Positions 1-64,000 of a stretch of 64,000 nucleotides of DNA are shown here, piece by piece. The DNA is from Chryseobacterium piperi. Its GTDB lineage: Bacteria > Bacteroidota > Bacteroidia > Flavobacteriales > Weeksellaceae. The DNA lies in contig NZ_CP023049.2 in the NCBI RefSeq assembly GCF_002285635.2, positions 310,001 through 374,000 of the forward strand, given 5' to 3'. Below the pieces are notes generated by a model. That model was not told where the DNA came from and made no database searches. It saw nothing but the letters and a program-made list of their open reading frames with translations. The position numbers were made by a program, and so were the translations under genes. Within the stretch, counting starts at the first letter, position 1, and each line of letters starts with the position of its first letter.

Positions 1-456
1 ATTGGCTTCTATCTTGGTGCCATCTACAAAAGTGGTTTTCAGACTTACCAAACCTTCCTTTTCCAAAAGAAGAACAATTTGTGTGAAAATAGCTTTAATC
101 TCACCTTTCAATCGTTCACTACGGAACCTGTTTAAGGTGTTATGATCGGGACGGCTCATTGCAGAGAGCCACATAAAATGGATGTTTTCTTTCAAGGCCT
201 GCTCCATTTTGCGGCTTGAATAGATATTGCTTAAATAGCCATAAATCAAAACTTTCAAAAGCATTTTCGGGTGGTAGCAAGATGTTCCGCCAGGTTTGTA
301 GGTTTTAATTAAGCTTTTGATATCCAAGCCATCAATAATGTTTGAAACAATTTTCACAGGATGTCGCTCATCAATCAACTCCGATAAATTGGGAGGAAAA
401 AGCAGATTTTCTTTGGGGGTGTAATCTTTAAAGACTACTTTTGACGTACTTAACAC
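1..456 (-). CDS. IS1182-family transposase, N-terminal part (cut by window edge)
   Basis: The minus strand reads an open frame from a GTG at 456 to the left edge, about 152 residues. It begins VLSTSKVVFKDYTPKENLL, includes SRPDHNTLNRFR, and ends at the edge in TTFVDGTKIEAN. This pattern (short N-terminal domain, then the first catalytic Asp in FVDGTKIEAN) is what I know from IS1182-type DDE transposases of Bacteroidetes. The rest, including the remaining DDE residues, lies outside the window, so intactness cannot be judged. The start is uncertain: no ATG is in frame and a TGA lies a few codons upstream, so GTG is the best candidate. The gene is read away from the lipid cluster's last gene, and hairpins at 461-478 and 485-504 lie between them. 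Confidence 0.8.
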   Translation of the reverse strand, partial: MLSTSKVVFKDYTPKENLLFPPNLSELIDERHPVKIVSNIIDGLDIKSLIKTYKPGGTSCYHPKMLLKVLIYGYLSNIYSSRKMEQALKENIHFMWLSAMSRPDHNTLNRFRSERLKGEIKAIFTQIVLLLEKEGLVSLKTTFVDGTKIEAN

Positions 457-460
457 AATG

Positions 461-504
461 CAAATTAATCAATTTGCAACTATTAGGAAAGCGAAAGCTT
501 TCCT
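461..504. other. Two hairpins at the IS1182 left end
   Basis: GCAAATT/AATTTGC pair around a 4-nt loop at 461-478. AGGAAAGC/GCTTTCCT pair around GAAA at 485-504. They sit in the leader of the transposase and may be IS-end structures or limit read-in transcription. Confidence 0.5.
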
Positions 505-518
505 TTTTGCATAAAAAA

Positions 519-546
519 GGCTATCTCTTTTGAGACAGCCTCTTTT
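519..546. terminator. Hairpin terminator shared with 23.7 kb
   Basis: GGCTATCTC and GAGACAGCC pair around TTTT, with A-runs to the left and T-runs to the right, so it can end transcription on both strands. It lies just past the stop of the last lipid-cluster gene. The same roughly 36 bases recur at 23715-23750. Its outer sequence on the minus strand (GAGGCTGTCTC) also resembles a transposon end, so it could be the IS1182 terminal repeat rather than a dedicated terminator. Confidence 0.6.
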
Positions 547-583
547 TTTATTGATTTCTGTTTTGCTTATCTGAAGAAAGAGG

Positions 584-1138
584 CTAATTTCCATTAGGAT
601 CTAGAGTCATAGCTATTACAGGGATATACAGGTGTTTTCGCAATTTTCTGACCGGAAGGTATACGAAAATTACGGAGAGTACTCCTGCAAGAATTCCGTC
701 CAGAATGGCCATTGCAGTTGCATCTAATTTATAATATTTTGACAGGCTGAATTGGGCTAGGATCAATATGGATAACACCAATAAACCGGTAATAAGCCCA
801 TGTAGAATACTCAGTCTTGTCATCAGCTTTTTTATATTAAGCTGGTCATCCACCACAAATTCAATAGCGCCCTGTTCGGCAGCAACCGTTACTCTTTTGA
901 TAATATCAATGGTAAGGATGACGGGCAGGAAGATAGCCATGGGAAGAGTAAGCCGTGCCAGATTTTGTGTTCCTGCAAAAAAATGGGTGTAGCCCAGCTC
1001 CTGAAAGCTGGCATACGCAATAATAAAATTGAAAAATACATTCGGAAGGACATAGTAGATCGTTCGCTTGATCAAAAAGCGTTTAAGGGTAGTTTTCTTT
1101 ATTTTCTTTGGTTCAGCAGACTTCATTTCAAATTTCAT
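584..1138 (-). CDS. Four-helix membrane protein, last gene of the lipid cluster
   Basis: This is a 184-residue protein with a lysine-rich N-terminus (KSAEPKKIKKTTLKR) and about four hydrophobic segments, near residues 27-45, 64-80, 110-130 and 145-162, so an integral membrane protein with the basic end probably in the cytoplasm. I recognise no family. Its ATG overlaps the stop of the preceding acyltransferase by four bases, which indicates translational coupling and the same transcript. As the distal member of a glycolipid-type operon it could help move or present the product in the membrane; that is inference from position only. Confidence 0.75.
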   Translation of the reverse strand: MKFEMKSAEPKKIKKTTLKRFLIKRTIYYVLPNVFFNFIIAYASFQELGYTHFFAGTQNLARLTLPMAIFLPVILTIDIIKRVTVAAEQGAIEFVVDDQLNIKKLMTRLSILHGLITGLLVLSILILAQFSLSKYYKLDATAMAILDGILAGVLSVIFVYLPVRKLRKHLYIPVIAMTLDPNGN

Positions 1139-2394
1139 ACAGGTATAGGCTGGGTTAACAGCTCAAGGGCTTTATCTCTGATTTTACTGGCTTCTTCTTT
1201 GGGAAGAAAATACTCATTGGACATGAATGTAAAATCCATTTCCTGATTGTAGGTGCTGGTAACCAGTGTATTGGAGTTCAACCATGGAAATGCTACAGTG
1301 GGGCTAAAAATTGTTTCCAGCTTAAAATGTTTATAATTTTTCGGAATATCAATTTTACCCATATTAGATAAGGTGATATCATGTCCTCCGGTGGTTGACT
1401 TAAGCATGGAAATCATGCGTTCAACAACCGGATGCATTTGTTCTCCCATCCATAAAAGCTCTCGTGCTTCCATCTTGTCTATCTTTTGGATGAGCTCCTC
1501 TTTGATCAGTTTTGCATGATCGATCATATCCTGTTTCCCTTTTTTTAACGATAGCTCAACAGTAGGGGCAAAGGCAAATAAATGGTCTTGTTTGATTTCC
1601 GGGATAAAGTGGCGTACATCTACAGGGCTGATGACTTTACCTTTGGCCTGAGTGCCTTTTATCTCTTGGAATGCCTGCATAAAGGCCGTGCAGAGAAGCG
1701 CATGTACAGAGATGCCATGGGCTTTACATTTTTCGGTGACCTGTACCGTTGTCTTTGAGTCTAACTTTCGGTGGATAGCATAATTTTTTCCGAGATTCCT
1801 CTTTTTGCTTTTCCTTTGCATCAGGAAAAAGATTCTGGCAAACATCAAATAAAGGTTAGCCTTGTATTTCCTTTTGTTTCCATTGGAATTCGCAGGGAAA
1901 AACTCATTCACCGAATTGAATGCCTGATAGGGATCTAACTCGAGAGAGGGGTCATCCAGAAGATAAAGCAATTCGCGGATTAAGGTAACACCCGTTGTAC
2001 CATCACCGATACAATGAGGCACTACCCAAAGCAGTTCAGACATTTCCGGACCCTTGACCCATACCATCCGGGCCAGTGGTTCTTTCTCTTCATTAAAGAG
2101 GTGAAACCACTCCTTTTCAGATTCCAAAAGCCAGTCTTCATCCGTTTTTCGTTCTACAATACGAAGTTCGATAGGCTTAATCTCTTTTTCTTCTACAAAA
2201 AAAGGATACGGCTCACTTTTATCATCAATAGTTGTTCTTAGCAAAGAATGTTTTTGCTGGATTTTTGCTAAAGCAATTTTAAAGTTCTCTTCGGAAAGCG
2301 TTCCGTTGATTCTTGCTGTAAACACACAGTTTAAAGGTGTTTGAGAATCAACATACATGATTCTTTCCACCATCATTAGTTTTCTCTTCATCAT
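1135..2394 (-). CDS. Condensation-domain-like O-acyltransferase, paralog 3
   Basis: This 419-residue stand-alone protein belongs to the condensation/PapA/alcohol-acyltransferase fold. The active-site motif is PHCIGDG, with the catalytic His near residue 127 and the structural Asp four residues on; the usual first His of HHxxxDG is Pro here, which the family tolerates. The C-terminal half carries the typical SNMG motif. Such enzymes move an acyl group from a thioester to a hydroxyl or amine; the substrate cannot be read here. It starts inside the stop codon of the paralog before it (ATGA overlap) and ends the same way into the membrane protein gene. It is clearly more diverged than the other two copies, so it probably has a different donor or acceptor. 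Confidence 0.85.
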   Translation of the reverse strand: MMKRKLMMVERIMYVDSQTPLNCVFTARINGTLSEENFKIALAKIQQKHSLLRTTIDDKSEPYPFFVEEKEIKPIELRIVERKTDEDWLLESEKEWFHLFNEEKEPLARMVWVKGPEMSELLWVVPHCIGDGTTGVTLIRELLYLLDDPSLELDPYQAFNSVNEFFPANSNGNKRKYKANLYLMFARIFFLMQRKSKKRNLGKNYAIHRKLDSKTTVQVTEKCKAHGISVHALLCTAFMQAFQEIKGTQAKGKVISPVDVRHFIPEIKQDHLFAFAPTVELSLKKGKQDMIDHAKLIKEELIQKIDKMEARELLWMGEQMHPVVERMISMLKSTTGGHDITLSNMGKIDIPKNYKHFKLETIFSPTVAFPWLNSNTLVTSTYNQEMDFTFMSNEYFLPKEEASKIRDKALELLTQPIPV

Positions 2395-3662
2395 GATACG
2401 GCTAAATATTCAAGTTTTAATTTGATTGTTTCAATGACTTCATCACGAATGGCCAGAGCATCTGCATACGGTAAATACCCTTCACTTCCGATAAAAGAAA
2501 AATCCATTTCTCCCTGGAATGTTGAGACAACAAACCCGGTAGTCTGGCCTAAAGGGCCAAGTGCCGAAGGGCTAAAAACAGTATCCAATGCAAAGTTCTT
2601 ATATTCATGAGGAACCTGGATAAGTCCTAAATTGGAAAGCATGCAATCGTTGGTTGCTTTACCATTTCTCAAAATTTTCGTGAAATTGTCCAAAGCATAA
2701 TGCCATGATTCTATCACCATCATTTTAATATAGGGATCAAGTTTGGCGGTTTTGCGTTTTACTGTCTTTTGCATTAGGCGTACATTATCAACAAAATTCA
2801 TTTTTTCATTAATCGAAACTTCGACCATAAGCCCGAAAGCAAAAATATGATCGTGTTTGATCTGTGTCGTAAGACGTCTGATATCTACAGGACAGCAAAC
2901 CTTATTTAAAGCTGTCTTTCCTCTTATTTTTTTAAATGCCTTAAGAACTACTGCACATAAAAAGGTATTCACTGTAAAGCCATTGGACTTGCAGTAGGAA
3001 ATCAGCTGTTGGGTCATTTCCTTATCAAATTTCCAGTGAATGAGATAGTCATTTTGCCTCTCAATAGCTTTTTTGCTCACAGGAGCATATTTGATAATAG
3101 TAGACGCCACTCGTCCTATAAATTTTGCCTTCAAACGTTGTCTGCGGCTGTTTAGAATAGCTGGAGGAACAATATCCTGAATTCCCAGGATTGGATTTTC
3201 CGTACCAATATCTGCTGCGGGATTATCCAATACCTGTAAAAACTCATACAGGAGCGTCATTGCAGAACCTCCATCACATAGACAATGGTGAAATGCAAAG
3301 AACATGTCCGATACTTCTTCTCCTTTAATCCATACAAACCGGATTAAAGGAAACTTTTGATGATCAAATGGCATATACCATTCTTTTTTTGATTCTTCCT
3401 GCCAATCATCTTCTCCTTTGCGGATCACTATTCTTATGGGAATAGAAACCACCTGTTCGGGAACTTCAAACCAGGGTATATTTTTCTCGTCATGGGTGAC
3501 GTGTGCCCTTAGCCAGGGATGTTTATTCTGAAGTTGAGCCAAAGCCCGCTGAATTTCTTCCAGGGTGAAGGTACCTTTGAGCCTAAACGGAATAACGCCG
3601 TTAAAAGGCTCCGTTCCGTCTCCCAATATCATACGTTCTCCAAATAGTAATTTTCGTTTCAT
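2391..3662 (-). CDS. Condensation-domain-like O-acyltransferase, paralog 2
   Basis: A 423-residue relative of the gene upstream. It has the full motif HHCLCDGG (catalytic His near residue 126) and a later LSNLG motif. The N-terminus MKRKLLFGERMILGDGTEPF is nearly the same as in the 3885-5156 copy, and most of the length aligns without gaps, so these two arose by a fairly recent duplication. No signal peptide or membrane segment is visible, so a cytosolic enzyme is expected. In the cluster it would acylate hydroxyls of the glycosylated product or esterify two lipid parts. The activity class follows from the motif; the role is inferred from neighbours. Confidence 0.88.
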   Translation of the reverse strand: MKRKLLFGERMILGDGTEPFNGVIPFRLKGTFTLEEIQRALAQLQNKHPWLRAHVTHDEKNIPWFEVPEQVVSIPIRIVIRKGEDDWQEESKKEWYMPFDHQKFPLIRFVWIKGEEVSDMFFAFHHCLCDGGSAMTLLYEFLQVLDNPAADIGTENPILGIQDIVPPAILNSRRQRLKAKFIGRVASTIIKYAPVSKKAIERQNDYLIHWKFDKEMTQQLISYCKSNGFTVNTFLCAVVLKAFKKIRGKTALNKVCCPVDIRRLTTQIKHDHIFAFGLMVEVSINEKMNFVDNVRLMQKTVKRKTAKLDPYIKMMVIESWHYALDNFTKILRNGKATNDCMLSNLGLIQVPHEYKNFALDTVFSPSALGPLGQTTGFVVSTFQGEMDFSFIGSEGYLPYADALAIRDEVIETIKLKLEYLAVS

Positions 3663-3884
3663 AGGGTTATATTGAAATTAGTTTTTGATTCTTCATGTTT
3701 TGTTATACAAAACTTTCTTAACAATTCCACACCATATTGTTGCTATCTGCGGGAAAGAAACGGTTTGATAGTTTCTTTCCTTTTATATTGAAATCCGGCG
3801 GTACCAATCATTTACTGAATTGAATGCCAGACAATGCTGCAGCATACAAACTCCTTTCTAAAAGTATCATTAATTTTTGATTAA
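3663..3884 (-). other. Spacer between acyltransferase genes with hairpin and possible gene remnant
   Basis: This 222-bp gap is the only sizeable break in the operon. A 10-bp hairpin (GGAAAGAAAC/GTTTCTTTCC, 3753-3781) has no T-run on the operon's strand, so it looks like an mRNA-stability or processing element more than a terminator. Around 3807-3830 the minus strand reads LAFNSVND, close to QAFNSVNE in the 1135-2394 gene (about 18 of 20 bases alike). This suggests, weakly, a leftover of another acyltransferase copy. Confidence 0.4.
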
Positions 3885-5156
3885 TTATGATACGGCTATA
3901 TATTCCAGTTGCAGTTTAATCGATTCGATCATCTCATCACGGATAGCCAAAGCCTCCGAATGTGGTAAATACCCTTCGCTCCCCATGAAAGTGAAATCCA
4001 TTTCGCCTCTGAATGTAGAAACCACCATGGTTGTGGTATTACCCAAAGGACCAATCACCGAAGGACTGAAAATTGTGTCCAACGTAAATTCTTTATATTC
4101 ATGAGGAATCTGAATACGTCCCAGGTTTGAAAACATACAGTCATTTGAGGACTTACCCCGTTTCAACAAATTGGTGAAATTTTTCAGAGCATCGTGTCCT
4201 GATTCCATGACCATCATCGTCATGTATGGATTGAGCTTGGAGGTTTTACGTTCCACTTCTTCCTGCATCAGAGCCAAATTATCCAAAAAGCTCATTTTTT
4301 CGTTGGATGAAATAACAATCATCAGCCCAAAAGCGAAAATATGATCTTCTTTTATTTGTGGTGCAAAACGTCTTATATCTACCGGACATGAAACCTTGTT
4401 AAATGCTGCTGTTCCTCTTACTTTTTTAAATGCATGAAGTACTGCTGCACTTAAAAAAGTGTTCACCGTAACTCCCATCGATTTGCAATAAGAGATGAGC
4501 TGCTGACTGATTGCTTTATCAAGCTTCCAATGAATCAGATAATCGTTTTTTCGCTCAACCATTTTTTTCCGTACCGGAATATATTTAATGGCTGTGGCTG
4601 CGAGTCTTCCAATAAATTTTGCTTTAAGCCGCTGTCTGCGATTCGTTAAAATAGCAGATGGAACGACATCTTCAATTCCAAGGATAGGGTTTTCAATTCC
4701 GATATCAGCAGCCGGATGATCCAATACCATCAGAAATTCATATAGAAATGCCATTGCGGCTCCACCATCAGACAAACAATGATGGAAAGCAAAAAGCATA
4801 TCGGATACTCCCTCTCCCTTAATCCATACGAATCGGATAAGAGGGAATTTTTCATAATCAAAGATCGTATGCCATTCTCTTTTAGACTCTTCCTGCCAGT
4901 CATTTTCTCCTTTTCGGACCACGATTCTCATGGGAATAGGTATGGTAGGCTGAGGAACTTCAAACCATGGAATATTTTTTTCATCATGGGTAATGAGTGC
5001 TCGTAGCCAAGGATGCTTAGCCTGAATCTGATATAAGGCATGTCTGATGTTTTCTTCTTTGAAGTCACCCTTTAGCCTGAAAGCAATAACCGCATTGAAG
5101 GGTTCTGTTCCATCCCCCAGGAGCATGCGCTCGCCAAATAACAATCTTCTTTTCAT
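3885..5156 (-). CDS. Condensation-domain-like O-acyltransferase, paralog 1
   Basis: A 423-residue member of the condensation/PapA-like fold with HHCLSDGG (catalytic His near residue 126, Asp at 130) and FSNLG in the C-terminal half. The opening MKRRLLFGERMLLGDGTEPF is shared with the next copy. It begins four bases after the glycosyltransferase stop, so it is co-transcribed with it. Stand-alone enzymes of this type, such as mycobacterial Pap proteins, esterify hydroxyls of glycolipids or polyketides with fatty acyl groups; that comparison is about mechanism, not close kinship. Three such genes in one operon suggest several acylation sites or successive steps. Confidence 0.88.
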   Translation of the reverse strand: MKRRLLFGERMLLGDGTEPFNAVIAFRLKGDFKEENIRHALYQIQAKHPWLRALITHDEKNIPWFEVPQPTIPIPMRIVVRKGENDWQEESKREWHTIFDYEKFPLIRFVWIKGEGVSDMLFAFHHCLSDGGAAMAFLYEFLMVLDHPAADIGIENPILGIEDVVPSAILTNRRQRLKAKFIGRLAATAIKYIPVRKKMVERKNDYLIHWKLDKAISQQLISYCKSMGVTVNTFLSAAVLHAFKKVRGTAAFNKVSCPVDIRRFAPQIKEDHIFAFGLMIVISSNEKMSFLDNLALMQEEVERKTSKLNPYMTMMVMESGHDALKNFTNLLKRGKSSNDCMFSNLGRIQIPHEYKEFTLDTIFSPSVIGPLGNTTTMVVSTFRGEMDFTFMGSEGYLPHSEALAIRDEMIESIKLQLEYIAVS

Positions 5157-5160
5157 AAGC

Positions 5161-7566
5161 TTAAACGGAAACTAAAGTTGAACGTTCTTCTTGTACAAAA
5201 TTCTCTAAAAGCTCTACAGCCTTATCATTTCCGCCTGCAGTAATAAAGGTATGCTGAACCTCTTTAGCGGCAGCTCTGTATTTAGGATTTTCGAGTAATT
5301 CAAAAGCCGTTTCGCGAAGGGCATCAACCCTTAATCTTTTGTATCGGATTCCAATTCCACAACCGGCCTGCTCAATTAATTTTGCAATATGAAAATGGTC
5401 GTAAGCAATAGGAGTGATTAACATTGGTAATCCATTGTAGAAAGTATCATTCACGGTATTGAAACCTCCATGGCAGATCACCATATCCATATGAGGCATT
5501 AAGGCTGACTGGGGCACAAATCCGCTCACGATGAAATTAGAAGGCCATTCTTCAAATATTTCCGGTGGAGTGGCCGCTACAACGGTGACAGGTTGATCGG
5601 CAAATGCAGCAATCACCTTTTCAAAAAAGGCCTTTCTGATATCGACCAGCAATGTGCCTAATGATACAAATATTTTCGGTGTGGTAGCTGCGTTTAGTTT
5701 TTCCCAATCAAAGGGACTGTTGTTTGGACGTCCTTTTACGGGACCTACAAATCTCATATGCGACGGAACAGTGTCAAAACCTGCGAATGCCTGTGATGTA
5801 AACACAAGATTTAATTGATGCGAGTGAATGAAAATACCGTCGTCTGTAATTCCTACTTCCTTTTGGAGATCTTTAATCAGATTTTGCTGCCATTCAAATA
5901 TCTTAGGGGCGCTTTTCTCAGTATCGCCCATCACATCCGGTGGAACGGGAGTGGTAGTCACACAAGGAATTTGATGCTTATGAGCGAAGAGGGCTCCTCC
6001 AAAAGTAATACAGTCGTTTACAATAACATCAGGTCGCCAGTTTTCTGTAAGGCGGGTTAATCCCGGCATCATCATCTTAGCAAACGGAACATACGTTTCC
6101 TCCAACGCCAGTTTCATCACCTCAGGTCCCGAGCATGCGGGGCCATCATCCTGTCTTTTTAAAATACGCTGGATTTCCTCCTGATACGGAATTAGATCTT
6201 CTTCAGGATAATAATACGATCCTCCTTCCGGAATATGTTTGCTGTCCAATGGAGTAATACCGAACCATTTTACTTCATGCCCACGGGCAATGAGGCTGGC
6301 ACCCACACTTAATGTTGGGCTGATGTGTCCGAAAAACGGAGGGATAACAAATAAAAATTTAGAATGTGGTTTTACCTGTTTGGGTTGACTAATCAATGTT
6401 TGTTCGAGCAAATCTGCTGCAGTTGCTGTGCCTCCGGCATCAATAAAAGACTGACGGACAGCTTGAGCTGCTTCCCGGTAACTTTCATTGCTTAAAACCT
6501 GTTCTACAGCTTCCTGTAAATGATTAGCCTTAAATCTGTTGAAATTGAGACGCTCACCAGCTCCTGTACGTACAACGCGTCCGGCAACATGAGACTGATC
6601 ATATGCGATTGGAATCACAACCAGCGGAAGTCCGTTCGAAAGTGCTTCAGAAACCGTATTATGTCCACCGTGACAAACAACGGCATCAAGATGAGGTAAT
6701 AGATCCAATTGTGGAACCTGCTGGTACACCATGAAATTTTCCGGCCAGCTGTCAAAAAGCTGAGGATCGGAAACGACAACAACCGTTAAGTCTTTGTCTT
6801 TAAATGCATCCACTACTTTTTGGAAAAAGGCTTTTTTATGATCATGATCGAAGGTGGTGCCGATACTGACCAGAATTTTCTTTTTGGTACTGCTTTTAAA
6901 GGCATCCCAATCAAATTCACATGCTATACGTCGTTCCGTAAGAACAGGACCTGTGAACTGGTAATTGGAAGGTAAGTCCATTTCACCAAAGAAATATTGT
7001 GAAGTTAAGACCAGGGTTAGTAAATCTGAACAAGCCAAAGAATGGTTTTCTTTTACACCCAGTTCTTCCTGTAATGCCATGATTTGGTTGACTTCCCATT
7101 CATGAACTTTAGGAAGCTCACTGATTATTTTAATGGCAGCCGGTGCCGTAACGGAGGTACAATAGGGAAGACCCAGAGCCTTTGCAGCGATGGGTGCAGC
7201 GAAGAGCTGATGGTCACCAATAATTAAATCGGGTTGATATGCTTTAAGTAAGGTAACAATACCGTTATAACAGTGTCTGTTTAAAGGAATGAGAACATCT
7301 TCATAAAGAAACTTGATGCTGTCAATACCATACACTACTTTTTTTGAAATAATATCGAGATATTGTTCACTTTCTCTTTTTTCATCATCAGTCTGATCGT
7401 ATTGAATAAGTAAGAGCTCTCCTCCGGCAGGAAGTTTAGCGCTAAGATTGTTATCAAGACTGATCCATGCCACCTGATGTCCTCTTTCTAACAGAGTAGC
7501 ACCGATGCTTAAGGTTGGATTGACATGTCCTGTCAATGGTGGAACTATAAATACAAATTTAGCCAT
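5161..7566 (-). CDS. Tandem-fused GT1 (UGT/MGT-type) glycosyltransferase
   Basis: This 801-residue protein holds two complete GT1 units in one chain. Each starts with a glycine-rich N-terminal motif (VPPLTGHVNPTLSIGATLLE near residue 8; IPPFFGHISPTLSVGASLI near 409) and ends with a donor-binding signature: HGGHNTVSEALSNGLPLVV near 297 and HGGFNTVNDTFYNGLPMLI near 695. The acceptor-side His of GH is present in both. GT1 enzymes move a sugar from a nucleotide-sugar to a small-molecule or lipid hydroxyl; the closest style is macrolide or zeaxanthin glucosyltransferase. Family members are usually about 400 residues, so the doubling is unusual and could give two sugars in a row. The start overlaps the hydrolase stop by eight bases. 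Confidence 0.9.
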   Translation of the reverse strand: MAKFVFIVPPLTGHVNPTLSIGATLLERGHQVAWISLDNNLSAKLPAGGELLLIQYDQTDDEKRESEQYLDIISKKVVYGIDSIKFLYEDVLIPLNRHCYNGIVTLLKAYQPDLIIGDHQLFAAPIAAKALGLPYCTSVTAPAAIKIISELPKVHEWEVNQIMALQEELGVKENHSLACSDLLTLVLTSQYFFGEMDLPSNYQFTGPVLTERRIACEFDWDAFKSSTKKKILVSIGTTFDHDHKKAFFQKVVDAFKDKDLTVVVVSDPQLFDSWPENFMVYQQVPQLDLLPHLDAVVCHGGHNTVSEALSNGLPLVVIPIAYDQSHVAGRVVRTGAGERLNFNRFKANHLQEAVEQVLSNESYREAAQAVRQSFIDAGGTATAADLLEQTLISQPKQVKPHSKFLFVIPPFFGHISPTLSVGASLIARGHEVKWFGITPLDSKHIPEGGSYYYPEEDLIPYQEEIQRILKRQDDGPACSGPEVMKLALEETYVPFAKMMMPGLTRLTENWRPDVIVNDCITFGGALFAHKHQIPCVTTTPVPPDVMGDTEKSAPKIFEWQQNLIKDLQKEVGITDDGIFIHSHQLNLVFTSQAFAGFDTVPSHMRFVGPVKGRPNNSPFDWEKLNAATTPKIFVSLGTLLVDIRKAFFEKVIAAFADQPVTVVAATPPEIFEEWPSNFIVSGFVPQSALMPHMDMVICHGGFNTVNDTFYNGLPMLITPIAYDHFHIAKLIEQAGCGIGIRYKRLRVDALRETAFELLENPKYRAAAKEVQHTFITAGGNDKAVELLENFVQEERSTLVSV

Positions 7567-8341
7567 GGTTTTGTGTTTTAGATTTAGATAAAAAATGAAC
7601 GATAGTTTCTGCTATCTGATGAGGTTCCTGGATAGGGATATTGTGATCACCAGGAATTAATTCCAATTCAGACAAGACGATTTGCGATTGTAGAAATTCG
7701 CCTGTAGGTCTGCAGTTGGACCCAGAACCGTAAAGTAACAAAGTAGGAACAGCCAGATCATGGAGAGGAACTTCATTCAGGAAATTTTTTTCCCGTATCA
7801 TATCTGCTTTAATGCTGGTCTGCTCAAATAGAAACTCATACATACGATGGTTTTTTTCCATTTGCCTTTTGCCCATCTGAACTTTTGTGGTGTCTGTGAA
7901 ATTAGCTACATAATGTTCAAGGAACTCTTTACTATATTCGTCAATAATATTACGTGTTTTGTCATCTCTCGGATCCGGAGCTTCCATAATCACCAGCTGA
8001 TTTACACGGTCAGGATATTTCAAAGCGGTTTTAAGGGCAACAAGGCCTCCGAAACTGTATCCTACAAGATGTACTTTTTCGAGCTGGAGATAATCCATCA
8101 AACTAATAAGGTCGGATGACATGTTGTCCAGATCATATCCATCCGGAAAACGCTCACTCATGCCGTGGCTTTTTAAATCATACATCACAACATGGAAATG
8201 CTGAGCCAGGACAGGAGCAATATTAAAATAGTAAATGGACAGATTGCTGAACATACCGTGGATGAGCACCACGGTTTGTTTAGCATCTTTGTTGAGTTCC
8301 TGTATATGAACTTTTCTATTGTCAACAGTAATTATTGGCAT
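7559..8341 (-). CDS. Alpha/beta hydrolase, candidate releasing thioesterase/esterase
   Basis: A 260-residue alpha/beta-hydrolase fold protein. It has the oxyanion-side motif VLIHGMFSN near residue 26, the nucleophile elbow GYSFGG (Ser near 94) and a C-terminal PGDHN with the likely catalytic His near 233. There is no signal peptide, so it should act in the cytosol. It lies between the free ACP gene and the glycosyltransferase and overlaps both (10 and 8 bases). In a synthase operon that has no built-in thioesterase domain, it is the natural candidate for off-loading the chain from the ACP or for hydrolysing or transferring an ester. The fold is clear, the specific reaction is inference. Confidence 0.85.
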   Translation of the reverse strand: MPIITVDNRKVHIQELNKDAKQTVVLIHGMFSNLSIYYFNIAPVLAQHFHVVMYDLKSHGMSERFPDGYDLDNMSSDLISLMDYLQLEKVHLVGYSFGGLVALKTALKYPDRVNQLVIMEAPDPRDDKTRNIIDEYSKEFLEHYVANFTDTTKVQMGKRQMEKNHRMYEFLFEQTSIKADMIREKNFLNEVPLHDLAVPTLLLYGSGSNCRPTGEFLQSQIVLSELELIPGDHNIPIQEPHQIAETIVHFLSKSKTQNHG

Positions 8342-8631
8342 TCGTAGATATAATTGATAATCATACTAAGGTCAAGGTTGATCAATTGGTCAAGGTCCAT
8401 AGAAGACAACCAACCGGTGAAATCAATCTGATCGCCAAAATGGGCTTTGATCTTTTCAGAAAAAGAAACAATTTCTATACTGTCCATTTCGAGGTCTTTG
8501 GTGAATGAGCTTTCCGGAGTAATATTCATTTCTTCTACAAATTCTTTACCGATCACTTCAGTAATAAAACCTTTTAAAAGTGTAAAAAGTTCCTCATGAT
8601 TCATTTTTAATGTTGGGTTTAGAGTGTCCAT
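8332..8631 (-). CDS. Stand-alone acyl carrier protein
   Basis: This acidic 99-residue protein carries the phosphopantetheine site LEMDSIEIVSFSEKI, with Ser51 as the attachment residue. The four-helix ACP pattern and length fit a discrete carrier protein with a slightly long N-terminus. It overlaps the synthase stop by 13 bases and the hydrolase start by 10. Because the first synthase already has two ACP domains, this free carrier probably serves another step, such as loading, transfer of the finished chain, or supplying acyl groups to the three acyltransferases. The phosphopantetheinyl transferase fused to the preceding protein could activate it. Confidence 0.9.
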   Translation of the reverse strand: MDTLNPTLKMNHEELFTLLKGFITEVIGKEFVEEMNITPESSFTKDLEMDSIEIVSFSEKIKAHFGDQIDFTGWLSSMDLDQLINLDLSMIINYIYECQ

Positions 8632-11600
8632 CCTATTATATAATTTTTATGTTTTATGGTTTTAATTTCAATTTGGTTGATCCACAAATGATCATCCTGT
8701 ATGCGGGTAACTTCGTATGCTTTCGGGTTACCTTTCAGTCCTGTTCCCAGGAACTTTCCATAGGCCTCTTTGGCTACCCAGAAGCGGGTGGTCCATTCAG
8801 CCTGATCTCTGCCTTTCAGTAATGCCAGTTCACCATCAGTAAATACCAGGTCATAAAATCCGGAACTGCGTTCTTCCATAATTTCCATATCAATGCCTAC
8901 GGGACTGCCATGGCGTGCAATAGCAACGGCTTCTTTTCCTTTGTGGGCTAATGATACATGGATATCTTCGGTGAAATCACTGATGAGGTAAGGTTTACCG
9001 GCTTCATCTGAACTTATTTCAAAGGTGATCGGGAAGCAGGCATAATTTTTTTGCTGACGAAGAAGATTCCGAACGGCATCTTTTACCGCTACACGGCTGA
9101 CCATCCAGTTTTTTTTCTTGTTTGGTAGCAATTGCTGGTGGTGTTGCTTTTCAGTTTGGTTGAAATAGCGTTTGAGGATAAAATCCCATGAAGCCACTCT
9201 GGTATAAGCCTGGTGAAAGAAGAATACCTCAGGGGCAATTTCTTCTGAAAGACGGTTATGCAAAGGTGACATAGAAACATTCCATAATGGAGCGTCAATT
9301 TCTAATCTCCTGTTTTGCCATCCAGTGATCATACACCATACCTTTCCGTCTCTTTTGAGCATAATGTCTGCTATGGCAAACTCATCATTGAGTTCAGTAA
9401 GCATACAGGTGCATTCAAAAAGACCTTCCTGGTCATGCATATTTCCAAAGAATTCGATGTCCTTGATTTTAACAGGGAACGCAATACGGTCTTTCGTTAA
9501 AGTCAACTGTAACCAAAGTCCGAATAATTGTCCTGCATTATCGAGTAAAGAGCCTTTTCCTCCGTTTCCTTTGATTTTTCCAATAATACCTTTAGTTCCT
9601 ACTGCCGATACCTCAGTAATTCCCTGATAGGCATCTCCATGGAACATATGTTTATCATAGATTTCTTCAGGAGTTCGTTCGATAGGTAAGAGGTCGCCAA
9701 TAGATAGTTTAAAGTTAGGGACAGGAATAGAAGTTGATTTCAATACTACTTCTGCATTAGCGAAATTCTCGATATCCAGATAAGCATGATTGGATGACCG
9801 CCATTCTCCTTTTACTGTTTTTTCAAATGGCTTGGCAACATTCATCCATTGGAATACACTTACATTCATGATTTTATGCACCAATGTTCCTGGTATTTCA
9901 GCTTCTGCGATTTCAGCCAGCTGCTCAAAAATCATGGTCATAGGAATAACCGGTTCCATATCTGAAACATGAGGCCAGCCTGCCGGCTGTCTCAAAAGAC
10001 TATGATCGATCAGATAAGGATGGCTGTCCAGATTGACATGAAGAGCTTGATCGAAATGAGTGCTAGCAGGTACTTTAGGTTTTGGCGGTGCAAAGTTTGG
10101 AGCAGGGGTTTCCGGACGATTTTGGAATAACGTCAGTACTTCTTCCTGCATACGGATCATATCTTCTATATTCTCCTGAAATGCCTGTACAAGGGGATGT
10201 CCTGTTTTTGCAACAGTTGCAGAAACTTTGTTTTTCCTTGATGCATCAAAAGAAGGTGTTAAAGACTTTATTTCTTTGAAATCACGGACAATGGGTGAGC
10301 CCAGCTGCAGTTTAATTCCTTTGCCTGAAGGTTTTTTGGAAGAACTGTGCAGATTTAAAAAATCAAGTGCTGTCATTTTACCCTCCACGAATAATGCAGC
10401 GACTACTCTTTGTAGCTGAGCCAATGCAGATCGGGTAGGCGTACTGGAAGCAATCGTGCTGAACGCTTTCCCTTTTAGAGTATCGTCGATAAATCCAATC
10501 AATCCGCCGGTACCTACCTGGATAAAAAATCTTGCCCCTTCTTCATAAAGCTTATCGGTCAGCTCACGGAAGCGGACAGGCTGAACCAGATGTTCAGCGC
10601 TTAGCTTTCTGATAGCATCCTGATCAGCAGGATAGGGTGCAAGGGTAGTGGCAGACCATAATGGAATCTTTGTCTGCTGAAACTGTGCTTTTTCCATTCC
10701 CGCTAAGATAACATCGAGTTGATCTGCTATAAAAGGAGAGTGAAAACCAGATTGGAAAGGGAGAACCTGATGAAATATCTGTTTTGATTTCAACAACGGT
10801 ACCAATTCATCCAACGCTGCATTACTACCACAAAGTATAACCTGATTAGGGCAATTGTCATTTGAAACATACAGGTTAGGAATTTGACCAATAAGCGGAG
10901 TAATGGTATCAATACCAGTCCCGATTGCAATGAATTTGGAATCCTTTAATTCAAATGTTTCAGGATGAAGCACATCGATCAATGCCTTAACAGAGTTGGC
11001 TTCTGCCAGTTCAGAAGAATAACCCGCAAGCCATTCCCCTAAGCTATGTCCGGCATTCATATCCGGTACAATTCCCAGTTTTTTCAATGAATGATCAAGA
11101 ATACAGCATTTGTTAAACACACCTAGTGCGTCAGTTAACAGGCCTTCACCTTCAGTTTCTATGGGTTCCGTTAGTCCAAAGTAACGGCTGACACTGTCAA
11201 CTTCACCTTTAGCCAGACCGTCTAGTCCGGGAAAGACAAAGGCTATTTTGCCACCATCCTGAAGTAAAGGAGTTGAGGTATACCAGATATCCTGTTTATT
11301 ACGCCAGGAATTATTCTTGGATACGATCTTGATCGCTTTTTCTATTCTTTCAGGGGTAGGGTCGAATAATGCAATTCGATAGTTCCCTTCACCTATTGTA
11401 GTTTCGTTATTTTGTAAAGCGGAAAGCAGCTCTTCACGTGTTGCTCTGGCCAGGAGCAATACAGGATCTTTTTTGGGCATGTCATATCCTTCGAGAACGA
11501 CATGTGCATTAATACCGCCAAATCCAAAAGCATTTACAGCCGCTACTTTGGGCAGACCGGTTTTCGACCAATTTTTTGCTTCCTGTACGGGAGCAAACCG

Positions 11601-12857
11601 GGTTTGTTGCATATCAGCGATTGGATTTTCACAGTATAAGGTTGGCGGTAAAATATCGTGATGCAGAGCCAGACAGGTTTTGATTAAACCTGCAATACCT
11701 GCTGCAGGCATAGCATGTCCTATATTGGATTTTACAGACCCTATACCCGCAGCCTGTGCTGTTTCTTCTTTACCGAAAAACTGTGCGAGGGTCTGAAGTT
11801 CTGTTTTATCTCCGAGTGGTGTTCCGGTACCATGAGCTTCAAGATAACCAATCTTTTTTTCATCGAGATCAGCATTGTGCCAGGCTTGTTCCAGGGCTTT
11901 CAGCTGGCCTTTTACGGATGGGCTCATCACACTGGTTCCATTACCGTCGCTGCTGATGCCCACGCCTTTAATTACGGCATAGATTTTATCCTGGTCGCGA
12001 ACAGCGTCTTCTAATCGTTTTAAAACTACGAAGCCACAGCCTTCTCCGATTAATAATCCATCGGCATCCATGCTGAACGGCTTGATCTGCTGTTGACGAG
12101 ACATCGCTCCCAGCTGGGCAAAAATACTCCAGAAAGCAGCATTCTGTCCCGTGTGAACACCTCCTGCAATAACCATATCACAACGGCCACGATGAAGTTC
12201 CTGCACAGCATGGTCTACAGCAAGTAAAGCACTTGCGCAGGCAGCATCTACAGTGAAGGCTGCACCTCCCAGGTTGAAACGGTTGGCAACCAAAGAAGCC
12301 ACAAGATTAGGAATTAATCCCATGGCAGTATCGGCAGCAAAACGTCCTTTACGTTCCTGGAAAGCATACTTCACTTTTTCGATATCTGCTGAAGAAACTT
12401 CCGGTAATAATTCCTGGAGTAACGATGAAATCTGTTCTCCGGTCCTTACAATTTCGATAGCACGGGTAGCTCCGGGTCCTGTATAGTTTCCTTTACCAAT
12501 GATGATTCCTGTTTTTTCAAGTGAAATCTTCTTTTGAAAAACGCCTGCATCTTCCAATGCTTTCTGTACCAGGTCAAGGGTTAATAAGTGGTCAGGTTCT
12601 GTTCCTTCCACGGCTAATGGTAAAATACCAAATGCTGTGGGATCAAACTCATAATCAGGAATGAATCCGCCGCGTTTACAGTAAAAACGGTCGACCGGGC
12701 TGGTAGCATCGCTAAAGTGAACCGGATCGATCCGGTCAGCAGGAGCCAACTCGGTAGAATCTACTTTATTGATGATATTTTGCCAAAAAGTTTGGGCGTC
12801 TTGTGCCCCCGGGAAGACACAAGACAGACCAATTACAGCAACATCTGTTTTTTTCAT
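8619..12857 (-). CDS. Pfa-type synthase subunit: KS-AT-DH-like-PPTase
   Basis: A 1412-residue multidomain enzyme. The ketosynthase occupies about residues 1-455, with all three catalytic residues (Cys207 in DAACASA, His342 in EAHGTG, His381 in NIGHA). The acyltransferase region (about 530-800) keeps Ser605 in GHSLGE and His706 in FHSPF. A linker is followed by a hot-dog/dehydratase-like region (about 945-1200) with HPYLIDH and a downstream LLDNAGQ (DxxxQ) near 1105, as in lipid-type synthase dehydratases. The C-terminal 150 residues are a phosphopantetheinyl transferase with GIDMEIM near 1321 and WVAKEAYGKF near 1365. This combines PfaB/PfaC-like and PfaE-like functions in one chain. It starts 19 bases after the first synthase. 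Confidence 0.9.
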   Translation of the reverse strand: MKKTDVAVIGLSCVFPGAQDAQTFWQNIINKVDSTELAPADRIDPVHFSDATSPVDRFYCKRGGFIPDYEFDPTAFGILPLAVEGTEPDHLLTLDLVQKALEDAGVFQKKISLEKTGIIIGKGNYTGPGATRAIEIVRTGEQISSLLQELLPEVSSADIEKVKYAFQERKGRFAADTAMGLIPNLVASLVANRFNLGGAAFTVDAACASALLAVDHAVQELHRGRCDMVIAGGVHTGQNAAFWSIFAQLGAMSRQQQIKPFSMDADGLLIGEGCGFVVLKRLEDAVRDQDKIYAVIKGVGISSDGNGTSVMSPSVKGQLKALEQAWHNADLDEKKIGYLEAHGTGTPLGDKTELQTLAQFFGKEETAQAAGIGSVKSNIGHAMPAAGIAGLIKTCLALHHDILPPTLYCENPIADMQQTRFAPVQEAKNWSKTGLPKVAAVNAFGFGGINAHVVLEGYDMPKKDPVLLLARATREELLSALQNNETTIGEGNYRIALFDPTPERIEKAIKIVSKNNSWRNKQDIWYTSTPLLQDGGKIAFVFPGLDGLAKGEVDSVSRYFGLTEPIETEGEGLLTDALGVFNKCCILDHSLKKLGIVPDMNAGHSLGEWLAGYSSELAEANSVKALIDVLHPETFELKDSKFIAIGTGIDTITPLIGQIPNLYVSNDNCPNQVILCGSNAALDELVPLLKSKQIFHQVLPFQSGFHSPFIADQLDVILAGMEKAQFQQTKIPLWSATTLAPYPADQDAIRKLSAEHLVQPVRFRELTDKLYEEGARFFIQVGTGGLIGFIDDTLKGKAFSTIASSTPTRSALAQLQRVVAALFVEGKMTALDFLNLHSSSKKPSGKGIKLQLGSPIVRDFKEIKSLTPSFDASRKNKVSATVAKTGHPLVQAFQENIEDMIRMQEEVLTLFQNRPETPAPNFAPPKPKVPASTHFDQALHVNLDSHPYLIDHSLLRQPAGWPHVSDMEPVIPMTMIFEQLAEIAEAEIPGTLVHKIMNVSVFQWMNVAKPFEKTVKGEWRSSNHAYLDIENFANAEVVLKSTSIPVPNFKLSIGDLLPIERTPEEIYDKHMFHGDAYQGITEVSAVGTKGIIGKIKGNGGKGSLLDNAGQLFGLWLQLTLTKDRIAFPVKIKDIEFFGNMHDQEGLFECTCMLTELNDEFAIADIMLKRDGKVWCMITGWQNRRLEIDAPLWNVSMSPLHNRLSEEIAPEVFFFHQAYTRVASWDFILKRYFNQTEKQHHQQLLPNKKKNWMVSRVAVKDAVRNLLRQQKNYACFPITFEISSDEAGKPYLISDFTEDIHVSLAHKGKEAVAIARHGSPVGIDMEIMEERSSGFYDLVFTDGELALLKGRDQAEWTTRFWVAKEAYGKFLGTGLKGNPKAYEVTRIQDDHLWINQIEIKTIKHKNYIIGWTL

Positions 12858-12876
12858 AGTTATTATATACAGAGGG

Positions 12877-15800
12877 TTACCAATTACTTCCTGACATGAT
12901 AAGCACTTGGCTTTCAGTTCCGTATTTTATCTCATTAAGAAAAGTCTCCTTTCCCTGATCCAATGGAATTAAAGAAATACCACGACGCTCATATTCTGTT
13001 TCCAGTGTTGGTGAGACCATTCCGGCACCTTTCCATGGTCCCCAGTTGATAGAAATTACTTTTCCTTTTAATCTTTTGTCTAAAGCTCTGGCGTAATCAT
13101 CCAGTACGCTGTTTGCCGCTGCATAATCTGTTTGGCCTTTGTTTCCATATACCGAAGCAATACTTGAAAATAAAACAACAAATTGGCAATCCGCACGAAG
13201 CTGTTCTGCTAGTACACGTAGAGGTTTTACCTTGGTATCAAATACACGTCCAAAGGAAACGGTTGTTTTCTGTTTAAACAATTTGTCTTCCAATAAACCT
13301 GCTCCATGAATAACACCATCCAAACGATCATATTTTTCATAAATATTGTTGATAAGGTCACATAATCCGTCTTCATCACAAAGGTCTAAGGATTGATAAA
13401 CCACTGTGCTTCCAAGTTGCTCCATATCTCTGATGGTACGAAGGATCTGATTATTTTTGAAAACACGAACCGTTTCTTTTTCTATTTCGGCAGGGGAGGT
13501 GAAATTGGCTGTTTTAATCAGGTAGCTTCTTATTTCCTCTTTGGTTTTCATCATTTCCAGCTCTTTAGATCCGGAAACTTCATCCCTTGGATCCGCTGAA
13601 CGTCCGACAAGAATATAGGTACATGGATAGGCTTCTGACATATGCTTAACAAGCTCAGAAGTGATTCCCTGTGCGCCCCCGAGTACCAGAACAACGGATT
13701 GCTCATCCAGTTGGATATGCGCTTCTTCAAGGCTGGTAGACAATGGAGATGGGATGATATCCACTTTATGTCTTTGGTTATTTTTATAAATGACTTCAAC
13801 TGGTTTGTCAGCCGTCAGAATTTCCTGCAAAGTAATTTCAGCAACCTGGTCAATCTCCTGAGAAGTGCTTAGGCTGATCAGTCTGCAGGTCGTATTTTCA
13901 AATTCTCTTGCTAAACTTTTGAAAAGTCCTGAATATCCCTGATAATGACGTAAAATACGCATGTCTTCCAGTTCTTCAAGGTGTGCAGGAATATCTGTAA
14001 TCAGATACACCCATTTGGCTTTATCAAGATCCAGTTTTTTTATAAGCCCTACGTGATCGATAATGCTGTTTTTAACAGAAGAAGAGAATATGTCGAGAAT
14101 AATTAATCCGTCAAAGTTCGTCAGATCATTATCTGTATCCACCAATTCTGCAATTGCACCATATTTTTCAAGGGTATTTTTGATAGCTAATGTTTGCATG
14201 CCATTGTCCTGAGTAATTGCAAAACGTTTTCCCTGTAGTATTTCTGTATTTTGTATAAACGATGCATCAGTCGGGCTCAAATCGAAGCGAAGACGTGATA
14301 ACATAGCTTGCTCCGGTTCAGTGTTATTGGTCTTGGTATTGTCAGGAGTACTGATCGTATTATCTGTATTACCGGTATTACTGATGTCATGAATCCATGT
14401 TGCCAGTCCGCTTAATGTTTTGATAGCCGCCAGTTTTTCCATAAGGTCATCAGCCTGCTCCAGATTTTCACCAAAACCTATTTTGGTTTTAAGATCCGCG
14501 ATGATTTCCATACGCTTAATGGAGTCAATACTTAAATCGGCTTCCAGATCTAAATCCAATCCCAACATTTCTTTTGGATATCCGGTTTTTTCACTCACAA
14601 TATCCAGAATGGCTTTTTGAAGATCTTCAAGAGAGAATGACGATTGGCTCTGTGGTTTTGAGGTTGTGATTTCCGCATGATTTCCATTGGTTTCAGAAAC
14701 AGTTGTCTCTGTACCTCCTATACATTCTGTAAGCCAGGAAACTAAACCGCTTAAAGTTTTTATTCCTGCCAATTGCTCCATTACCGTATCCTCATTAGCC
14801 TGATTGTTGGCAAATGCACCTAGCTCATTACGGAGAGTTCCTATGATTTCAACTCTTTTAATAGAGTCGATGCTTAGGTCGGCCTCCAGATCCATTTCCA
14901 TTCCTAACATTTCCTGAGGATATCCTGTTTTTTCACTGACAACCTGTAATAATACAGATTTGATATCTTTTGCCGGAGCTTGTTTGGTTGGTGTAATAAC
15001 AGCGGTAGCAGCTGGTTTATCTCCATTGACCTGTGTAGCGGGGATGGTTACCAGGCCGTTGACATGGTTGGACGCCGGTGCCGGAGTGTGGTATACAGGA
15101 GCTTGAGTTATTTGTGGATTCTGCCCTAAAAAGGAAAGCATAACGTCACGTTGTGCCTGTATAAGCAGTTTCATACTATTTAAATATTCCTGCAGCATAC
15201 GTTCAGCGGCTGGCTGGCTTTCAGTTGCAGGGGCTTGTTGATTGGTGAAATTGTTCATTTGAAGAGGGTTTAAAATAGGTAATGCACCATTGGTTGGCAA
15301 TGAGCCTGTTGTTGGATGAGCAGCTTGCCCATTAACACGCCAGATGGCAGGATTTTTCTTATAAAGATCAGGTTGATCAATCTGGATCAATTTACCGTTA
15401 CGGCCTTCGAAAAGCTTGTTGAGGTCGAAATGTCGGCCTGTACCCAAATATTCGGCAAGCATGCAAAGAAGATGGCTGAATTTATTACGGCTGTTATCCT
15501 CTACAAAAAGAGTTAATTGATCTTTTCCCAGACAGGATTGGGTTAACCCTGTAAGTACCTTACCTGGCCCTACTTCGATGAAGATTCTTGCTCCATCGTC
15601 ATACATTGCCTGGATTTCTTCTACAAACCTCACTGGCTGTACCAAATGGTCTGTCAATCTTTCCTTTATTTCAGATGAATTATTCGGATATGGAGTGGCT
15701 GTGGTATTCGACCATACAGGGATCTCCATTTCCCGGAAAGGAACATCTTTTAATACTTCAGTGTACAAATCTTTGGATTTGGCGAGTAAAGGACTATGGA

Positions 15801-18800
15801 ATGCACAGGCAACCTCCAGTTTCTTAGCTGAAATACCTTCCTGTTTAAGAACCTCCATTAATTGGTTGATAGCCGGTGTGCTTCCTGCGATCACACATTG
15901 TGAAGGAGCATTGTAATTGACAGGATAACAACCTTCTACTTTTGCGAGGATAGGTTGTAAGCGTTCTTTGGTTGCACTCGCAGCCAGCATGGTGCCCGGA
16001 TCTCCTCCTTCTACAGAATTCAAAATGGAATGTGCACGTTGGATACTTAAGTCAACCAGTTTTTCTTCCCCGAATACACCGGCAAAACACAATGCAGGTA
16101 ATTCACCATAGCTATGGCCAGCCAGCATATCCGGAACAATACCTAATGATTTCAGGAATTGAGCCAATGCAAGGTCAACGATACCTAAAAGAGGCTGTGC
16201 TAAGCGCGTATCTTTTATTGTTTCTTTTTGTTGTTTTAACGTCTCTGGATCAAAAGTAGTGGAAGGGAAGACTACTTTTTCAAGCTCCGGGTAATCTTCC
16301 ATAAGCTTGCGCATCGCAGGGAAAATTACAAACAGGTCGCGAGCCATATTGATTCGCTGACTTCCTTGTCCCGGGAATAAAAAGGCTACCTTACCAGCAC
16401 GTTTATTAACCGTGAAGGTGTCTTTAGTTTCAATACCGGATTGGATCAATTCGATTTTCATCATCAGATCTTCAGCGGTGTCAGCAACAATACTTAGCTG
16501 TACAGGCTTTTCTGAGCCAACTGTTAAGCTGTAAGCAATATCTTTTAAAGAGATGCTGTCGTTGATTTCCAATAAAGATTTTACCTGAACCAATTGGTTT
16601 TTGGCTTCTTCGTAAGTGTCTCCGCGGAATACAAACAATTCTGATGGCCAGGATTGTAATACAACAGATTCTTCTTGTTCCGTATGATTGGCAATCACCG
16701 TATGGAAATTAGTTCCGCCAAACCCAAAAGCGCTGATCCCGGCATAACGGTTTTTGTCGCTCCATAGTCCGCTTTCTGCATAAAAAGCGAAAGGGCTGGT
16801 TTGTGCATTATAATAAGCATTGGGCTGTTGAAGATGCAAAGTAGGAGGTTTTACACCGTGATACACTGCTAGAGAAGCTTTGATAAGACCTGCTAATCCG
16901 GCTGCGCATTTGGTATGTCCAATCTGTGTTTTTACAGATCCTAAATGCGTTTGACCAGGCAGAGCTCCTGAACGGCTGAATAAATTGGTCAGTGAACTAA
17001 GTTCCGTTTTGTCTCCAACTACTGTTCCCGTACCATGAGCTTCAACCAATCCTACGGATGCAGGACTGATACCCGCTTGGGCATAAGCACGCTCTAAAGC
17101 ACGTACCTGACCTACTTTTCTTGGTGCGGTAAGTCCAAGAGCTTTACCGTCACTGGATCCTCCGACCCCTTTGATCACTGAATAAATGCGATCACCATCA
17201 CGTAGTGCATCATCATATCTTTTTAAAACAAGAATAGCAATCCCTTCTCCAAGGGCAATACCATCTGCCTCACTGTCGAATGTGGCACATCTTCCTTTTC
17301 GGGAAAGTGCATGGGTGCTGGAAAACATAAGGTAATCATTAATACCATTATGTAAGTCAGCTCCACCGGCAAGAACCATATCTGATTTGCCTAATATAAG
17401 TTCCTGGCATGCCAGTTCAATAGCTGCTAAAGAAGAAGCACAGGCAGCATCTACCGTATAGTTTCTTCCACCAAGGTCTAATCGGTTGGTGATTCGTCCT
17501 GCGATTACATTCGCTAGAATACCAGGGAAAGAATCCTCTGTGGTATGTGGAAATGCTTCTTTAACCTCGTCATGAAGTTCTCCGAAAACCTGCTTATAAT
17601 AGCCTCTGAAGCTATAGCTGTTGGCAAGATCATTGCCTCCTTCGGCTCCGATAATTACGGAAATATTTTCTCTGTTGACTTGCTTTTCTCCATATCCTGC
17701 GTCTTCCATGGCGCGCTTGGCAACCAGCAATGTCAATAATTGTGTCGGTTCAATGGCTGCAAGGGATTGTGGTGGGATTCCAAATGCAAGCGGATCAAAA
17801 TCAATTTTTGGAATAAATCCACCCCATTTGGAGTGGGAAACATCCGGTCCGTCTGAATCCGGATGATAGTAAAGGTCCTTATTCCATCGTTCATCAGGAA
17901 CTTCTGTAACACTGTCTTTTCCAAGAATGATGTTACGCCAGTATTCCTCCAGATTTTTAGCACCTGGGAAAATACATTCCATTCCAATAATGGCAACATC
18001 CAATGGTTTTTCGCTGGATGATGGCTGCTCCGGTAAAGCAGCGTGTTCGATGTAGCTGTAATTGTCTACAGCAACATCTTCATGGAGCGCTGCAATAGAG
18101 ACAACACGGTCATGCATGGTGGCAACCTGTCCGATCATGTACATGCCAAGATCCAGCTGCTCGTCTTTAGGAATGCTTACAAGTTTGTCGCCTTGACGGT
18201 CAACTCCCTTGGCAGCAATACGCAAGCGGCCTACATTTAGTTTTTCCAGGTGCTCCCAGGCTTGTTTTTTATCCACTCCTGCAGCCAGAAGTTTTGTTTT
18301 TTCAGCATTAAAATATTGTGCAAATGCAGTATTTAAACAACGGGTTTCGTGTCCGGGTGCTGTTTCCAGTAAGACGGTATCTTTTGCCTGCATAGCCTGC
18401 AACTGGAATTCTTCCTGAATCGCTCCTGTAAGTACAGCCTCGTGAGTATAAAGATAGGCTGTTCCCATTAATACACCGATTTTTACTCCTCTGGCAGCTA
18501 ACGGAGCCGCCATAATAGAAATAAATGCTGATGAAAATGCATTGTGAATACCTCCTGCAAAAAATACACTGATATTTTCAGGATGATCTTCTTTTAAGAT
18601 GCGTTCAATCTGTTTTTCCCAAAGAACCATACTTGAAAGGGGACCTACATGGCCTCCGCATTCACGTCCTTCAAAGATGAAGTTTCTGGCTCCTTCTTTT
18701 AAGAAAATATCCAGTAAGGCTGGGGAAGGAACATGTAAAAATGTTTTGATTCCTGCTTTTTCGAAAACTTTAGCCTGTGCGGGTCTTCCTCCGGCAATCA

Positions 18801-19935
18801 GGACTACGGGAGGTTTAGCTTCCAGGATATATGAGGTTTGTTCTTCTCTTAGTTCCTGAGGAGCAAAACCTAAAATACCTACACCCCAAGTTTTTTCGCC
18901 GGCAAGCTTTTGAGTTTCCATTACCAAAGCTTTTGCCTGTTCCCCTTTAAGTAAAGACAAAGCTACGAAAGGTAGAGCTCCCGCTTCGGCTACAGCATTA
19001 GCAAATAAAGGAACATCGCTGACGCGGGTCATTGGTCCTTGTGCGATAGGATAGCGTAGACCCAGTTCTTTTGCAAGTATATTGTCCTGATCAATCACCT
19101 GAAGAGCTTTTGCCTGTTTCAGATGTCCGTACATGGCTTCTTTATACCCGAAGACCATTTTTTTCAGGGTTTTAAAATCTTCATACAAATCTATTGCTAA
19201 CGAAATATCTTGTCCCATTGGGATATAGCTTTTCGTAACATCAAGATCAGTAAAGTATTGCTGAAGTTCCTTAGCGCTTATGTTTTCCGGTAAGGTTGGT
19301 GAGTTAGGTCTTACCAGTACCCGGTGGTTGGCTATAATTTTGGTTTCGGTTCCATTTAATTTTGAGCATAGATCTTTTAGCTCCTGAGGAACTGAACTCT
19401 CCGGAAACAGAGCTAGCTGGCTGTCTAATATGACCCCTGTTGCTCCCAGAGCTTTTACCGCAGCAGCAGTATGGAGGCCTATTCCTCCCTGTACCCATAC
19501 CGGGATGTTTTGAATTTCATTGATGATACGCTGAAACAGAATAAAGGTAGACTCATATCCGACAAGTCCGCCGGCTTCGTTTCCTTTTATAATAATCCCT
19601 GTTGCACCCATCTGTTCGGCCTCCCTGGCCTCTTCCAGACTGCTTACCTGGTAGATAGCAGGTAAATTATGGGAGAATGGCTTTGAACTGTCAAACGGCA
19701 GGATAGCAAAGCTTGCTTTTTCCGGAATTTGAAGTGAAGTAAAAGGGTCGCTAGGAAAATAAATACCACAGGATGGTATATCTATCTTATCAAGTTGATT
19801 CAAAGCTTCCTGAGCGGTCGTTAACTCATGTCCTAAGCTTAAAACTGGAAATGCACCCGCCTGATGTAATCCAGACAAAAGGTGGGCATCCGGCTTTTCA
19901 AAAGGCGTTAGTCCAATAATGGTTAAGTTTTTCAT
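12877..19935 (-). CDS. Giant Pfa-type synthase: ER-ER-KS-AT-ACP-ACP-KR
   Basis: About 2352 residues from the ATG at 19935; a start at 19980 is possible, but MKNLTIIGL fits and the upstream duplicate conserves exactly this start. Two FMN-type TIM barrels like FabK/PfaD come first: residues ~1-225 (AGGLVGYES, QGGIGLHTA) and ~290-545 (AQGPM, ECGGHVG). The KS (~640-1080) has Cys832, His967 and His1007. The AT (~1180-1480) has Ser1275 in GHSYG. Two ACPs carry LSIDSIK with serines at ~1691 and ~1805. A C-terminal KR has GGAQGI near 2085 and Tyr2271 in DYAAAN. This is PfaA with a PfaD-like enoyl reductase fused in front, an arrangement unlike the classical separate pfaD gene. It heads the operon. 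Confidence 0.92.
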   Translation of the reverse strand: MKNLTIIGLTPFEKPDAHLLSGLHQAGAFPVLSLGHELTTAQEALNQLDKIDIPSCGIYFPSDPFTSLQIPEKASFAILPFDSSKPFSHNLPAIYQVSSLEEAREAEQMGATGIIIKGNEAGGLVGYESTFILFQRIINEIQNIPVWVQGGIGLHTAAAVKALGATGVILDSQLALFPESSVPQELKDLCSKLNGTETKIIANHRVLVRPNSPTLPENISAKELQQYFTDLDVTKSYIPMGQDISLAIDLYEDFKTLKKMVFGYKEAMYGHLKQAKALQVIDQDNILAKELGLRYPIAQGPMTRVSDVPLFANAVAEAGALPFVALSLLKGEQAKALVMETQKLAGEKTWGVGILGFAPQELREEQTSYILEAKPPVVLIAGGRPAQAKVFEKAGIKTFLHVPSPALLDIFLKEGARNFIFEGRECGGHVGPLSSMVLWEKQIERILKEDHPENISVFFAGGIHNAFSSAFISIMAAPLAARGVKIGVLMGTAYLYTHEAVLTGAIQEEFQLQAMQAKDTVLLETAPGHETRCLNTAFAQYFNAEKTKLLAAGVDKKQAWEHLEKLNVGRLRIAAKGVDRQGDKLVSIPKDEQLDLGMYMIGQVATMHDRVVSIAALHEDVAVDNYSYIEHAALPEQPSSSEKPLDVAIIGMECIFPGAKNLEEYWRNIILGKDSVTEVPDERWNKDLYYHPDSDGPDVSHSKWGGFIPKIDFDPLAFGIPPQSLAAIEPTQLLTLLVAKRAMEDAGYGEKQVNRENISVIIGAEGGNDLANSYSFRGYYKQVFGELHDEVKEAFPHTTEDSFPGILANVIAGRITNRLDLGGRNYTVDAACASSLAAIELACQELILGKSDMVLAGGADLHNGINDYLMFSSTHALSRKGRCATFDSEADGIALGEGIAILVLKRYDDALRDGDRIYSVIKGVGGSSDGKALGLTAPRKVGQVRALERAYAQAGISPASVGLVEAHGTGTVVGDKTELSSLTNLFSRSGALPGQTHLGSVKTQIGHTKCAAGLAGLIKASLAVYHGVKPPTLHLQQPNAYYNAQTSPFAFYAESGLWSDKNRYAGISAFGFGGTNFHTVIANHTEQEESVVLQSWPSELFVFRGDTYEEAKNQLVQVKSLLEINDSISLKDIAYSLTVGSEKPVQLSIVADTAEDLMMKIELIQSGIETKDTFTVNKRAGKVAFLFPGQGSQRINMARDLFVIFPAMRKLMEDYPELEKVVFPSTTFDPETLKQQKETIKDTRLAQPLLGIVDLALAQFLKSLGIVPDMLAGHSYGELPALCFAGVFGEEKLVDLSIQRAHSILNSVEGGDPGTMLAASATKERLQPILAKVEGCYPVNYNAPSQCVIAGSTPAINQLMEVLKQEGISAKKLEVACAFHSPLLAKSKDLYTEVLKDVPFREMEIPVWSNTTATPYPNNSSEIKERLTDHLVQPVRFVEEIQAMYDDGARIFIEVGPGKVLTGLTQSCLGKDQLTLFVEDNSRNKFSHLLCMLAEYLGTGRHFDLNKLFEGRNGKLIQIDQPDLYKKNPAIWRVNGQAAHPTTGSLPTNGALPILNPLQMNNFTNQQAPATESQPAAERMLQEYLNSMKLLIQAQRDVMLSFLGQNPQITQAPVYHTPAPASNHVNGLVTIPATQVNGDKPAATAVITPTKQAPAKDIKSVLLQVVSEKTGYPQEMLGMEMDLEADLSIDSIKRVEIIGTLRNELGAFANNQANEDTVMEQLAGIKTLSGLVSWLTECIGGTETTVSETNGNHAEITTSKPQSQSSFSLEDLQKAILDIVSEKTGYPKEMLGLDLDLEADLSIDSIKRMEIIADLKTKIGFGENLEQADDLMEKLAAIKTLSGLATWIHDISNTGNTDNTISTPDNTKTNNTEPEQAMLSRLRFDLSPTDASFIQNTEILQGKRFAITQDNGMQTLAIKNTLEKYGAIAELVDTDNDLTNFDGLIILDIFSSSVKNSIIDHVGLIKKLDLDKAKWVYLITDIPAHLEELEDMRILRHYQGYSGLFKSLAREFENTTCRLISLSTSQEIDQVAEITLQEILTADKPVEVIYKNNQRHKVDIIPSPLSTSLEEAHIQLDEQSVVLVLGGAQGITSELVKHMSEAYPCTYILVGRSADPRDEVSGSKELEMMKTKEEIRSYLIKTANFTSPAEIEKETVRVFKNNQILRTIRDMEQLGSTVVYQSLDLCDEDGLCDLINNIYEKYDRLDGVIHGAGLLEDKLFKQKTTVSFGRVFDTKVKPLRVLAEQLRADCQFVVLFSSIASVYGNKGQTDYAAANSVLDDYARALDKRLKGKVISINWGPWKGAGMVSPTLETEYERRGISLIPLDQGKETFLNEIKYGTESQVLIMSGSNW

Positions 19936-20078
19936 GGCATTTATGGTATTGAATTGATTTTCATAACAAAACAGGGTCACCTTTTTGCATCACGGTTGTT
20001 GTTTTTGTTACGAGAAAATAAAAATTATTAATATATAGTTTTTTTAATAATAAATGTAATTTGATAATGATTCCTTAA
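19889..20078 (-). repeat. Promoter/start duplication, copy A
   Basis: This is the proximal copy of a roughly 190-bp block holding the first codons of the giant synthase, its leader and its promoter. It matches 20142-20339 with about 75-80 percent identity by eye, including leader phrases such as TTTTTAATAATAAA and GTAATTTGATAAT. Confidence 0.85.
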
Positions 20079-20085
20079 TTGCAAA
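20051..20085 (-). promoter_or_regulatory. Candidate promoter A of the lipid operon
   Basis: On the minus strand TTTG (20085-20082) is followed 23 bases later by TACATTTA (20058-20051), close to the Bacteroidetes -7 consensus TAnnTTTG. Transcription would start near 20044, leaving a leader of about 110 nt before the ATG at 19935. Confidence 0.5.
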
Positions 20086-20188
20086 AGAGGTTTGTTTTCC
20101 ACATATGATTAGCAGATAAGCTCTTTGGAATAAGATTGATGTCCGGCTTTTCAAAAGGCATTAAGCCCATAATGGTTAAGTTTTTCAT
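20075..20188 (-). pseudogene. Truncated duplicate of the synthase start (37-codon ORF)
   Basis: The minus strand reads MKNLTIMGLMPFEKPD and then diverges, stopping at 20075 after 37 residues. The first 16 residues differ from the giant synthase start in only two positions. The sequence after residue 16 has no similarity to the synthase, so this is a broken 5' copy, made by tandem duplication or left from a deleted paralogous synthase. Because it keeps its own promoter-like region, it may still be transcribed and act as a short leader peptide in front of the real gene. Confidence 0.7.
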
Positions 20189-20339
20189 TGCATTTATGGT
20201 TTTGAAGTGTGTGCAAGAGGTTTCATAACAAAAACGCTAACCTTTCGGATAATGCGCAATTGTTTGTTATGACGGAATAAAAGTAATTAATTTCTGTGAT
20301 ATTTTTAATAATAAAGGTAATTTGATAATAATTTCTTAA
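20142..20339 (-). repeat. Promoter/start duplication, copy B
   Basis: The distal copy of the block at 19889-20078, in the same orientation. Similarity starts inside codon 16 of the truncated ORF and runs through the leader to the promoter, then stops. Confidence 0.85.
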
Positions 20340-20343
20340 CAAA
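20312..20343 (-). promoter_or_regulatory. Candidate promoter B (duplicated)
   Basis: On the minus strand TTTG (20343-20340) is followed 20 bases later by TACCTTTA (20319-20312). Spacing and sequence fit Bacteroidetes TTTG/TAnnTTTG promoters better than copy A. Retention of these elements in both copies supports their being functional. Confidence 0.5.
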
Positions 20344-20822
20344 GAAATGTTCAAAAGACCAAATACTGTTAATAATCTGCAGTTTATAATTTTTATTCTT
20401 AGAAATAAAGCGGTACAATCTGTGCGATTATAATTATAAAATTTATAATTATTTAGTAATATGAAGCAAATATATGAATAAAAATAAAATATTTCAATAG
20501 TCAGAGACTTGTTTTTATATATTACAAAAATATAATATGTATAGCCGTCTGTAAAAGCAGGGGCAGGTTTCCTTTTCTGAAATTTTTCAGATGACCAATA
20601 CTTTCTTGGAGATGCTTTTTAATACGCTATTTCTTTAGGATTATTCAAGGGCTGAGTGACCTGGAAAGCGGTGCTGTAAATGACGCTGTTTTAAATTAAA
20701 ATTAAATTAAATAAAACTTAGCATATATTTAATTTTTTAAATAATCTGTAATATTCATAGAAGAGGATTTAATAAATTAGCCTGTTCAACCGTTAAAGGT
20801 TTAAGCTGCTAATAACAACATT
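20344..20822. other. Divergent AT-rich spacer with an 11-bp inverted repeat
   Basis: No gene is visible between the operon promoter and the retropepsin gene. ATAATTATAAA and TTTATAATTAT form a perfect inverted repeat around one base at 20430-20452. It lies upstream of both divergent genes and could be an operator. Confidence 0.45.
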
Positions 20823-22031
20823 ATGAATAACTCAGGGAATAGAATCAAAAGAAACAGGCAAATCCTTTGTAAAGCAGAATTATCTTTAGGAATACAAATA
20901 ATACGCAGAGCGGTATGGGTTGTTCTCCTATTAGTATCTGCTATTGGTTTCGGTCAAAGCCGTAATTCTTCATTTGATCTTTTGTATCATCAGATGGAAC
21001 AAAAGAATTTTTTCAAGGTGCGTGAGATTTTTGCCGGGGCAAAAGAAAATTTATCTAAAGATTACCGTTATTTTACAGAAGCTGTATTGTATAATGCTTT
21101 TAATAAACCTGAGGGATCTAACCGGATTATTATGCAATTGCAAGCTTCAAAAAATAAGCTTCCGGATTCACTGATGCTTAAAATATGGCGCCTTAAAGAA
21201 GACAACTGCATGAAACAGTATGATTATGCAGGTGCTAAAAAAGCAATAGAGACTGCTCTTGCTCAATATAACCATCTTCTTAAGGATGAAGAAAAAGCCG
21301 ATTTTAAGAATAATCTGAAGATCTGGACTGCTCTGGAAAATCAGCCTCGACAACAGGTTAAACTGATTGGGCCGACCCGTCTGAAAATGAATATTATTCC
21401 GGCCGGTATTGATGTGGATGCCATTATAGGTGCTTCTGTCAAAGCGGATCTTGCGGTTTGTAAAAAACTGACTTTTGGAAATGTGATCGTAGAAAATGCG
21501 ATATTTCTTGTGTTTGCAGATGAAGCTTTAAGTTTTCCACAGATGAACTACCAAATTAATGGGATTCTAGGGTTTCCTGTTATTGAAGCACTCAAAGAAA
21601 TACAACTGACTCAGGACGATTATTTTATGGTGCCGGATAAGGAAACAAAAATAAAAGCACCGTCAAATATGGCCATTGACGGTTTATCACCGCTTATTTT
21701 TATCGATGGTCAACATTTCACTTTTGATACCGGTGCAGATCATACGATGCTATACGAACCTTTTTACCGGGAAAATAAAAAAGATATTGATCAGCAATAT
21801 CACCTCGTGAAAATTGGAATGGGAGGAGCAGGAGGAAAAACCGAACACGATGGATTCAAAGTGAATCATACTTTTCATATACTGGGAAAAGAGGTATCTC
21901 TTAAAGAGGTTAACTTATTGAAAAACAAAATTAACAAGGAAACTGTTTACGGAAATATTGGCCAGGATGTAATTCGTCAATTTAGTAAAATGACCCTGAA
22001 TTTTGATCAGATGTTTATTAAATTTGATTAA
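20823..22031 (+). CDS. Retropepsin-like aspartyl protease, exported
   Basis: A 402-residue protein with one hydrophobic segment after a basic stretch (residues ~30-45, VWVVLLLVSAIGFG), probably an uncleaved or late-cleaved export signal, placing it in the periplasm. The C-terminal domain has FDTGAD near residue 300, the catalytic Asp motif of retroviral-type aspartic proteases, and the matching flap-side phrase NIGQDVIRQF near 379. A preceding domain (GILGFPVIEAL near 255) resembles the second half of another such unit but lacks a clear DTG. The natural substrate is unknown. It is divergent from the lipid operon and stands alone, 66 bp before the next start. Confidence 0.8.
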   Translation: MNNSGNRIKRNRQILCKAELSLGIQIIRRAVWVVLLLVSAIGFGQSRNSSFDLLYHQMEQKNFFKVREIFAGAKENLSKDYRYFTEAVLYNAFNKPEGSNRIIMQLQASKNKLPDSLMLKIWRLKEDNCMKQYDYAGAKKAIETALAQYNHLLKDEEKADFKNNLKIWTALENQPRQQVKLIGPTRLKMNIIPAGIDVDAIIGASVKADLAVCKKLTFGNVIVENAIFLVFADEALSFPQMNYQINGILGFPVIEALKEIQLTQDDYFMVPDKETKIKAPSNMAIDGLSPLIFIDGQHFTFDTGADHTMLYEPFYRENKKDIDQQYHLVKIGMGGAGGKTEHDGFKVNHTFHILGKEVSLKEVNLLKNKINKETVYGNIGQDVIRQFSKMTLNFDQMFIKFD

Positions 22032-22169
22032 AAACAATTCTTTTTCCTGATATTCTGTTGGGTTGAACTCCTTTTACCCGAAAAAATAATTATATTTTTG
22101 GGGATAATTTTATTTAGACATTTTTTAATTGTTAAGCATGATCAATTGTGCGAAACAAATTTCAATAGT

Positions 22170-23678
22170 ATGATGAGAAAATATTTTACTTATATTTTAC
22201 TTTTTGGATTTCCTTTGTTTGGGTGCCAAAATAAAGTGGCTGAAAACTCCACTTATCAACAGAACTGGATGGTATTGGAACAGGAGAATAAAGCATTAGC
22301 TTTTGATGCTGATATGAAGCTGTCCGATGCTGAAATAACATTAGATAAAAAGCTGTTTCAGATGCGAAAGCAACTTCTTGCCGAAACAGATCAGCAAAAA
22401 ATCTCTTTGTTTAATAGTTCTTTTAATCAGCTAAAACCATTAATAGAAAAAAGTAAACTGTATGAAGTAATTCAGTCAATGCCTAAAGGCAGTTTACTGC
22501 ATACCCATAGCGGAGGGATAACAGATGTAAAATGGCTGATCACAGCAGCAAGAAAGTACAAAGAATGTTATGTGTATGATCAGGCTGATCACGATCAATT
22601 TATTTTTGGACAGCTTGCTTTTTTTGAAGAAGGTAAAGTACCAAAAGGATTTGTTAGTCTTGATAAAAAGCTGGCTTCAAATCCTGGCTTCGAAAAAGAA
22701 CTGACCGAGCTTCTGATCCTGAAGCGAGATGCGTTATGCGGTTATACAGATTACTGGATTGAATTTGAGAAACGTTTTAAGCGCATCAGCTTATTGCTGC
22801 CTTATCGTCCCTTTTTTAAGGAATATTATTTGAAAGGCTTCCAGGATTTAGTGAAAGATAAAGTGCAACATGTGGAGATCAGGTTTGTCTTTGACGAGCT
22901 TTATGATTTCAAACATGGAAAATACCCATTGAAGACTTCAATTACTGATTTGCAGGATGTGGTTAAAGAAATACAGAAAACACAGCCGCAATTCGGGTTG
23001 AAATTGATTTATTCAAGCTTTAAGTTTTTAGATCCGAAAAGTATTGAAAAGCAACTTGAAATAGCCTTTGAGCTTAAAAAAGAATTTCCTGATATGATTT
23101 CAGGTTTTGATCTTGTTGCCGATGAGGCTGCCGGAAACAGCGTCTATTCTTTCCGGGAAAATTGGGTGAAATTAAATGAACTGACTAAAAAGTACGGGGT
23201 AAAGATGCCTCTCTTTCTTCATGCCGGAGAAAGTAATTCTGTTTTTAATAAAAATATTCTGGATATTTCAACATTGGATAATCCAAGGATTGGACATGGG
23301 TTGAACCTGATTTATTTCCCAAAGACCATGGAGCTTATCAGAAAACAAAATAAACTGGTTGAAGTGAGTCCGATTAGTAATCAGATTTTAGGGTATGTCA
23401 GTGACCTGAGGAATCACCCTGCAAGAGTTTTACTGAGTAATGGAATACAATGTTCTATTAGCAGTGATGATCCTAGTGTTTATGGATATGAAGGACTCAG
23501 TTATGATTTCTGGGTAGCTTTTGTCTATTGGGAGCTTGATGTAAAAGCATTGAAAAAACTGGTTTTCAATTCGGTTAATTATTCTTCTATGAATGAAAGT
23601 GAAAAAAAGGAAGCAGTAAAGCATCTGAATACTCAATGGAATGATTTTATCCGAAAAATGAACCTGGAATTGAAATAA
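22170..23678 (+). CDS. Adenosine deaminase-family lipoprotein
   Basis: About 502 residues from the ATG at 22170, chosen because it gives a clean lipoprotein signal (MMRKYFTYILLFGFPLFGC); an open frame extends upstream to 22098 without a signal. Metal and catalytic motifs of the adenosine/AMP deaminase superfamily are present in order: HTHSGG, HAGES, GHGLNL and SSDDP. This is the secreted ADGF-like form, longer at the N-terminus than cytosolic Add. It would hydrolyse adenosine or a related purine nucleoside to the inosine form outside the cytoplasm, for purine scavenging; the substrate is not certain. A terminator at 23715 follows. Confidence 0.85.
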   Translation: MMRKYFTYILLFGFPLFGCQNKVAENSTYQQNWMVLEQENKALAFDADMKLSDAEITLDKKLFQMRKQLLAETDQQKISLFNSSFNQLKPLIEKSKLYEVIQSMPKGSLLHTHSGGITDVKWLITAARKYKECYVYDQADHDQFIFGQLAFFEEGKVPKGFVSLDKKLASNPGFEKELTELLILKRDALCGYTDYWIEFEKRFKRISLLLPYRPFFKEYYLKGFQDLVKDKVQHVEIRFVFDELYDFKHGKYPLKTSITDLQDVVKEIQKTQPQFGLKLIYSSFKFLDPKSIEKQLEIAFELKKEFPDMISGFDLVADEAAGNSVYSFRENWVKLNELTKKYGVKMPLFLHAGESNSVFNKNILDISTLDNPRIGHGLNLIYFPKTMELIRKQNKLVEVSPISNQILGYVSDLRNHPARVLLSNGIQCSISSDDPSVYGYEGLSYDFWVAFVYWELDVKALKKLVFNSVNYSSMNESEKKEAVKHLNTQWNDFIRKMNLELK

Positions 23679-23714
23679 AAAACGGATCATAAAATTGGTA
23701 CGGACTACAAGATA

Positions 23715-23750
23715 AAAAAGGCTATCTCTTTTGAGACAGCCTCTTTTATT
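23715..23750. terminator. Hairpin terminator identical to the one at 519
   Basis: A 9-bp stem (GGCTATCTC/GAGACAGCC) with a TTTT loop, A-run before and T-run after, 37 bp past the deaminase stop. Here no transposase is attached, so it acts as a plain terminator. Confidence 0.75.
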
Positions 23751-23827
23751 GTTATAACGGTAGTGCATTGTTTAAAAAGCCTTAAAGATGTTACGATTGA
23801 ATTGTTTGATTTTCTTATTTTTGATAT

Positions 23828-24712
23828 ATGGAAAATTCAACATTGAAGAATACAGAAGATTTAAAAGATCTTAACGTGAAGCTTAAAGGTTTTAGAGTTT
23901 TTGAGGTTGAAGAATCATTGAGAGGTATTCCTGAGTATTCCAGGAAGGACTTTTATAAAATATGTCTTCATAAAGGAGAGAGTACCATTCATTATGCTGA
24001 TAAAAGTGTATCGGTTAAAGGATATACTTTGTTTTTCGGGACGCCCCACATTCCATATTCATGGGATATCAATTCTGAAAAGCATAATAGCTATAGCTGT
24101 ATTTTTACAGAAGGATTTTTAAGCAATAATGAACGGCTGGAAAGTCTCCATAATTCACCTCTTTTTAAAGTGGGAGGAACTCCTGTTTTTGCATTGACGG
24201 AAACTTCCTATGAATTCATTAAGTCTGTGTTTGAAAAGATGATTGAGGAACAGGATTCCGTTTATCATTATAAAGATGAGCTTATTAGGAATTATATCAG
24301 CCTTATTATTCATGAAGCTCATAAAATGCAGCCTTCTGAAAACTACTTCACAACAACCAATGCTTCCTCCAGGATTTCCGGATTATTTATGGAGCTTTTG
24401 GAAAGACAGTTTCCTATAGAGAATCCTAATCAACCGTTAAATATTAGAAACCCGAATGATTTTGCAGAAAGATTAAATATTCATGTGAATCATCTCAATC
24501 GTTCTGTTAAGGAAATCATAGGTAAAACAACCAAAGATCTTATTACAGAAAGGATTGTTACGGAAGCTAAGGAGCTTCTGCATTATACAGACTGGAGTAT
24601 AACTGATATTGCCTATTCTCTAGGGTTTGATTATCCTACGTATTTCAATAATTTTTTCAAGCGGGTCACCGGAATTACTCCTAATGCATGGAGAAAGACT
24701 TCAGCTGTTTAA
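23828..24712 (+). CDS. AraC-family transcriptional regulator
   Basis: A 294-residue protein with an N-terminal cupin-like sensing domain (FGTPHIPYSWD near residue 62) and a C-terminal double helix-turn-helix of AraC type. The second helix-turn-helix reads WSITDIAYSLGFDYPTYF and is followed by KRVTGITPNAWR, the usual end of the domain. It should be a cytosolic DNA-binding regulator responding to a small molecule. It stands alone, with a terminator-like hairpin at 24761. Its targets cannot be read from the sequence; the small basic gene convergent with it is one candidate. Confidence 0.9.
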   Translation: MENSTLKNTEDLKDLNVKLKGFRVFEVEESLRGIPEYSRKDFYKICLHKGESTIHYADKSVSVKGYTLFFGTPHIPYSWDINSEKHNSYSCIFTEGFLSNNERLESLHNSPLFKVGGTPVFALTETSYEFIKSVFEKMIEEQDSVYHYKDELIRNYISLIIHEAHKMQPSENYFTTTNASSRISGLFMELLERQFPIENPNQPLNIRNPNDFAERLNIHVNHLNRSVKEIIGKTTKDLITERIVTEAKELLHYTDWSITDIAYSLGFDYPTYFNNFFKRVTGITPNAWRKTSAV

Positions 24713-24760
24713 AGGGTGTCTTCTGATTTTTAAACTTAAATATTTCTACGCTAACAAGTA

Positions 24761-24785
24761 AAAATCCCAGCACTGCTGAGATTTT
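24761..24785. terminator. Bidirectional hairpin between AraC gene and small ORF
   Basis: AAAATC..CAGC pairs with GCTG..GATTTT around three bases, with one opposed mismatch (C/A). It serves the AraC gene from the left and the 48-codon gene from the right. Confidence 0.55.
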
Positions 24786-24821
24786 AAAATTACCTGTAAT
24801 AATTCTGAGATCAGTAATCGA

Positions 24822-24968
24822 TCATTTTGATTCTCCGGGTTTGTGCTTGTGCGGTTTTAGATCCGGATGCTTTGGTTTTGTTTCCGGTGTTACCCTCCTC
24901 CTTTTGTCCGGAGTTCCGTCAGACTTATCAGGTTTTGGTCCTGGTTTAATTGCTTTAATGGTTTCCAT
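24822..24968 (-). CDS. Small basic, proline/lysine-rich protein (48 residues)
   Basis: The minus strand encodes METIKAIKPGPKPDK at the start and HKHKPGESK at the end, 48 residues in all, with about a third Lys/Arg/His and a sixth Pro and no hydrophobic segment. The composition is too biased to be a random frame, and the frame is followed by a terminator-like hairpin. I do not recognise the family. It would be disordered and nucleic-acid- or polyanion-binding by composition alone. It faces the AraC gene tail to tail. Confidence 0.5.
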   Translation of the reverse strand: METIKAIKPGPKPDKSDGTPDKRRRVTPETKPKHPDLKPHKHKPGESK

Positions 24969-25211
24969 AATCAATTTATTTAACACACTAAATTTAAGGT
25001 AAGTTACATTGGCTACATTACGGATAACCGTATGGATTAGAACTTTATTATTGTTATTTAATTGCTTTCAAAGGAGGCTAAAGTTAGCCTTCACAAAGAA
25101 GACGTTTCGTTAATTTCTTTTGAATAAACTAGCTGAAAACAAGGATGTTTTTCAATGGTATTTTTTCACAAATTTGCCTTTTGTATGAGTGTAAACAAAA
25201 AGAGTAAAGCA

Positions 25212-26018
25212 ATGAAGAAAATAATTTTAATTTTTTTATCCTTAGCGGTGATTATTTCCTGTAAGGATAAGGCACAAGAAACACCAAAAAAATTAATAAA
25301 GTATCATAAGGAAATTCAATCCGGTAGAAAATCAACGGTTCCTAAGCTGAGTCCGGATGAAGTGATCACCGCAGACTTTAGAATTCTTTTGCCAAAAGAA
25401 TATCGGGATTTGGGAAATGAAAATGAAGTCAATGAACTGACCAATAATTGGCTGGATTTACATCAGAAAAACGGAAAATATTATTTGGGGAAAGCTGACT
25501 ATACCATTTCGATAGGGTATTCTGAATGTTCAGGAGATTCTACCAGAATCATTAATTCTAAATATAATACGATTTTACTGTTAGGTAATTCACGATTGGA
25601 AGCGGGTGAAGTAAAGGCTGTTACAATTGAAAAAAATAAAATATGGCCAAAAGAAAAATTAAAGTTTCGTTTTGGAAATGAGGAGTACACACTGCGTGCG
25701 GAAGGAAAAGTCCTTTCATCCGAAAAAGTACATACGGATAATGGAGAGGAGATATATCAGAATGTAAAAGATTATAAGCTTTACCTGTCCGCCCATAACT
25801 CTCCCGAAACATTATTTTTGGAAGAAGAATCGTTTAATGACACTTTTGTCGAATTGCTTTTCATAGGAGATATTGATAGGGATGGAAAGCCTGACTTTAT
25901 TTTTGGTGCCAACAGGGATTATGAAGAAGAACGGGTGATTTTATATCTTTCTTCTCAGGCAAAAAACGGAAAACAAATTAAAAAAGCAGCTGAAGTCGCC
26001 ATTCAATTTGATTGCTAA
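25212..26018 (+). CDS. Hypothetical lipoprotein
   Basis: About 268 residues from the ATG at 25212, which opens a lipoprotein signal (MKKIILIFLSLAVIISCKDK); a longer frame from 25155 would bury it. After export it would be anchored to the membrane. A DRDGKPDFIFG motif near the C-terminus resembles the calcium-binding Asp-rich loops of FG-GAP-like proteins, and the preceding half has mostly beta character. No catalytic motif is visible and I do not recognise a family. It stands alone. Confidence 0.75.
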   Translation: MKKIILIFLSLAVIISCKDKAQETPKKLIKYHKEIQSGRKSTVPKLSPDEVITADFRILLPKEYRDLGNENEVNELTNNWLDLHQKNGKYYLGKADYTISIGYSECSGDSTRIINSKYNTILLLGNSRLEAGEVKAVTIEKNKIWPKEKLKFRFGNEEYTLRAEGKVLSSEKVHTDNGEEIYQNVKDYKLYLSAHNSPETLFLEEESFNDTFVELLFIGDIDRDGKPDFIFGANRDYEEERVILYLSSQAKNGKQIKKAAEVAIQFDC

Positions 26019-26454
26019 AATAGTCATAGCAAGGTCGGTAGTATCATTCTTTTAATACGTAATAAGAATACATCGATTGGCCTTTTTTCATTTTTATTCC
26101 GGGGAGGAGATGACACAAATAGCTGAAAACAGGGATTTCCTGTAATCGTGATTTTACAGACCTTTGTTTCTGTTATTTCAGGACAAAACACAATGAAATT
26201 TTTCCGTCTGCCGGAAAAATGTAATATAAAATTATGATGAGATTACCCGGAATTTTAATGATAGTAGCTGTTCTAATAAAACAACACACGCAAAAAATCT
26301 TTAAATTTTATCAAATCCAAAATAATGATTTCCTTTTACAGGAAAATGGATGATTTCGGGAGGTCGATGAAAATCTGAAATTGATAAATAATCTATTCAC
26401 GCCTAATATAAGCCGGCCTGTATGGCTTTTTACATATATCTAAATCTTTAAAAT
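26019..26454. other. Non-coding spacer, 436 bp
   Basis: No convincing gene. A 39-codon frame at 26234 is weak. The phrase AGCTGAAAACAGGGAT near 26122 has a near copy at 25132, upstream of the lipoprotein gene, which may be a small dispersed regulatory or repeat element. Confidence 0.35.
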
Positions 26455-27990
26455 ATGAAGAAATTATTTACGTCAGCGGTTTTTGCCCTGATCATAAGCT
26501 TCCATGCAAGCGCACAGGAAAAAATCTATTTTGATGAAAACTGGGAGAAAACCACTCAGAATCAAATGGCATTCTATCGCGAAACGGAAAGCAAGGGCAA
26601 ACTTACTTTAATCAGAGACTTTTATAAAAACGGAACACTTCAGATGGAAGGTCTTGTTTCGGATGCTACACCAGGCGCTGAAATCTATGAAGGTAAAATT
26701 ACCTGGTATAATCCTGAAGGTAAAGTTTTGAGTATGGGGACCTATTCAGCAGGTGAGCAAATTGGACCGGCTAAGACTTTTGATGAACAGGGAAGGCCTT
26801 TGGAAGATCTGATTTATAAAGCGGACGGTACTTTTACAGGTAAAATATACAACTATAAAAACCCGGAAGAACTGTCTTATAATAACGCGATTACAACTTA
26901 TGAAACTTCCGATAGTTTCAAATCGATTATTTATGATGAGGATATTAAAGGAATCCGTTATGAAATAAGCAACGACGGCAAAGGGTTGATTGAAGCTAAA
27001 TTTTATGGTGAAAAAGGAAAATTTATTGGTACAAATAGTTCCGCAGATTCTAAAGATAAGGTGATGGTAGCGTATTATGATAATCCGATGAAGGTTTCCA
27101 AAATCGAAAAGCAAAATAAAGACGGAATGGTAACAGAAAGTATCATCTACTCCAAAAAAGGGGGAATTTTACAGGAAGAAAAGAAAAATAAAAAAGGCAG
27201 CTATCAAAAAACGTATGATGAAACAGGTAAGCAGATAGGTAATCTTACCTATGTGTATGATAAAGAAATTGATTATTACAACCCGCAGGACGGAGAAGAG
27301 TATCAGTTTAATTATGAGTTTTCAGGATTCACTAGTGTTAATGTTTATAAAAATGGGTTTGCGGTCCTGAGTAAATATTTCGATGAAAATGGAAAACTAG
27401 ATTCCGAACAGATTTTAAAAGAAGGAATAACCCAGGAGATTAAGTATTATTATCCGGATGGAAAACTAAAAGGGGCTGTGACCTATAAAGATGATATGCC
27501 ATACAATGGTACGCTGTACGAAGGACTTGTCGAGCAACATTATAAAGACGGTATTTTAATGAAGTCGAAGTCTTTCAGACTAGAGGGGGATTTAGAAACG
27601 GAAACAAAAATCAATGCAGATCAGACATTGTATAATTCTACTATTTATGATGAAAAGGGAGCTGTCACCTATACCTACAGTAAACCGGTCGAACAGGGGG
27701 ATGGTTTCACAGCGCAGATTGTACAGTATGCTAAAGGAAAACCCGCTAATAAAGCGGTTGTAAAAGATGGTATCCTTGAAAACGGAAAACTTAAATACAA
27801 ATCTGAACATGGTTTAAAAGAACTGGAGCGCAAAGGAAAATGGATTATGGTAAAAACCTATAATAGGGAAGGAGGACTGATTCAGGATTCTAAAGTACTT
27901 GCAGAAAGCCAGGAGACGGATACTTACAATTCGTTAAATACCCTGATTACAGAAGCAGATCTTCAATACGAATTTCTGGAGTCTATATAA
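26455..27990 (+). CDS. YwqK-like (MORN-variant) repeat protein, exported
   Basis: This 511-residue protein has a cleavable signal (MKKLFTSAVFALIISFHASA) and then many degenerate repeats of the type YYxxGKLKxxxxYKDG, seen for example at YNPEGKVLSMGTYSAGEQIG and YYPDGKLKGAVTYKDD. These are the beta-hairpin repeats of the YwqK/toxin_YwqK or MORN-like family. Such proteins are often annotated as antitoxins, but in Bacteroidetes the exported ones are generally uncharacterised and are best seen as extracytoplasmic repeat scaffolds. No toxin gene is adjacent. A perfect hairpin terminator follows at 28060. Confidence 0.75.
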   Translation: MKKLFTSAVFALIISFHASAQEKIYFDENWEKTTQNQMAFYRETESKGKLTLIRDFYKNGTLQMEGLVSDATPGAEIYEGKITWYNPEGKVLSMGTYSAGEQIGPAKTFDEQGRPLEDLIYKADGTFTGKIYNYKNPEELSYNNAITTYETSDSFKSIIYDEDIKGIRYEISNDGKGLIEAKFYGEKGKFIGTNSSADSKDKVMVAYYDNPMKVSKIEKQNKDGMVTESIIYSKKGGILQEEKKNKKGSYQKTYDETGKQIGNLTYVYDKEIDYYNPQDGEEYQFNYEFSGFTSVNVYKNGFAVLSKYFDENGKLDSEQILKEGITQEIKYYYPDGKLKGAVTYKDDMPYNGTLYEGLVEQHYKDGILMKSKSFRLEGDLETETKINADQTLYNSTIYDEKGAVTYTYSKPVEQGDGFTAQIVQYAKGKPANKAVVKDGILENGKLKYKSEHGLKELERKGKWIMVKTYNREGGLIQDSKVLAESQETDTYNSLNTLITEADLQYEFLESI

Positions 27991-28059
27991 CCTATTATCA
28001 TTCACTATCAAAAAATTAACCAAGCTTTTGGCTTTTGTTCGAATAAGTAGTAAATTTTT

Positions 28060-28093
28060 AAATTCAGTATTTTCAAAAGAAAATACTGAATTT
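28060..28093. terminator. Perfect 15-bp hairpin terminator
   Basis: A 15-base arm beginning AAATTCAGT is repeated as its exact reverse complement after an AAAA loop, with flanking A and T runs. It ends the YwqK-like gene transcript just before the next gene. Confidence 0.7.
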
Positions 28094-28118
28094 TCCGTTT
28101 ATTTATTAAATTTGACTC

Positions 28119-28526
28119 ATGCGAAAGAACCTTTATCTCATCATTATATTATTTTCTCTTGTGAGTTGCTATACTTACCAGGTTAAAAAACAAGCCGATA
28201 CAACAGTTGACAATAAGAAAAAATCTAATGAGAGTGTAGCTCAACAACCGCCTGCTCCTATCAACATTCAGGAGAAACTTGCACCTAATAAAAATGTTAG
28301 AATTGACGTTGACGGTAAGACCTATAAAGTCATCGTTGACAGATGGGAAAATGACAGTCTGGTAGCACATCCGGTTCATAATGCTAATAAAATTCTGAAA
28401 TTCCATAAAAGTCAGATTAATGCAGAGAGAATTGCTGAAAAACGTTTTTCACAACCGATTGCTGATATTATTACTGTAGTTGCTTATGCCAGTGCGGGTG
28501 TCCTAATATGGTCACTTGTGAAATAA
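28119..28526 (+). CDS. Small hypothetical lipoprotein
   Basis: A 135-residue protein with a lipobox (MRKNLYLIIILFSLVSC) and a C-terminal hydrophobic segment (residues ~115-133, IITVVAYASAGVLIW). The middle has a short beta-rich stretch, VRIDVDGKTYKVIVDRWEND, that could be a small barrel. The family is not recognised. It is probably an envelope protein anchored at both ends. It has its own spacing from its neighbours and is followed by a dispersed stem-loop repeat. Confidence 0.75.
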   Translation: MRKNLYLIIILFSLVSCYTYQVKKQADTTVDNKKKSNESVAQQPPAPINIQEKLAPNKNVRIDVDGKTYKVIVDRWENDSLVAHPVHNANKILKFHKSQINAERIAEKRFSQPIADIITVVAYASAGVLIWSLVK

Positions 28527-28540
28527 TTTTTTAATTTTAC

Positions 28541-28595
28541 CTCGCTGCGCAAAGTTCCCTGATTTTGAGCCCATCTTTTCAACAAACTTGGCTCG
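28541..28595 (+). repeat. Dispersed stem-loop repeat, copy 1
   Basis: The element begins CTCGCTGCGCAAAGT and ends with GAGCC...GGCTC pairing. Related copies lie at 31964 and 35684. It is a REP-like intergenic element. Confidence 0.55.
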
Positions 28596-28628
28596 TTTTT
28601 TTCGGTTAATTCTTCAAGGATCTATGTG

Positions 28629-29135
28629 CTATTTCTGCTTTTCAAACGCCAAAAAACCATCTGACGATTCACTTTTTTCTTTTGTTTTTAAAGAGAAGAC
28701 AGGATGTTGACTCAATATTTTCATGGTTGGTGATTCTCCTTTCCAGTTCATGTTTTTATCCAGAAAATAAAAAACAGACCCATCATTGGTTTTAATCTCA
28801 AAAAAATAGTCCGTGAATTTGTTTAGCGTATTTCTTACAGGCATATACGTAATTTCTTCTATTTGCTCAGAAGTATAAGGCGTTTCGTTGATGATCAGAC
28901 TGTCATTCGTCAGTAAAACATTCGCAGGAGGAAGGTGTTTTCTCAGCATCCGATATTCTGTTGAACAGACCAATAATAGAAAAAGAAAACATAAAATACT
29001 TGGAATAGCCCAATTAACAGGGTCTTTTTCTTTGGTGTAAAGATAAATCGATATGGTCACTACATGAACACCAATTACAATGACTCCATATCTGAAAAAG
29101 AAGAATTCGAAATAACTAGGATTTAATTTTTTCAT
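28629..29135 (-). CDS. Two-helix membrane protein, hypothetical
   Basis: About 168 residues from the ATG at 29135; a frame from 29180 adds 15 unlikely residues. Two membrane segments lie near residues 12-32 (GVIVIGVHVVTISIYLY) and 42-60 (AIPSILCFLFLLLVC), followed by a roughly 100-residue cytosolic domain containing a PH-like pattern of beta strands (LLTNDSLIINETPYTSEQIE). That layout resembles small bacterial PH-domain membrane proteins, but similarity is weak and no function is claimed. It converges on the preceding lipoprotein gene. Confidence 0.65.
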   Translation of the reverse strand: MKKLNPSYFEFFFFRYGVIVIGVHVVTISIYLYTKEKDPVNWAIPSILCFLFLLLVCSTEYRMLRKHLPPANVLLTNDSLIINETPYTSEQIEEITYMPVRNTLNKFTDYFFEIKTNDGSVFYFLDKNMNWKGESPTMKILSQHPVFSLKTKEKSESSDGFLAFEKQK

Positions 29136-29503
29136 AAATAAGAATGTTGGGCTTTTGCTACCATTAAATGGAGCTGGCAAAAAATGTATTTCGTTCTATA
29201 AAAATACAAAACTTTACAGGAATATTTAATCTGAGATTTCTCAGTAGTTTGGGATATAAAGCATTTAATTTCATGACAAAAAGATCATGATAAATTCTAT
29301 AGATACGGACATGTCTTTATTAATAGCCGAGTATTAAGCAGTTTATTAAAAAACGATAATCTAATCTTTTTGATACTAAAGGAATGGCTGGCTATTTGAT
29401 GGTCAGATTAAATAGTAAAGCATTCTCGTTAATCACTTGAAATATTTGTTTAATTGTATGATACAAGTGATACTAGAAAGTAAATATGTAAAAACAAGTT
29501 GTC
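29136..29503. other. Non-coding spacer, about 370 bp
   Basis: An AT-rich divergent region between the membrane protein and the SpoIIAA-like gene. I see no gene or RNA; promoters for both genes must lie here, but I cannot single one out. Confidence 0.4.
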
Positions 29504-29893
29504 ATGATTAACAAAATAAAAGAATTTAAAGATAACGCACTTGCTCTGGAGATATTGGGGGCATTCACGGAAACAGATGCTTTGCTGATAGAGCAGCTTT
29601 TCGAGGAAAAGTTGAATATGGGATACCAGCATGTCAACATACTCATTAAAGTCAAAGATATGTCAGTGATTAAAGATATGAAATTAAAAGGCTTTTTGGA
29701 AGGCGAGCTATGGGGAATACAACACTTCGGAAAGATAGGGCGTTGTGCTGTTGTATCTCATTCTGATTTTATGAAGTCAATAGTCAATATTGAAAATGAA
29801 GTCCTGCATTTATTTAATTCTGCTCTGGAAGAGAAATATTTTGATGAAACAGAGTTAGACGAAGCATTAAAATTCATAGCACCCAATGAATAA
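29504..29893 (+). CDS. SpoIIAA-like (STAS/SEC14-type) protein
   Basis: A 129-residue single-domain protein. The order of elements (LALEILGAFTETDALLIEQLF, then HVNILIKVKDMSVI, then GRCAVVSHSDFMK, then an acidic helix EEKYFDETELDEALKFI) fits the SpoIIAA-like/DUF3478 group, whose members have a STAS-related fold and often respond to stress or bind lipids. There is no signal peptide, so it is cytosolic. It is monocistronic. The family assignment is from pattern recognition; the function in this group is not established. Confidence 0.75.
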   Translation: MINKIKEFKDNALALEILGAFTETDALLIEQLFEEKLNMGYQHVNILIKVKDMSVIKDMKLKGFLEGELWGIQHFGKIGRCAVVSHSDFMKSIVNIENEVLHLFNSALEEKYFDETELDEALKFIAPNE

Positions 29894-30130
29894 ATCAGAA
29901 GGTTAAAATTGGACAATTAGAATCTTTACACCCTTTCTGCTGGCATGAGCCTCTGACTCGTGTCTAAATAAGATAGTTTCATTATATTTCGAAAACTTCA
30001 AGTAAATTTTATGTATTTGTAAACATTTATAAAAATAAACCCTAACTCTCGCCAGGATTTATTCATTTTTATACTTTATCCAAAGCAAACAAAAGTTTAG
30101 TTATGCTTCCGTTTTTAGATAGAGCTTTTA
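29894..30130. other. Non-coding spacer, 237 bp
   Basis: Convergent gap between the SpoIIAA-like and outer-membrane protein genes; nothing recognisable. Confidence 0.4.
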
Positions 30131-30667
30131 TTAAAATCGATAGCCAATACTCAATCCATACTTGGCAACCACATTATGATCTGTTTTGTCTGCATTGAAC
30201 AAAAGTTTTCCGTAGCCTGCATTGGCTTCAAAAACCAATCCTTTTTTTGTGACTAGTTTATAGCCAAGACCAGCACCCAGTGCAACATCATAAACATCTT
30301 TATTTTCAGTGAATGTCAGACGGTCTGGTGAGTATATTTTTTTTCCATCAATGGAAGTGAACATTCCAAATCCTTCGACAAAAAAACCGGAAGCATATTT
30401 TTTACCCAAATAATATCTGTAATATGGGGAGATGTAGTAATTCAAATCCTCGTCTTTTGTATGATCATAAACAAAAAATGCAGAGATCCCCAGGGATGAG
30501 TTTTTGTTTAGATATCGTTCAAAATTTACTTCCACAGCCCCGGATAATGGCGCTATTAAATTTAATCTGATTTCATTGTTTTTCTGATTAGGATTTGCAC
30601 CCGTTTCATTTTGAGCATTGACAGAATAAAAAGCAAACAAAATGATTAGTAAAAAGGTTTTTTTCAT
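30131..30667 (-). CDS. Outer-membrane beta-barrel protein
   Basis: About 178 residues from the ATG at 30667, which opens a signal peptide ending in NAQ (MKKTFLLIILFAFYSVNAQ). The rest alternates short amphipathic strands with turns (EVNFERYLNKNSSLGISAFF, YYISPYYRYYLGKK, LGAGLGYKLVTKKGLVFEA) and ends in an aromatic residue, GLSIGYRF, as in outer-membrane barrels of the DUF3575/OmpW-like kind. The number of strands suggests eight. It lies 48 bp downstream of the membrane AraC regulator on the same strand, so the two may be transcribed together. Confidence 0.75.
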   Translation of the reverse strand: MKKTFLLIILFAFYSVNAQNETGANPNQKNNEIRLNLIAPLSGAVEVNFERYLNKNSSLGISAFFVYDHTKDEDLNYYISPYYRYYLGKKYASGFFVEGFGMFTSIDGKKIYSPDRLTFTENKDVYDVALGAGLGYKLVTKKGLVFEANAGYGKLLFNADKTDHNVVAKYGLSIGYRF

Positions 30668-30714
30668 AAAAATTAAGGCGGGTTTCAAAAGCTTAAAAAT
30701 GGATAAAATGGTAC

Positions 30715-31977
30715 TTATTTGCTGGTATTTTTATATTCATTGGGTGTTTGACCGGTAACTTTTTTAAAGGCTTTATAAAAAGTTGTTTTTGAAGTAAACC
30801 CGGATTCTAATCCCATCGTCAGTAAAGTATAGTTGTCATATTCCGAATTGGATATCATTTCCTTGACTGCTTCCACCCGATATTGATTAATATAATGAGC
30901 GAAGTTGTCTCCTGTTATTGTGTTCACAATTTGTGAAACATATCCTGCGCTTATGCCTAGTTTTTCAGCAACTTTTTCTCTGTTTAATGTACTGTCGGTA
31001 TAAATGTGCTCGTCTTTACAAAGAAGTTCCAGTTTTTGAAAATAAAGATTATCTGCCGTGATCGATTCCTTATATTCTTGTGGCGAACTCTCTTGTAGAA
31101 TTTGCAGATGGGGATACGAAACAGCTGAATCTTGATTTAGAAAAAGGTAAATAGCCTCTTTGTTTTTGGCCAGTTTATATTTGTAAATACCTATATAAGC
31201 GGTCCAATGAATGATAAATGTTGCGCATAAAGCCAGGGCACTCATCGTAGAAGAAATATCATAGTTAAGAAGTAAGCCGGCCAGAGCGGTAATAAGCCAG
31301 ACAAATAATACTGAAGAAACGAGTGTTAATAAAATAAGTATCCATTTTTTTTCCTGTGAATCTTTTAAATGTTTTATCTTAAAATAAGAGTAAACCGGAA
31401 GGAATGGAATGAATGTAACAGCTAAAAAAAGTTGAATCAGACCAAGTATTTGGATGATAACGATGCCTGACTCAGAAAAAGTATAAACTCCTGCCACATG
31501 ATCAAGATCGTTGATAATGTTAAGGGCAGCGGAATAGGCAAACGGAATAAAACACAAATAATCTTTTTGTTTACTTTTTCCAGTGTAATCAGTCCTGTTT
31601 TTAATAAAAAGGTATAGGAAAGCAGGCATCAGAAATACCCACTCGATGTTGTCTATTATATGAAGAAGAGGATAGGAGGTAAATACCTGTTCGATATCAA
31701 AAACATGAGTCAGTAATTTAATGGAAAGAGTAAATAATAAGTAGGCTAAATACTTATTTGACTTACTATTGAATAGGGAAGACTTTAAGATCACTAAGCC
31801 TAAGATGATTCCCTGGAAAATCGCAATATTTAAAAGTGTTGTATAGATCACTTTTATGAAAATTGTTTTAAAGATTTGCTTTGGCGTGCCATGGTAATTA
31901 ATTTCTTTTAAATATACCTCTTTCATACGGATTGATAAAACGAATTTATATTCATACTGATGATTTCCGCTGCACAA
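30715..31977 (-). CDS. Membrane-bound AraC-type regulator
   Basis: A 420-residue protein with about seven hydrophobic segments in the first 260 residues (for example IFQGIILGLVILKSSLF and LAYLLFTLSIKLLTHVF) and a C-terminal AraC helix-turn-helix (KVAEKLGISAGYVSQIVN, then LGLESGFTSKTTFYKAFKKV, ending TGQTPNEYKN). This 7TM-plus-AraC layout is common in Bacteroidetes and points to a regulator that senses a signal in the membrane. The start is uncertain: ATGs at 31926 and further in are as plausible as 31977. The barrel gene follows it closely, making it the simplest candidate target. Confidence 0.85.
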   Translation of the reverse strand: MCSGNHQYEYKFVLSIRMKEVYLKEINYHGTPKQIFKTIFIKVIYTTLLNIAIFQGIILGLVILKSSLFNSKSNKYLAYLLFTLSIKLLTHVFDIEQVFTSYPLLHIIDNIEWVFLMPAFLYLFIKNRTDYTGKSKQKDYLCFIPFAYSAALNIINDLDHVAGVYTFSESGIVIIQILGLIQLFLAVTFIPFLPVYSYFKIKHLKDSQEKKWILILLTLVSSVLFVWLITALAGLLLNYDISSTMSALALCATFIIHWTAYIGIYKYKLAKNKEAIYLFLNQDSAVSYPHLQILQESSPQEYKESITADNLYFQKLELLCKDEHIYTDSTLNREKVAEKLGISAGYVSQIVNTITGDNFAHYINQYRVEAVKEMISNSEYDNYTLLTMGLESGFTSKTTFYKAFKKVTGQTPNEYKNTSK

Positions 31978-31992
31978 AGTCTCTCAACTTTA
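31964..31992 (+). repeat. Dispersed stem-loop repeat, copy 2 (partial)
   Basis: Shares CGCTGCACAAAGTCTCTC with the copies at 28541 and 35684; the right half is lost. Confidence 0.4.
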
Positions 31993-32109
31993 ATATATTT
32001 ATAACCTAGCATCATATTTCTTTTATATTTTCGGTGATATGAGCATTAATACTATCTTTAGATAGAAATAATCATGTGTTTAGTTATTTAACCAAAAAAA
32101 TAGTATGTT

Positions 32110-32304
32110 ATGAAAGATGATGATGAAAACCACTGGAAATTGGGCATTTTTTATTATAATAAAGATGACAAAAGGCTTTTTCCGCCGAAAAGAAATAAAT
32201 TTTTAGGTTGGACGGTTAACTTTGCTAATCCTTATTCTATTCTGGCCATGTTTTTATTAATTACCTTATTTATACTCATAGCAGAATATATTAAAGAGAT
32301 GTAA
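32110..32304 (+). CDS. DUF5808-type small membrane protein
   Basis: A 64-residue protein: an N-terminal soluble stretch (NHWKLGIFYYNKDDKRLF then PPKRNKFLGWTVNFANP) followed by one membrane helix (ILAMFLLITLFILIAEYI). The WKxGxFYYNxxDxRxFxPKR...GWTxNFA pattern is that of DUF5808 proteins, which usually occur at the end of larger membrane proteins or alone. Function unknown. It is monocistronic and lies 160 bp before the IS21 insertion. Confidence 0.7.
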   Translation: MKDDDENHWKLGIFYYNKDDKRLFPPKRNKFLGWTVNFANPYSILAMFLLITLFILIAEYIKEM

Positions 32305-32457
32305 TTGTTTAATTTTTAATCGTTTACCTCGTATTTTATTCGTGTTCGACGAATACAAGCTATTCAAGAATAAAAATAGAACAATCCCTTTAAAAAACCT
32401 CCAGACTTCGGAAAGCAGAGAGTTCAAAAAAATTCTGAATAAGTGATGTTTACTACA

Positions 32458-32464
32458 TCTATAG
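32458..32464. repeat. IS21 target-site duplication, left copy
   Basis: TCTATAG here and at 35063-35069 flank the element exactly. Confidence 0.85.
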
Positions 32465-32611
32465 TGTAGAATCCTTCAAAATTGACCATCTCAATCCTGT
32501 GAAAATGATCAGTTGATTCCTGAGCAAATTGACCATGGTATTCCTGAGCAAATTGACCCCCAAAAAAAAGTCAGAAAACGTGTCTTGAATAACTTAGCCA
32601 AAAAATACCAA

Positions 32612-34171
32612 ATGGCTAACAAAAGAATAGACATGTTGAACATTAAACAATTATTACGATTATACACCCAAGGGGTAAGTAAATTGCGGATAAGCAAACA
32701 ACTGGGTATCTCACGCAATACTGCTAAAAAGTATATCAGCCTGTTCCATGAACACCAGCTTACATATGACGAGCTGATAGAGCTGAGTGATGAAGATTTA
32801 GATGATTTATTCGAGACTCCGCCAACCGATATAAGGGATAAGGCCAATATTAAAAAACAACTTGAATCGTTGTTTCCTTACATATCCAAAGAACTAAAAC
32901 GTGTTGGGGTCACCCGTTATCTGCTATGGGAAGAATACATAGATAAATACCCTTCAGGCTACCAATATTCCCGCTTTTGCCATCATTACCGGGAATGGTG
33001 TAAAAAGGTGAACCCTTCCATGCATATTGAACATAAGGCTGGGGATAAACTTTTTGTGGATTATACAGGAAAAAAACTTCACATTATTAATAAAGAAACA
33101 GGAGAACAACAGGAAGTTGAGGTCTTCGTATCCATACTTGGAGCCAGTGGCATGACCTTCGTAGAAGCTACAAGAACCCAGGGGAAAGAAGATTTTCTTG
33201 GAAGTCTTACCAAAACCCTGCATTATTATGGAGGAGTTCCCGCAGCTATTGTTACCGATAACCTGCGTACAGCCGTAAAAAAGAGCCATAAGTACGAACC
33301 TGTCATCACTGATTCTCTTCTGGATTTTGCTTCCCACTATAGCACTACAATACTTCCTACGCGTACCTATCATCCCAAGGATAAGGCTTTGGTTGAAAAT
33401 GCGGTACGCATTGTGTATACCCGCATTTTTGCTCCATTGCGTAAAGATCACTTCTTTAGCCTGGAAGCATTGAACAAAGCTATAGAAAACCTGCTGGAAG
33501 GATATAATGAAGCTCCCATGAAAAGAAAGAAGTATTCCAGGGCTGATGTTTTCCGTGAGGTTGAAAGACATGCATTATCCCCACTACCAGCTATGATGTA
33601 CCAGCTCAAGCATTCTGCACGTGCTACCGTTCATAAGACCAGCCATGTATATTTAAGTAAAGACCAGCATTATTACAGTGTTCCGTTCAGCTATATTGGT
33701 AAAAAAGTAAACATTATTTTTAGTAAAAATACAGTCGAGATTTACTATGACCAGCGCAGAATAGCATTCCATAACAGAATCCTGGCTAAATATCAGTATA
33801 CGACTGTAAAAGAACATATGCCTTCATCTTATCAGTTTATGACTGAATGGAATCCCTCCCGGTTTATCTCTTGGGGAAGGTCTGTCGGGGAATATTGTGA
33901 GCAGTACATCATCAAAATCCTGGAAAAGAAACAGCATCCTGAGCAGTCCTATAAAACCTGCCTGGGAATCCTTTCATTATCAAAAAAGATCGGCAACATA
34001 AGACTTGACAATGCCTGTAAAAGAGCGTTGGGATATGAAAAATACAGCCTTGCCATGATTAAAAGTATTCTGGAAAGAGGGCTGGATAATCTAACCGATG
34101 ACGATGCATTTTTTGAAGAAAAGAAACTGCCTAAACACAAAAACATAAGGGGCGGAAAATACTATCAGTAA
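32612..34171 (+). CDS. istA: IS21 transposase IstA
   Basis: About 519 residues from the ATG at 32612. The open frame reaches back to a TTG at 32513, but that stretch is the binding-site repeat region, so the later start is preferred. An N-terminal helix-turn-helix (GVSKLRISKQLGISRNTAKK) precedes a DDE integrase core: FVDYTGKKL (first Asp), IVTDNLRTAV (second Asp) and ALVENAVRIVYTRI (Glu). It cuts and joins the element's ends with help from IstB. Full length and all catalytic residues suggest activity. istB follows after 41 bp. Confidence 0.93.
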   Translation: MANKRIDMLNIKQLLRLYTQGVSKLRISKQLGISRNTAKKYISLFHEHQLTYDELIELSDEDLDDLFETPPTDIRDKANIKKQLESLFPYISKELKRVGVTRYLLWEEYIDKYPSGYQYSRFCHHYREWCKKVNPSMHIEHKAGDKLFVDYTGKKLHIINKETGEQQEVEVFVSILGASGMTFVEATRTQGKEDFLGSLTKTLHYYGGVPAAIVTDNLRTAVKKSHKYEPVITDSLLDFASHYSTTILPTRTYHPKDKALVENAVRIVYTRIFAPLRKDHFFSLEALNKAIENLLEGYNEAPMKRKKYSRADVFREVERHALSPLPAMMYQLKHSARATVHKTSHVYLSKDQHYYSVPFSYIGKKVNIIFSKNTVEIYYDQRRIAFHNRILAKYQYTTVKEHMPSSYQFMTEWNPSRFISWGRSVGEYCEQYIIKILEKKQHPEQSYKTCLGILSLSKKIGNIRLDNACKRALGYEKYSLAMIKSILERGLDNLTDDDAFFEEKKLPKHKNIRGGKYYQ

Positions 34172-34212
34172 CATCTACAATCATTAACAATTAAATCATT
34201 AATACAAAACCT

Positions 34213-34956
34213 ATGAATCAGGCAACATTAGAAAAAATGAAACATTTAAAGCTCCACGGGATGCACAGGGCGTTTTCCACAACAATGGAAACAGGAAGTA
34301 TCTCCTATACCAATGATGAACTTATAGCCTACTTGATTGAATCCGAGTATGACGACAGGGAAAGCAGAAAGGTAGAAAGATTGATTACCACAGCTAAGTT
34401 CAGATACAGGACATTTATGGAAGAGATTACGGCCTCTTCTTCCAGAAATATTGATAAGAATACTATTGGAAGATTATCTTCCTGCGATTTTATATCACAG
34501 AAACAGAATATTCTTATTACAGGCAGTACAGGAGTTGGAAAAAGTTTTATCGCAACTGCCATTGGATACAAAGCCTGTACAATGGGATATAAAGTCATGT
34601 ACTTCAGCATCAACAAACTCTTCTCAAAGCTTAAGATGGCTAAGGCAGACGGATCTTACCTTAAAGAGATAGACCGAATAGAAAAGCAGGATCTTATTAT
34701 CCTTGATGATTTTGGATTACAATCCCTGGATAATCTTAAACGTCAGGATTTTATGGAGATTATAGAAGACAGACACGGAAAACGTTCCACTATTATTGCT
34801 TCGCAACTGCCTGTAAGTGCCTGGCATGAAGTCATTGCGGAACAAACAATAGCCGATGCAATACTTGACAGAATGGTTCACAACTCCCTGAGAATAGACC
34901 TTAAAGGAGAATCGATGAGAAGAAAAAAAGCTGATCAGAAAATCAGCTCAGAGTAA
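34213..34956 (+). CDS. istB: IS21 helper ATPase IstB
   Basis: A 247-residue DnaC-like AAA+ ATPase with the Walker A motif GSTGVGKSFIATAIG near residue 102 and Walker B LIILDDFG near 161. The N-terminal helical region (KMKHLKLHGMHRAF) is typical of IstB. It loads on target DNA and regulates IstA, steering insertion. The gene is intact and sits directly after istA. Confidence 0.93.
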   Translation: MNQATLEKMKHLKLHGMHRAFSTTMETGSISYTNDELIAYLIESEYDDRESRKVERLITTAKFRYRTFMEEITASSSRNIDKNTIGRLSSCDFISQKQNILITGSTGVGKSFIATAIGYKACTMGYKVMYFSINKLFSKLKMAKADGSYLKEIDRIEKQDLIILDDFGLQSLDNLKRQDFMEIIEDRHGKRSTIIASQLPVSAWHEVIAEQTIADAILDRMVHNSLRIDLKGESMRRKKADQKISSE

Positions 34957-35062
34957 AGATTTATTTTATATTTTTAAACCATCTTTTAGACACCTTTTTT
35001 GACTTCATTCTTAGTGGTCAATTTAATCAGGAATTAGGTGGTCAATATCACTGGAATTTACA

Positions 35063-35069
35063 TCTATAG
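35063..35069. repeat. IS21 target-site duplication, right copy
   Basis: TCTATAG, matching 32458-32464. Confidence 0.85.
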
Positions 35070-35551
35070 TTTAGTTTATATTATAGGATTAATTATAAGC
35101 GGCTTTGTTACAACATAGTTGGTGATATCTGAAATGATGCGAAGAAAGGTTTTGAAATAGTGATGAAAAAATGGTATAAGAGGGTAATCGTGTAAATTAT
35201 TAATATTATATGAATTTATTATGGGATAAAATAAATTAATGGACTATAAAATTTAAATAATAAGTATAAATTCACTATTTGGGACTATTTTATTTGGAAT
35301 TCTCTATATGGAGATATATTTTAGTAAATAAAAGTACAAGTACACAATTTTTTTTAATATTTAAAACAGAATATTCATTTTTAAATTTTAAAAATGAACT
35401 TATCTAGATTATATGTACAAGAATTAAGTACAAAAAAATGAGATTAGTTGATGGTGGTTTTCTACCAGTGGCGTTAAGCTGCATGGGCTATAATGGAAGC
35501 TATTGATGTAGGTTTAATTATTTTATGCTAATTAACAAAGAAAGAATAATA

Positions 35552-35662
35552 ATGTATAAGCGTAGAAAAGATAATATACCACAAAATTATAAATCTAATA
35601 TCGGAGTAATTATAGCAGTTGCACTAATGTTCTTTGTAGTGGTTCTTGTCTGTAGTAAATAA
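35552..35662 (+). CDS. Tiny single-span membrane protein (36 residues)
   Basis: The frame reads MYKRRKDNIPQNYKSN and then a clean membrane helix, IGVIIAVALMFFVVVLVC, ending SK. The positive N-terminus fits an inside-facing anchor. It sits in the AT-rich stretch upstream of the Gabija genes, about 215 bp before gajA and separated from it by a dispersed stem-loop repeat. Too short for family assignment; it could be a stand-alone small membrane peptide or chance. Confidence 0.4.
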   Translation: MYKRRKDNIPQNYKSNIGVIIAVALMFFVVVLVCSK

Positions 35663-35683
35663 AAATATTATTTTACAATTTTT

Positions 35684-35747
35684 CCGCTGTGCAAAGTCTC
35701 TCGACTTTGAGCTAGTAAAATAAGATTATTTCATTTAAACTTGCTCC
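35684..35747 (+). repeat. Dispersed stem-loop repeat, copy 3
   Basis: CGCTGTGCAAAGTC-TCTC-GACTTTGAGC forms a 7-bp CAAAGTC/GACTTTG hairpin, followed by a GAGC/GCTC pair. Same family as 28541 and 31964. Confidence 0.55.
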
Positions 35748-35839
35748 AAAGGGTAGCAGTGATGATAATTAGGATGTATAATAAGCTTACGGAAAACCGT
35801 AAAAAGAATATAAAAATATATTTATTATTGTTTAAGAAT

Positions 35840-35851
35840 CTAATATATTAG
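35840..35851. promoter_or_regulatory. 12-bp palindrome upstream of gajA
   Basis: CTAATATATTAG lies 27 bp before the gajA start, where an operator or promoter overlap would be expected. In such AT-rich DNA it may be chance. Confidence 0.3.
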
Positions 35852-35878
35852 CTTCTAAACTAATTAACTGATGAAGAG

Positions 35879-37933
35879 ATGAGAATTAAACAAATACAAG
35901 TGAGAAATTTTAGACTTCTCGATAATTTTTCTGTCAATATTGAAGATGATATTACCCTTATAGTTGGTAAAAACAATACTGGTAAAACTTCACTATTTGA
36001 AGCGATTAATGTTTTTACAAAAGTTTCCCAAGAAATTTCCTTTGAGGATTTTTCGTTAAGTAGTTATCTGAAATTTAAAAAGATAGTTAATTTTATTACT
36101 AAAATTGATTTTAACAACATTTCTGAAAAAAGAAAGGAAATTTTTGAAAAGATAATCCAAAACCAAACTCCCAAAGTTCAACTTTTTATTGAATTTGAAT
36201 ATGATATAGAAAAAGATTCTCTTGTTAATTTAAGTGAATTTATAACTGATTTAAATGAAAAAAGAAATGATGCAACTGTTTTAATAAGTTTTGAATCTCT
36301 CAATTCATTAGGTTTATTCTCTTCTTTTTTAAATAGAGAAAGAAAAGAAATAGAATTAATTTCTTGGTTAAAAGAGAATCTGAAAAAATATTATCAACTT
36401 ACATGTCATGCCATTGACAAAGATTCAAATTTTAAAAAAGATATTGGTTTAAATTTTAAATCTAAAATTGAAAAAATTGTTTCATTTGAAGGTATCAAAG
36501 CTTCAAGAACTTTAGACGATACAAAATCGGATAAAAATAAAACATTAGCTACTGGATTTTCTCATTACTATCGTGAAAGAGATAAAACTAAAGAAGATGT
36601 TAAAAAGCTAGAAGATACTTTAACGAAAGTTTCTGTTGACTTGAAAAATGAATATGAGAAAGTTCTTAGAGAGGTAATACATGATTTGAATCATTTTGGA
36701 GCTTCGACACCTATATCCATACCTAAAATTGAAATTGATTCAGAGTTTAATTCAGAAGCTGTAATAAAAAATAATATCAAATATTATTATAAACATGATG
36801 ATATTAACCTGCCTGAGAGTTATAACGGCCTAGGTTATAGTAATCTTATTTTCATGGTGTTAGAGTTGACAAGTTTTATTGAAAGATTTAAAAATTCAAG
36901 TGAAGAAAAAAAGTCTGAGTTTTTGACTATTTTGATTGAGGAACCTGAAGCACATATGCATCCTCAAATGCAGCAGGTTTTTATTAAACAAATTACAAAT
37001 AAAATTAATGACGCTAAGTCGAATGGTATCAACATTCAACTTATAATTACAACACATTCATCTCATATCATAGCGGAAGCAGGGATTGATATAAAAAAGG
37101 GCTTTGATAGAATTAGATATTTTAATAAGATTAATGGTAATCTTGAAGTAAATGATTTTAACAACTTCAAACATAAAAAAAGTGATACTGAAACATTTCG
37201 TTTTTTAAAACAATATCTTAATCTTCATAAATGTGATATTTTTTTTGCTGATAAAGTTATTATGGTAGAAGGTATTACTGAGAAAATGCTTTTACCTCTT
37301 ATGATTAATAAAGTTGCACCCGAACTAAATAAGAAGTACATATCAATTTTAGAAGTAGGTGGAGCATATACCCATAAATTTAAAGAGTTACTAAATTTTA
37401 TAAAAGTAAAAACTTTAGTTATAACAGATATTGATTCTGTTCATATAGATGATAATAGAAAAGCATGTAGGGTAAATACATCAAATTCTGTTACGTCGAA
37501 TGCTACTTTAAAAAATTGGTTACCAAAAAAAGATGCAATTGCAGATTTAATTTCAACAAGACTGGAAGAAAAATTTGATGGGAAATTTATTCGAGTCTGT
37601 TATCAAATTGCCGAAAATACCGAAAATCAATATACAGCTAGAAGTTTGGAAGAAGCCATAATTAATCGAAATTTAAATTTCTTTAAAAATAAATACAATG
37701 ATTTGGATAAAGATAAAAAAGTAGTTGAAGTTGATGTAAAATCGAAATTTGAGTTATTAAAAAAAATAAATTTTGAAGAGCAATTGGATTTGTATGAATT
37801 ATCTCCAAAAAAAGGAGAAAAATCACAATTCGCATTTGATCTCATGACTTTTAAAGCTGGAATTGAAGACTTTAGTTGGGAAGTTCCTAAATATATAGGA
37901 GAAGGTTTAGAATGGTTAGAAAAAGATGAATGA
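35879..37933 (+). CDS. gajA: Gabija protein GajA: OLD-family ATPase/TOPRIM nuclease
   Basis: A 684-residue protein. The N-terminal ABC/SMC-type ATPase has Walker A GKNNTGKT at residues 30-37, a long helical insert (~150-260) and Walker B with LIEEPEAHMHPQM near 352-364, then TTHSSHI. The C-terminal TOPRIM domain shows MVEGITEK (metal-binding Glu near 463) and ITDIDS (near 517). In the Gabija system GajA is the nucleotide-sensing DNA endonuclease that is triggered when phage drains cellular nucleotides. The stop overlaps gajB by eight bases. The gene is far more AT-rich than core genes in this window, with long A/T runs and AAA/GAA/TTA codon bias, which is a sign of horizontal transfer. Confidence 0.9.
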   Translation: MRIKQIQVRNFRLLDNFSVNIEDDITLIVGKNNTGKTSLFEAINVFTKVSQEISFEDFSLSSYLKFKKIVNFITKIDFNNISEKRKEIFEKIIQNQTPKVQLFIEFEYDIEKDSLVNLSEFITDLNEKRNDATVLISFESLNSLGLFSSFLNRERKEIELISWLKENLKKYYQLTCHAIDKDSNFKKDIGLNFKSKIEKIVSFEGIKASRTLDDTKSDKNKTLATGFSHYYRERDKTKEDVKKLEDTLTKVSVDLKNEYEKVLREVIHDLNHFGASTPISIPKIEIDSEFNSEAVIKNNIKYYYKHDDINLPESYNGLGYSNLIFMVLELTSFIERFKNSSEEKKSEFLTILIEEPEAHMHPQMQQVFIKQITNKINDAKSNGINIQLIITTHSSHIIAEAGIDIKKGFDRIRYFNKINGNLEVNDFNNFKHKKSDTETFRFLKQYLNLHKCDIFFADKVIMVEGITEKMLLPLMINKVAPELNKKYISILEVGGAYTHKFKELLNFIKVKTLVITDIDSVHIDDNRKACRVNTSNSVTSNATLKNWLPKKDAIADLISTRLEEKFDGKFIRVCYQIAENTENQYTARSLEEAIINRNLNFFKNKYNDLDKDKKVVEVDVKSKFELLKKINFEEQLDLYELSPKKGEKSQFAFDLMTFKAGIEDFSWEVPKYIGEGLEWLEKDE

Positions 37934-39818
37934 GATGACAGCAATAGAGCAAATTATAGAGAATATTGATAATAAAAAAAGTTTTGTATTAGAAGCTGGC
38001 GCTGGTTCAGGAAAAACTTATACTCTAATTCAAACTCTGAACTATTTACTTGAAAATAAAGGTGAAGATTTAAAATATAATCATCAAAAAATAGTTTGTA
38101 TAACCTACACTAATGTTGCAAAAAATGAGGTTATTGAACGTTTAGAGAATCATCCTTTAGTAATAGTTTCAACTATTCATGAATTTTTGTGGGATTGTAT
38201 AAAATCATATGAAAAGCAGTTGAAAATTGAATTATGTAAGTTAAATGAGATTAGGTATCAAATAGATATAGATTTAGGTATAGATGAATCACGGTATATC
38301 CCCAATTTAGTAGATAGGTTAGATAGAATTGATTCAGTTTCTTATAATGATACAGCATTTAGGGATTTTGAAAAAGGGCAACTCCATCATGATGATGTTA
38401 TTATTTTATCAAAAATGATGTTTTTTGCTTATCCACTACTCACTAATATTTTATCACAAAAATTTCCTTATTTACTAATTGATGAATATCAGGATACAGC
38501 AAAAGAAACGATTAACGCATTAGTAGATTCATTGCTCGAAAATAATAAAGATAAAATTATTTTAGGCTTCTATGGGGATTCTCATCAAAAGATTTACAAT
38601 AATGGTGTTGGTGATTTAGCTAATTATACTCATCCTGATTCTCACAAGCTATATTTGGTTAAGAAGGAGGAGAATTATCGTTCTTCTATAGCAGTGGTAA
38701 ATCTATTAAATAAATTCAGAACCAATATAGAACAAAAGGCTCAAACCGATGTTGAAGGAAGTGCAAAATTTATTTATTGCGAATATAGGCCAATTAAAAC
38801 CAGAATTAATAGAAATAATAGGGAAGTAGATGATGAAAGTCGATCCGCCTACAATGCAGAGATTGATTTACAAAAAAAAGAAAATTTTGATAAAGTTGTG
38901 AATTTATTAGTAACTAGAGAAAATTGGATTTTTGATAAATTAGATAATAAAAAAAATGACAAAATACTAGTATTAGTCAATAGTGCTGTTGCTAAACGAA
39001 ATGATTTCTCTAATTTATACAGAATTTATAGTAGAAGATATATTAGAAGTGTTGGGGATGAATTAAATAAAAGGAGAAATGCCTTAATTCAATATTTCGT
39101 CGGTTATACTGATAAAAAAATATCTCAGGAAAGAGAAACTGGAATTGAACATTTGGTGAAGTTTTGGGAGGAGTGTAATTATAATGAAGTGTTGCGCTTT
39201 CTTAAAAGATATAGCTCTTTATTTGTTGATGGGTATTTAGAACATAAACATAAGAAAATCATAACTGATATTTTAGATGAGTTAATAGTAATTAGAAAAA
39301 CTAAATCTGTAAAAGAAGTTATGGAATTTGTTGAAAGTAGAAAATTGATAAGAAGATCTGACGCTGTTAAAAAATTTATCGAACAAGTCGGGCTTGATTT
39401 TGATAAGTTAGAAGAAGGGTCAGAGAAGAGTAGGTTTGTAAATAACAAAATTTTATATGATTCATTGTTAGGCCTATCTTATAAGGAAATAATCAACTTT
39501 TTTGAATTTACACAAAATCATACTGTTTTTTCTACAAAACATGGAACAAAAGGGGAAGAGTATAGAAATGTATTGACAGTTATTGATGATAAAGAATGGG
39601 TAAATGAAGCTGAAGGATATAATTTTGAAGGTTTTTTCGATAATACTGATGTTAATGAAGAAAGAAAGTTGAGAACTAGAAATCTTTTTTATGTTGAATG
39701 TTCTAGAGCAAAAGAAAATTTAATTGTTTTAGCACTTTCTCCCATGGGAGAATCAGCATTAAATAATATTGAAAAATGGTTTGGTAAAAATAATGTTATC
39801 AAACTAGATAATTTTTGA
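37926..39818 (+). CDS. gajB: Gabija protein GajB: UvrD-like helicase
   Basis: A 630-residue superfamily 1A helicase. Motif I is EAGAGSGKT (residues 23-31), motif II LLIDEYQDT near 187, motif III/IV region EENYRSS near 254, motif V STKHGTKGEEY near 539 and motif VI FYVECSRAKENL near 592. In Gabija, GajB associates with GajA as the NTPase/helicase partner and is activated by DNA ends. It overlaps gajA by eight bases, so the two are translated together. Same extreme AT content. Stand-alone UvrD/PcrA would be about 100 residues longer and not linked to an OLD nuclease. Confidence 0.9.
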   Translation: MNEMTAIEQIIENIDNKKSFVLEAGAGSGKTYTLIQTLNYLLENKGEDLKYNHQKIVCITYTNVAKNEVIERLENHPLVIVSTIHEFLWDCIKSYEKQLKIELCKLNEIRYQIDIDLGIDESRYIPNLVDRLDRIDSVSYNDTAFRDFEKGQLHHDDVIILSKMMFFAYPLLTNILSQKFPYLLIDEYQDTAKETINALVDSLLENNKDKIILGFYGDSHQKIYNNGVGDLANYTHPDSHKLYLVKKEENYRSSIAVVNLLNKFRTNIEQKAQTDVEGSAKFIYCEYRPIKTRINRNNREVDDESRSAYNAEIDLQKKENFDKVVNLLVTRENWIFDKLDNKKNDKILVLVNSAVAKRNDFSNLYRIYSRRYIRSVGDELNKRRNALIQYFVGYTDKKISQERETGIEHLVKFWEECNYNEVLRFLKRYSSLFVDGYLEHKHKKIITDILDELIVIRKTKSVKEVMEFVESRKLIRRSDAVKKFIEQVGLDFDKLEEGSEKSRFVNNKILYDSLLGLSYKEIINFFEFTQNHTVFSTKHGTKGEEYRNVLTVIDDKEWVNEAEGYNFEGFFDNTDVNEERKLRTRNLFYVECSRAKENLIVLALSPMGESALNNIEKWFGKNNVIKLDNF

Positions 39819-39881
39819 ATGTTTGCAAACAACTTATTTATTAAAATTAAAATAATTTAAACCTCATTATTAATATTAAAA

Positions 39882-40268
39882 ATGAAAAATATGTTTAATG
39901 AATATCCTGTTAAAATTCAAACAAATTGTATGAGTGAAGAAGATTTGTATGAGCAAATAAACGAAATCAAAAAACTAAATGATAGTGAGGTATATTTATC
40001 TCATTTCTTTGATTTACTTGACAATATTCATAATAGGACCACTCAGTTTGAAAAAAATGCTTTTACTATTGATAAATGGATTGAACATTATGAAGGAGAT
40101 AAAATAGTTACCAGTCCCGATCAGCTTATTTTGTTTTTCGAATATTTACATAGGTTTCACTCTGGTTTAATTTCTAAATCAGATAAGAAGTATACACTAA
40201 TAAACAGTCCTCAAAAAGAAAATTTTGGATTAGAATTAATTGTCTTGAAAACAATGGAAAATGATTAA
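39882..40268 (+). CDS. Unknown 128-residue protein downstream of Gabija
   Basis: A charged, mostly helical protein (SEEDLYEQINEIKKLNDSEVY, then HFFDLLDNIHNR and PDQLILFFEYLHRFHSG) with no signal peptide or membrane segment. It is 63 bp after gajB on the same strand with the same base composition, and a terminator follows only after it (40317). It is therefore probably part of the same defence transcript. I recognise no family. Roles as an accessory, regulator or passenger of the Gabija unit are all open. Confidence 0.65.
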   Translation: MKNMFNEYPVKIQTNCMSEEDLYEQINEIKKLNDSEVYLSHFFDLLDNIHNRTTQFEKNAFTIDKWIEHYEGDKIVTSPDQLILFFEYLHRFHSGLISKSDKKYTLINSPQKENFGLELIVLKTMEND

Positions 40269-40316
40269 AAATATAAATTTCAAAACGATATATCTACTAA
40301 AACTGTAAACACAAAT

Positions 40317-40342
40317 AAAATCCCAATAATTATTGGGATTTT
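40317..40342. terminator. Perfect 13-bp palindromic bidirectional terminator
   Basis: AAAATCCCAATAA is followed directly by its reverse complement. It overlaps the stop codon of the opposing XRE gene and ends the Gabija transcript from the other side. Confidence 0.75.
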
Positions 40343-40641
40343 CTCTTATTTTGATTTTTAAATTCTTTTTGCAGCTGCTCGATTTCACCCTCAATTTTCT
40401 TTAATTCTTTTTCATTTATTTTTGTAAATAGATATAATATATCAATTTCAAAAAAATTACAGATTTTAACAAGACTTTCAATGGTTGGATTAGTTTCAGC
40501 TCTTTCAATTCTACCGATATGGTTACTTGAGATATTGAGCTCATTTCCAAGTTGTAATTGTGAAAGTTCTCTTTTGAGCCTATGTAACTGAATAAGCTTT
40601 CCAATTTGGAATTTTAATTCCTCTATTTCCCATTTATACAT
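40330..40641 (-). CDS. XRE-family helix-turn-helix regulator
   Basis: A 103-residue protein with a canonical HTH_3 domain: LIQLHRLKRELSQLQLGNEL (first helices), LNISSNHIGRIERAETNPTI (recognition helix) and LVKICNFFEIDILYLF. The C-terminal tail is coiled and charged (KEKKIEGEIEQL-like). It converges on the Gabija operon and shares its terminator. A 16-bp palindrome lies 35 bp before its start, which suggests autorepression. It may control the defence genes or a lost mobile element. Confidence 0.85.
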   Translation of the reverse strand: MYKWEIEELKFQIGKLIQLHRLKRELSQLQLGNELNISSNHIGRIERAETNPTIESLVKICNFFEIDILYLFTKINEKELKKIEGEIEQLQKEFKNQNKRKSQ

Positions 40642-40675
40642 TTAGTAAAGTTTAAGCTTTCTAAAATTTTTCATC

Positions 40676-40691
40676 AACACATATATGTGTT
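40676..40691. promoter_or_regulatory. Operator-like 16-bp palindrome for the XRE gene
   Basis: AACACATATATGTGTT is perfectly symmetric and lies 35-50 bp upstream of the XRE start codon, the usual place for an autorepressor site. Confidence 0.6.
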
Positions 40692-40722
40692 TTAATGTTT
40701 TTTTTCTTACATTTGTACAATA

Positions 40723-40773
40723 AGCTACAATAAAGTAGCTTTGCGATACTTCAAAGAACAATAGAAGCTATTG
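40723..40773 (+). other. Two short hairpins 5' of the structured RNA
   Basis: AGCTAC/GTAGCT around six bases (40723-40740) and CAATAG/CTATTG around AAG (40759-40773). They lie immediately before the long hairpin and may be part of the same transcript or of its promoter region. Confidence 0.5.
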
Positions 40774-40783
40774 CTTAGAATCT

Positions 40784-40891
40784 CGATCTGAAAACTGGTA
40801 ATTTTTAACGTACGAGACGATAAGCAGGAAGCTCACGACCTAGGCGTGGGCTCTCTTATCTGTACGTAAGGTATACCAGTACCTCAGATCG
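40784..40891 (+). ncRNA. Structured RNA candidate, 108 nt (6S-Flavo-like hairpin?)
   Basis: One long interrupted hairpin is formed by five nested helices: CGATCTGA/TCAGATCG (40784-40791 with 40884-40891), ACTGGTA/TACCAGT (40794 with 40874), ACGTAC/GTACGT (40808 with 40862), GATAAG/CTTATC (40819 with 40855) and AGCTCACG/CGTGGGCT (40830 with 40845), capped by a 7-nt loop. A U-G pair in the top helix and another below the base pair only on the plus strand, so plus-strand transcription is favoured. An internal bubble (7 versus 6 nt) sits in the middle. Length and shape fit the Bacteroidetes 6S-like RNA known as 6S-Flavo; I cannot confirm the sequence match. A retron msd-like hairpin is the alternative, but no reverse transcriptase gene is nearby. 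Confidence 0.6.
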
Positions 40892-40894
40892 GAT

Positions 40895-41015
40895 ATTGTA
40901 GAGTCCCATGCCGTTTTTATTTTATGCCGTTCTGCTTTTCTACAATCATATTTTTCTAAGTTGCTTCACTACATAAAGTATCATGATAGGATACAATGGA
41001 GTGTACAATCCATTG
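40895..41015 (+). other. Further hairpins between the RNA and the next gene
   Basis: ATTGTAGA (40895-40902) pairs with TCTACAAT (40939-40946), enclosing a repeated ATGCCGTT phrase. CAATGGA (40994) pairs with TCCATTG (41009). Together with the 108-nt hairpin, these make 40.72-41.02 kb a nearly continuous folded stretch that ends about 110 bp before the next start codon. Confidence 0.5.
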
Positions 41016-41127
41016 CGGCTTCAGGGCTTTCACGGGAACACAGATTTTATTTCTATTCATCATTTACAATAAAACTCAGCGTACATCGGTAGGCTGGTGG
41101 TTTTATGCATTCTAAAAATACAAACTC

Positions 41128-41667
41128 ATGAAAAAGATAAAAACAGATTTTAATACCCGGTTTCGGGAAGGTAAGAAGTACTCCGAGTGGGAGCTGATGG
41201 AAATTTTCTTTCAGTTCAATGAGCTGGATGTTTCTAAAGAAAAGCTCAGCAGCATTATGAATTATGCGGTAAAGAAGAGTAGTTGGATCAATGAAGATCC
41301 GGCGGTCATCTTTCAGTTTCACCAGTCGATGAAGTTGTTGATCCGGGCAGGGTATCTCATCATGCTGAAGGAAAAGAAATGGACTGTCGATACCCGGCCG
41401 GAAAAGATTTCCCCGTTGGTTCTTGGTCTGCTTTCGGAAAAGGAATACCGGAATCCTCTATTGGTTTTCAAAACAGCATTCAGGGAATACAGCATCAAAG
41501 AATTTGATTATTTTATGTCCGGAATCGTTTATTTCTCAATGGGTGTTTATGAAAATCTACCAGAGAGGAATATCGTTATGCCCTATATTCATACGGTTAA
41601 AATGCTGGATGCTGCACATCTTATCACTCAAAGAAGGAAGGAAAAGAAAATGGCTGACACTAATTAA
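41128..41667 (+). CDS. Unknown 179-residue helical protein
   Basis: A soluble, mostly helical, very basic protein. It opens MKKIKTDFNTRFREGKKYSE, has a middle resembling a winged-helix pattern (SIMNYAVKKSSWINEDP, then SMKLLIRAGYLIMLKEKKW) and ends RRKEKKMADTN. I recognise no family. The base composition is less AT-rich than Gabija, so it probably does not belong to that transferred block. Its long leader (40.72-41.13 kb) is densely folded, and tandem repeats follow, so it is isolated from other genes. DNA or RNA binding is possible by charge only. Confidence 0.65.
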   Translation: MKKIKTDFNTRFREGKKYSEWELMEIFFQFNELDVSKEKLSSIMNYAVKKSSWINEDPAVIFQFHQSMKLLIRAGYLIMLKEKKWTVDTRPEKISPLVLGLLSEKEYRNPLLVFKTAFREYSIKEFDYFMSGIVYFSMGVYENLPERNIVMPYIHTVKMLDAAHLITQRRKEKKMADTN

Positions 41668-41730
41668 GGATAAGAAGGTTGAGTGTAAATAAAAGGTTGG
41701 GGCTATTGATACAGGTGATTAATACAATAA

Positions 41731-42430
41731 TGATGTGTTTTTCTGACGCAAAGTTTTCATTTTTGAAACTGTTGATATTAAGAGAGCAAAGGATAGAATC
41801 CACTTCGTTGATTCGTCGAAGCGTATGGATAAGCCTACCGCTTCATCAGCGACAAAGTCGCATCACTTTGCTCCACTTAAAATAAAGCAGAGTTATCAAT
41901 AAACTTTGCGTTTATCCCTTTAATTAAGAAATAATTTAACACATGATCTATTGAGTTTTATACTGATGACGTGTTTTTCTGACGCAAAGTTTTCATTTTT
42001 GAAACTGTTGATTTTTAGAGAGCAAAGGATAGAATCAACGAAGTTGATTCGTCGAAGCTTATGTAAAAGCCTGCCGCTTCATCAGCGACGAAGTCGCATC
42101 ACTTTGCCTTCTTAAAATACAGCAGAATTATCAATAAACTTTGCGTTTATCCCTTTAATTAAGAGATAATTTCACATGGTCTATTGAGTTTTATACTGAT
42201 GACGTGTTTTTCTGACGCAAAGTTTTCATTTTTGAAACTGTTGATTTGTAAGAGAGCAAAGGATAGAATCAACGAAGTTGATTCGTTGAAGCGCATGTAA
42301 AAGCATACTGCTTCATCAGCGACAAAGTCGCATCACTTTGCCCCCTTAAAATAAAGCGGAATTATGAATGAACTTTGCGTTTATCTTTTTAATCAAAAAA
42401 TAATTTCTACCATGATTTGTCGAGTTTTAT
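41731..42430. repeat. Three tandem 233-bp repeats
   Basis: Copies start at 41731, 41964 and 42197, exactly 233 bp apart, and are about 90 percent alike. Each opens with GTGTTTTTCTGACGCAAAG and closes with AAACTTTGCGTTTATC, so GCAAAGTTT/AAACTTTGC brackets every unit. Inside are two more hairpins, AATCAAC/GTTGATT and GCGAC/GTCGC. The unit is therefore a large cruciform-capable REP-like element amplified in tandem. No open frame or spacer diversity suggests a gene or CRISPR. Confidence 0.85.
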
Positions 42431-42454
42431 CAATAGAAAACATCTTTTAAACTT

Positions 42455-42668
42455 AACCCCAAAAGTCACAAAAGTTTTATTTTTAAAACACTTTAGTCCA
42501 CTTAAGAAGTTTAAAATAACTCTGCATAAGTTCACATAAGATGAAAATCAAAGATTTTTATAAAACTTAAGTGTACTTCTTTTACACAAAGCATATGACT
42601 TAAATAGCTTAAGTGTTTTAAAAGCTTTTGTGACTTTTTACTCCGTCGAACCTTCGGTTTGTGGTTTA
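42455..42668. repeat. Long palindromic repeat (MITE/REP-like), copy 1
   Basis: A roughly 215-bp imperfect hairpin. CAAAAGTCACAAAAG on the left pairs with CTTTTGTGACTTTT on the right, and AAAACACTT pairs with the AAGTGTTTT inside it. The tail CCGTCGAACCTTCGGTTTGT is shared with copy 2. Confidence 0.75.
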
Positions 42669-42850
42669 ATAAAATATTCAAACAGATTTAATATAATCAG
42701 GCACATCCAGGTATATAATGCCATAATTTTGTCTATATTTATATATTTAGAAGCATATTAGTATACACGTTTACAAATGTTTAGAAAAATGGCTTGTGTT
42801 TGTATTTTGTACTCTAAAGCATGCCTATAAATATGATATAAAAAAAGATA

Positions 42851-43522
42851 ATGCCAATAAACCCAATACCTCCGGACGGAGGCATGTTATATAAAGAAAC
42901 AGATATGGCTCAGTTTTTCCCTGAACCATTCAATGCAATAACTGCTCTATTATTTTTAGCCATAGCTATTTTTTGGACCATTAAAATGAAGGATAATTTT
43001 AAAGAATATCCTTTTTTAACCTACTGTTTGGTCTTATTATATATTGGGGCCATAGGGGGAACTATTTATCATTCATTCAGACAATGGCCGATATTTATCA
43101 TGATGGATTGGATGCCCATTATGTTACTCTGTTTGTCTGCCGGATTTTATTTTGTAGCTCAGAGCACCAGATGGTACTATGCTGTTGTAATGGTTCTCGT
43201 ATATTTAATGCTCATGTTTGCTTTAAGAAATTGGATTTTGGTAGATAACCCTTCTCTCTTTATCAACGTAAATTATGCAATCATGGCTTCATTTGTACTT
43301 TTTTCGGTAGTAAGGTATTTAATCTATACTCAATGGAAAGCTGGAAAATGGGTGGGCTTTGCTTTATTGTCGTTTGCTCTTGCACTCACTTTCCGTATCA
43401 TTGATAAACGGGACTGGTTGAGTTTCGGAACACACTTTTTATGGCATACATTTGGGGCGGTAGCAACATTTTGCATGTTTAATTATATCTATCTTACGCG
43501 GAATACGATTAGAAAAACATAA
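42851..43522 (+). CDS. Ceramidase-like (CREST) membrane hydrolase
   Basis: A 223-residue protein with about seven membrane helices. Metal-binding residues of the alkaline ceramidase/CREST family appear in the right order: GTIYHSFRQ (His), MMDWMP (Asp) and GTHFLWHTFGA (two His). Family members hydrolyse amide bonds of ceramides or related lipids; Bacteroidetes make sphingolipids, so that is plausible, but the substrate is not shown. The start at 42851 gives a short N-terminus with PINPIPPDGG, as in bacterial relatives. It stands alone between palindromic repeats. Confidence 0.75.
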   Translation: MPINPIPPDGGMLYKETDMAQFFPEPFNAITALLFLAIAIFWTIKMKDNFKEYPFLTYCLVLLYIGAIGGTIYHSFRQWPIFIMMDWMPIMLLCLSAGFYFVAQSTRWYYAVVMVLVYLMLMFALRNWILVDNPSLFINVNYAIMASFVLFSVVRYLIYTQWKAGKWVGFALLSFALALTFRIIDKRDWLSFGTHFLWHTFGAVATFCMFNYIYLTRNTIRKT

Positions 43523-43576
43523 GCTGTTTTTATTTTCTTTGAAACTCTGATTCATGCATAGAGTGTGTTTAGATTT

Positions 43577-43793
43577 AACCACAAAAGTCACAAAAGTTTT
43601 TACTTTTTAAACACGTTAGTACACTTTAGAAAGTTTAAAATAATACTGCATAAAAGTACACTGAAGAAAAAAAATCAATGATTTTTTAAAACTTATGTGG
43701 GCTTATTTTGCGCCAGGATATCATCTTAAGCTCATTTAAGTGTTTCAATCTTTTGTGGCTTTTGACTCCGTCGAACCTTCGGTTTGTGGTTTA
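43577..43793. repeat. Long palindromic repeat, copy 2
   Basis: Same family as 42455, starting AACCACAAAAGTCACAAAAG and ending in TTCGGTTTGTGGTTTA. Confidence 0.75.
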
Positions 43794-43858
43794 TTTTTAA
43801 CTACAGATGGTAAAAATTTTTGGAGAAAACACTAACTGCACATTGTTCTTTTATTTGT

Positions 43859-44025
43859 AAACACGTTAGTACACTTTAGAAAGTTTAAAATAATACTGCA
43901 CAATTAAGTTCACATAAGATGAAAATCTTTGATTTTCGATAAAACTTAAGTGTACTTCTTATCCACAAAGTATATAACTTAAAATAGCTTAAGTGTTTAC
44001 AAAACTTTTGTGACTTTTGTGGTTT
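43859..44025. repeat. Long palindromic repeat, copy 3 (left end missing)
   Basis: Matches copy 2 nearly base for base at TAAACACGTTAGTACACTTT and ends CTTTTGTGACTTTTGTGG. The interior AAGTTCACATAAGATG matches copy 1 better, so it looks like a mosaic. Confidence 0.7.
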
Positions 44026-44126
44026 AATAAAAAAAATAAACAGTTTTTTTCGTGAAATTTAGAGTCTAATTCTTTTAATGTTGAAAGAAAAACGATTTAC
44101 TTATATTTGTCGCAAAGCAAATTTAA

Positions 44127-46631
44127 ATGTTCAAAAAAGTAATCACTGTATTTATTCTTAGCTTTTATACGGTTTTTTGTTCGGCCCAACAGGTTCGACC
44201 CTCCAAATCATCTGAAATTTACCGTGAACTCAAAACACTGAAACACCTACCTAAAGTTTTATACCTTGCGGCTCATCCCGATGATGAAAATACAGGATTG
44301 CTTTCCTGGTTAATTAACGATCAAAATGTAGAAACGGGTTATTTGTCTTTAACCAGAGGCGATGGGGGTCAGAATTTATTAGGTACAGAACAAGGTGCTG
44401 CATTGGGTTTAATCAGAACGCATGAGCTTTTAGAGGCAAGAAAGTTAGACGGTGCCCAACAGTTTTTTACCCGGGCGATTGATTTCGGGTTCTCAAAAAA
44501 TACGACCGATACCTTTAAACAATGGGATGAAGATAGTATTATAGCGGATGTAGTTTGGGTGATCCGTAAATTCCGTCCGGATGTGATCATTTGTCGTTTT
44601 CCTCCTACTGCTGCGGCAGGTCACGGACAACATGCGGCTTCGGCTGTGGTTGCAGAAAAAGCTTTTAAGCTGGCAGGCGATAAAACGGCTTTCCCAAACC
44701 AACTAAAATATGTTAATGCATGGCAACCAAAACGGGTATTGTGGAATACTTACCGATTCGGTGCGGTCAATACGACAACTGAAAATCAACTGAAAGTTAC
44801 CGTTGGGCAATATGATGCGCAACTGGGAATGGGTTATGGTGAATTGGCAGGACTAAGCAGAAGTTTACATAAAAGCCAGGGTGCGGGAACACAGTCTGTA
44901 GCCGGCATCAGAACTGAATATTTTGCCCACGTTGTTGGTGAACCTGCAAAAGCAACACTTTTTGACGGAGTAGTTAAAACCTGGACCGCAAAAGGAAACG
45001 CTGATATTGACCAATCATTAGATAAAATTATTTCCGCTTTCAATTTCAATAATCCTGATCTTAGTTTACCTGCTTTGCTTGCTTTGCGAAAAAAGGTGAT
45101 GGCACTGAAGGATGTGGACCTAAAAAGGGATAAAATTAAATCTCTTGACAATATCATTTTAAGCTGTGCCGGGTTTATGGGTGAGGCAGTTACCAATCAG
45201 GCTGAAGCTGTTGCTGGGGATCATTACAATTTCAGGTTAAATTTGATTTCAAGAGCTTCTGATCCTCTTGTTGTAGAAAATATAAAGTGGTTAAGTCAGT
45301 CGGAAAGTTTCAACAGAAAACTATCAAAAGATTCTTTAATTACCATTCAGCATGACATTCAGATTCCTGCAGATGCAGCACTTACAGAACCTTATTGGTT
45401 GGCAAAATCTCCCACGAACGCAGCCACTTTCTCTGTTCCAAACGATACTTTAATCGGTTTACCTGAGGCAGAATCACCACTGAATGTTTTGGTTGGTTTA
45501 AGAATCGGTTCAGAAAAGTTTCAGGTTAAACTTCCTTTATCTTTCAAGAAGTTAGACCCGGTGCGTGGTGATGTAGTCGAAGCCTTGCGCATTGTTCCTG
45601 CATTGGAACTGAAATTTACACAACCGCTTTATGTAGTCAAAGAAAATGAAGACTTACATTTGAGTTTAAACTTTAAGGTCAATTCCAACAAACAGTTCAC
45701 TAATGGTAAACTAAGCCTGATGTATAATGGAGAACGATTAGGCAGCACTGATGTAAATTCACTTAGTGGGAAAGATTTTACCGTGGATTACGTTATTCCA
45801 AAAACTAAGCTTGCATCAATCAAATCATCTCGCTTGCCATTGGATGCCAATTTTGTCGCAGATGGAGTCACTTATAATAAAAAACAGGTATTAATTCAGT
45901 ATCCGCATTTACCTTCCTTACAATATTTTGCGCCTGCCACTGCTGTCGTAATGAAAGGCGATATTCAGGCGAAGGTTAAAAAAGTGGGTTACATCGAAGG
46001 AGCGGGCGATTTCATTCCTGAGTTTCTACGTATTGCAGGTATTCAGGTGGATGTCTTGAAAGACGAAGATTTTTATGGCAATATAGATGAATCTGGCGGA
46101 AATAGTAATCAAAACAAGCTGTCACAATATGATGCCATCGTATTGGGTGTTCGTGCCAATAACACAGAGAAAAAGCTGGGTCGCTGGATGCCTTTTTTAT
46201 GGTCTTATGTAAAAGCTGGCGGTAATTTGGTGATGCAGTATAACACCAACCAGGATACAACCGTTGACAAATTGGGGATATACAATTTCAGTATTGCCAA
46301 CAAGCGTGTTACCGAAGAAAATGCTGCGGTTACGTTTTTAAATCCAAATCATAAATTACTGAACTTCCCGAACAAAATTACTGCGGATGATTTTAAAGGT
46401 TGGGTACAGGAACGGGGTGCTTATTTCCCTGCTCAATGGGATGCGGCATACGAACCGCTTTTTGAAATGCACGATACCGATGAAGAGTCTCTTCAGGGAT
46501 CAACTTTATATGCTAAATACGGGAAGGGTAATTTTATTTATACACCGTTAGCATTTTTCAGACAGCTGCCTGCGGGAAATGTTGGGGCGGCACGTTTATT
46601 TTTTAACTTTTTATCTGCACAGAAAAACTGA
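44127..46631 (+). CDS. PIG-L-family deacetylase, exported
   Basis: An 834-residue protein with a signal peptide (MFKKVITVFILSFYTVFCSAQ). The PIG-L/LmbE domain begins with AAHPDDENTG near residue 50 (zinc site HPDDE) and has HGQHAASAVVAEK near 172. The long C-terminal part contains a beta-sandwich region and a Rossmann-like segment with QYDAIVLGVRANN and GGNLVMQYNTNQDT, like ThuA-type domains. Members hydrolyse N-acetyl groups from sugars or sugar conjugates; acting outside the cytoplasm here. Its stop is fused by one base to the start of a tiny membrane protein that precedes a symporter, so the operon may process and import a sugar derivative. Confidence 0.85.
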   Translation: MFKKVITVFILSFYTVFCSAQQVRPSKSSEIYRELKTLKHLPKVLYLAAHPDDENTGLLSWLINDQNVETGYLSLTRGDGGQNLLGTEQGAALGLIRTHELLEARKLDGAQQFFTRAIDFGFSKNTTDTFKQWDEDSIIADVVWVIRKFRPDVIICRFPPTAAAGHGQHAASAVVAEKAFKLAGDKTAFPNQLKYVNAWQPKRVLWNTYRFGAVNTTTENQLKVTVGQYDAQLGMGYGELAGLSRSLHKSQGAGTQSVAGIRTEYFAHVVGEPAKATLFDGVVKTWTAKGNADIDQSLDKIISAFNFNNPDLSLPALLALRKKVMALKDVDLKRDKIKSLDNIILSCAGFMGEAVTNQAEAVAGDHYNFRLNLISRASDPLVVENIKWLSQSESFNRKLSKDSLITIQHDIQIPADAALTEPYWLAKSPTNAATFSVPNDTLIGLPEAESPLNVLVGLRIGSEKFQVKLPLSFKKLDPVRGDVVEALRIVPALELKFTQPLYVVKENEDLHLSLNFKVNSNKQFTNGKLSLMYNGERLGSTDVNSLSGKDFTVDYVIPKTKLASIKSSRLPLDANFVADGVTYNKKQVLIQYPHLPSLQYFAPATAVVMKGDIQAKVKKVGYIEGAGDFIPEFLRIAGIQVDVLKDEDFYGNIDESGGNSNQNKLSQYDAIVLGVRANNTEKKLGRWMPFLWSYVKAGGNLVMQYNTNQDTTVDKLGIYNFSIANKRVTEENAAVTFLNPNHKLLNFPNKITADDFKGWVQERGAYFPAQWDAAYEPLFEMHDTDEESLQGSTLYAKYGKGNFIYTPLAFFRQLPAGNVGAARLFFNFLSAQKN

Positions 46632-46735
46632 TGAACAATAAACTTAAAAATTGGAATATCTGGTACCTATTACTAGCAGTTGCATTAGTAGTTCAGATTG
46701 TATTTTATTATTTGTTTACTAAATTCTGGGCATGA
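46631..46735 (+). CDS. Tiny membrane partner of the symporter (34 residues)
   Basis: The frame reads MNNKLKNWNIWYLLLAVALV and continues as one membrane helix to FTKFWA. Its ATG uses the last base of the deacetylase stop, and its TGA overlaps the symporter ATG by four bases (ATGA). This double coupling is strong evidence that it is translated. Small single-span proteins preceding SSS-type transporters are known as likely accessory subunits. It is too short for standard gene calling. Confidence 0.75.
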   Translation: MNNKLKNWNIWYLLLAVALVVQIVFYYLFTKFWA

Positions 46736-48423
46736 GTAATATAGATTGGACAGTTCTCATTTTTACACTTGTTGCAGTGGTTGTTTACGGCGTATTTATA
46801 GGTCGTGGCCAAAAAAGCAACGAATCCTACCTGAAAGCTGATAACAAAATGCCTTGGTACATTGTGTTGATAGGTATTATGGCTACGCAGGCAAGTGCCA
46901 TTACATTTCTTTCAGCACCGGGTCAGGCTTATACAGACGGGATGCGTTTCGTCCAGTATTACTTTGGTTTGCCTTTGGCGATGATTGTGATCTGCATCAC
47001 TTTCATCCCGATTTTTCAACGTTTAAATGTTTACACGGCCTATGAGTATTTAGAAAACCGTTTTGATAAAAAAACAAGGGTGCTTACTTCATTACTTTTT
47101 CTTTTTTCCAGAGGCTTATCAACCGGAATCAGCATTTACGCTCCGAGTATCATTTTATCAAGCGTTTTAAACTGGAATATTTATGTAACCAATATTTTAA
47201 CAGGTGGCATTCTGTTGATTTATACCTATGTTGGCGGTGCAAAAGCGATCGCTCACACCCAAAAACTACAGTTTCTGATTATTCTGGGAACAATGGCTTT
47301 TGCAGGTTATTTGCTTATTCAAAATATGCCAAACGGAATTGGTTTTAACGATGCGCTTTATCTGGCAGGGAAATCCGGAAAGCTTAATGTCATCACCACA
47401 GAATTCGATTGGAAAGATAAATACAATATTTGGAGCGGGTTAATTGGCGGATTTTTTCTGGCACTTTCTTACTTCGGTACAGACCAGAGTCAGGTCGGGA
47501 GGTATATTACTGCGAAAGACAATACCAATGCAAAAACGGGCTTGTTGTTGAACGGATTGGTTAAAATTCCGATGCAGTTTTCTATTTTATTGATTGGTGC
47601 CTTGCTTTTCGCATTCTTTTCTCTAAAACCGGCTCCGATTTATTTTAACGAACGCTCTTATCAACATTTAAAGGAAGCAAAACCTGAACAGGCCGCGGTT
47701 TTTGAAAAAGAACATCAGAATTTGCAACTCAAATTTAATGCAGAATCGAAAGAAATTCTAAAGTTGAAAGAAAACAACTCTCCCCAACTCAACAAAACGA
47801 TTCAGGATTTTAAAAGTACACAGGCTCAAGTAAAAGCATTGCACGGCAGGGTAGAGGAAGCTATCAATCAATCAAACTATAATGCAGAGAAAACGGATAC
47901 CAATTATATTTTCCTGTATTTCGTAAAAAATACCTTGCCGGTAGGGATGATCGGTTTACTGTTTGCCGTCATTTTTCTGGCCAGTTGGGGTTCCATTTCG
48001 GCAGCGCTGAATTCTCTTGCCGCTTGCTCATTAAAAGATGTTCATTTGATATTTAAAAAAGAAATTCCCGATGATGCAACCGAATTGAAGTACAGTCGCC
48101 TGCATACTTTAGCCTGGGGTATATTCTCAATCGGCGTTGCCATGTTTGCCACTCAAATGGGTTCTCTTATTGAAGCAGTTAATGTATTGGGCTCTCTTTT
48201 CTACGGCCCGATATTGGGGGTTTTTCTAGTCGCCTTTTACTATAAAAAAGTCGACGGTGCGAACGTGTTTATTTCTGCAATTTTATCAGAAATTGTGGTT
48301 ATTGCCGTTTATAAGTTCGATATCATTTCTTTCCTTTGGCTTAATGTAATCGGGGCAGCGGCAGTCATTATATTTTCTGCAATCGGGTTATTGTTTTATA
48401 AGCCGAAAGCAGTAAATTCGTAA
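46732..48423 (+). CDS. Sodium:solute symporter (SSS family)
   Basis: A 563-residue transporter with about 13 membrane helices. SSS landmarks include [20 protein letters not shown] (helix 1-2, sodium site), [20 protein letters not shown] (the family's GG..A...TD/Q region) and [20 protein letters not shown] hydrophilic, coiled-coil-like insert of about 80 residues (near 305-390) lies between helices, as in Bacteroidetes sialic-acid-type or sugar-type SSS proteins. The substrate cannot be read, but co-transcription with a sugar deacetylase suggests an N-acetylated or deacetylated sugar. Confidence 0.88.
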
Positions 48424-48445
48424 ACCAATAACAAACAAAAATATT

Positions 48446-48964
48446 ATGAAAACAATGATTAAATCTGTTACCGTAGTTTTTGCTGCAGTGACGCTTTCAG
48501 TGAATGCCTTTGCACAGGATACTAAAAAACCTGCCAGCCCTCCGGCTACTGCTACGGGAAAAATTAAAGATGCTACCATTACAATTGCCTATAGCAGTCC
48601 TTCTGTAAAAGGGCGTACCATCTGGGGTGGTTTAGAAGCTTATGATAAAGTTTGGCGTGCAGGTGCCAATGAAGCAACAACTTTCGAAACGGATAAAGAC
48701 ATTACCGTTCAGGGTAAAAAACTGGCTAAAGGTAAATACAGCTTTTTCTTAATTCCTAAAGCATCCGGAACCTGGACTGCGATTTTTAACAAAGAACCCA
48801 AACAATGGGGTGCTTATAAATACGAACAAGCTAAAGATGCTTTACGTGTTGACGTAAAAACAAAAGCTTTACCAGCAACACAGGAAAATTTAGTTTATAA
48901 AATAAACAGTAATGGATTCACAATGGATTGGGATAAAATCTCCGTTCCTGTAGAGATCAAATAA
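48446..48964 (+). CDS. DUF2911 protein, exported
   Basis: A 172-residue protein with a signal peptide ending NAFAQ. The core has the DUF2911 signature: [17 protein letters not shown], then [17 protein letters not shown] and [10 protein letters not shown]. These are beta-sandwich proteins of unknown role in the Bacteroidetes periplasm. It lies 22 bp after the symporter and is followed by a strong terminator (48987), so it is the last gene of the deacetylase-symporter operon. Confidence 0.85.
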
Positions 48965-48986
48965 ATTTGAATATTAGAAATTAAAA

Positions 48987-49011
48987 TCCCGTTAATGCGG
49001 GATTTTTTGTT
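48987..49011 (+). terminator. Intrinsic terminator of the symporter operon
   Basis: AAATCCCG and CGGGATTT pair around TTAATG and are followed by a T-run. Confidence 0.8.
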
Positions 49012-49154
49012 TATTGTATCAAAGGTTACTATTTGTGACAATTTCAGACTGTTTATTTAAAACAGACTAAGCATTTTACGCTTAAAATGTCGAACATTAA
49101 AAATATTAGATTGTAAAAGTTTGATAAAAAAGATGATTTATGGGCATAAAAAAA

Positions 49155-49179
49155 GAGACAACTATCAAATAGTTGTCTC
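49155..49179 (-). terminator. Intrinsic terminator of the tRNA gene
   Basis: GAGACAACTAT/ATAGTTGTCTC with a 3-nt loop; on the minus strand a run of seven T follows. Confidence 0.85.
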
Positions 49180-49185
49180 CTTAAG

Positions 49186-49259
49186 TGACCTCGACAGGAT
49201 TCAAACCTGTAACCTTCTGAGCCGTAATCAGATGCGCTATTCAGTTGCGCCACGAGGCC
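49186..49259 (-). tRNA. tRNA-Arg (ACG)
   Basis: The minus strand folds as a 74-nt cloverleaf. The acceptor stem is GGCCTCG/CGAGGTC (one G-U) with discriminator A, the anticodon stem TCTGA/TCAGA holds loop TTACGGC with anticodon ACG (reads CGU), and the T arm contains GGTTTGAATCC. CCA is not encoded. A terminator follows 6 bp downstream. Confidence 0.95.
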
Positions 49260-49318
49260 ATTGTTTCCTTATTGTTTAAGGGTTTGCAAATATAGCACTT
49301 TTTTCTTTTCTTTGAAAT

Positions 49319-50365
49319 ATGAAACTAAGAATTTTACTACTATTTGCGTTTTGTATTCTAATATCCTGTAAAAGAGAACAAAAAATTTCATCCAATGGTT
49401 GGGATACCATCTCAAGCAGGGTGGAGTATAAGAAAGATAGCCATGCTTTTGAGCTAAAATCGGGGAACTACACCTATAATTTTAGAAAACATCAGACTCC
49501 TTTTAGGAAAATTATCTTACTTAATGCAAGTTTAATGGGGTATGTTTCTGCCCTAAACGCAGAAAATTTAGTTATTGGCATTTCCAGTCCTGAGTATATT
49601 TATTCTGAAAAAATACAAAACCTGGTGAAAGAAGGAAAAATTCAGAATATCGGGAGCGATCAGAAATACGATGTAGAAAAAATTATTTCTTTAAAACCGG
49701 ATGCTGTTTTTACCAATTACATTCCCAGTTTTGAGAATACCTATCAGTTATTAAAGAACAATGGCATTCAGGTTGTGTTTCTGGATGAATATATGGAACA
49801 GAAGCCTCTTGAAAAAACAGCTTATTTAAAAGTGTTTGGTGGGCTACTGGGAAAGGAGAAAGAAGCGGATAGTCAATATCAGGAAATTGAAAAGAACTAT
49901 AATGAACTCAGGAAGCTGGCAGCTCAGGCAAAGGAAAAGCCTCTTGTGCTTTCCAATGAGATGTATGGAGATGTTTGGTACCTGCCGGGAGGAAAAACAT
50001 CTGTAGCGCACTTTATTGCTGATGCTAACGCCCAGTATATTTTAAAAAATAATAATGATGAAAAGGCTGTAACCATGAGTTTTGAGGAGGTTTTTGCAAA
50101 AGCAGGAGGTGCTCGCTACTGGGTCAATGCAGGAAATCATGTTTCTAAAAAAGAAATCCTGGATATGAATCCTTTTTATGGAAAATTAGAAGCTTTTAAT
50201 CAAGGTAAGATTTTTAGTATTGCAGGAAGAGAAAAGCAAAAAGCTAATGACTTTTTCGAAAGTGGAGTCGTAAGAGCGGATTGGGTTCTTAAAGACTATA
50301 TTAAAATCTTCCACCCTGAGCTTCTTCCAAATTATCAGTTGACTTACATGAAAGAATTGCAATAA
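49319..50365 (+). CDS. ABC transporter substrate-binding lipoprotein (FecB/BtuF type)
   Basis: A 348-residue protein with a lipobox (MKLRILLLFAFCILISC). It has the two-lobed class III binding-protein pattern: ENLVIGISSPEYIYS, GSDQKYDVEKIISLKPDAVF (the typical N-lobe end) and a long linking helix GLLGKEKEADSQYQEIEKNY, then RADWVLKDYIKIFHPEL at the end. Such proteins bind iron complexes, heme or cobalamin in the periplasm and hand them to an inner-membrane permease. No permease or ATPase genes are adjacent, which is common for this orphan type in Flavobacteriia. Confidence 0.85.
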   Translation: MKLRILLLFAFCILISCKREQKISSNGWDTISSRVEYKKDSHAFELKSGNYTYNFRKHQTPFRKIILLNASLMGYVSALNAENLVIGISSPEYIYSEKIQNLVKEGKIQNIGSDQKYDVEKIISLKPDAVFTNYIPSFENTYQLLKNNGIQVVFLDEYMEQKPLEKTAYLKVFGGLLGKEKEADSQYQEIEKNYNELRKLAAQAKEKPLVLSNEMYGDVWYLPGGKTSVAHFIADANAQYILKNNNDEKAVTMSFEEVFAKAGGARYWVNAGNHVSKKEILDMNPFYGKLEAFNQGKIFSIAGREKQKANDFFESGVVRADWVLKDYIKIFHPELLPNYQLTYMKELQ

Positions 50366-50407
50366 CTCGGAGTATTTGTTTATTTTTGTATCGCTTTTTT
50401 AAAAGGT

Positions 50408-51052
50408 ATGTGGAAAAAAATAAAACAACTGTTGTTTATCGTTCTTATTCTGAATGTCGTATTTATCATCTGGGGTAGATTCTTCAATCCTCCCATCACC
50501 ATTACACAAATTGGGGGACTTTTTGAATACGGAAGATTACAGAGGGATTATATTTCCTATGATGAAATGGGGAATAATGTCAAGAAGGCTGTATTAGCAT
50601 CTGAAGATCAAAAATTTTTCTCCCATAATGGGTTTGATTATGATGCTATTGAAAAGGCGATGAAGAATAATGAAAAAGGGAAAAAAGTAAGAGGCGGAAG
50701 CACTATTTCCCAGCAGACCGCAAAGAATATTTTCCTTTGGCAGGGAAGAAGCTGGATCAGAAAAGGGTTGGAAGCTGCTTATACCTTTATTATTGAGAAA
50801 GTATGGGGTAAAGATATTATTTTGGAAAGATACCTGAACTCTATTGAGATGGGGCAGGGTGTTTTCGGAATAGAAGCTGCAGCAGAATATTATTTTGGAA
50901 AATCTTCTAAAGACCTTTCTGTTTCTGAGGCGGCGTGGATTGCGGCAGTTTTACCGAATCCTAAAAAATATGACCCTAAAAATCCTTCTTCTTACTTGAA
51001 TAAGAAGCACAATTGGATCATGAGACAAATGAGAAATGTGAGTTTGAAATAG
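50408..51052 (+). CDS. mtgA: Monofunctional peptidoglycan glycosyltransferase
   Basis: A 214-residue GT51 enzyme with an N-terminal membrane anchor (LLFIVLILNVVFIIWG). The catalytic signature ASEDQKFFSHNGFD (Glu nucleophile region near residue 61) and the second motif RGGSTISQQTAKNIF near 97 are intact, followed by KKVWGKDIILERYLN-like helices. It polymerises lipid II into glycan strands at the outer face of the inner membrane without transpeptidase activity. Length and motifs match MtgA. It lies 42 bp after the binding-protein gene. Confidence 0.93.
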   Translation: MWKKIKQLLFIVLILNVVFIIWGRFFNPPITITQIGGLFEYGRLQRDYISYDEMGNNVKKAVLASEDQKFFSHNGFDYDAIEKAMKNNEKGKKVRGGSTISQQTAKNIFLWQGRSWIRKGLEAAYTFIIEKVWGKDIILERYLNSIEMGQGVFGIEAAAEYYFGKSSKDLSVSEAAWIAAVLPNPKKYDPKNPSSYLNKKHNWIMRQMRNVSLK

Positions 51053-51071
51053 TATCATTATCTTTGCACTA

Positions 51072-53102
51072 ATGAAATTCTTCAATTCCAGCACAAATTT
51101 TGAATCTATTCTTAAAAAATACTTTTCTTTTAAGAATGATACGCTCTCTTTAGAACCTTTTTGCGACTTTGTAGAAAGTGTGAAAAAGACCGACTTTACA
51201 GTTGTTGTTAATTTTTTTAAATCTAATCCTGAATTTGCTGAAAATTTTAAGTATTACATTAACAATATCTTTAAAGACAGACCTTTTAATCTTTCGTTGA
51301 CCGAGGCCAATATCCTTTCGGAAAACGCTTTCTTTCCCGAGCTTAAAAAGAGAATTCTTAATAAGATTCTTCCTCCGGTAGAAAAAGAAAAAACAGTCTG
51401 GTATCTGATAGACAATGTCAGCCTTACTCCTAAAAAAGATCTGGAGTATCTTCATAATCTTCCTGAAAATGAAATCAATGAATTTCTGACTATTTTAGGA
51501 ATCTCAGATTTTATCACAAAAAGCAATGTGAAAAAAGAGCTTGTCTTTTCGATGAATATCCTTTCCTGGAGGGTTACCGGAATGGCGATGGAAGTGGAAG
51601 TTGTAAGGATGGCTCCCGAATACAGAAATTTCGATAATCCTTTTTTGGCTTTACAAAATGAGCTGGAAGCACTTGCGGAAGACCTGGAAAATAATCCTGA
51701 TCTCCAGCTGCATTCCAAAGATAGCTGTTATAAGCAGATTAAGATTTACACCCAACAGTGTAACGAATTTGTCAATATAGCTTTTAAAAACTCTTCTAAA
51801 TATGGAATTTCGGGTAAGATTAACCAATCTCTTTTAAAGATCCGACAGCAGACCGACCGGATTTATGAAATCTTGAAGCTCTTGGTGATCAACAATGAAG
51901 AAGATATTATTATTAAATCAAAGCAGTTGATTTTTAATATTGTGAGCTATAAATCTCATAAAAATAATATTTCTGAACTCATCAATGACAGCACGAGACT
52001 GATCTCGCACCTGATTACCAATCATACTGCGGAGACAGGGTCCCATTATATTACCTCTACCAGAAAAGAGTACATGAAGATGTTCTATAAAGCCAGTGGC
52101 GGTGGTATTATTGTAGGGGCGCTTTGTGTTTTGAAAATGCTGTACGGATATATTCCGGGAAGTGATTTCTCCCATGCATTCTTGTATTCCATGAATTATG
52201 CGATGGGGTTTGTCATGATTTATCTGATGGGCTTTACACTGGCTACCAAACAGCCGGCAATGACTGCGGCAACCATGACCAAAGTATTGGCAGAAGAAGG
52301 GTACAGTAAAAGAAATAATACGGAATTTGCCCACCTCGTTTCAAAACTATTCAGAAGCCAGTTTATAGCATTTGTAGGAAATGTATTATTGTCGTTCCCA
52401 ATTGCTTTGGCTATTATATATGGACTTGATGTCTTTTTCTCTCAAAACCTGGCGATTGAAAGATCGGATAAACTGCTTCAGGATCTGGACCCGTTTAAGT
52501 CCAAGGCAATCCTGCATGCAAGTATTGCAGGTTTTTATCTTTTCATTTCCGGGATTATTTCCGGGAATATAGGAAACAACTCTGTATTTTATCAGATCCC
52601 TGAGAGGATTGCAAAAAATATTTCGATCAGAAAGCTTTTTGGAGCTAAGTTCGCGAAAAGCCTTTCCAAATATTATGCGAAAAACTGGCCGGGAATTGTC
52701 TCTAACTTTTGGTTTGGGGTATTCCTTGGAGCTACAGCCCCTGTAGGACTGTTTTTCGGACTGGATCTTGATATCCGACACATTACGTTTGCCGCAGGTA
52801 ATTTTGCGATTGGATTGTATGGAAAAGATTTTTCGGTAGATTCCTATACTTTTTGGATATCTTTTATAACGGTATTCTTAATAGGGTTCTTTAATTTCCT
52901 GGTAAGTTTCGGATTATCGATGTTTTTGGCATTCCGATCAAGAAAGCTGAATTTTGGACAGGTAAGTGAAATCTATAGAGAAATATTCAGGTATTTTCTT
53001 AGCCATCCGTTTAAATTTTTCTTTCCTTTACGTTCAAGGCTGGATAAAAAGGCAGATGACCTGATGAGCAGTACGATTACTACAAAATCTGAAGATCATT
53101 AA
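51072..53102 (+). CDS. Gcr/site-specific-recombinase-family membrane protein
   Basis: A 676-residue protein. The N-terminal half is helical and soluble (for example LRIRQQTDRIYEILKLLVIN-like stretches and HKNNISELINDSTRL), and the second half has about six membrane segments (GGGIIVGALCVLKML, YAMGFVMIYLMGFTLATK, NVLLSFPIALAIIYGL, FWISFITVFLIGFFNFLV). It fits the family annotated as site-specific recombinase Gcr, although a membrane protein with no visible recombinase catalytic residues is unlikely to be a DNA recombinase. Its true function is unknown. Nineteen bp separate it from mtgA, so an envelope role is plausible. Confidence 0.65.
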   Translation: MKFFNSSTNFESILKKYFSFKNDTLSLEPFCDFVESVKKTDFTVVVNFFKSNPEFAENFKYYINNIFKDRPFNLSLTEANILSENAFFPELKKRILNKILPPVEKEKTVWYLIDNVSLTPKKDLEYLHNLPENEINEFLTILGISDFITKSNVKKELVFSMNILSWRVTGMAMEVEVVRMAPEYRNFDNPFLALQNELEALAEDLENNPDLQLHSKDSCYKQIKIYTQQCNEFVNIAFKNSSKYGISGKINQSLLKIRQQTDRIYEILKLLVINNEEDIIIKSKQLIFNIVSYKSHKNNISELINDSTRLISHLITNHTAETGSHYITSTRKEYMKMFYKASGGGIIVGALCVLKMLYGYIPGSDFSHAFLYSMNYAMGFVMIYLMGFTLATKQPAMTAATMTKVLAEEGYSKRNNTEFAHLVSKLFRSQFIAFVGNVLLSFPIALAIIYGLDVFFSQNLAIERSDKLLQDLDPFKSKAILHASIAGFYLFISGIISGNIGNNSVFYQIPERIAKNISIRKLFGAKFAKSLSKYYAKNWPGIVSNFWFGVFLGATAPVGLFFGLDLDIRHITFAAGNFAIGLYGKDFSVDSYTFWISFITVFLIGFFNFLVSFGLSMFLAFRSRKLNFGQVSEIYREIFRYFLSHPFKFFFPLRSRLDKKADDLMSSTITTKSEDH

Positions 53103-53373
53103 ACTTTTCAGCTCCGAATTTATCCTGGAATTTTTTTAAATAAAAGCTTCTTCGCATTTTGAAATCATTTTTCAGAAGTGGTGAAATGATTTTGATGTAG
53201 ATACACTGATCGTGAATATTGACACTTTTGATTTCATTAAACAGACTTTCATCCAGATAATCTTCCAGGAAATCTTTAATTTCAAATGCAACTAATTTAT
53301 CTTCAAAACCATAGATTCTGGCAAAGGATTTTACAAGTTCTGAAGATTGATATTCACGTTTTTTTCTTTTCAT
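53080..53373 (-). CDS. DUF721 (DciA-related) protein
   Basis: A 97-residue basic protein beginning MKRKKREYQSSELVKSFARI, followed by a KH-like alpha/beta core (VNIHDQCIYIKIISPLLKND) and RRSFYLKKFQDKFG. This is the DUF721 pattern; the family includes DciA, which helps load the replicative helicase in bacteria without DnaC. Its 3' end overlaps the end of the convergent membrane protein gene by 23 bp. recF lies close by on the same strand, so the two DNA-maintenance genes are near neighbours. Confidence 0.8.
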   Translation of the reverse strand: MKRKKREYQSSELVKSFARIYGFEDKLVAFEIKDFLEDYLDESLFNEIKSVNIHDQCIYIKIISPLLKNDFKMRRSFYLKKFQDKFGAEKFNDLQIL

Positions 53374-53378
53374 AGTAT

Positions 53379-53450
53379 GAGGTTCGAGTTAACGGGTTCC
53401 GAGGTTCGGGTTTCGTGTTGACGAGTTGCGAGGTTCGGGTTGACGGGTTA
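53379..53450. repeat. Short direct repeats (GAGGTTCG phrase)
   Basis: GAGGTTCG recurs at 53379, 53401 and 53430, each followed by a G/T-rich phrase ending GGGTT. A related inverted phrase (CCTCGAATCTCG...) is at 53822-53858. This is a low-complexity intergenic repeat seen in the genus. Confidence 0.6.
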
Positions 53451-53552
53451 TAAGACTCGATGTTATTTTTTAATATAGGTTATAGTGATTATTCTAATGA
53501 GATATTTTCTGATTTTAATACTTTGATTGTATGTCTGATATTTGAAGTTTAT

Positions 53553-53770
53553 TTATGAACTGCTCTCGTTCCAGTTTTCCTTTACCCATTTTTTATACAT
53601 ATTAATTTTTCCACCTAACAGGTTATATTCTTTTTTTAGTCCTTCAAATTCTAAAGCGAATTCAGGGTATAATGCTATAATTTTTTCTAAATGATTGATG
53701 GTTTCATCATTACTGGCATGGCTGAAATTAAATGCAAAATTGTAAAATTGCGGATTCGCGAAATCGCTTT
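53553..53770 (-). pseudogene. 3' remnant of an unknown gene
   Basis: The minus strand is open for about 65 codons up to a TAA at 53553 and has good coding character (FNFSHASNDETINHLEKIIA, then EFALEFEGLKKEYNLLGGK), but an in-frame TAA lies just upstream near 53775 and no ATG opens the frame. It looks like the C-terminal end of a helical, TPR-like protein whose front was lost. The degenerate repeats on both sides (53379 and 53822) may mark the break points. Confidence 0.4.
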
Positions 53771-53851
53771 AATTTAGACAAAACTAATAATATTCTATTT
53801 CTTAATTAAATGCGAGTCCAGCACCTCGAATCTCGTACCCCGCATCTCGCC

Positions 53852-54931
53852 TCATATCTCAAAAATAATACTCTCTTCATTGATTTTCTTGACCACACTT
53901 TCTGTACGTTCTTTATGCGTATCCGTAATAAAAATCTGTCCGAAGTTTTCCTGGTTGACCAATTCAATCAGTTGGGCAACTCTATGATCATCCAGCTTGT
54001 CAAAAATATCATCTAAAAGAAGGATAGGGGTTTTGCCAGTGAGTTCCTTAACAAGACTCATCTGAGCCAGCTTTAGGGAAATAAGGAAGGATTTTTGCTG
54101 TCCCTGGGAGCCTATTTTTTTTATCAGAACCGTATCCATTTCAAAAAGCAGATCATCTTTATGAATTCCTTTTGATGTGTAGGTCAGCATCCGGTCTCTT
54201 TCCAGGCTTTCTTTTAATAAATGTTCAAAAGGATTTTCTAGTAAATGAGATTCATAAATAACAGAAACCATTTCTTTTCCACCGGAGATAATCTGATAGA
54301 AATTTTGAACGATAGGATTCAGCTGAGAAACAAATTCCCGTCGCTTTTCGAAGATTTTAGTCCCAAATGTTGTGATGGGATCATCATAGATTTCTAACGA
54401 ATCTTTATCGAAGACTCTGTTTTTAGCGAAATATTTTAATAAGGCATTCCTTTGCTGAATCGTTTTCTGATACTGAATCAGATCAAAAAGATAAGCTGAA
54501 TCGGTCTGACAGATCATCGAATCCAGAAATTTTCTTCTGCTTTCCCCGGAATCTGAGATCAGGTTGGAATCATAAGGGGAAATCATTACACTAGGTAAAT
54601 ATCCGATATGATCGGCCATTCGGTCGTAGCTTTTGTCATTTTTCTTAATGATCTTTTTAGCTTCTTTAGGCTGAGATATTTTTATGGTATCTTCGCTGTC
54701 ATCATTGTCAATTTCTGCATCGATCGTAAAAAAGTCCTCTTCCCTTTTAATATTATTAAGATCGGTGTTTCCTAGAAAGCTTTTTCCTACTGATAAATAG
54801 TGTAAAGCATCCAGAATATTTGTTTTTCCAGCCCCATTATTCCCTACAAAGCAATTGATCTGAGGTGAAAATTCAAATTTTTTCTCAGCATGGTTTTTAA
54901 AATTGTACAGGGAAAGTTTCTTAATAATCAT
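53852..54931 (-). CDS. recF: DNA replication/repair protein RecF
   Basis: A 359-residue SMC-like ATPase starting MIIKKLSLYNFKNHAEKKF, with Walker A GNNGAGKTNILDALHYL near residue 31, the signature-like QGQQKSFLISLKLA near 276 and Walker B PILLLDDIFDKLD near 303. RecF binds gapped DNA with RecO/RecR to load RecA. Length and motifs are normal. It lies four bases after the UbiA-like gene, so the two are co-transcribed. Confidence 0.95.
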   Translation of the reverse strand: MIIKKLSLYNFKNHAEKKFEFSPQINCFVGNNGAGKTNILDALHYLSVGKSFLGNTDLNNIKREEDFFTIDAEIDNDDSEDTIKISQPKEAKKIIKKNDKSYDRMADHIGYLPSVMISPYDSNLISDSGESRRKFLDSMICQTDSAYLFDLIQYQKTIQQRNALLKYFAKNRVFDKDSLEIYDDPITTFGTKIFEKRREFVSQLNPIVQNFYQIISGGKEMVSVIYESHLLENPFEHLLKESLERDRMLTYTSKGIHKDDLLFEMDTVLIKKIGSQGQQKSFLISLKLAQMSLVKELTGKTPILLLDDIFDKLDDHRVAQLIELVNQENFGQIFITDTHKERTESVVKKINEESIIFEI

Positions 54932-54934
54932 TTG

Positions 54935-55690
54935 TCAAAAATACTTCATTATTCCTAAAAATAAAAAAGGAAGTGCAGAACAGGTTTCAACTCCGAAAGA
55001 AAAATAGGCGTCATCTCTCTTGTTTTCAGAAAAATAAATAAGAATATAGGTAACAATACTCGCCAAAAAAAATGAAAAAGAATACTGATACTCCAGAGTA
55101 AAGATGGCTATAATTAAGCTTGTAAAAACAAGCAGATAGGCAATGTATTTCGTATCCTGTATACCTATGATCTGTGGAAAGGTTTTCACGGTGTCGCTTT
55201 TCATATCTCTGATGTCAAAAGGAAGAACCAGGGCTGTAATAAAAAAGAAACTTATAAGAAAAATTGGGAGATTGAATTCAGGCAGCGTAAGCCAGCAATT
55301 GACAAGAGCCCATACCAATCCTACATAAAAGACTTTCAGGAGGGGAATTTTTCTAATATATACATCGAGAAAAAAGCTGTTATAAAGCAACCCTAAAACC
55401 ACAATAATAAACCATTTTATTAATCGTATTCCGTTGTGATTATGAATGATTAAAAATGCACAAATTACACCTGCTATAGCATTTAGTATTAATATTTTAA
55501 GAAAATGACGGGTGTATTGATACTTTGTGTACAGGTATCCACTAAAATAGGTGATGAAAATTAAGAATACAGAAGGAAAACGGAATGTGTTTTGCTCTTC
55601 CATGAAAAATACTGCAAAGAGAGTTCCCATTAATGAGACATAAAATTGGCTGTCAATGACGTATTTTTTCAGTATTTTTAAGAAATTCAT
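54935..55690 (-). CDS. UbiA-like membrane protein
   Basis: A 251-residue protein with eight or nine membrane helices. LPFDIRDMKSDTVKTFPQII near residue 170 matches the second Asp-rich motif of UbiA prenyltransferases (DxxDxxxD), and the spacing of helices fits. The first motif (NDxxDxxxD) is not visible in the N-terminal half, where only KYQYTRHF is charged, so activity is uncertain. This truncated-motif form is common next to recF in Flavobacteriia. Substrate unknown. Confidence 0.65.
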   Translation of the reverse strand: MNFLKILKKYVIDSQFYVSLMGTLFAVFFMEEQNTFRFPSVFLIFITYFSGYLYTKYQYTRHFLKILILNAIAGVICAFLIIHNHNGIRLIKWFIIVVLGLLYNSFFLDVYIRKIPLLKVFYVGLVWALVNCWLTLPEFNLPIFLISFFFITALVLPFDIRDMKSDTVKTFPQIIGIQDTKYIAYLLVFTSLIIAIFTLEYQYSFSFFLASIVTYILIYFSENKRDDAYFSFGVETCSALPFLFLGIMKYF

Positions 55691-55708
55691 TTATCAAAAA
55701 TAACGTTT

Positions 55709-58700
55709 ATGAAAAGATTTTCCAAGATTTTTATGCTTTTGCTTTTAACACTGAATTTTTCAGCTGTTTTCGCTCAGAAGTATTACGATACGGAGTGGAA
55801 AAAGATTGAAGAAAATAGTAAGAAAGGAGCCTATAAATCAAATCTTCCCATTGTTTTAGACATACAAAAACAAGCTATGAAAGAAAATAATACGCTTCAG
55901 CTGATCCGTTCTCTGAAAGCTGAGTTCAGTATTGTAAACCAAACTACCGACGATGACCAGAATAATTCTGCCTCAAAGTTTTTTAGTAAACTGCAAGATG
56001 CAGAAAAGCAATTAAAAGGGGATGAGAAGATCATTTATAAAGTACTCCTGAACGGATTCTTTTTAGATTACTATAATCAGAATGCCTGGCAGGTTAATGG
56101 CAGAACGAATATCAACTCACAGGATATCACACAGATTGAAACATGGAGTAAGCTGGATTTTAAAAATTACCTGACTAAAAGCTTTCAGGAGCTCGATCAG
56201 CAGAAGCCTGCAATGAAGAAAATTGCATTGGCAAAATATAAAGAAGCTTTCTCCAATACACAGGATATTACTTATTTTCCAACGCTGTTGGACTGGTATT
56301 CTCTTAAAAAAAACAATTTCTTATCAGAAAACGGTCTTTTTACCAAAAATGAAATCACGGAAAATAAAACACTGATCAATACTATTTTTGATGAATTAAT
56401 TGCTCAGAACAATGGAAATTCAAAGTTGTACTTCATGCACCAGAAATTGTCAGAGAACTGCAATTTAAACCAGTGCAAAGATAAATTAGCACAGCTTCAG
56501 AATCTTTTGAAATCTAATGAAGCAGGAGATTATAAAGTTCTGATCATGGATGCTATCATGAATGAACTGATCGCCAAGAAACAATCCAAAGAAGCATTGG
56601 CCGTTGCTAATCAGGCTAAAAGTGAGTATCCGAAATCTCCTTTTCTGGAAAACATTAGAAATAAGGAGAGCCAGATCACGAACCCGCTTTTAAACATTAA
56701 ATATGAGCAGCAGACCCAGGCTAACCTGCCGATCCATTTTGTGGCAGAATATAAGAATGTTCCTGAATTTTCATTACATATTTACGAAGTAAAAGAAGAC
56801 TTTACTTCGTTGATGCAGTATATTAAGAATTCCTATGGGAATACTTTTGCAAGAGTGAAAAAGAACCTTGTAAGAAAGGAAACGTATCAGCTTGGCAATG
56901 CTAAAGATTACCAGTCTCATAAAACCTCTTTGGAAATCAAACCACTTCCTTCAGGGGTATATGTTGTAGAATATCTGGTAGCGGGATCTGATAATGACGG
57001 GAAACAGAATTTTTATTTTTTAGTTTCTAATAATAAGGTCATCTATCAAAATAAAACAGACAGAAATCAGCTGGCCAACGAATTGAAACTGGTCAACAGT
57101 GACAATGGTAAAGCTGTCATCAATGAAAATCTTACCTTTTATGAATTTGTTGCCAACAAGACTTTAAACAAAGTTGATGGAAAAACGAATGATAAAGGAG
57201 TATTCAAATTTCCTTCCACAGCAAGTAATGACTATTACAGAACATTTCTGATCCAACAGCCTAAAAGCAATGATTACCAAATCATGCAGGTCTATGGAAA
57301 TAGTATAAGTTCGGAAGATTATAACCCTAATAAAGTGGCCCGTACGAAAGCTCAGATCTTTACAGACAGGGCTATTTACAGACCGGGACAAATCGTTTAT
57401 TTTAAAGTAATCAATACGAAAATTGATAAAGAAATAGAATCTGTAGCCTCCGGATTAAAACAAAAGATAACATTGCTTGATGCTAACAGCGAAGAAGTTT
57501 CTACACAGAATTTCTCAACCAACGAATTCGGATCGTATCACGGGAGTTTCATTCTGCCGAAAGGAAAGCTTAACGGTACATTCTATCTAAGCACGGATGG
57601 AGGAACCCAGGGATATAAAGATATCAGGGTTGAAGAATATAAACGACCTAAGTTTGAAGTGACTTTCGATCCTGTAAAAGACGAATATAAGTACGGTCAA
57701 ACCATAGAACTTAAAGGAAAGGCTACCATGTTTTCAGGGGTAGCTCTGAGCAATACGACGGTACAGTATGAAATCAAAAAGCATAATATCCGATGGAGGT
57801 ATTTCTGGTGGTATCCTCAGGGAGACGACAATGAAAACTCTATTCTTGGAGAGGCTAAAACCAATGAAAAAGGTGAATTTGTTATTCGTCTGGATCTTAA
57901 AAAAGATGAGAACCTTGAAGGAATCCAGATTGATAATTATGAAATTAATGCTTCTGTAACAGATATTAACGGAGAAACTCAATCGGCTAATACCCAGTTA
58001 AAAGTAGCTTCTGTTTCCCATTATATCAAAGCAGACGAAATCAAAAACGCTTTTGCCGGAGATAATGTAAAAGTGAAAGTTGAAACGAAAAACTATAACG
58101 AACAGAATCTTAAAAAATCATATCAGGCTAAATTGTCTAAACTACAGACTCCTGATCGTATTTTCAGAAAGAATTTTGAGAATGCAGTTCAGGATATGCC
58201 GCAATTAACGAAAGATCAATTCATCAGTAAATTTCCTCATGATCTATTTGATAAGAATGATGAAATGAAGAATTGGAAAGCTGAAAAAATTCTTTTCAAT
58301 AAAGTTCAGCAACCTGGTGCGGATTTGGTCTCTGATCTTGATCTTGGTAAATTGGAAGCCGGAGATTATCAATTGGAATTATATAATATTGAAGGTAAAG
58401 ACACTATTAAATCTTTACAAAATTTCAGTATCTGGGATAAAAATTCTTTAAAACCGAATCAGAAAACATTCCTGACGGTTCTTGAACCTAAAAGTGAATG
58501 GACCAGAGGAGAAAAAGCAAAAGTATATGTGTACTCTGCTATTCCGGATGCCGTGATTAATATCTTCGTTCAGGATGGTTCGGGAAAAACCGTTTCCGAA
58601 ACACAAAAACTGAAAAACGGAACTTTAGAATACCAGGTAGAAATCCCTAAAGATAAAAGTATATCTGCCCTGAATCTTCAGTTTCAAATGGTTGCTTTTA

Positions 58701-61597
58701 ATGACGTACAGACGGAGTCGGTTAATTTAAAAATTAAAAATTCAGAACAGCCTTTAAAAATTGAGACCGTTACTTTCAGAGATAAATTAGAACCTAATTC
58801 AAAAGAAAAATGGTCTGTTAAGGTTTCGGGGAATGATAAAGAAAAGATCAATGCTGAGGTTCTTGCCAATATGTACGATATGTCTTTGGATCAGTTTGCC
58901 GTGAATACATTTAATTGGGAGAATATATACAGTCCATACACTGTTATTACGTCATATGATATCAGACAAGACCTTTTACAGAAGTACTATCAAAAGAGAG
59001 TCAAGTATTTTAATGGGAAATCTGTTGAAGTACCGGTTTTCGACTGGTTTGACAACTCTCTTTACTATGATAAGACCGTACTTAATGAATTAGGAGGTAA
59101 GGCTGGTGGTATCCAGGTCAGACGTGAGCTTGGCTACAAGACAGCATATCCGCCTACCGCTATTGCTGCTAAATCGGAATTAACAGTAATGGAAGATAGA
59201 GTGGCACATGAAGTAGAAGTGACAGATGTGAAAAATAATAGTAAAGGAGCGAAATCTGAATCTCAGGAATCTTTAGAGAAAGTTCCGGTTCGTCAGAATC
59301 TGAATGAAACTGCATTTTTCTATCCTGCTTTAAAAACGGATGCAGAAGGAAACGTTAATTTTGAATTTACTTCTCCTGAAGCGTTAACGAAATGGAAGTT
59401 GATGTTTTTAGCACATACCAAAGATGCCAGAGCTGCAACATTAGAAAAGCAAGTGGTTACTCAGAAAGAATTTTCAGTAACTCCTAATTACCCTAGATTT
59501 TTAAGAGAGGGTGATGAGCTGAATTTACAATCAAAACTTTCAAATCTTACAAATAAACGATTATCAGGTTCTGCCGTTTTACAAATATTAGATGCTTTTA
59601 GCAATGAGGATATTTCTTCAAAATTCGGAATCAATTCCGGAACCCAGAATTTTGATTTGAATGAAAATGGAAATTCAGCGGTTACATGGAAGGTAAAAGT
59701 TCCGAACAATGTTTCATCCATCATTTTAAAAGTAGTGGCAAAAGCGGGAGCATACTCAGATGGTGAGCAGCAGGCCATTGCCGTTTTACCCAACAGAATG
59801 TTGGTGACAGATGCCGTTCCTGTTTTTGTAAAAGAAGGAGAAACCAAAACATTTGTATTGGATAATCTTAAAGATGCAAACTCAACAACACTTGCTAATG
59901 TTTCAAATACGTTGGAGCTGACTACAAACCCGATCTGGGAAATTATGTTTGCTCTGCCAAGCTTGAAAAACGATCAGAACAATTCTGCCGATGTAATCTT
60001 CAATAAATGGTTTGCAGATGTTTTAGCTTCTGAAATCTTTAAAGCAAATCCGAAAATGAAAACGGTTTTCAAAGAATATCAGAGCAAAGGATTATTAAAT
60101 TCAAATCTTGAAAAAAATCAGGAACTGAAACAATTGCTGCTTGAAGAAACACCTTGGGTACTGGAAAGTAAAAATGAACAGGAGCAAATGCAAAAGCTGG
60201 CTCTGTTATTCGATGCCAATACCATGAAGAATTCGATTAATCAGGATTGGGATGATTTCAGGAAATTACAAAATCCGGATGGAGGTTTCTCCTGGTATTC
60301 AGGTTATCCAAGTTCTTACGGAGTTTCCCTGTATATTCTTAAAAATCTAGGGAAGATCAATGTATGGCTAAAAGATCAAGTGAAAGATTACCAGAGTTCA
60401 GCGCAAAATGAAATGGTAGCCCAATTGGTACAGTATGTAGATAATGAAATCAATAAATATGCTGATGAAACAAAAGAAAATGTGTGGAATAACTGGACAT
60501 TGGATTATTTGGATACCAGAAATTATTGGGAAAAGCAATATCCTTTAAAAGGAAAAGGAGCTGCTCTGAAATCATTGGTAAAACAAAAAGCCAAAACGGC
60601 AAAGATTACTGATTTTACATTCTTCGGACTTCACCGTGCAGCTTTATTAATGAGTGATTACGGGTTGAAAGAAACTTCAGATAAATTGATGACCTATCTT
60701 AAAGAAACTTCTACGGACACTAAAACTCAGGGAGTATACTGGAAACAGAACCTTAATGATTGGGGCTGGTTCAGTTCAAAAATTGTCAATCATGCAGGAG
60801 CATTGGAAGCCTTTAACAAGCTGAAGCCGAATGATCAGAACTTTATTGAAGAAATGAAGATATGGCTGGTGACCCAGAAAGAAGTTAATTCGTGGGGAAG
60901 TTCGAGAGGAACTTCTGAAGTGATTTTCACAATTCTGAATTCAGGAAAATCATGGACGGGTGCAGAAAGTGATAAAGCAACAATTGTTTGGGGTGGTAAA
61001 GAACTGGTTCCGCAAACACAGGCGACAGGATATGTAAAGTCTACGATAAAAACAGATGTGATAGATAAAAATCTGGGTACGGTTACTGTAACAAAACCAG
61101 GTCCCGGAATTGTACAAGGAGGATTATTCTGGCAGTATTATGAAGATCTGGATAAAATAAAGTCTTCAGAAAGCTATATATCCATTACCAAAGAACTTTA
61201 TAAAAAGATAAAAACCGTTAATGGAGAAGAGTTGCAAAAAATCTCTGCCGAAACCCCTCTAAAAGTAGGAGATAAGGTAACGGTAAGAATGATTCTGAAT
61301 ACAGACAGACCTATGGAGTTCATTCATATCAAGGATATGCGTGCTGCAGGATTTGAGCCTGTAGATGTGTTGTCCGGATATCAATGGAAGAATAATCTGG
61401 GATATTATCAGTCTACAAAAGATGCTTCCACCAACTTCTATATTCAGTATATGCGAAAAGGAAAATATGTATTTGAATATGATTTTGTAGCTAACGCATC
61501 TGGAAAATTCTCCAATGGAATTACTACCATGCAGAATTATTATGCACCGCAAATGAATGCGCATACAAAAGGCAGTAATATTCAGATTTTGGAATGA
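55709..61597 (+). CDS. Large alpha-2-macroglobulin-family protein
   Basis: A 1962-residue exported protein (signal MKRFSKIFMLLLLTLNFSAV...FAQ). An N-terminal helical/TPR-like region of about 300 residues precedes macroglobulin beta-sandwich domains; TDRAIYRPGQIVYFKV near residue 551 is the family MG2-type signature, and ALTKWKLMFLAHTKDARA near 1226 is the A2M domain. The C-terminal alpha-alpha toroid is marked by NPDGGFSWYSGYPSS near 1522. No CxEQ thioester is visible, so it would trap proteases without covalent capture, as many Bacteroidetes members. It is probably tethered to or resident in the periplasm. An ecotin gene follows 40 bp downstream. Confidence 0.88.
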   Translation: MKRFSKIFMLLLLTLNFSAVFAQKYYDTEWKKIEENSKKGAYKSNLPIVLDIQKQAMKENNTLQLIRSLKAEFSIVNQTTDDDQNNSASKFFSKLQDAEKQLKGDEKIIYKVLLNGFFLDYYNQNAWQVNGRTNINSQDITQIETWSKLDFKNYLTKSFQELDQQKPAMKKIALAKYKEAFSNTQDITYFPTLLDWYSLKKNNFLSENGLFTKNEITENKTLINTIFDELIAQNNGNSKLYFMHQKLSENCNLNQCKDKLAQLQNLLKSNEAGDYKVLIMDAIMNELIAKKQSKEALAVANQAKSEYPKSPFLENIRNKESQITNPLLNIKYEQQTQANLPIHFVAEYKNVPEFSLHIYEVKEDFTSLMQYIKNSYGNTFARVKKNLVRKETYQLGNAKDYQSHKTSLEIKPLPSGVYVVEYLVAGSDNDGKQNFYFLVSNNKVIYQNKTDRNQLANELKLVNSDNGKAVINENLTFYEFVANKTLNKVDGKTNDKGVFKFPSTASNDYYRTFLIQQPKSNDYQIMQVYGNSISSEDYNPNKVARTKAQIFTDRAIYRPGQIVYFKVINTKIDKEIESVASGLKQKITLLDANSEEVSTQNFSTNEFGSYHGSFILPKGKLNGTFYLSTDGGTQGYKDIRVEEYKRPKFEVTFDPVKDEYKYGQTIELKGKATMFSGVALSNTTVQYEIKKHNIRWRYFWWYPQGDDNENSILGEAKTNEKGEFVIRLDLKKDENLEGIQIDNYEINASVTDINGETQSANTQLKVASVSHYIKADEIKNAFAGDNVKVKVETKNYNEQNLKKSYQAKLSKLQTPDRIFRKNFENAVQDMPQLTKDQFISKFPHDLFDKNDEMKNWKAEKILFNKVQQPGADLVSDLDLGKLEAGDYQLELYNIEGKDTIKSLQNFSIWDKNSLKPNQKTFLTVLEPKSEWTRGEKAKVYVYSAIPDAVINIFVQDGSGKTVSETQKLKNGTLEYQVEIPKDKSISALNLQFQMVAFNDVQTESVNLKIKNSEQPLKIETVTFRDKLEPNSKEKWSVKVSGNDKEKINAEVLANMYDMSLDQFAVNTFNWENIYSPYTVITSYDIRQDLLQKYYQKRVKYFNGKSVEVPVFDWFDNSLYYDKTVLNELGGKAGGIQVRRELGYKTAYPPTAIAAKSELTVMEDRVAHEVEVTDVKNNSKGAKSESQESLEKVPVRQNLNETAFFYPALKTDAEGNVNFEFTSPEALTKWKLMFLAHTKDARAATLEKQVVTQKEFSVTPNYPRFLREGDELNLQSKLSNLTNKRLSGSAVLQILDAFSNEDISSKFGINSGTQNFDLNENGNSAVTWKVKVPNNVSSIILKVVAKAGAYSDGEQQAIAVLPNRMLVTDAVPVFVKEGETKTFVLDNLKDANSTTLANVSNTLELTTNPIWEIMFALPSLKNDQNNSADVIFNKWFADVLASEIFKANPKMKTVFKEYQSKGLLNSNLEKNQELKQLLLEETPWVLESKNEQEQMQKLALLFDANTMKNSINQDWDDFRKLQNPDGGFSWYSGYPSSYGVSLYILKNLGKINVWLKDQVKDYQSSAQNEMVAQLVQYVDNEINKYADETKENVWNNWTLDYLDTRNYWEKQYPLKGKGAALKSLVKQKAKTAKITDFTFFGLHRAALLMSDYGLKETSDKLMTYLKETSTDTKTQGVYWKQNLNDWGWFSSKIVNHAGALEAFNKLKPNDQNFIEEMKIWLVTQKEVNSWGSSRGTSEVIFTILNSGKSWTGAESDKATIVWGGKELVPQTQATGYVKSTIKTDVIDKNLGTVTVTKPGPGIVQGGLFWQYYEDLDKIKSSESYISITKELYKKIKTVNGEELQKISAETPLKVGDKVTVRMILNTDRPMEFIHIKDMRAAGFEPVDVLSGYQWKNNLGYYQSTKDASTNFYIQYMRKGKYVFEYDFVANASGKFSNGITTMQNYYAPQMNAHTKGSNIQILE

Positions 61598-61637
61598 TTT
61601 TTGGCTAATAGCGAATAGTAAATAAAAAAGAAATAGA

Positions 61638-62126
61638 ATGAAATTTTCAAAATTGGTAATTACTGGATTGGTAATGATGGTAGGTGTAAATACTTTTGCT
61701 CAGAAAAAAGCAGAAAAGTTTGAAAAATTGGAGATAGAAATGTTTCCTAAAGCGAAAGAAGGATACAAGCAGGTGTATATCCAGCTTCCTGTTGCCAAAA
61801 ACGAACAAGACTTAAAAGTTGAGTTTTTTGTAGGTACTGAAAAGATGTTGGATTGTAACAACTATTTTCTGATGGGAAGTGTAAAATCTCAGGATCTGCA
61901 AGGCTGGGGATATAACTATTATGAAGTGGAATCCAATGGAGAGACAGCAGGAACATTAATGGCTTGTTTAGATAAGAAAATGACTAAGAAATTTGTTTAT
62001 ATTAAGCCTGAAATTACGAGATATAACAGTAAGTTACCTTTGGTATTCTATGTACCAAAAGACTTAGAAGTACGATACAGAGTACTGCGTCCTGATACTG
62101 CCATGAAAAAAGCAGTTCAAAGGTAA
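61638..62126 (+). CDS. eco: Ecotin, periplasmic serine-protease inhibitor
   Basis: A 162-residue protein with a signal peptide ending NTFAQ. Ecotin features are plain: EMFPKAKEGYKQVYIQLP, Cys73 in LDCNNYF, and the reactive loop GTLMACLD with P1 Met108 and Cys110 forming the loop disulfide, and VRYRVLRPD at the end (dimer arm). It inhibits trypsin-, chymotrypsin- and elastase-like proteases by dimeric clamping. It follows the macroglobulin gene closely and a terminator ends the pair, so both inhibitors are probably made together. Confidence 0.95.
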   Translation: MKFSKLVITGLVMMVGVNTFAQKKAEKFEKLEIEMFPKAKEGYKQVYIQLPVAKNEQDLKVEFFVGTEKMLDCNNYFLMGSVKSQDLQGWGYNYYEVESNGETAGTLMACLDKKMTKKFVYIKPEITRYNSKLPLVFYVPKDLEVRYRVLRPDTAMKKAVQR

Positions 62127-62149
62127 TTGAAATACGAATAATCAATAAG

Positions 62150-62169
62150 CTCCCCACATTGTTGGGGAG
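62150..62169 (+). terminator. Intrinsic terminator of the inhibitor operon
   Basis: CTCCCCA/TGGGGAG around six bases, followed by seven T. Confidence 0.85.
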
Positions 62170-62245
62170 TTTTTTTATTTAGCCATGAATGCACGAATGG
62201 TATTTTTGGTAATATATTTGTCATTGGCTTCGTCTAATCTTCGAT

Positions 62246-62282
62246 TTCAGAATGGAGCTGAAACAGCGGAGTGAAGAATCTC
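62246..62282. repeat. Degenerate genus repeat, left of IS110
   Basis: TTCAGAATGGAGC...GCGGAGTGAAGAATCT is a diverged version of the repeat at 63541. Both flank the IS110 element. Confidence 0.5.
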
Positions 62283-62365
62283 ATAGAGTATCAGGATCAT
62301 CAAGAGATTTCTCCTATCGTCCTTTAGATTTGTAAATAGTTAAATTTATAGAATTAAAGAAGAGA

Positions 62366-62500
62366 AAAGTGTTTAAGTAAACTAACCCTGTCTTAGAGTA
62401 AAACTCATATTTCGATTAAGACTTAAACACTTTCTTATCACAATCTCAGATAGAAATTCGGGCTAATGACCCATTATCAAGGAGTTGAGTTAATGATAAG
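62366..62500 (+). ncRNA. Candidate IS110 bridge RNA
   Basis: The leader of the IS110 transposase folds into two linked domains. A perfect 13-bp stem (AAAGTGTTTAAGT 62366-62378 with ACTTAAACACTTT 62421-62433) encloses GTCTTA/TAAGAC and a large internal loop. Directly after it, CTTATCA (62434) pairs with TGATAAG (62494) and encloses CTCA/TGAG and TAATG/CATTA. Two stems with internal loops just before the transposase are what is expected of the bridge RNA that pairs with target and donor DNA in IS110 elements. The exact ends and guide bases cannot be set without the element's junctions. Confidence 0.6.
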
Positions 62501-62532
62501 ATCTCTTCTTATTAATATGCAAAAACAAATTT

Positions 62533-63507
62533 ATGAAAAATGTAATTATTGGCATTGATGTGAGCAAGCTTACTCTCGATATTAGTGTACTTATTGATTC
62601 TACCTTTCAGTTTTTTACGATAGAAAACACGGTAAAAGCATTAAAAAAGTTTTTTAAAGAATTTAAAGAACACCAAGTGATGATAGCTATGGAGAATACT
62701 GGCCGTTATAATTATCACCTTTATGAAGTTTTACCCCTTTTTGAATTTAAGGTTTATGTTATTAATCCACTTCATATAAAGAGAAGTATAGGCCTGGTAA
62801 GAGGTAAGAATGACAAAATAGACAGTAAAAGAATCGCTTTATTCTTAGAAAAACACCATATTGATCTACGTATCTGGAGTCCTTGCAGTAAAACACTACA
62901 AAAAATCAAACTCTTAAATACTGAGAGAAGACTCCGTGTTAAAATAAGAGCAGCTTTACTCACCCAGTTAGCAGACCAGTCGCTTCTAAAAGGAATGCAG
63001 GATAAAGACCTTTTAAAACTCAATAAGGACTTCATTGCCTTATTAGACAAACAGATTTCATTCATTGAAGATAAAATCCTCTATCTTATTGAAAATGACG
63101 AAGTCTTGAAAGATCAATATCATCGAATTCAAACGATACCAGGTGTAGGCAAAGTTTTGGCTGCTAACATGCTTATTAAAACCAACGGCTTTACCGAGAT
63201 ACAATCTGCCAGAGAAATGTCCTGCTATGCTGGTGTAGCGCCATTTGAGTATCAATCTGGTACTTCATTGAAGTACAAATCAAAAGTATCCCCCCTGGCA
63301 GATAAGGAATTAAAAAAAATTCTTCATCTCGCTGCAATGAGCGCTATTCGGTTTAAAAATGATTTGGCTGTCTACTATCTAAGAAAAGTGTCAGAAGGTA
63401 AAAATAAAATGTCTGTTTTAAATGCGGTACGAAACAAAATTATACACCGAATTTATTCGTTAATTAAAAACAAAACTTTTTATCAAAATCAATTGGAAAT
63501 GTCATAG
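62533..63507 (+). CDS. IS110-family transposase (DEDD)
   Basis: A 324-residue protein. The N-terminal RuvC-like domain starts GIDVSKLTLDISV (first Asp) with MAMENTGRYNYHLYEVL-like Glu motif and RGKNDKIDSKRIA (DxxD). The C-terminal Transposase_20 domain has IQTIPGVGKVLAANMLI and EMSCYAGVAPFEYQSG containing the catalytic Ser region. It appears intact. IS110 enzymes are RNA-guided recombinases that leave few or no inverted repeats, in line with the lack of clear ends here. Confidence 0.93.
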   Translation: MKNVIIGIDVSKLTLDISVLIDSTFQFFTIENTVKALKKFFKEFKEHQVMIAMENTGRYNYHLYEVLPLFEFKVYVINPLHIKRSIGLVRGKNDKIDSKRIALFLEKHHIDLRIWSPCSKTLQKIKLLNTERRLRVKIRAALLTQLADQSLLKGMQDKDLLKLNKDFIALLDKQISFIEDKILYLIENDEVLKDQYHRIQTIPGVGKVLAANMLIKTNGFTEIQSAREMSCYAGVAPFEYQSGTSLKYKSKVSPLADKELKKILHLAAMSAIRFKNDLAVYYLRKVSEGKNKMSVLNAVRNKIIHRIYSLIKNKTFYQNQLEMS

Positions 63508-63778
63508 AAATCGAAATGACAAAGCTAAAACAGAACGTGTGTCATTCAGAATGTAGCGAAGCGGAATGAAGGAATCTAAACATAGTACTTAAACGTAAAT
63601 GGAAGCAGTGGGGTTTAAAATCTATTATTTTATTATCCCGCAGATTTCACAGATGGCGCAAATGTTTCTTGTCTGTGGCTAATCCAAATCTTTGTAGAGC
63701 CTTCGGTTTCTGAACACGGACGAAGCAGATTTTCATACGATAGTGTTGTAGAGAATGTTTTAAAGAGAGTTAATTATT
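63508..63778. other. IS110 right flank and repeat debris
   Basis: Holds the genus repeat GTCATTCAGAATG...GGAATGAAGGAATCT (63541-63577) and a phrase CCCGCAGATTTCACAGA near 63639 of another common Bacteroidetes intergenic repeat. No gene. Confidence 0.55.
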
Positions 63779-64000
63779 TTAACCTGAATTGGAGTGTTGA
63801 AAGATTCGCTTATCTTTTATAAAGAGGATTTCATCGGAAATTTCTTTTACTTCATTTAGATTATGACTAATAATGAAAATTATTTTTTCTGATTTTAGTT
63901 TTTGTATTAAATCATAAATAAATTTTTTATTTCCCTGATCAAGAGAAGATGTAGGTTCATCCAATATCAACAATTGTGGATTGTGATACAATGCACGCAT
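63779..64000 (-). CDS. ABC transporter ATPase, C-terminal part (cut by window edge)
   Basis: The minus strand reads RALYHNPQLLILDEPTSSLD (end of the signature helix, Walker B and D-loop) and then FIISHNLNEVKEISDEILFI with the switch His, ending 73 codons in from the edge at a stop. The Met at the edge is internal, so the gene continues beyond the window with the Walker A part. It is a small bacteriocin/lipid-export-like or generic ABC ATPase; the substrate cannot be judged. Confidence 0.85.
   Translation of the reverse strand: MRALYHNPQLLILDEPTSSLDQGNKKFIYDLIQKLKSEKIIFIISHNLNEVKEISDEILFIKDKRIFQHSNSG

Follow-up and report, generated by a model that had tools for sequence, protein, structure and literature searches.

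A conserved Chryseobacterium operon joins a putative Type N secondary lipid synthase to glycosyltransferases and PapA5-like acyltransferases

The window analyzed here, a stretch of 64,000 nucleotides from Chryseobacterium piperi, carries on its minus strand (584-19935) nine co-directional ORFs that form an operon, in which a two-protein Pfa-like synthase is followed by genes for sugar and acyl tailoring. We hold with moderate confidence that this operon makes a long-chain lipid that is acylated and mono- or diglycosylated, put together in the way that mycobacterial glycolipids are. A preliminary description of this DNA had claimed that glycosylation and acylation are built into a Pfa-like secondary-lipid synthase system whose product matches none yet described, and that claim holds. 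Taken as a whole, the description was right about the operon and its gene families, whereas the details of its end point, coupling, residues and number of acyltransferases are corrected below.

The junctions between the nine genes measure +19, -13, -10, -8, +4, +222, -4 and -4 bp, such that neighboring genes overlap or almost touch. The sole larger spacer lies between two acyltransferase genes and interrupts what had been described as tight coupling throughout. Pfam and NCBIfam searches bore out the families given to each gene, namely the synthase pair, a free ACP, a hydrolase, a doubled glycosyltransferase (GT), acyltransferases and a membrane protein (Table 1). The operon does not extend to 20343, as had been proposed; it starts at the KS1 ATG, and a decayed copy of the KS1 leader and start accounts for the earlier coordinate. 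A GTG at 19980 was also considered as the KS1 start and was dropped in favor of the ATG at 19935, which continues MKNLTIIGLTPFEKPD and recurs in the decayed copy. At the other end, the terminator hairpin probably comes from the terminus of the neighboring insertion sequence, whose transposase is present. Decay of the operon itself was ruled out by its open ORFs and low dN/dS.

Table 1. Features of the operon and its ends, in window positions
Feature	Position	Strand	Basis or properties
Decayed second copy of KS1 leader and start	20142..20339	-	two repeats: 68 nt at 90%, 38 nt at 92%
KS1, 2352 aa, fused "PfaD-PfaA"	12877..19935	-	Pfam/NCBIfam
KS1 NMO half, N-terminal	about 19935-19070	-	looks degenerate
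KS1 FabK-like (FabK/NMO-type) enoyl reductase	19068-18082	-	
KS1 KS	18000-16831	-	
KS1 malonyl-type AT	16383-15538	-	
KS1 ACPs (two)	about 14973-14731 and 14631-14386	-	
KS1 KR	13695-13030	-	
KS2, 1412 aa, KS-AT-DH-PPTase	8619..12857	-	domain search
KS2 KS	12848-11634	-	Cys-His-His intact
KS2 AT, shortened	11087-10509	-	Ser-His present, no Arg
KS2 PKS-type dehydratase	10055-about 9290	-	
KS2 phosphopantetheinyl transferase	about 9260-8619	-	C terminus
Free acyl carrier protein	8332..8631	-	DLEMDSIEIV invariant in 78 sequences
Alpha/beta hydrolase	7559..8341	-	GYSFGG nucleophile, GDHN His
Fused GT1/MGT-family GT pair, 801 aa	5161..7566	-	TIGR01426, two stretches
AT1, PapA5-like acyltransferase, type A	3885..5156	-	HHxxxDG; PDB 8s6l (PapA5), E 1.6e-18
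AT2, lineage-specific duplicate of AT1	2391..3662	-	HHxxxDG; 73% identical to AT1
AT3, PapA5-like acyltransferase, type B	1135..2394	-	PHxxxDG; PDB 8s6l, E 2e-19
Four-helix membrane protein, no known family, last gene	584..1138	-	13 invariant positions in 38 sequences
Terminator, hairpin GGCTGTCTC-AAAA-GAGATAGCC then T6	519..540	-	direct sequence reading

KS1 has an enoyl reductase in its N-terminal part, followed by KS-AT-ACP-ACP-KR, and its KS Cys-His-His, its AT Ser/His/Arg and the DS motif of both ACPs are conserved among relatives. The KS2 dehydratase narrowly passes the PS-DH profile (23.9 bits, cut-off 23.7) and matches the fold of the CurJ DH (3kg8, E 1.7e-11); it is a PKS double hotdog and gave no FabA family match. 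With the KR, the ER and this DH fold present, the reducing set is complete. The claim that all catalytic residues are intact stands for the KS, malonyl AT and ACP motifs but fails for the KS2 AT, which lacks the malonyl-binding Arg and could be nonfunctional; further exceptions are the NMO-like half of KS1, which looks degenerate, and the hydrolase, which reads YGSGSNC at a site that is acidic in most relatives. Shulse and Allen (2011; PMC3098273) listed a Type N secondary lipid synthase, product unknown, in Chryseobacterium gleum and Chitinophaga pinensis, and the window synthase fits this type, with the C. gleum cluster compared through its description. KS1 is a PfaA-like KS-AT-ACP-KR protein of a Bacteroidota genome (TIGR02813, 1056 bits, cut-off 1010). 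The PPTase of KS2 carries P1a, x(G/D)xP, and P1b', hShxH (AGKP and VSLAH), and has VRNLLR at the place of the absent P0 motif, hRxhLS, which by the definitions in PMC3098273 agrees with the M-T group and not with Types A-B. P1a is not universal in relatives, some of which have RKP.

The free ACP and the hydrolase belong to generic families, and the hydrolase probably releases or transfers the chain. The GT protein scores 389.5 bits against TIGR01426 (cut-off 260), with its two halves joined head to tail and 37% identical to each other. Both halves keep the N-terminal His/Asp pair and the C-terminal HGG donor motif across 79 sequences, with minor variants of the Asp motif, and they differ in a conserved way at the donor motif, which is YDQ in the first half and YDH in the second. 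In Pedobacter and Mucilaginibacter the two GTs are adjacent separate genes; the doubled GT is a fusion of two genes. Given that GT1 enzymes are promiscuous, the type and number of sugars are not predictable. All three acyltransferases fall in the condensation/PapA families. They had been described as three HHxxxDG enzymes, which is true of AT1 and AT2, while AT3 reads PHCIGDG, with the second His kept and PHxxxDG variants in its orthologues. Triple acylation was likewise correct as a count for the window and not as a general feature: most relatives have two acyltransferases, and of the Chryseobacterium loci compared, L051 and L076 are the only others with a member of the AT2 clade. AT2 arose recently and locally by duplication of AT1, which confines the three-enzyme state to a small lineage within Chryseobacterium. 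Fold searches with a model of the membrane protein returned only helical-bundle noise.

In the survey of gene order in Chryseobacterium and other relatives that had been suggested, 75 of 80 named loci, spanning Chryseobacterium, Flavobacterium, Sphingobacterium, Pedobacter and Mucilaginibacter, had the arrangement KS1-KS2-ACP-hydrolase-GT(-GT)-ATA-ATB-mem. At essentially all complete loci the GT and acyltransferases belong to the operon. Every gene is under purifying selection (dN/dS about 0.02-0.10 in all cases that allowed an estimate of dS), and together with the shared order this shows that the operon is more than a chance arrangement. It has crossed order boundaries by horizontal transfer. 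No neighbor such as a transporter or regulator was conserved around the operon across genera, which makes it a self-contained unit. Within Chryseobacterium, about 58% of sampled species carry it (51 intact carriers among 88), and when species from across the phylum were searched, just 4 of the 395 sampled had the DH module, indicating a patchy distribution. One carrier is Sphingobacterium detergens (L062), a species named for surfactant production; no link from that surfactant to the operon was found in open-licence papers.

On two Streptomyces plasmids (NZ_CP108735.1 and NZ_CP108492.1), counterparts of KS1, KS2, ACP, hydrolase and GT follow one another as they do in the window, at 45, 36, 23, 28 and 34% identity, respectively. 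These clusters share the five-gene core, the domain order and the KS2 AT without Arg, but they have a single GT rather than two, an added methyltransferase, and neither PapA-type acyltransferases nor the membrane protein. They would correspond to the Type M secondary lipid synthase of Actinomycetota (Frankia, Renibacterium and S. avermitilis); fusions of both kinds, pfaDA and pfaBC-PPTase, have been described in Renibacterium (PMC13291983). Given that a GT is part of the Streptomyces core without acyltransferases, glycosylation appears to be old and central and acylation an addition made in Bacteroidota. This arrangement also points to the chain made by the synthase itself as the substrate of the GT, although the GT and acyltransferases could instead work on another aglycone.

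We infer a route in which the substrates and the order of steps are predicted from the gene content. KS1 and KS2 would form a fatty-acid/polyketide synthase that works iteratively and with full reduction (KS, malonyl-AT, KR, DH, ER and its own PPTase) and makes a long, mostly saturated chain with at least one hydroxyl left. The Arg-less KS2 AT, the free ACP and the hydrolase probably start, off-load or release this chain, after which the GT1-type pair would add one sugar, or two successively; the YDQ and YDH donor motifs may signal two different sugars. The PapA5-like enzymes would then esterify free hydroxyls, as on mycobacterial glycolipids, with an ancestral set of one type-A and one type-B acyltransferase in which type A has been duplicated in the window. 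More speculatively, the small membrane protein could help with assembly at the membrane or with export across it. The product could serve as an outer-envelope lipid or as a secreted surfactant.

The acyltransferases most closely resemble PapA5, an enzyme that loads a diol with acyl chains built by the iterative synthase MAS, and a free ACP is encoded alongside. In one alternative, the synthase makes acyl chains only, and the PapA5-like enzymes move these from the ACP to a mono- or disaccharide or to a glycosylated acceptor that originates elsewhere in the cell; the product would then be an acyl sugar and not a hydroxy fatty acid bearing a sugar. We consider this unlikely, though worth keeping in view, given that Streptomyces has the GT without a PapA-type acyltransferase, which ties the GT more tightly to the synthase, and that no conserved nearby gene would provide another acceptor. 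PapA-type enzymes accept short acyl donors as well. This, with the membership of the GTs in the macrolide-glycosyltransferase family, would suit a pigment or an antibiotic polyketide glycoside built on an acyl or polyene chain and decorated with short acyl groups. Such a product is improbable, since the full KR, DH and ER set predicts a largely saturated chain, the conserved unit contains no resistance gene, dedicated efflux pump or regulator, and the Chryseobacterium pigment flexirubin has been assigned to another cluster (PMC10459008). An ordinary pfa cluster making a polyunsaturated fatty acid beside functionally unrelated genes is very improbable even though KS1 exceeds the PfaA cut-off, because the synthase has two ACPs (four to six would be expected, and pfaABCD of Type A/B has at least four), a single KS per subunit without a CLF or KS-CLF pair, a PKS-type DH with no FabA-like DH/isomerase and a PPTase outside Types A-B (PMC3098273), and the GT and acyltransferases are regular members of the operon. 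PUFA synthesis is rejected by this domain content, and of the earlier term "PUFA/secondary-lipid-type" only the second part is retained.

Types N and M have been listed since 2011 without products. The core shared across phyla (synthase pair, ACP, hydrolase and GT) sets a search target, a glycosylated long chain that is further acylated in Bacteroidota. With the operon in roughly 58% of Chryseobacterium species and in four other genera, the product should be findable by comparing carriers with noncarriers, and naturally occurring variation, both in the number of acyltransferases (three, two or none) and in whether the GTs are fused, offers a built-in test of each step.

Among known systems, Type N is like the window in its Pfa-like synthase, its occurrence in Bacteroidota including Chryseobacterium and its M-T group PPTase motifs; the paper describing it covers the synthase only, with no word starting "glycosyl" found in its text (PMC3098273). 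The sugar and acyl tailoring half appears undescribed within the open-licence literature searched, and no product of the gene set was found in full-text papers on Chryseobacterium, Pedobacter, Sphingobacterium or Bacteroidetes, a search of open-licence papers only and thus weak evidence. The earlier view of an undescribed system therefore stands for the tailoring half and the product, whereas the synthase type was already catalogued in 2011 (PMC3098273). In the Type P ars cluster of Beijerinckia (pBIND02), an ER-KS-AT-ACP-KR homologue is 41.5% identical to KS1 and a DH-PPTase homologue 27% identical to the corresponding part of KS2. Type P is a phenolic-lipid family whose Azotobacter member makes C22-C26 chains (PMC3098273). 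Unlike the window, the ars cluster takes its head group from type III polyketide synthases, its second protein lacks the KS2-AT part, and its annotation includes no hydrolase or PapA-type acyltransferase. The heterocyst hgl cluster (Type F) shares an iterative Pfa-like synthase and a glycosylated chain with the window, and antiSMASH labels the locus hglE-KS. Its hglC is a KS-CLF-AT protein without DH (PMC3098273), a type not found in the window synthase. The gene set of the hgl cluster also differs from that of the window operon. To our knowledge, it includes no PapA-type acyltransferases. Closest in working logic are the mycobacterial PDIM/phenolic glycolipid, sulfolipid and glycopeptidolipid loci, which combine an iterative synthase, GT1-type GTs, PapA-type acyltransferases and small membrane proteins. 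They differ from the window in their MAS/Pks synthases and FAAL/MmpL partners, and only the acyltransferases and GTs are distantly homologous. We propose, tentatively, a class of acylated glycolipids spread horizontally through soil and water Bacteroidota, with its synthase-ACP-hydrolase-GT core also in Actinomycetota. If this is true, the acylated glycolipids of mycobacteria would have a Gram-negative counterpart in this class, whose chains and sugars would be structurally new.

Nine co-directional genes are present on the minus strand, as the preliminary description had proposed, with junctions in transcription order of +19, -13, -10, -8, +4, +222, -4 and -4 bp and a GC content of 41.6%, compared with 34.0% in the window beyond 20343. 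A gene-order survey, also suggested there, found the complete operon with unchanged gene order in 75 of 80 loci of our named collection, which come from Chryseobacterium, Flavobacterium, Sphingobacterium, Pedobacter and Mucilaginibacter; most of the other five run into contig ends. No flanking gene was shared across genera among the named loci compared. KS2, one of two large synthase proteins, is full length in 51 of the 88 sampled genomes of the genus, window included, and there is 85-89% identical to the window's protein. In one 75% complete genome of the genus it is broken by stop codons (G063:C1:3954961-3959155), possibly through decay or poor assembly. The operon has moved between orders, given that the KS2 tree joins Sphingobacterium to Flavobacterium and Chryseobacterium (support 100) rather than placing it with its family members Pedobacter and Mucilaginibacter, and nests Flavobacterium seoulense within Chryseobacterium. 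The dehydratase (DH) module occurs in only 4 of 395 Bacteroidota species (sampled spread). Per-gene dN/dS (NG86) is 0.02-0.10 where dS could be estimated, rough values with dS near saturation.

Features of the operon and its surroundings (window coordinates)
Feature	Position	Strand	Description
Operon	19935 to 584	minus	nine genes
Gene 1		minus	KS1, 2352 aa
Gene 2		minus	KS2, 1412 aa
Gene 3		minus	free ACP, 99 aa
Gene 4		minus	alpha/beta hydrolase, 260 aa
Gene 5		minus	fused GT1/MGT glycosyltransferase pair, 801 aa
Second half of gene 5	about 5200-6370	minus	
Genes 6-8		minus	AT1, AT2, AT3; condensation-superfamily acyltransferases
Gene 9		minus	membrane protein, 184 aa
Copies of KS1 start and leader	20142-20209; 20302-20339		90-92% identical
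Promoter-pattern match	20467-20497	minus	TTG-N20-TANNTTTG
Hairpin and T run	519-540		downstream of operon
DDE transposase gene	1-456		DUF772/IS1182-like
istA/istB pair	32513-34956		IS21-like
Gabija system	35879-39818	plus	two genes, GC 26-27%

The 5' boundary had been placed at 20343. We start KS1 at the ATG at 19935, which opens MKNLTIIGLTPFEKPD; the listed GTG at 19980 is disfavoured and probably wrong. The upstream copy of the KS1 5' end and leader is a decayed duplicate that looks like a duplicated promoter region, and it explains the earlier boundary. A relaxed Bacteroidetes promoter pattern matched once, possibly by chance, 562 bp upstream of the ATG. The transposase gene (window 1-456 and L107:13119-14456) adjoins the 3' end of the operon; the hairpin is probably the end of this insertion sequence and probably doubles as the operon's predicted terminator. 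Elsewhere in the window, the istA/istB pair lies just before an anti-phage Gabija system (PADLOC: GajA 601 bits, GajB 522 bits).

KS1 begins with a degenerate NMO half at its N terminus and continues with a FabK-like enoyl reductase, KS, AT, two ACPs and KR; with 1056 bits it exceeds the PfaA model's cut-off of 1010. KS2 consists of KS, AT, dehydratase and PPTase. The KS Cys-His-His is kept in both proteins in nearly all of 78 sequences. The dehydratase passes the PS-DH cut-off (23.9 bits; 23.7), its motif residues His (DHSLLRQP) and Asp (DNAGQLFG) are conserved, and its AlphaFold model (mean pLDDT 73) matches the curacin CurJ DH 3kg8 (Foldseek E 1.7e-11). KS2 has a shortened AT that retains Ser and His but not the Arg for binding the malonyl carboxylate; its Streptomyces homologue is alike in this. 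From this domain content and the Arg-less AT, we predict a fully reducing synthase in which the AT of KS1 would load extender units and that of KS2 would perform some other acyl transfer.

The acyltransferases had all been described as HHxxxDG enzymes, which holds for AT1 and AT2; AT3 and its orthologues carry PHxxxDG, in the variants listed. The nearest solved structure is PapA5 (8s6l; AT1 E 1.6e-18, AT3 E 2e-19). They form two old families, A (AT1, AT2) and B (AT3), each with a single member in most loci, so the proposed triple acylation is a local trait: AT2 is a type A duplicate common to the window and two other loci (L051, L076), and extra copies arose independently in Mucilaginibacter. 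For the membrane protein a four-helix bundle is predicted, and our searches gave neither a family match nor a convincing fold match. The glycosyltransferase is indeed double, through gene fusion, as the halves are adjacent separate genes throughout the Pedobacter/Mucilaginibacter clade (24 loci). The His and Asp residues are retained in both halves. Across all 79 sequences the donor motif of the first half reads YDQ and that of the second YDH, which may reflect a different sugar donor for the second.

In a protein search of a plasmid collection, counterparts of the first five genes turned up in unchanged order on two plasmids from Streptomyces (KS1, 45% identity; KS2, 36%, 98% covered; ACP, 23%; hydrolase, 28%; glycosyltransferase, 34%). 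A methyltransferase gene comes next, and both plasmid clusters lack a PapA-type acyltransferase and the membrane protein. This shared order indicates that the core predates the Bacteroidota operon or passed between phyla as a unit. Because these plasmids carry the glycosyltransferase but no acyltransferases, the synthase-made chain is most likely its substrate. The main alternative, which is rather improbable, is that the synthase makes only acyl groups, which the PapA5-like enzymes would transfer to a sugar or glycoside from another source. We lean towards an acylated long-chain lipid carrying one or two sugars. The gene set, its conservation, the motifs and the shared core are direct observations; from them we infer the nature of the chain and sugars, the sequence of steps and the role. 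No product was found in the literature searched; one carrier, Sphingobacterium detergens CECT 7938 (L062), belongs to a species named for surfactant production, a possible lead.

Among known systems, the Beijerinckia phenolic-lipid cluster (Type P) has in common with the operon an ER-KS-AT-ACP-KR protein (41.5%) and a DH-PPTase protein (27%); type III synthases make its head group. Fused pfaDA and pfaBC-PPTase occur in Renibacterium (Type M) and two Bacteroidota hybrid clusters in a 2026 survey that does not mention Chryseobacterium (PMC13291983). An antiSMASH region of C. herbae, called hglE-KS/T1PKS/terpene without a known relative (PMC10459008), contains one of our loci (L029) by its contig coordinates. 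The Type N secondary lipid synthase was reported in Chitinophaga pinensis and Chryseobacterium gleum with product unknown, in a text that does not mention glycosyl transfer (Shulse and Allen, PMC3098273). The window's PPTase fits the M-T group motifs of that study (AGKP, VSLAH, without P0), and the C. gleum cluster is very likely the one described here. The synthase type is already known; the complete unit and the cross-phylum core appear to be previously undescribed.
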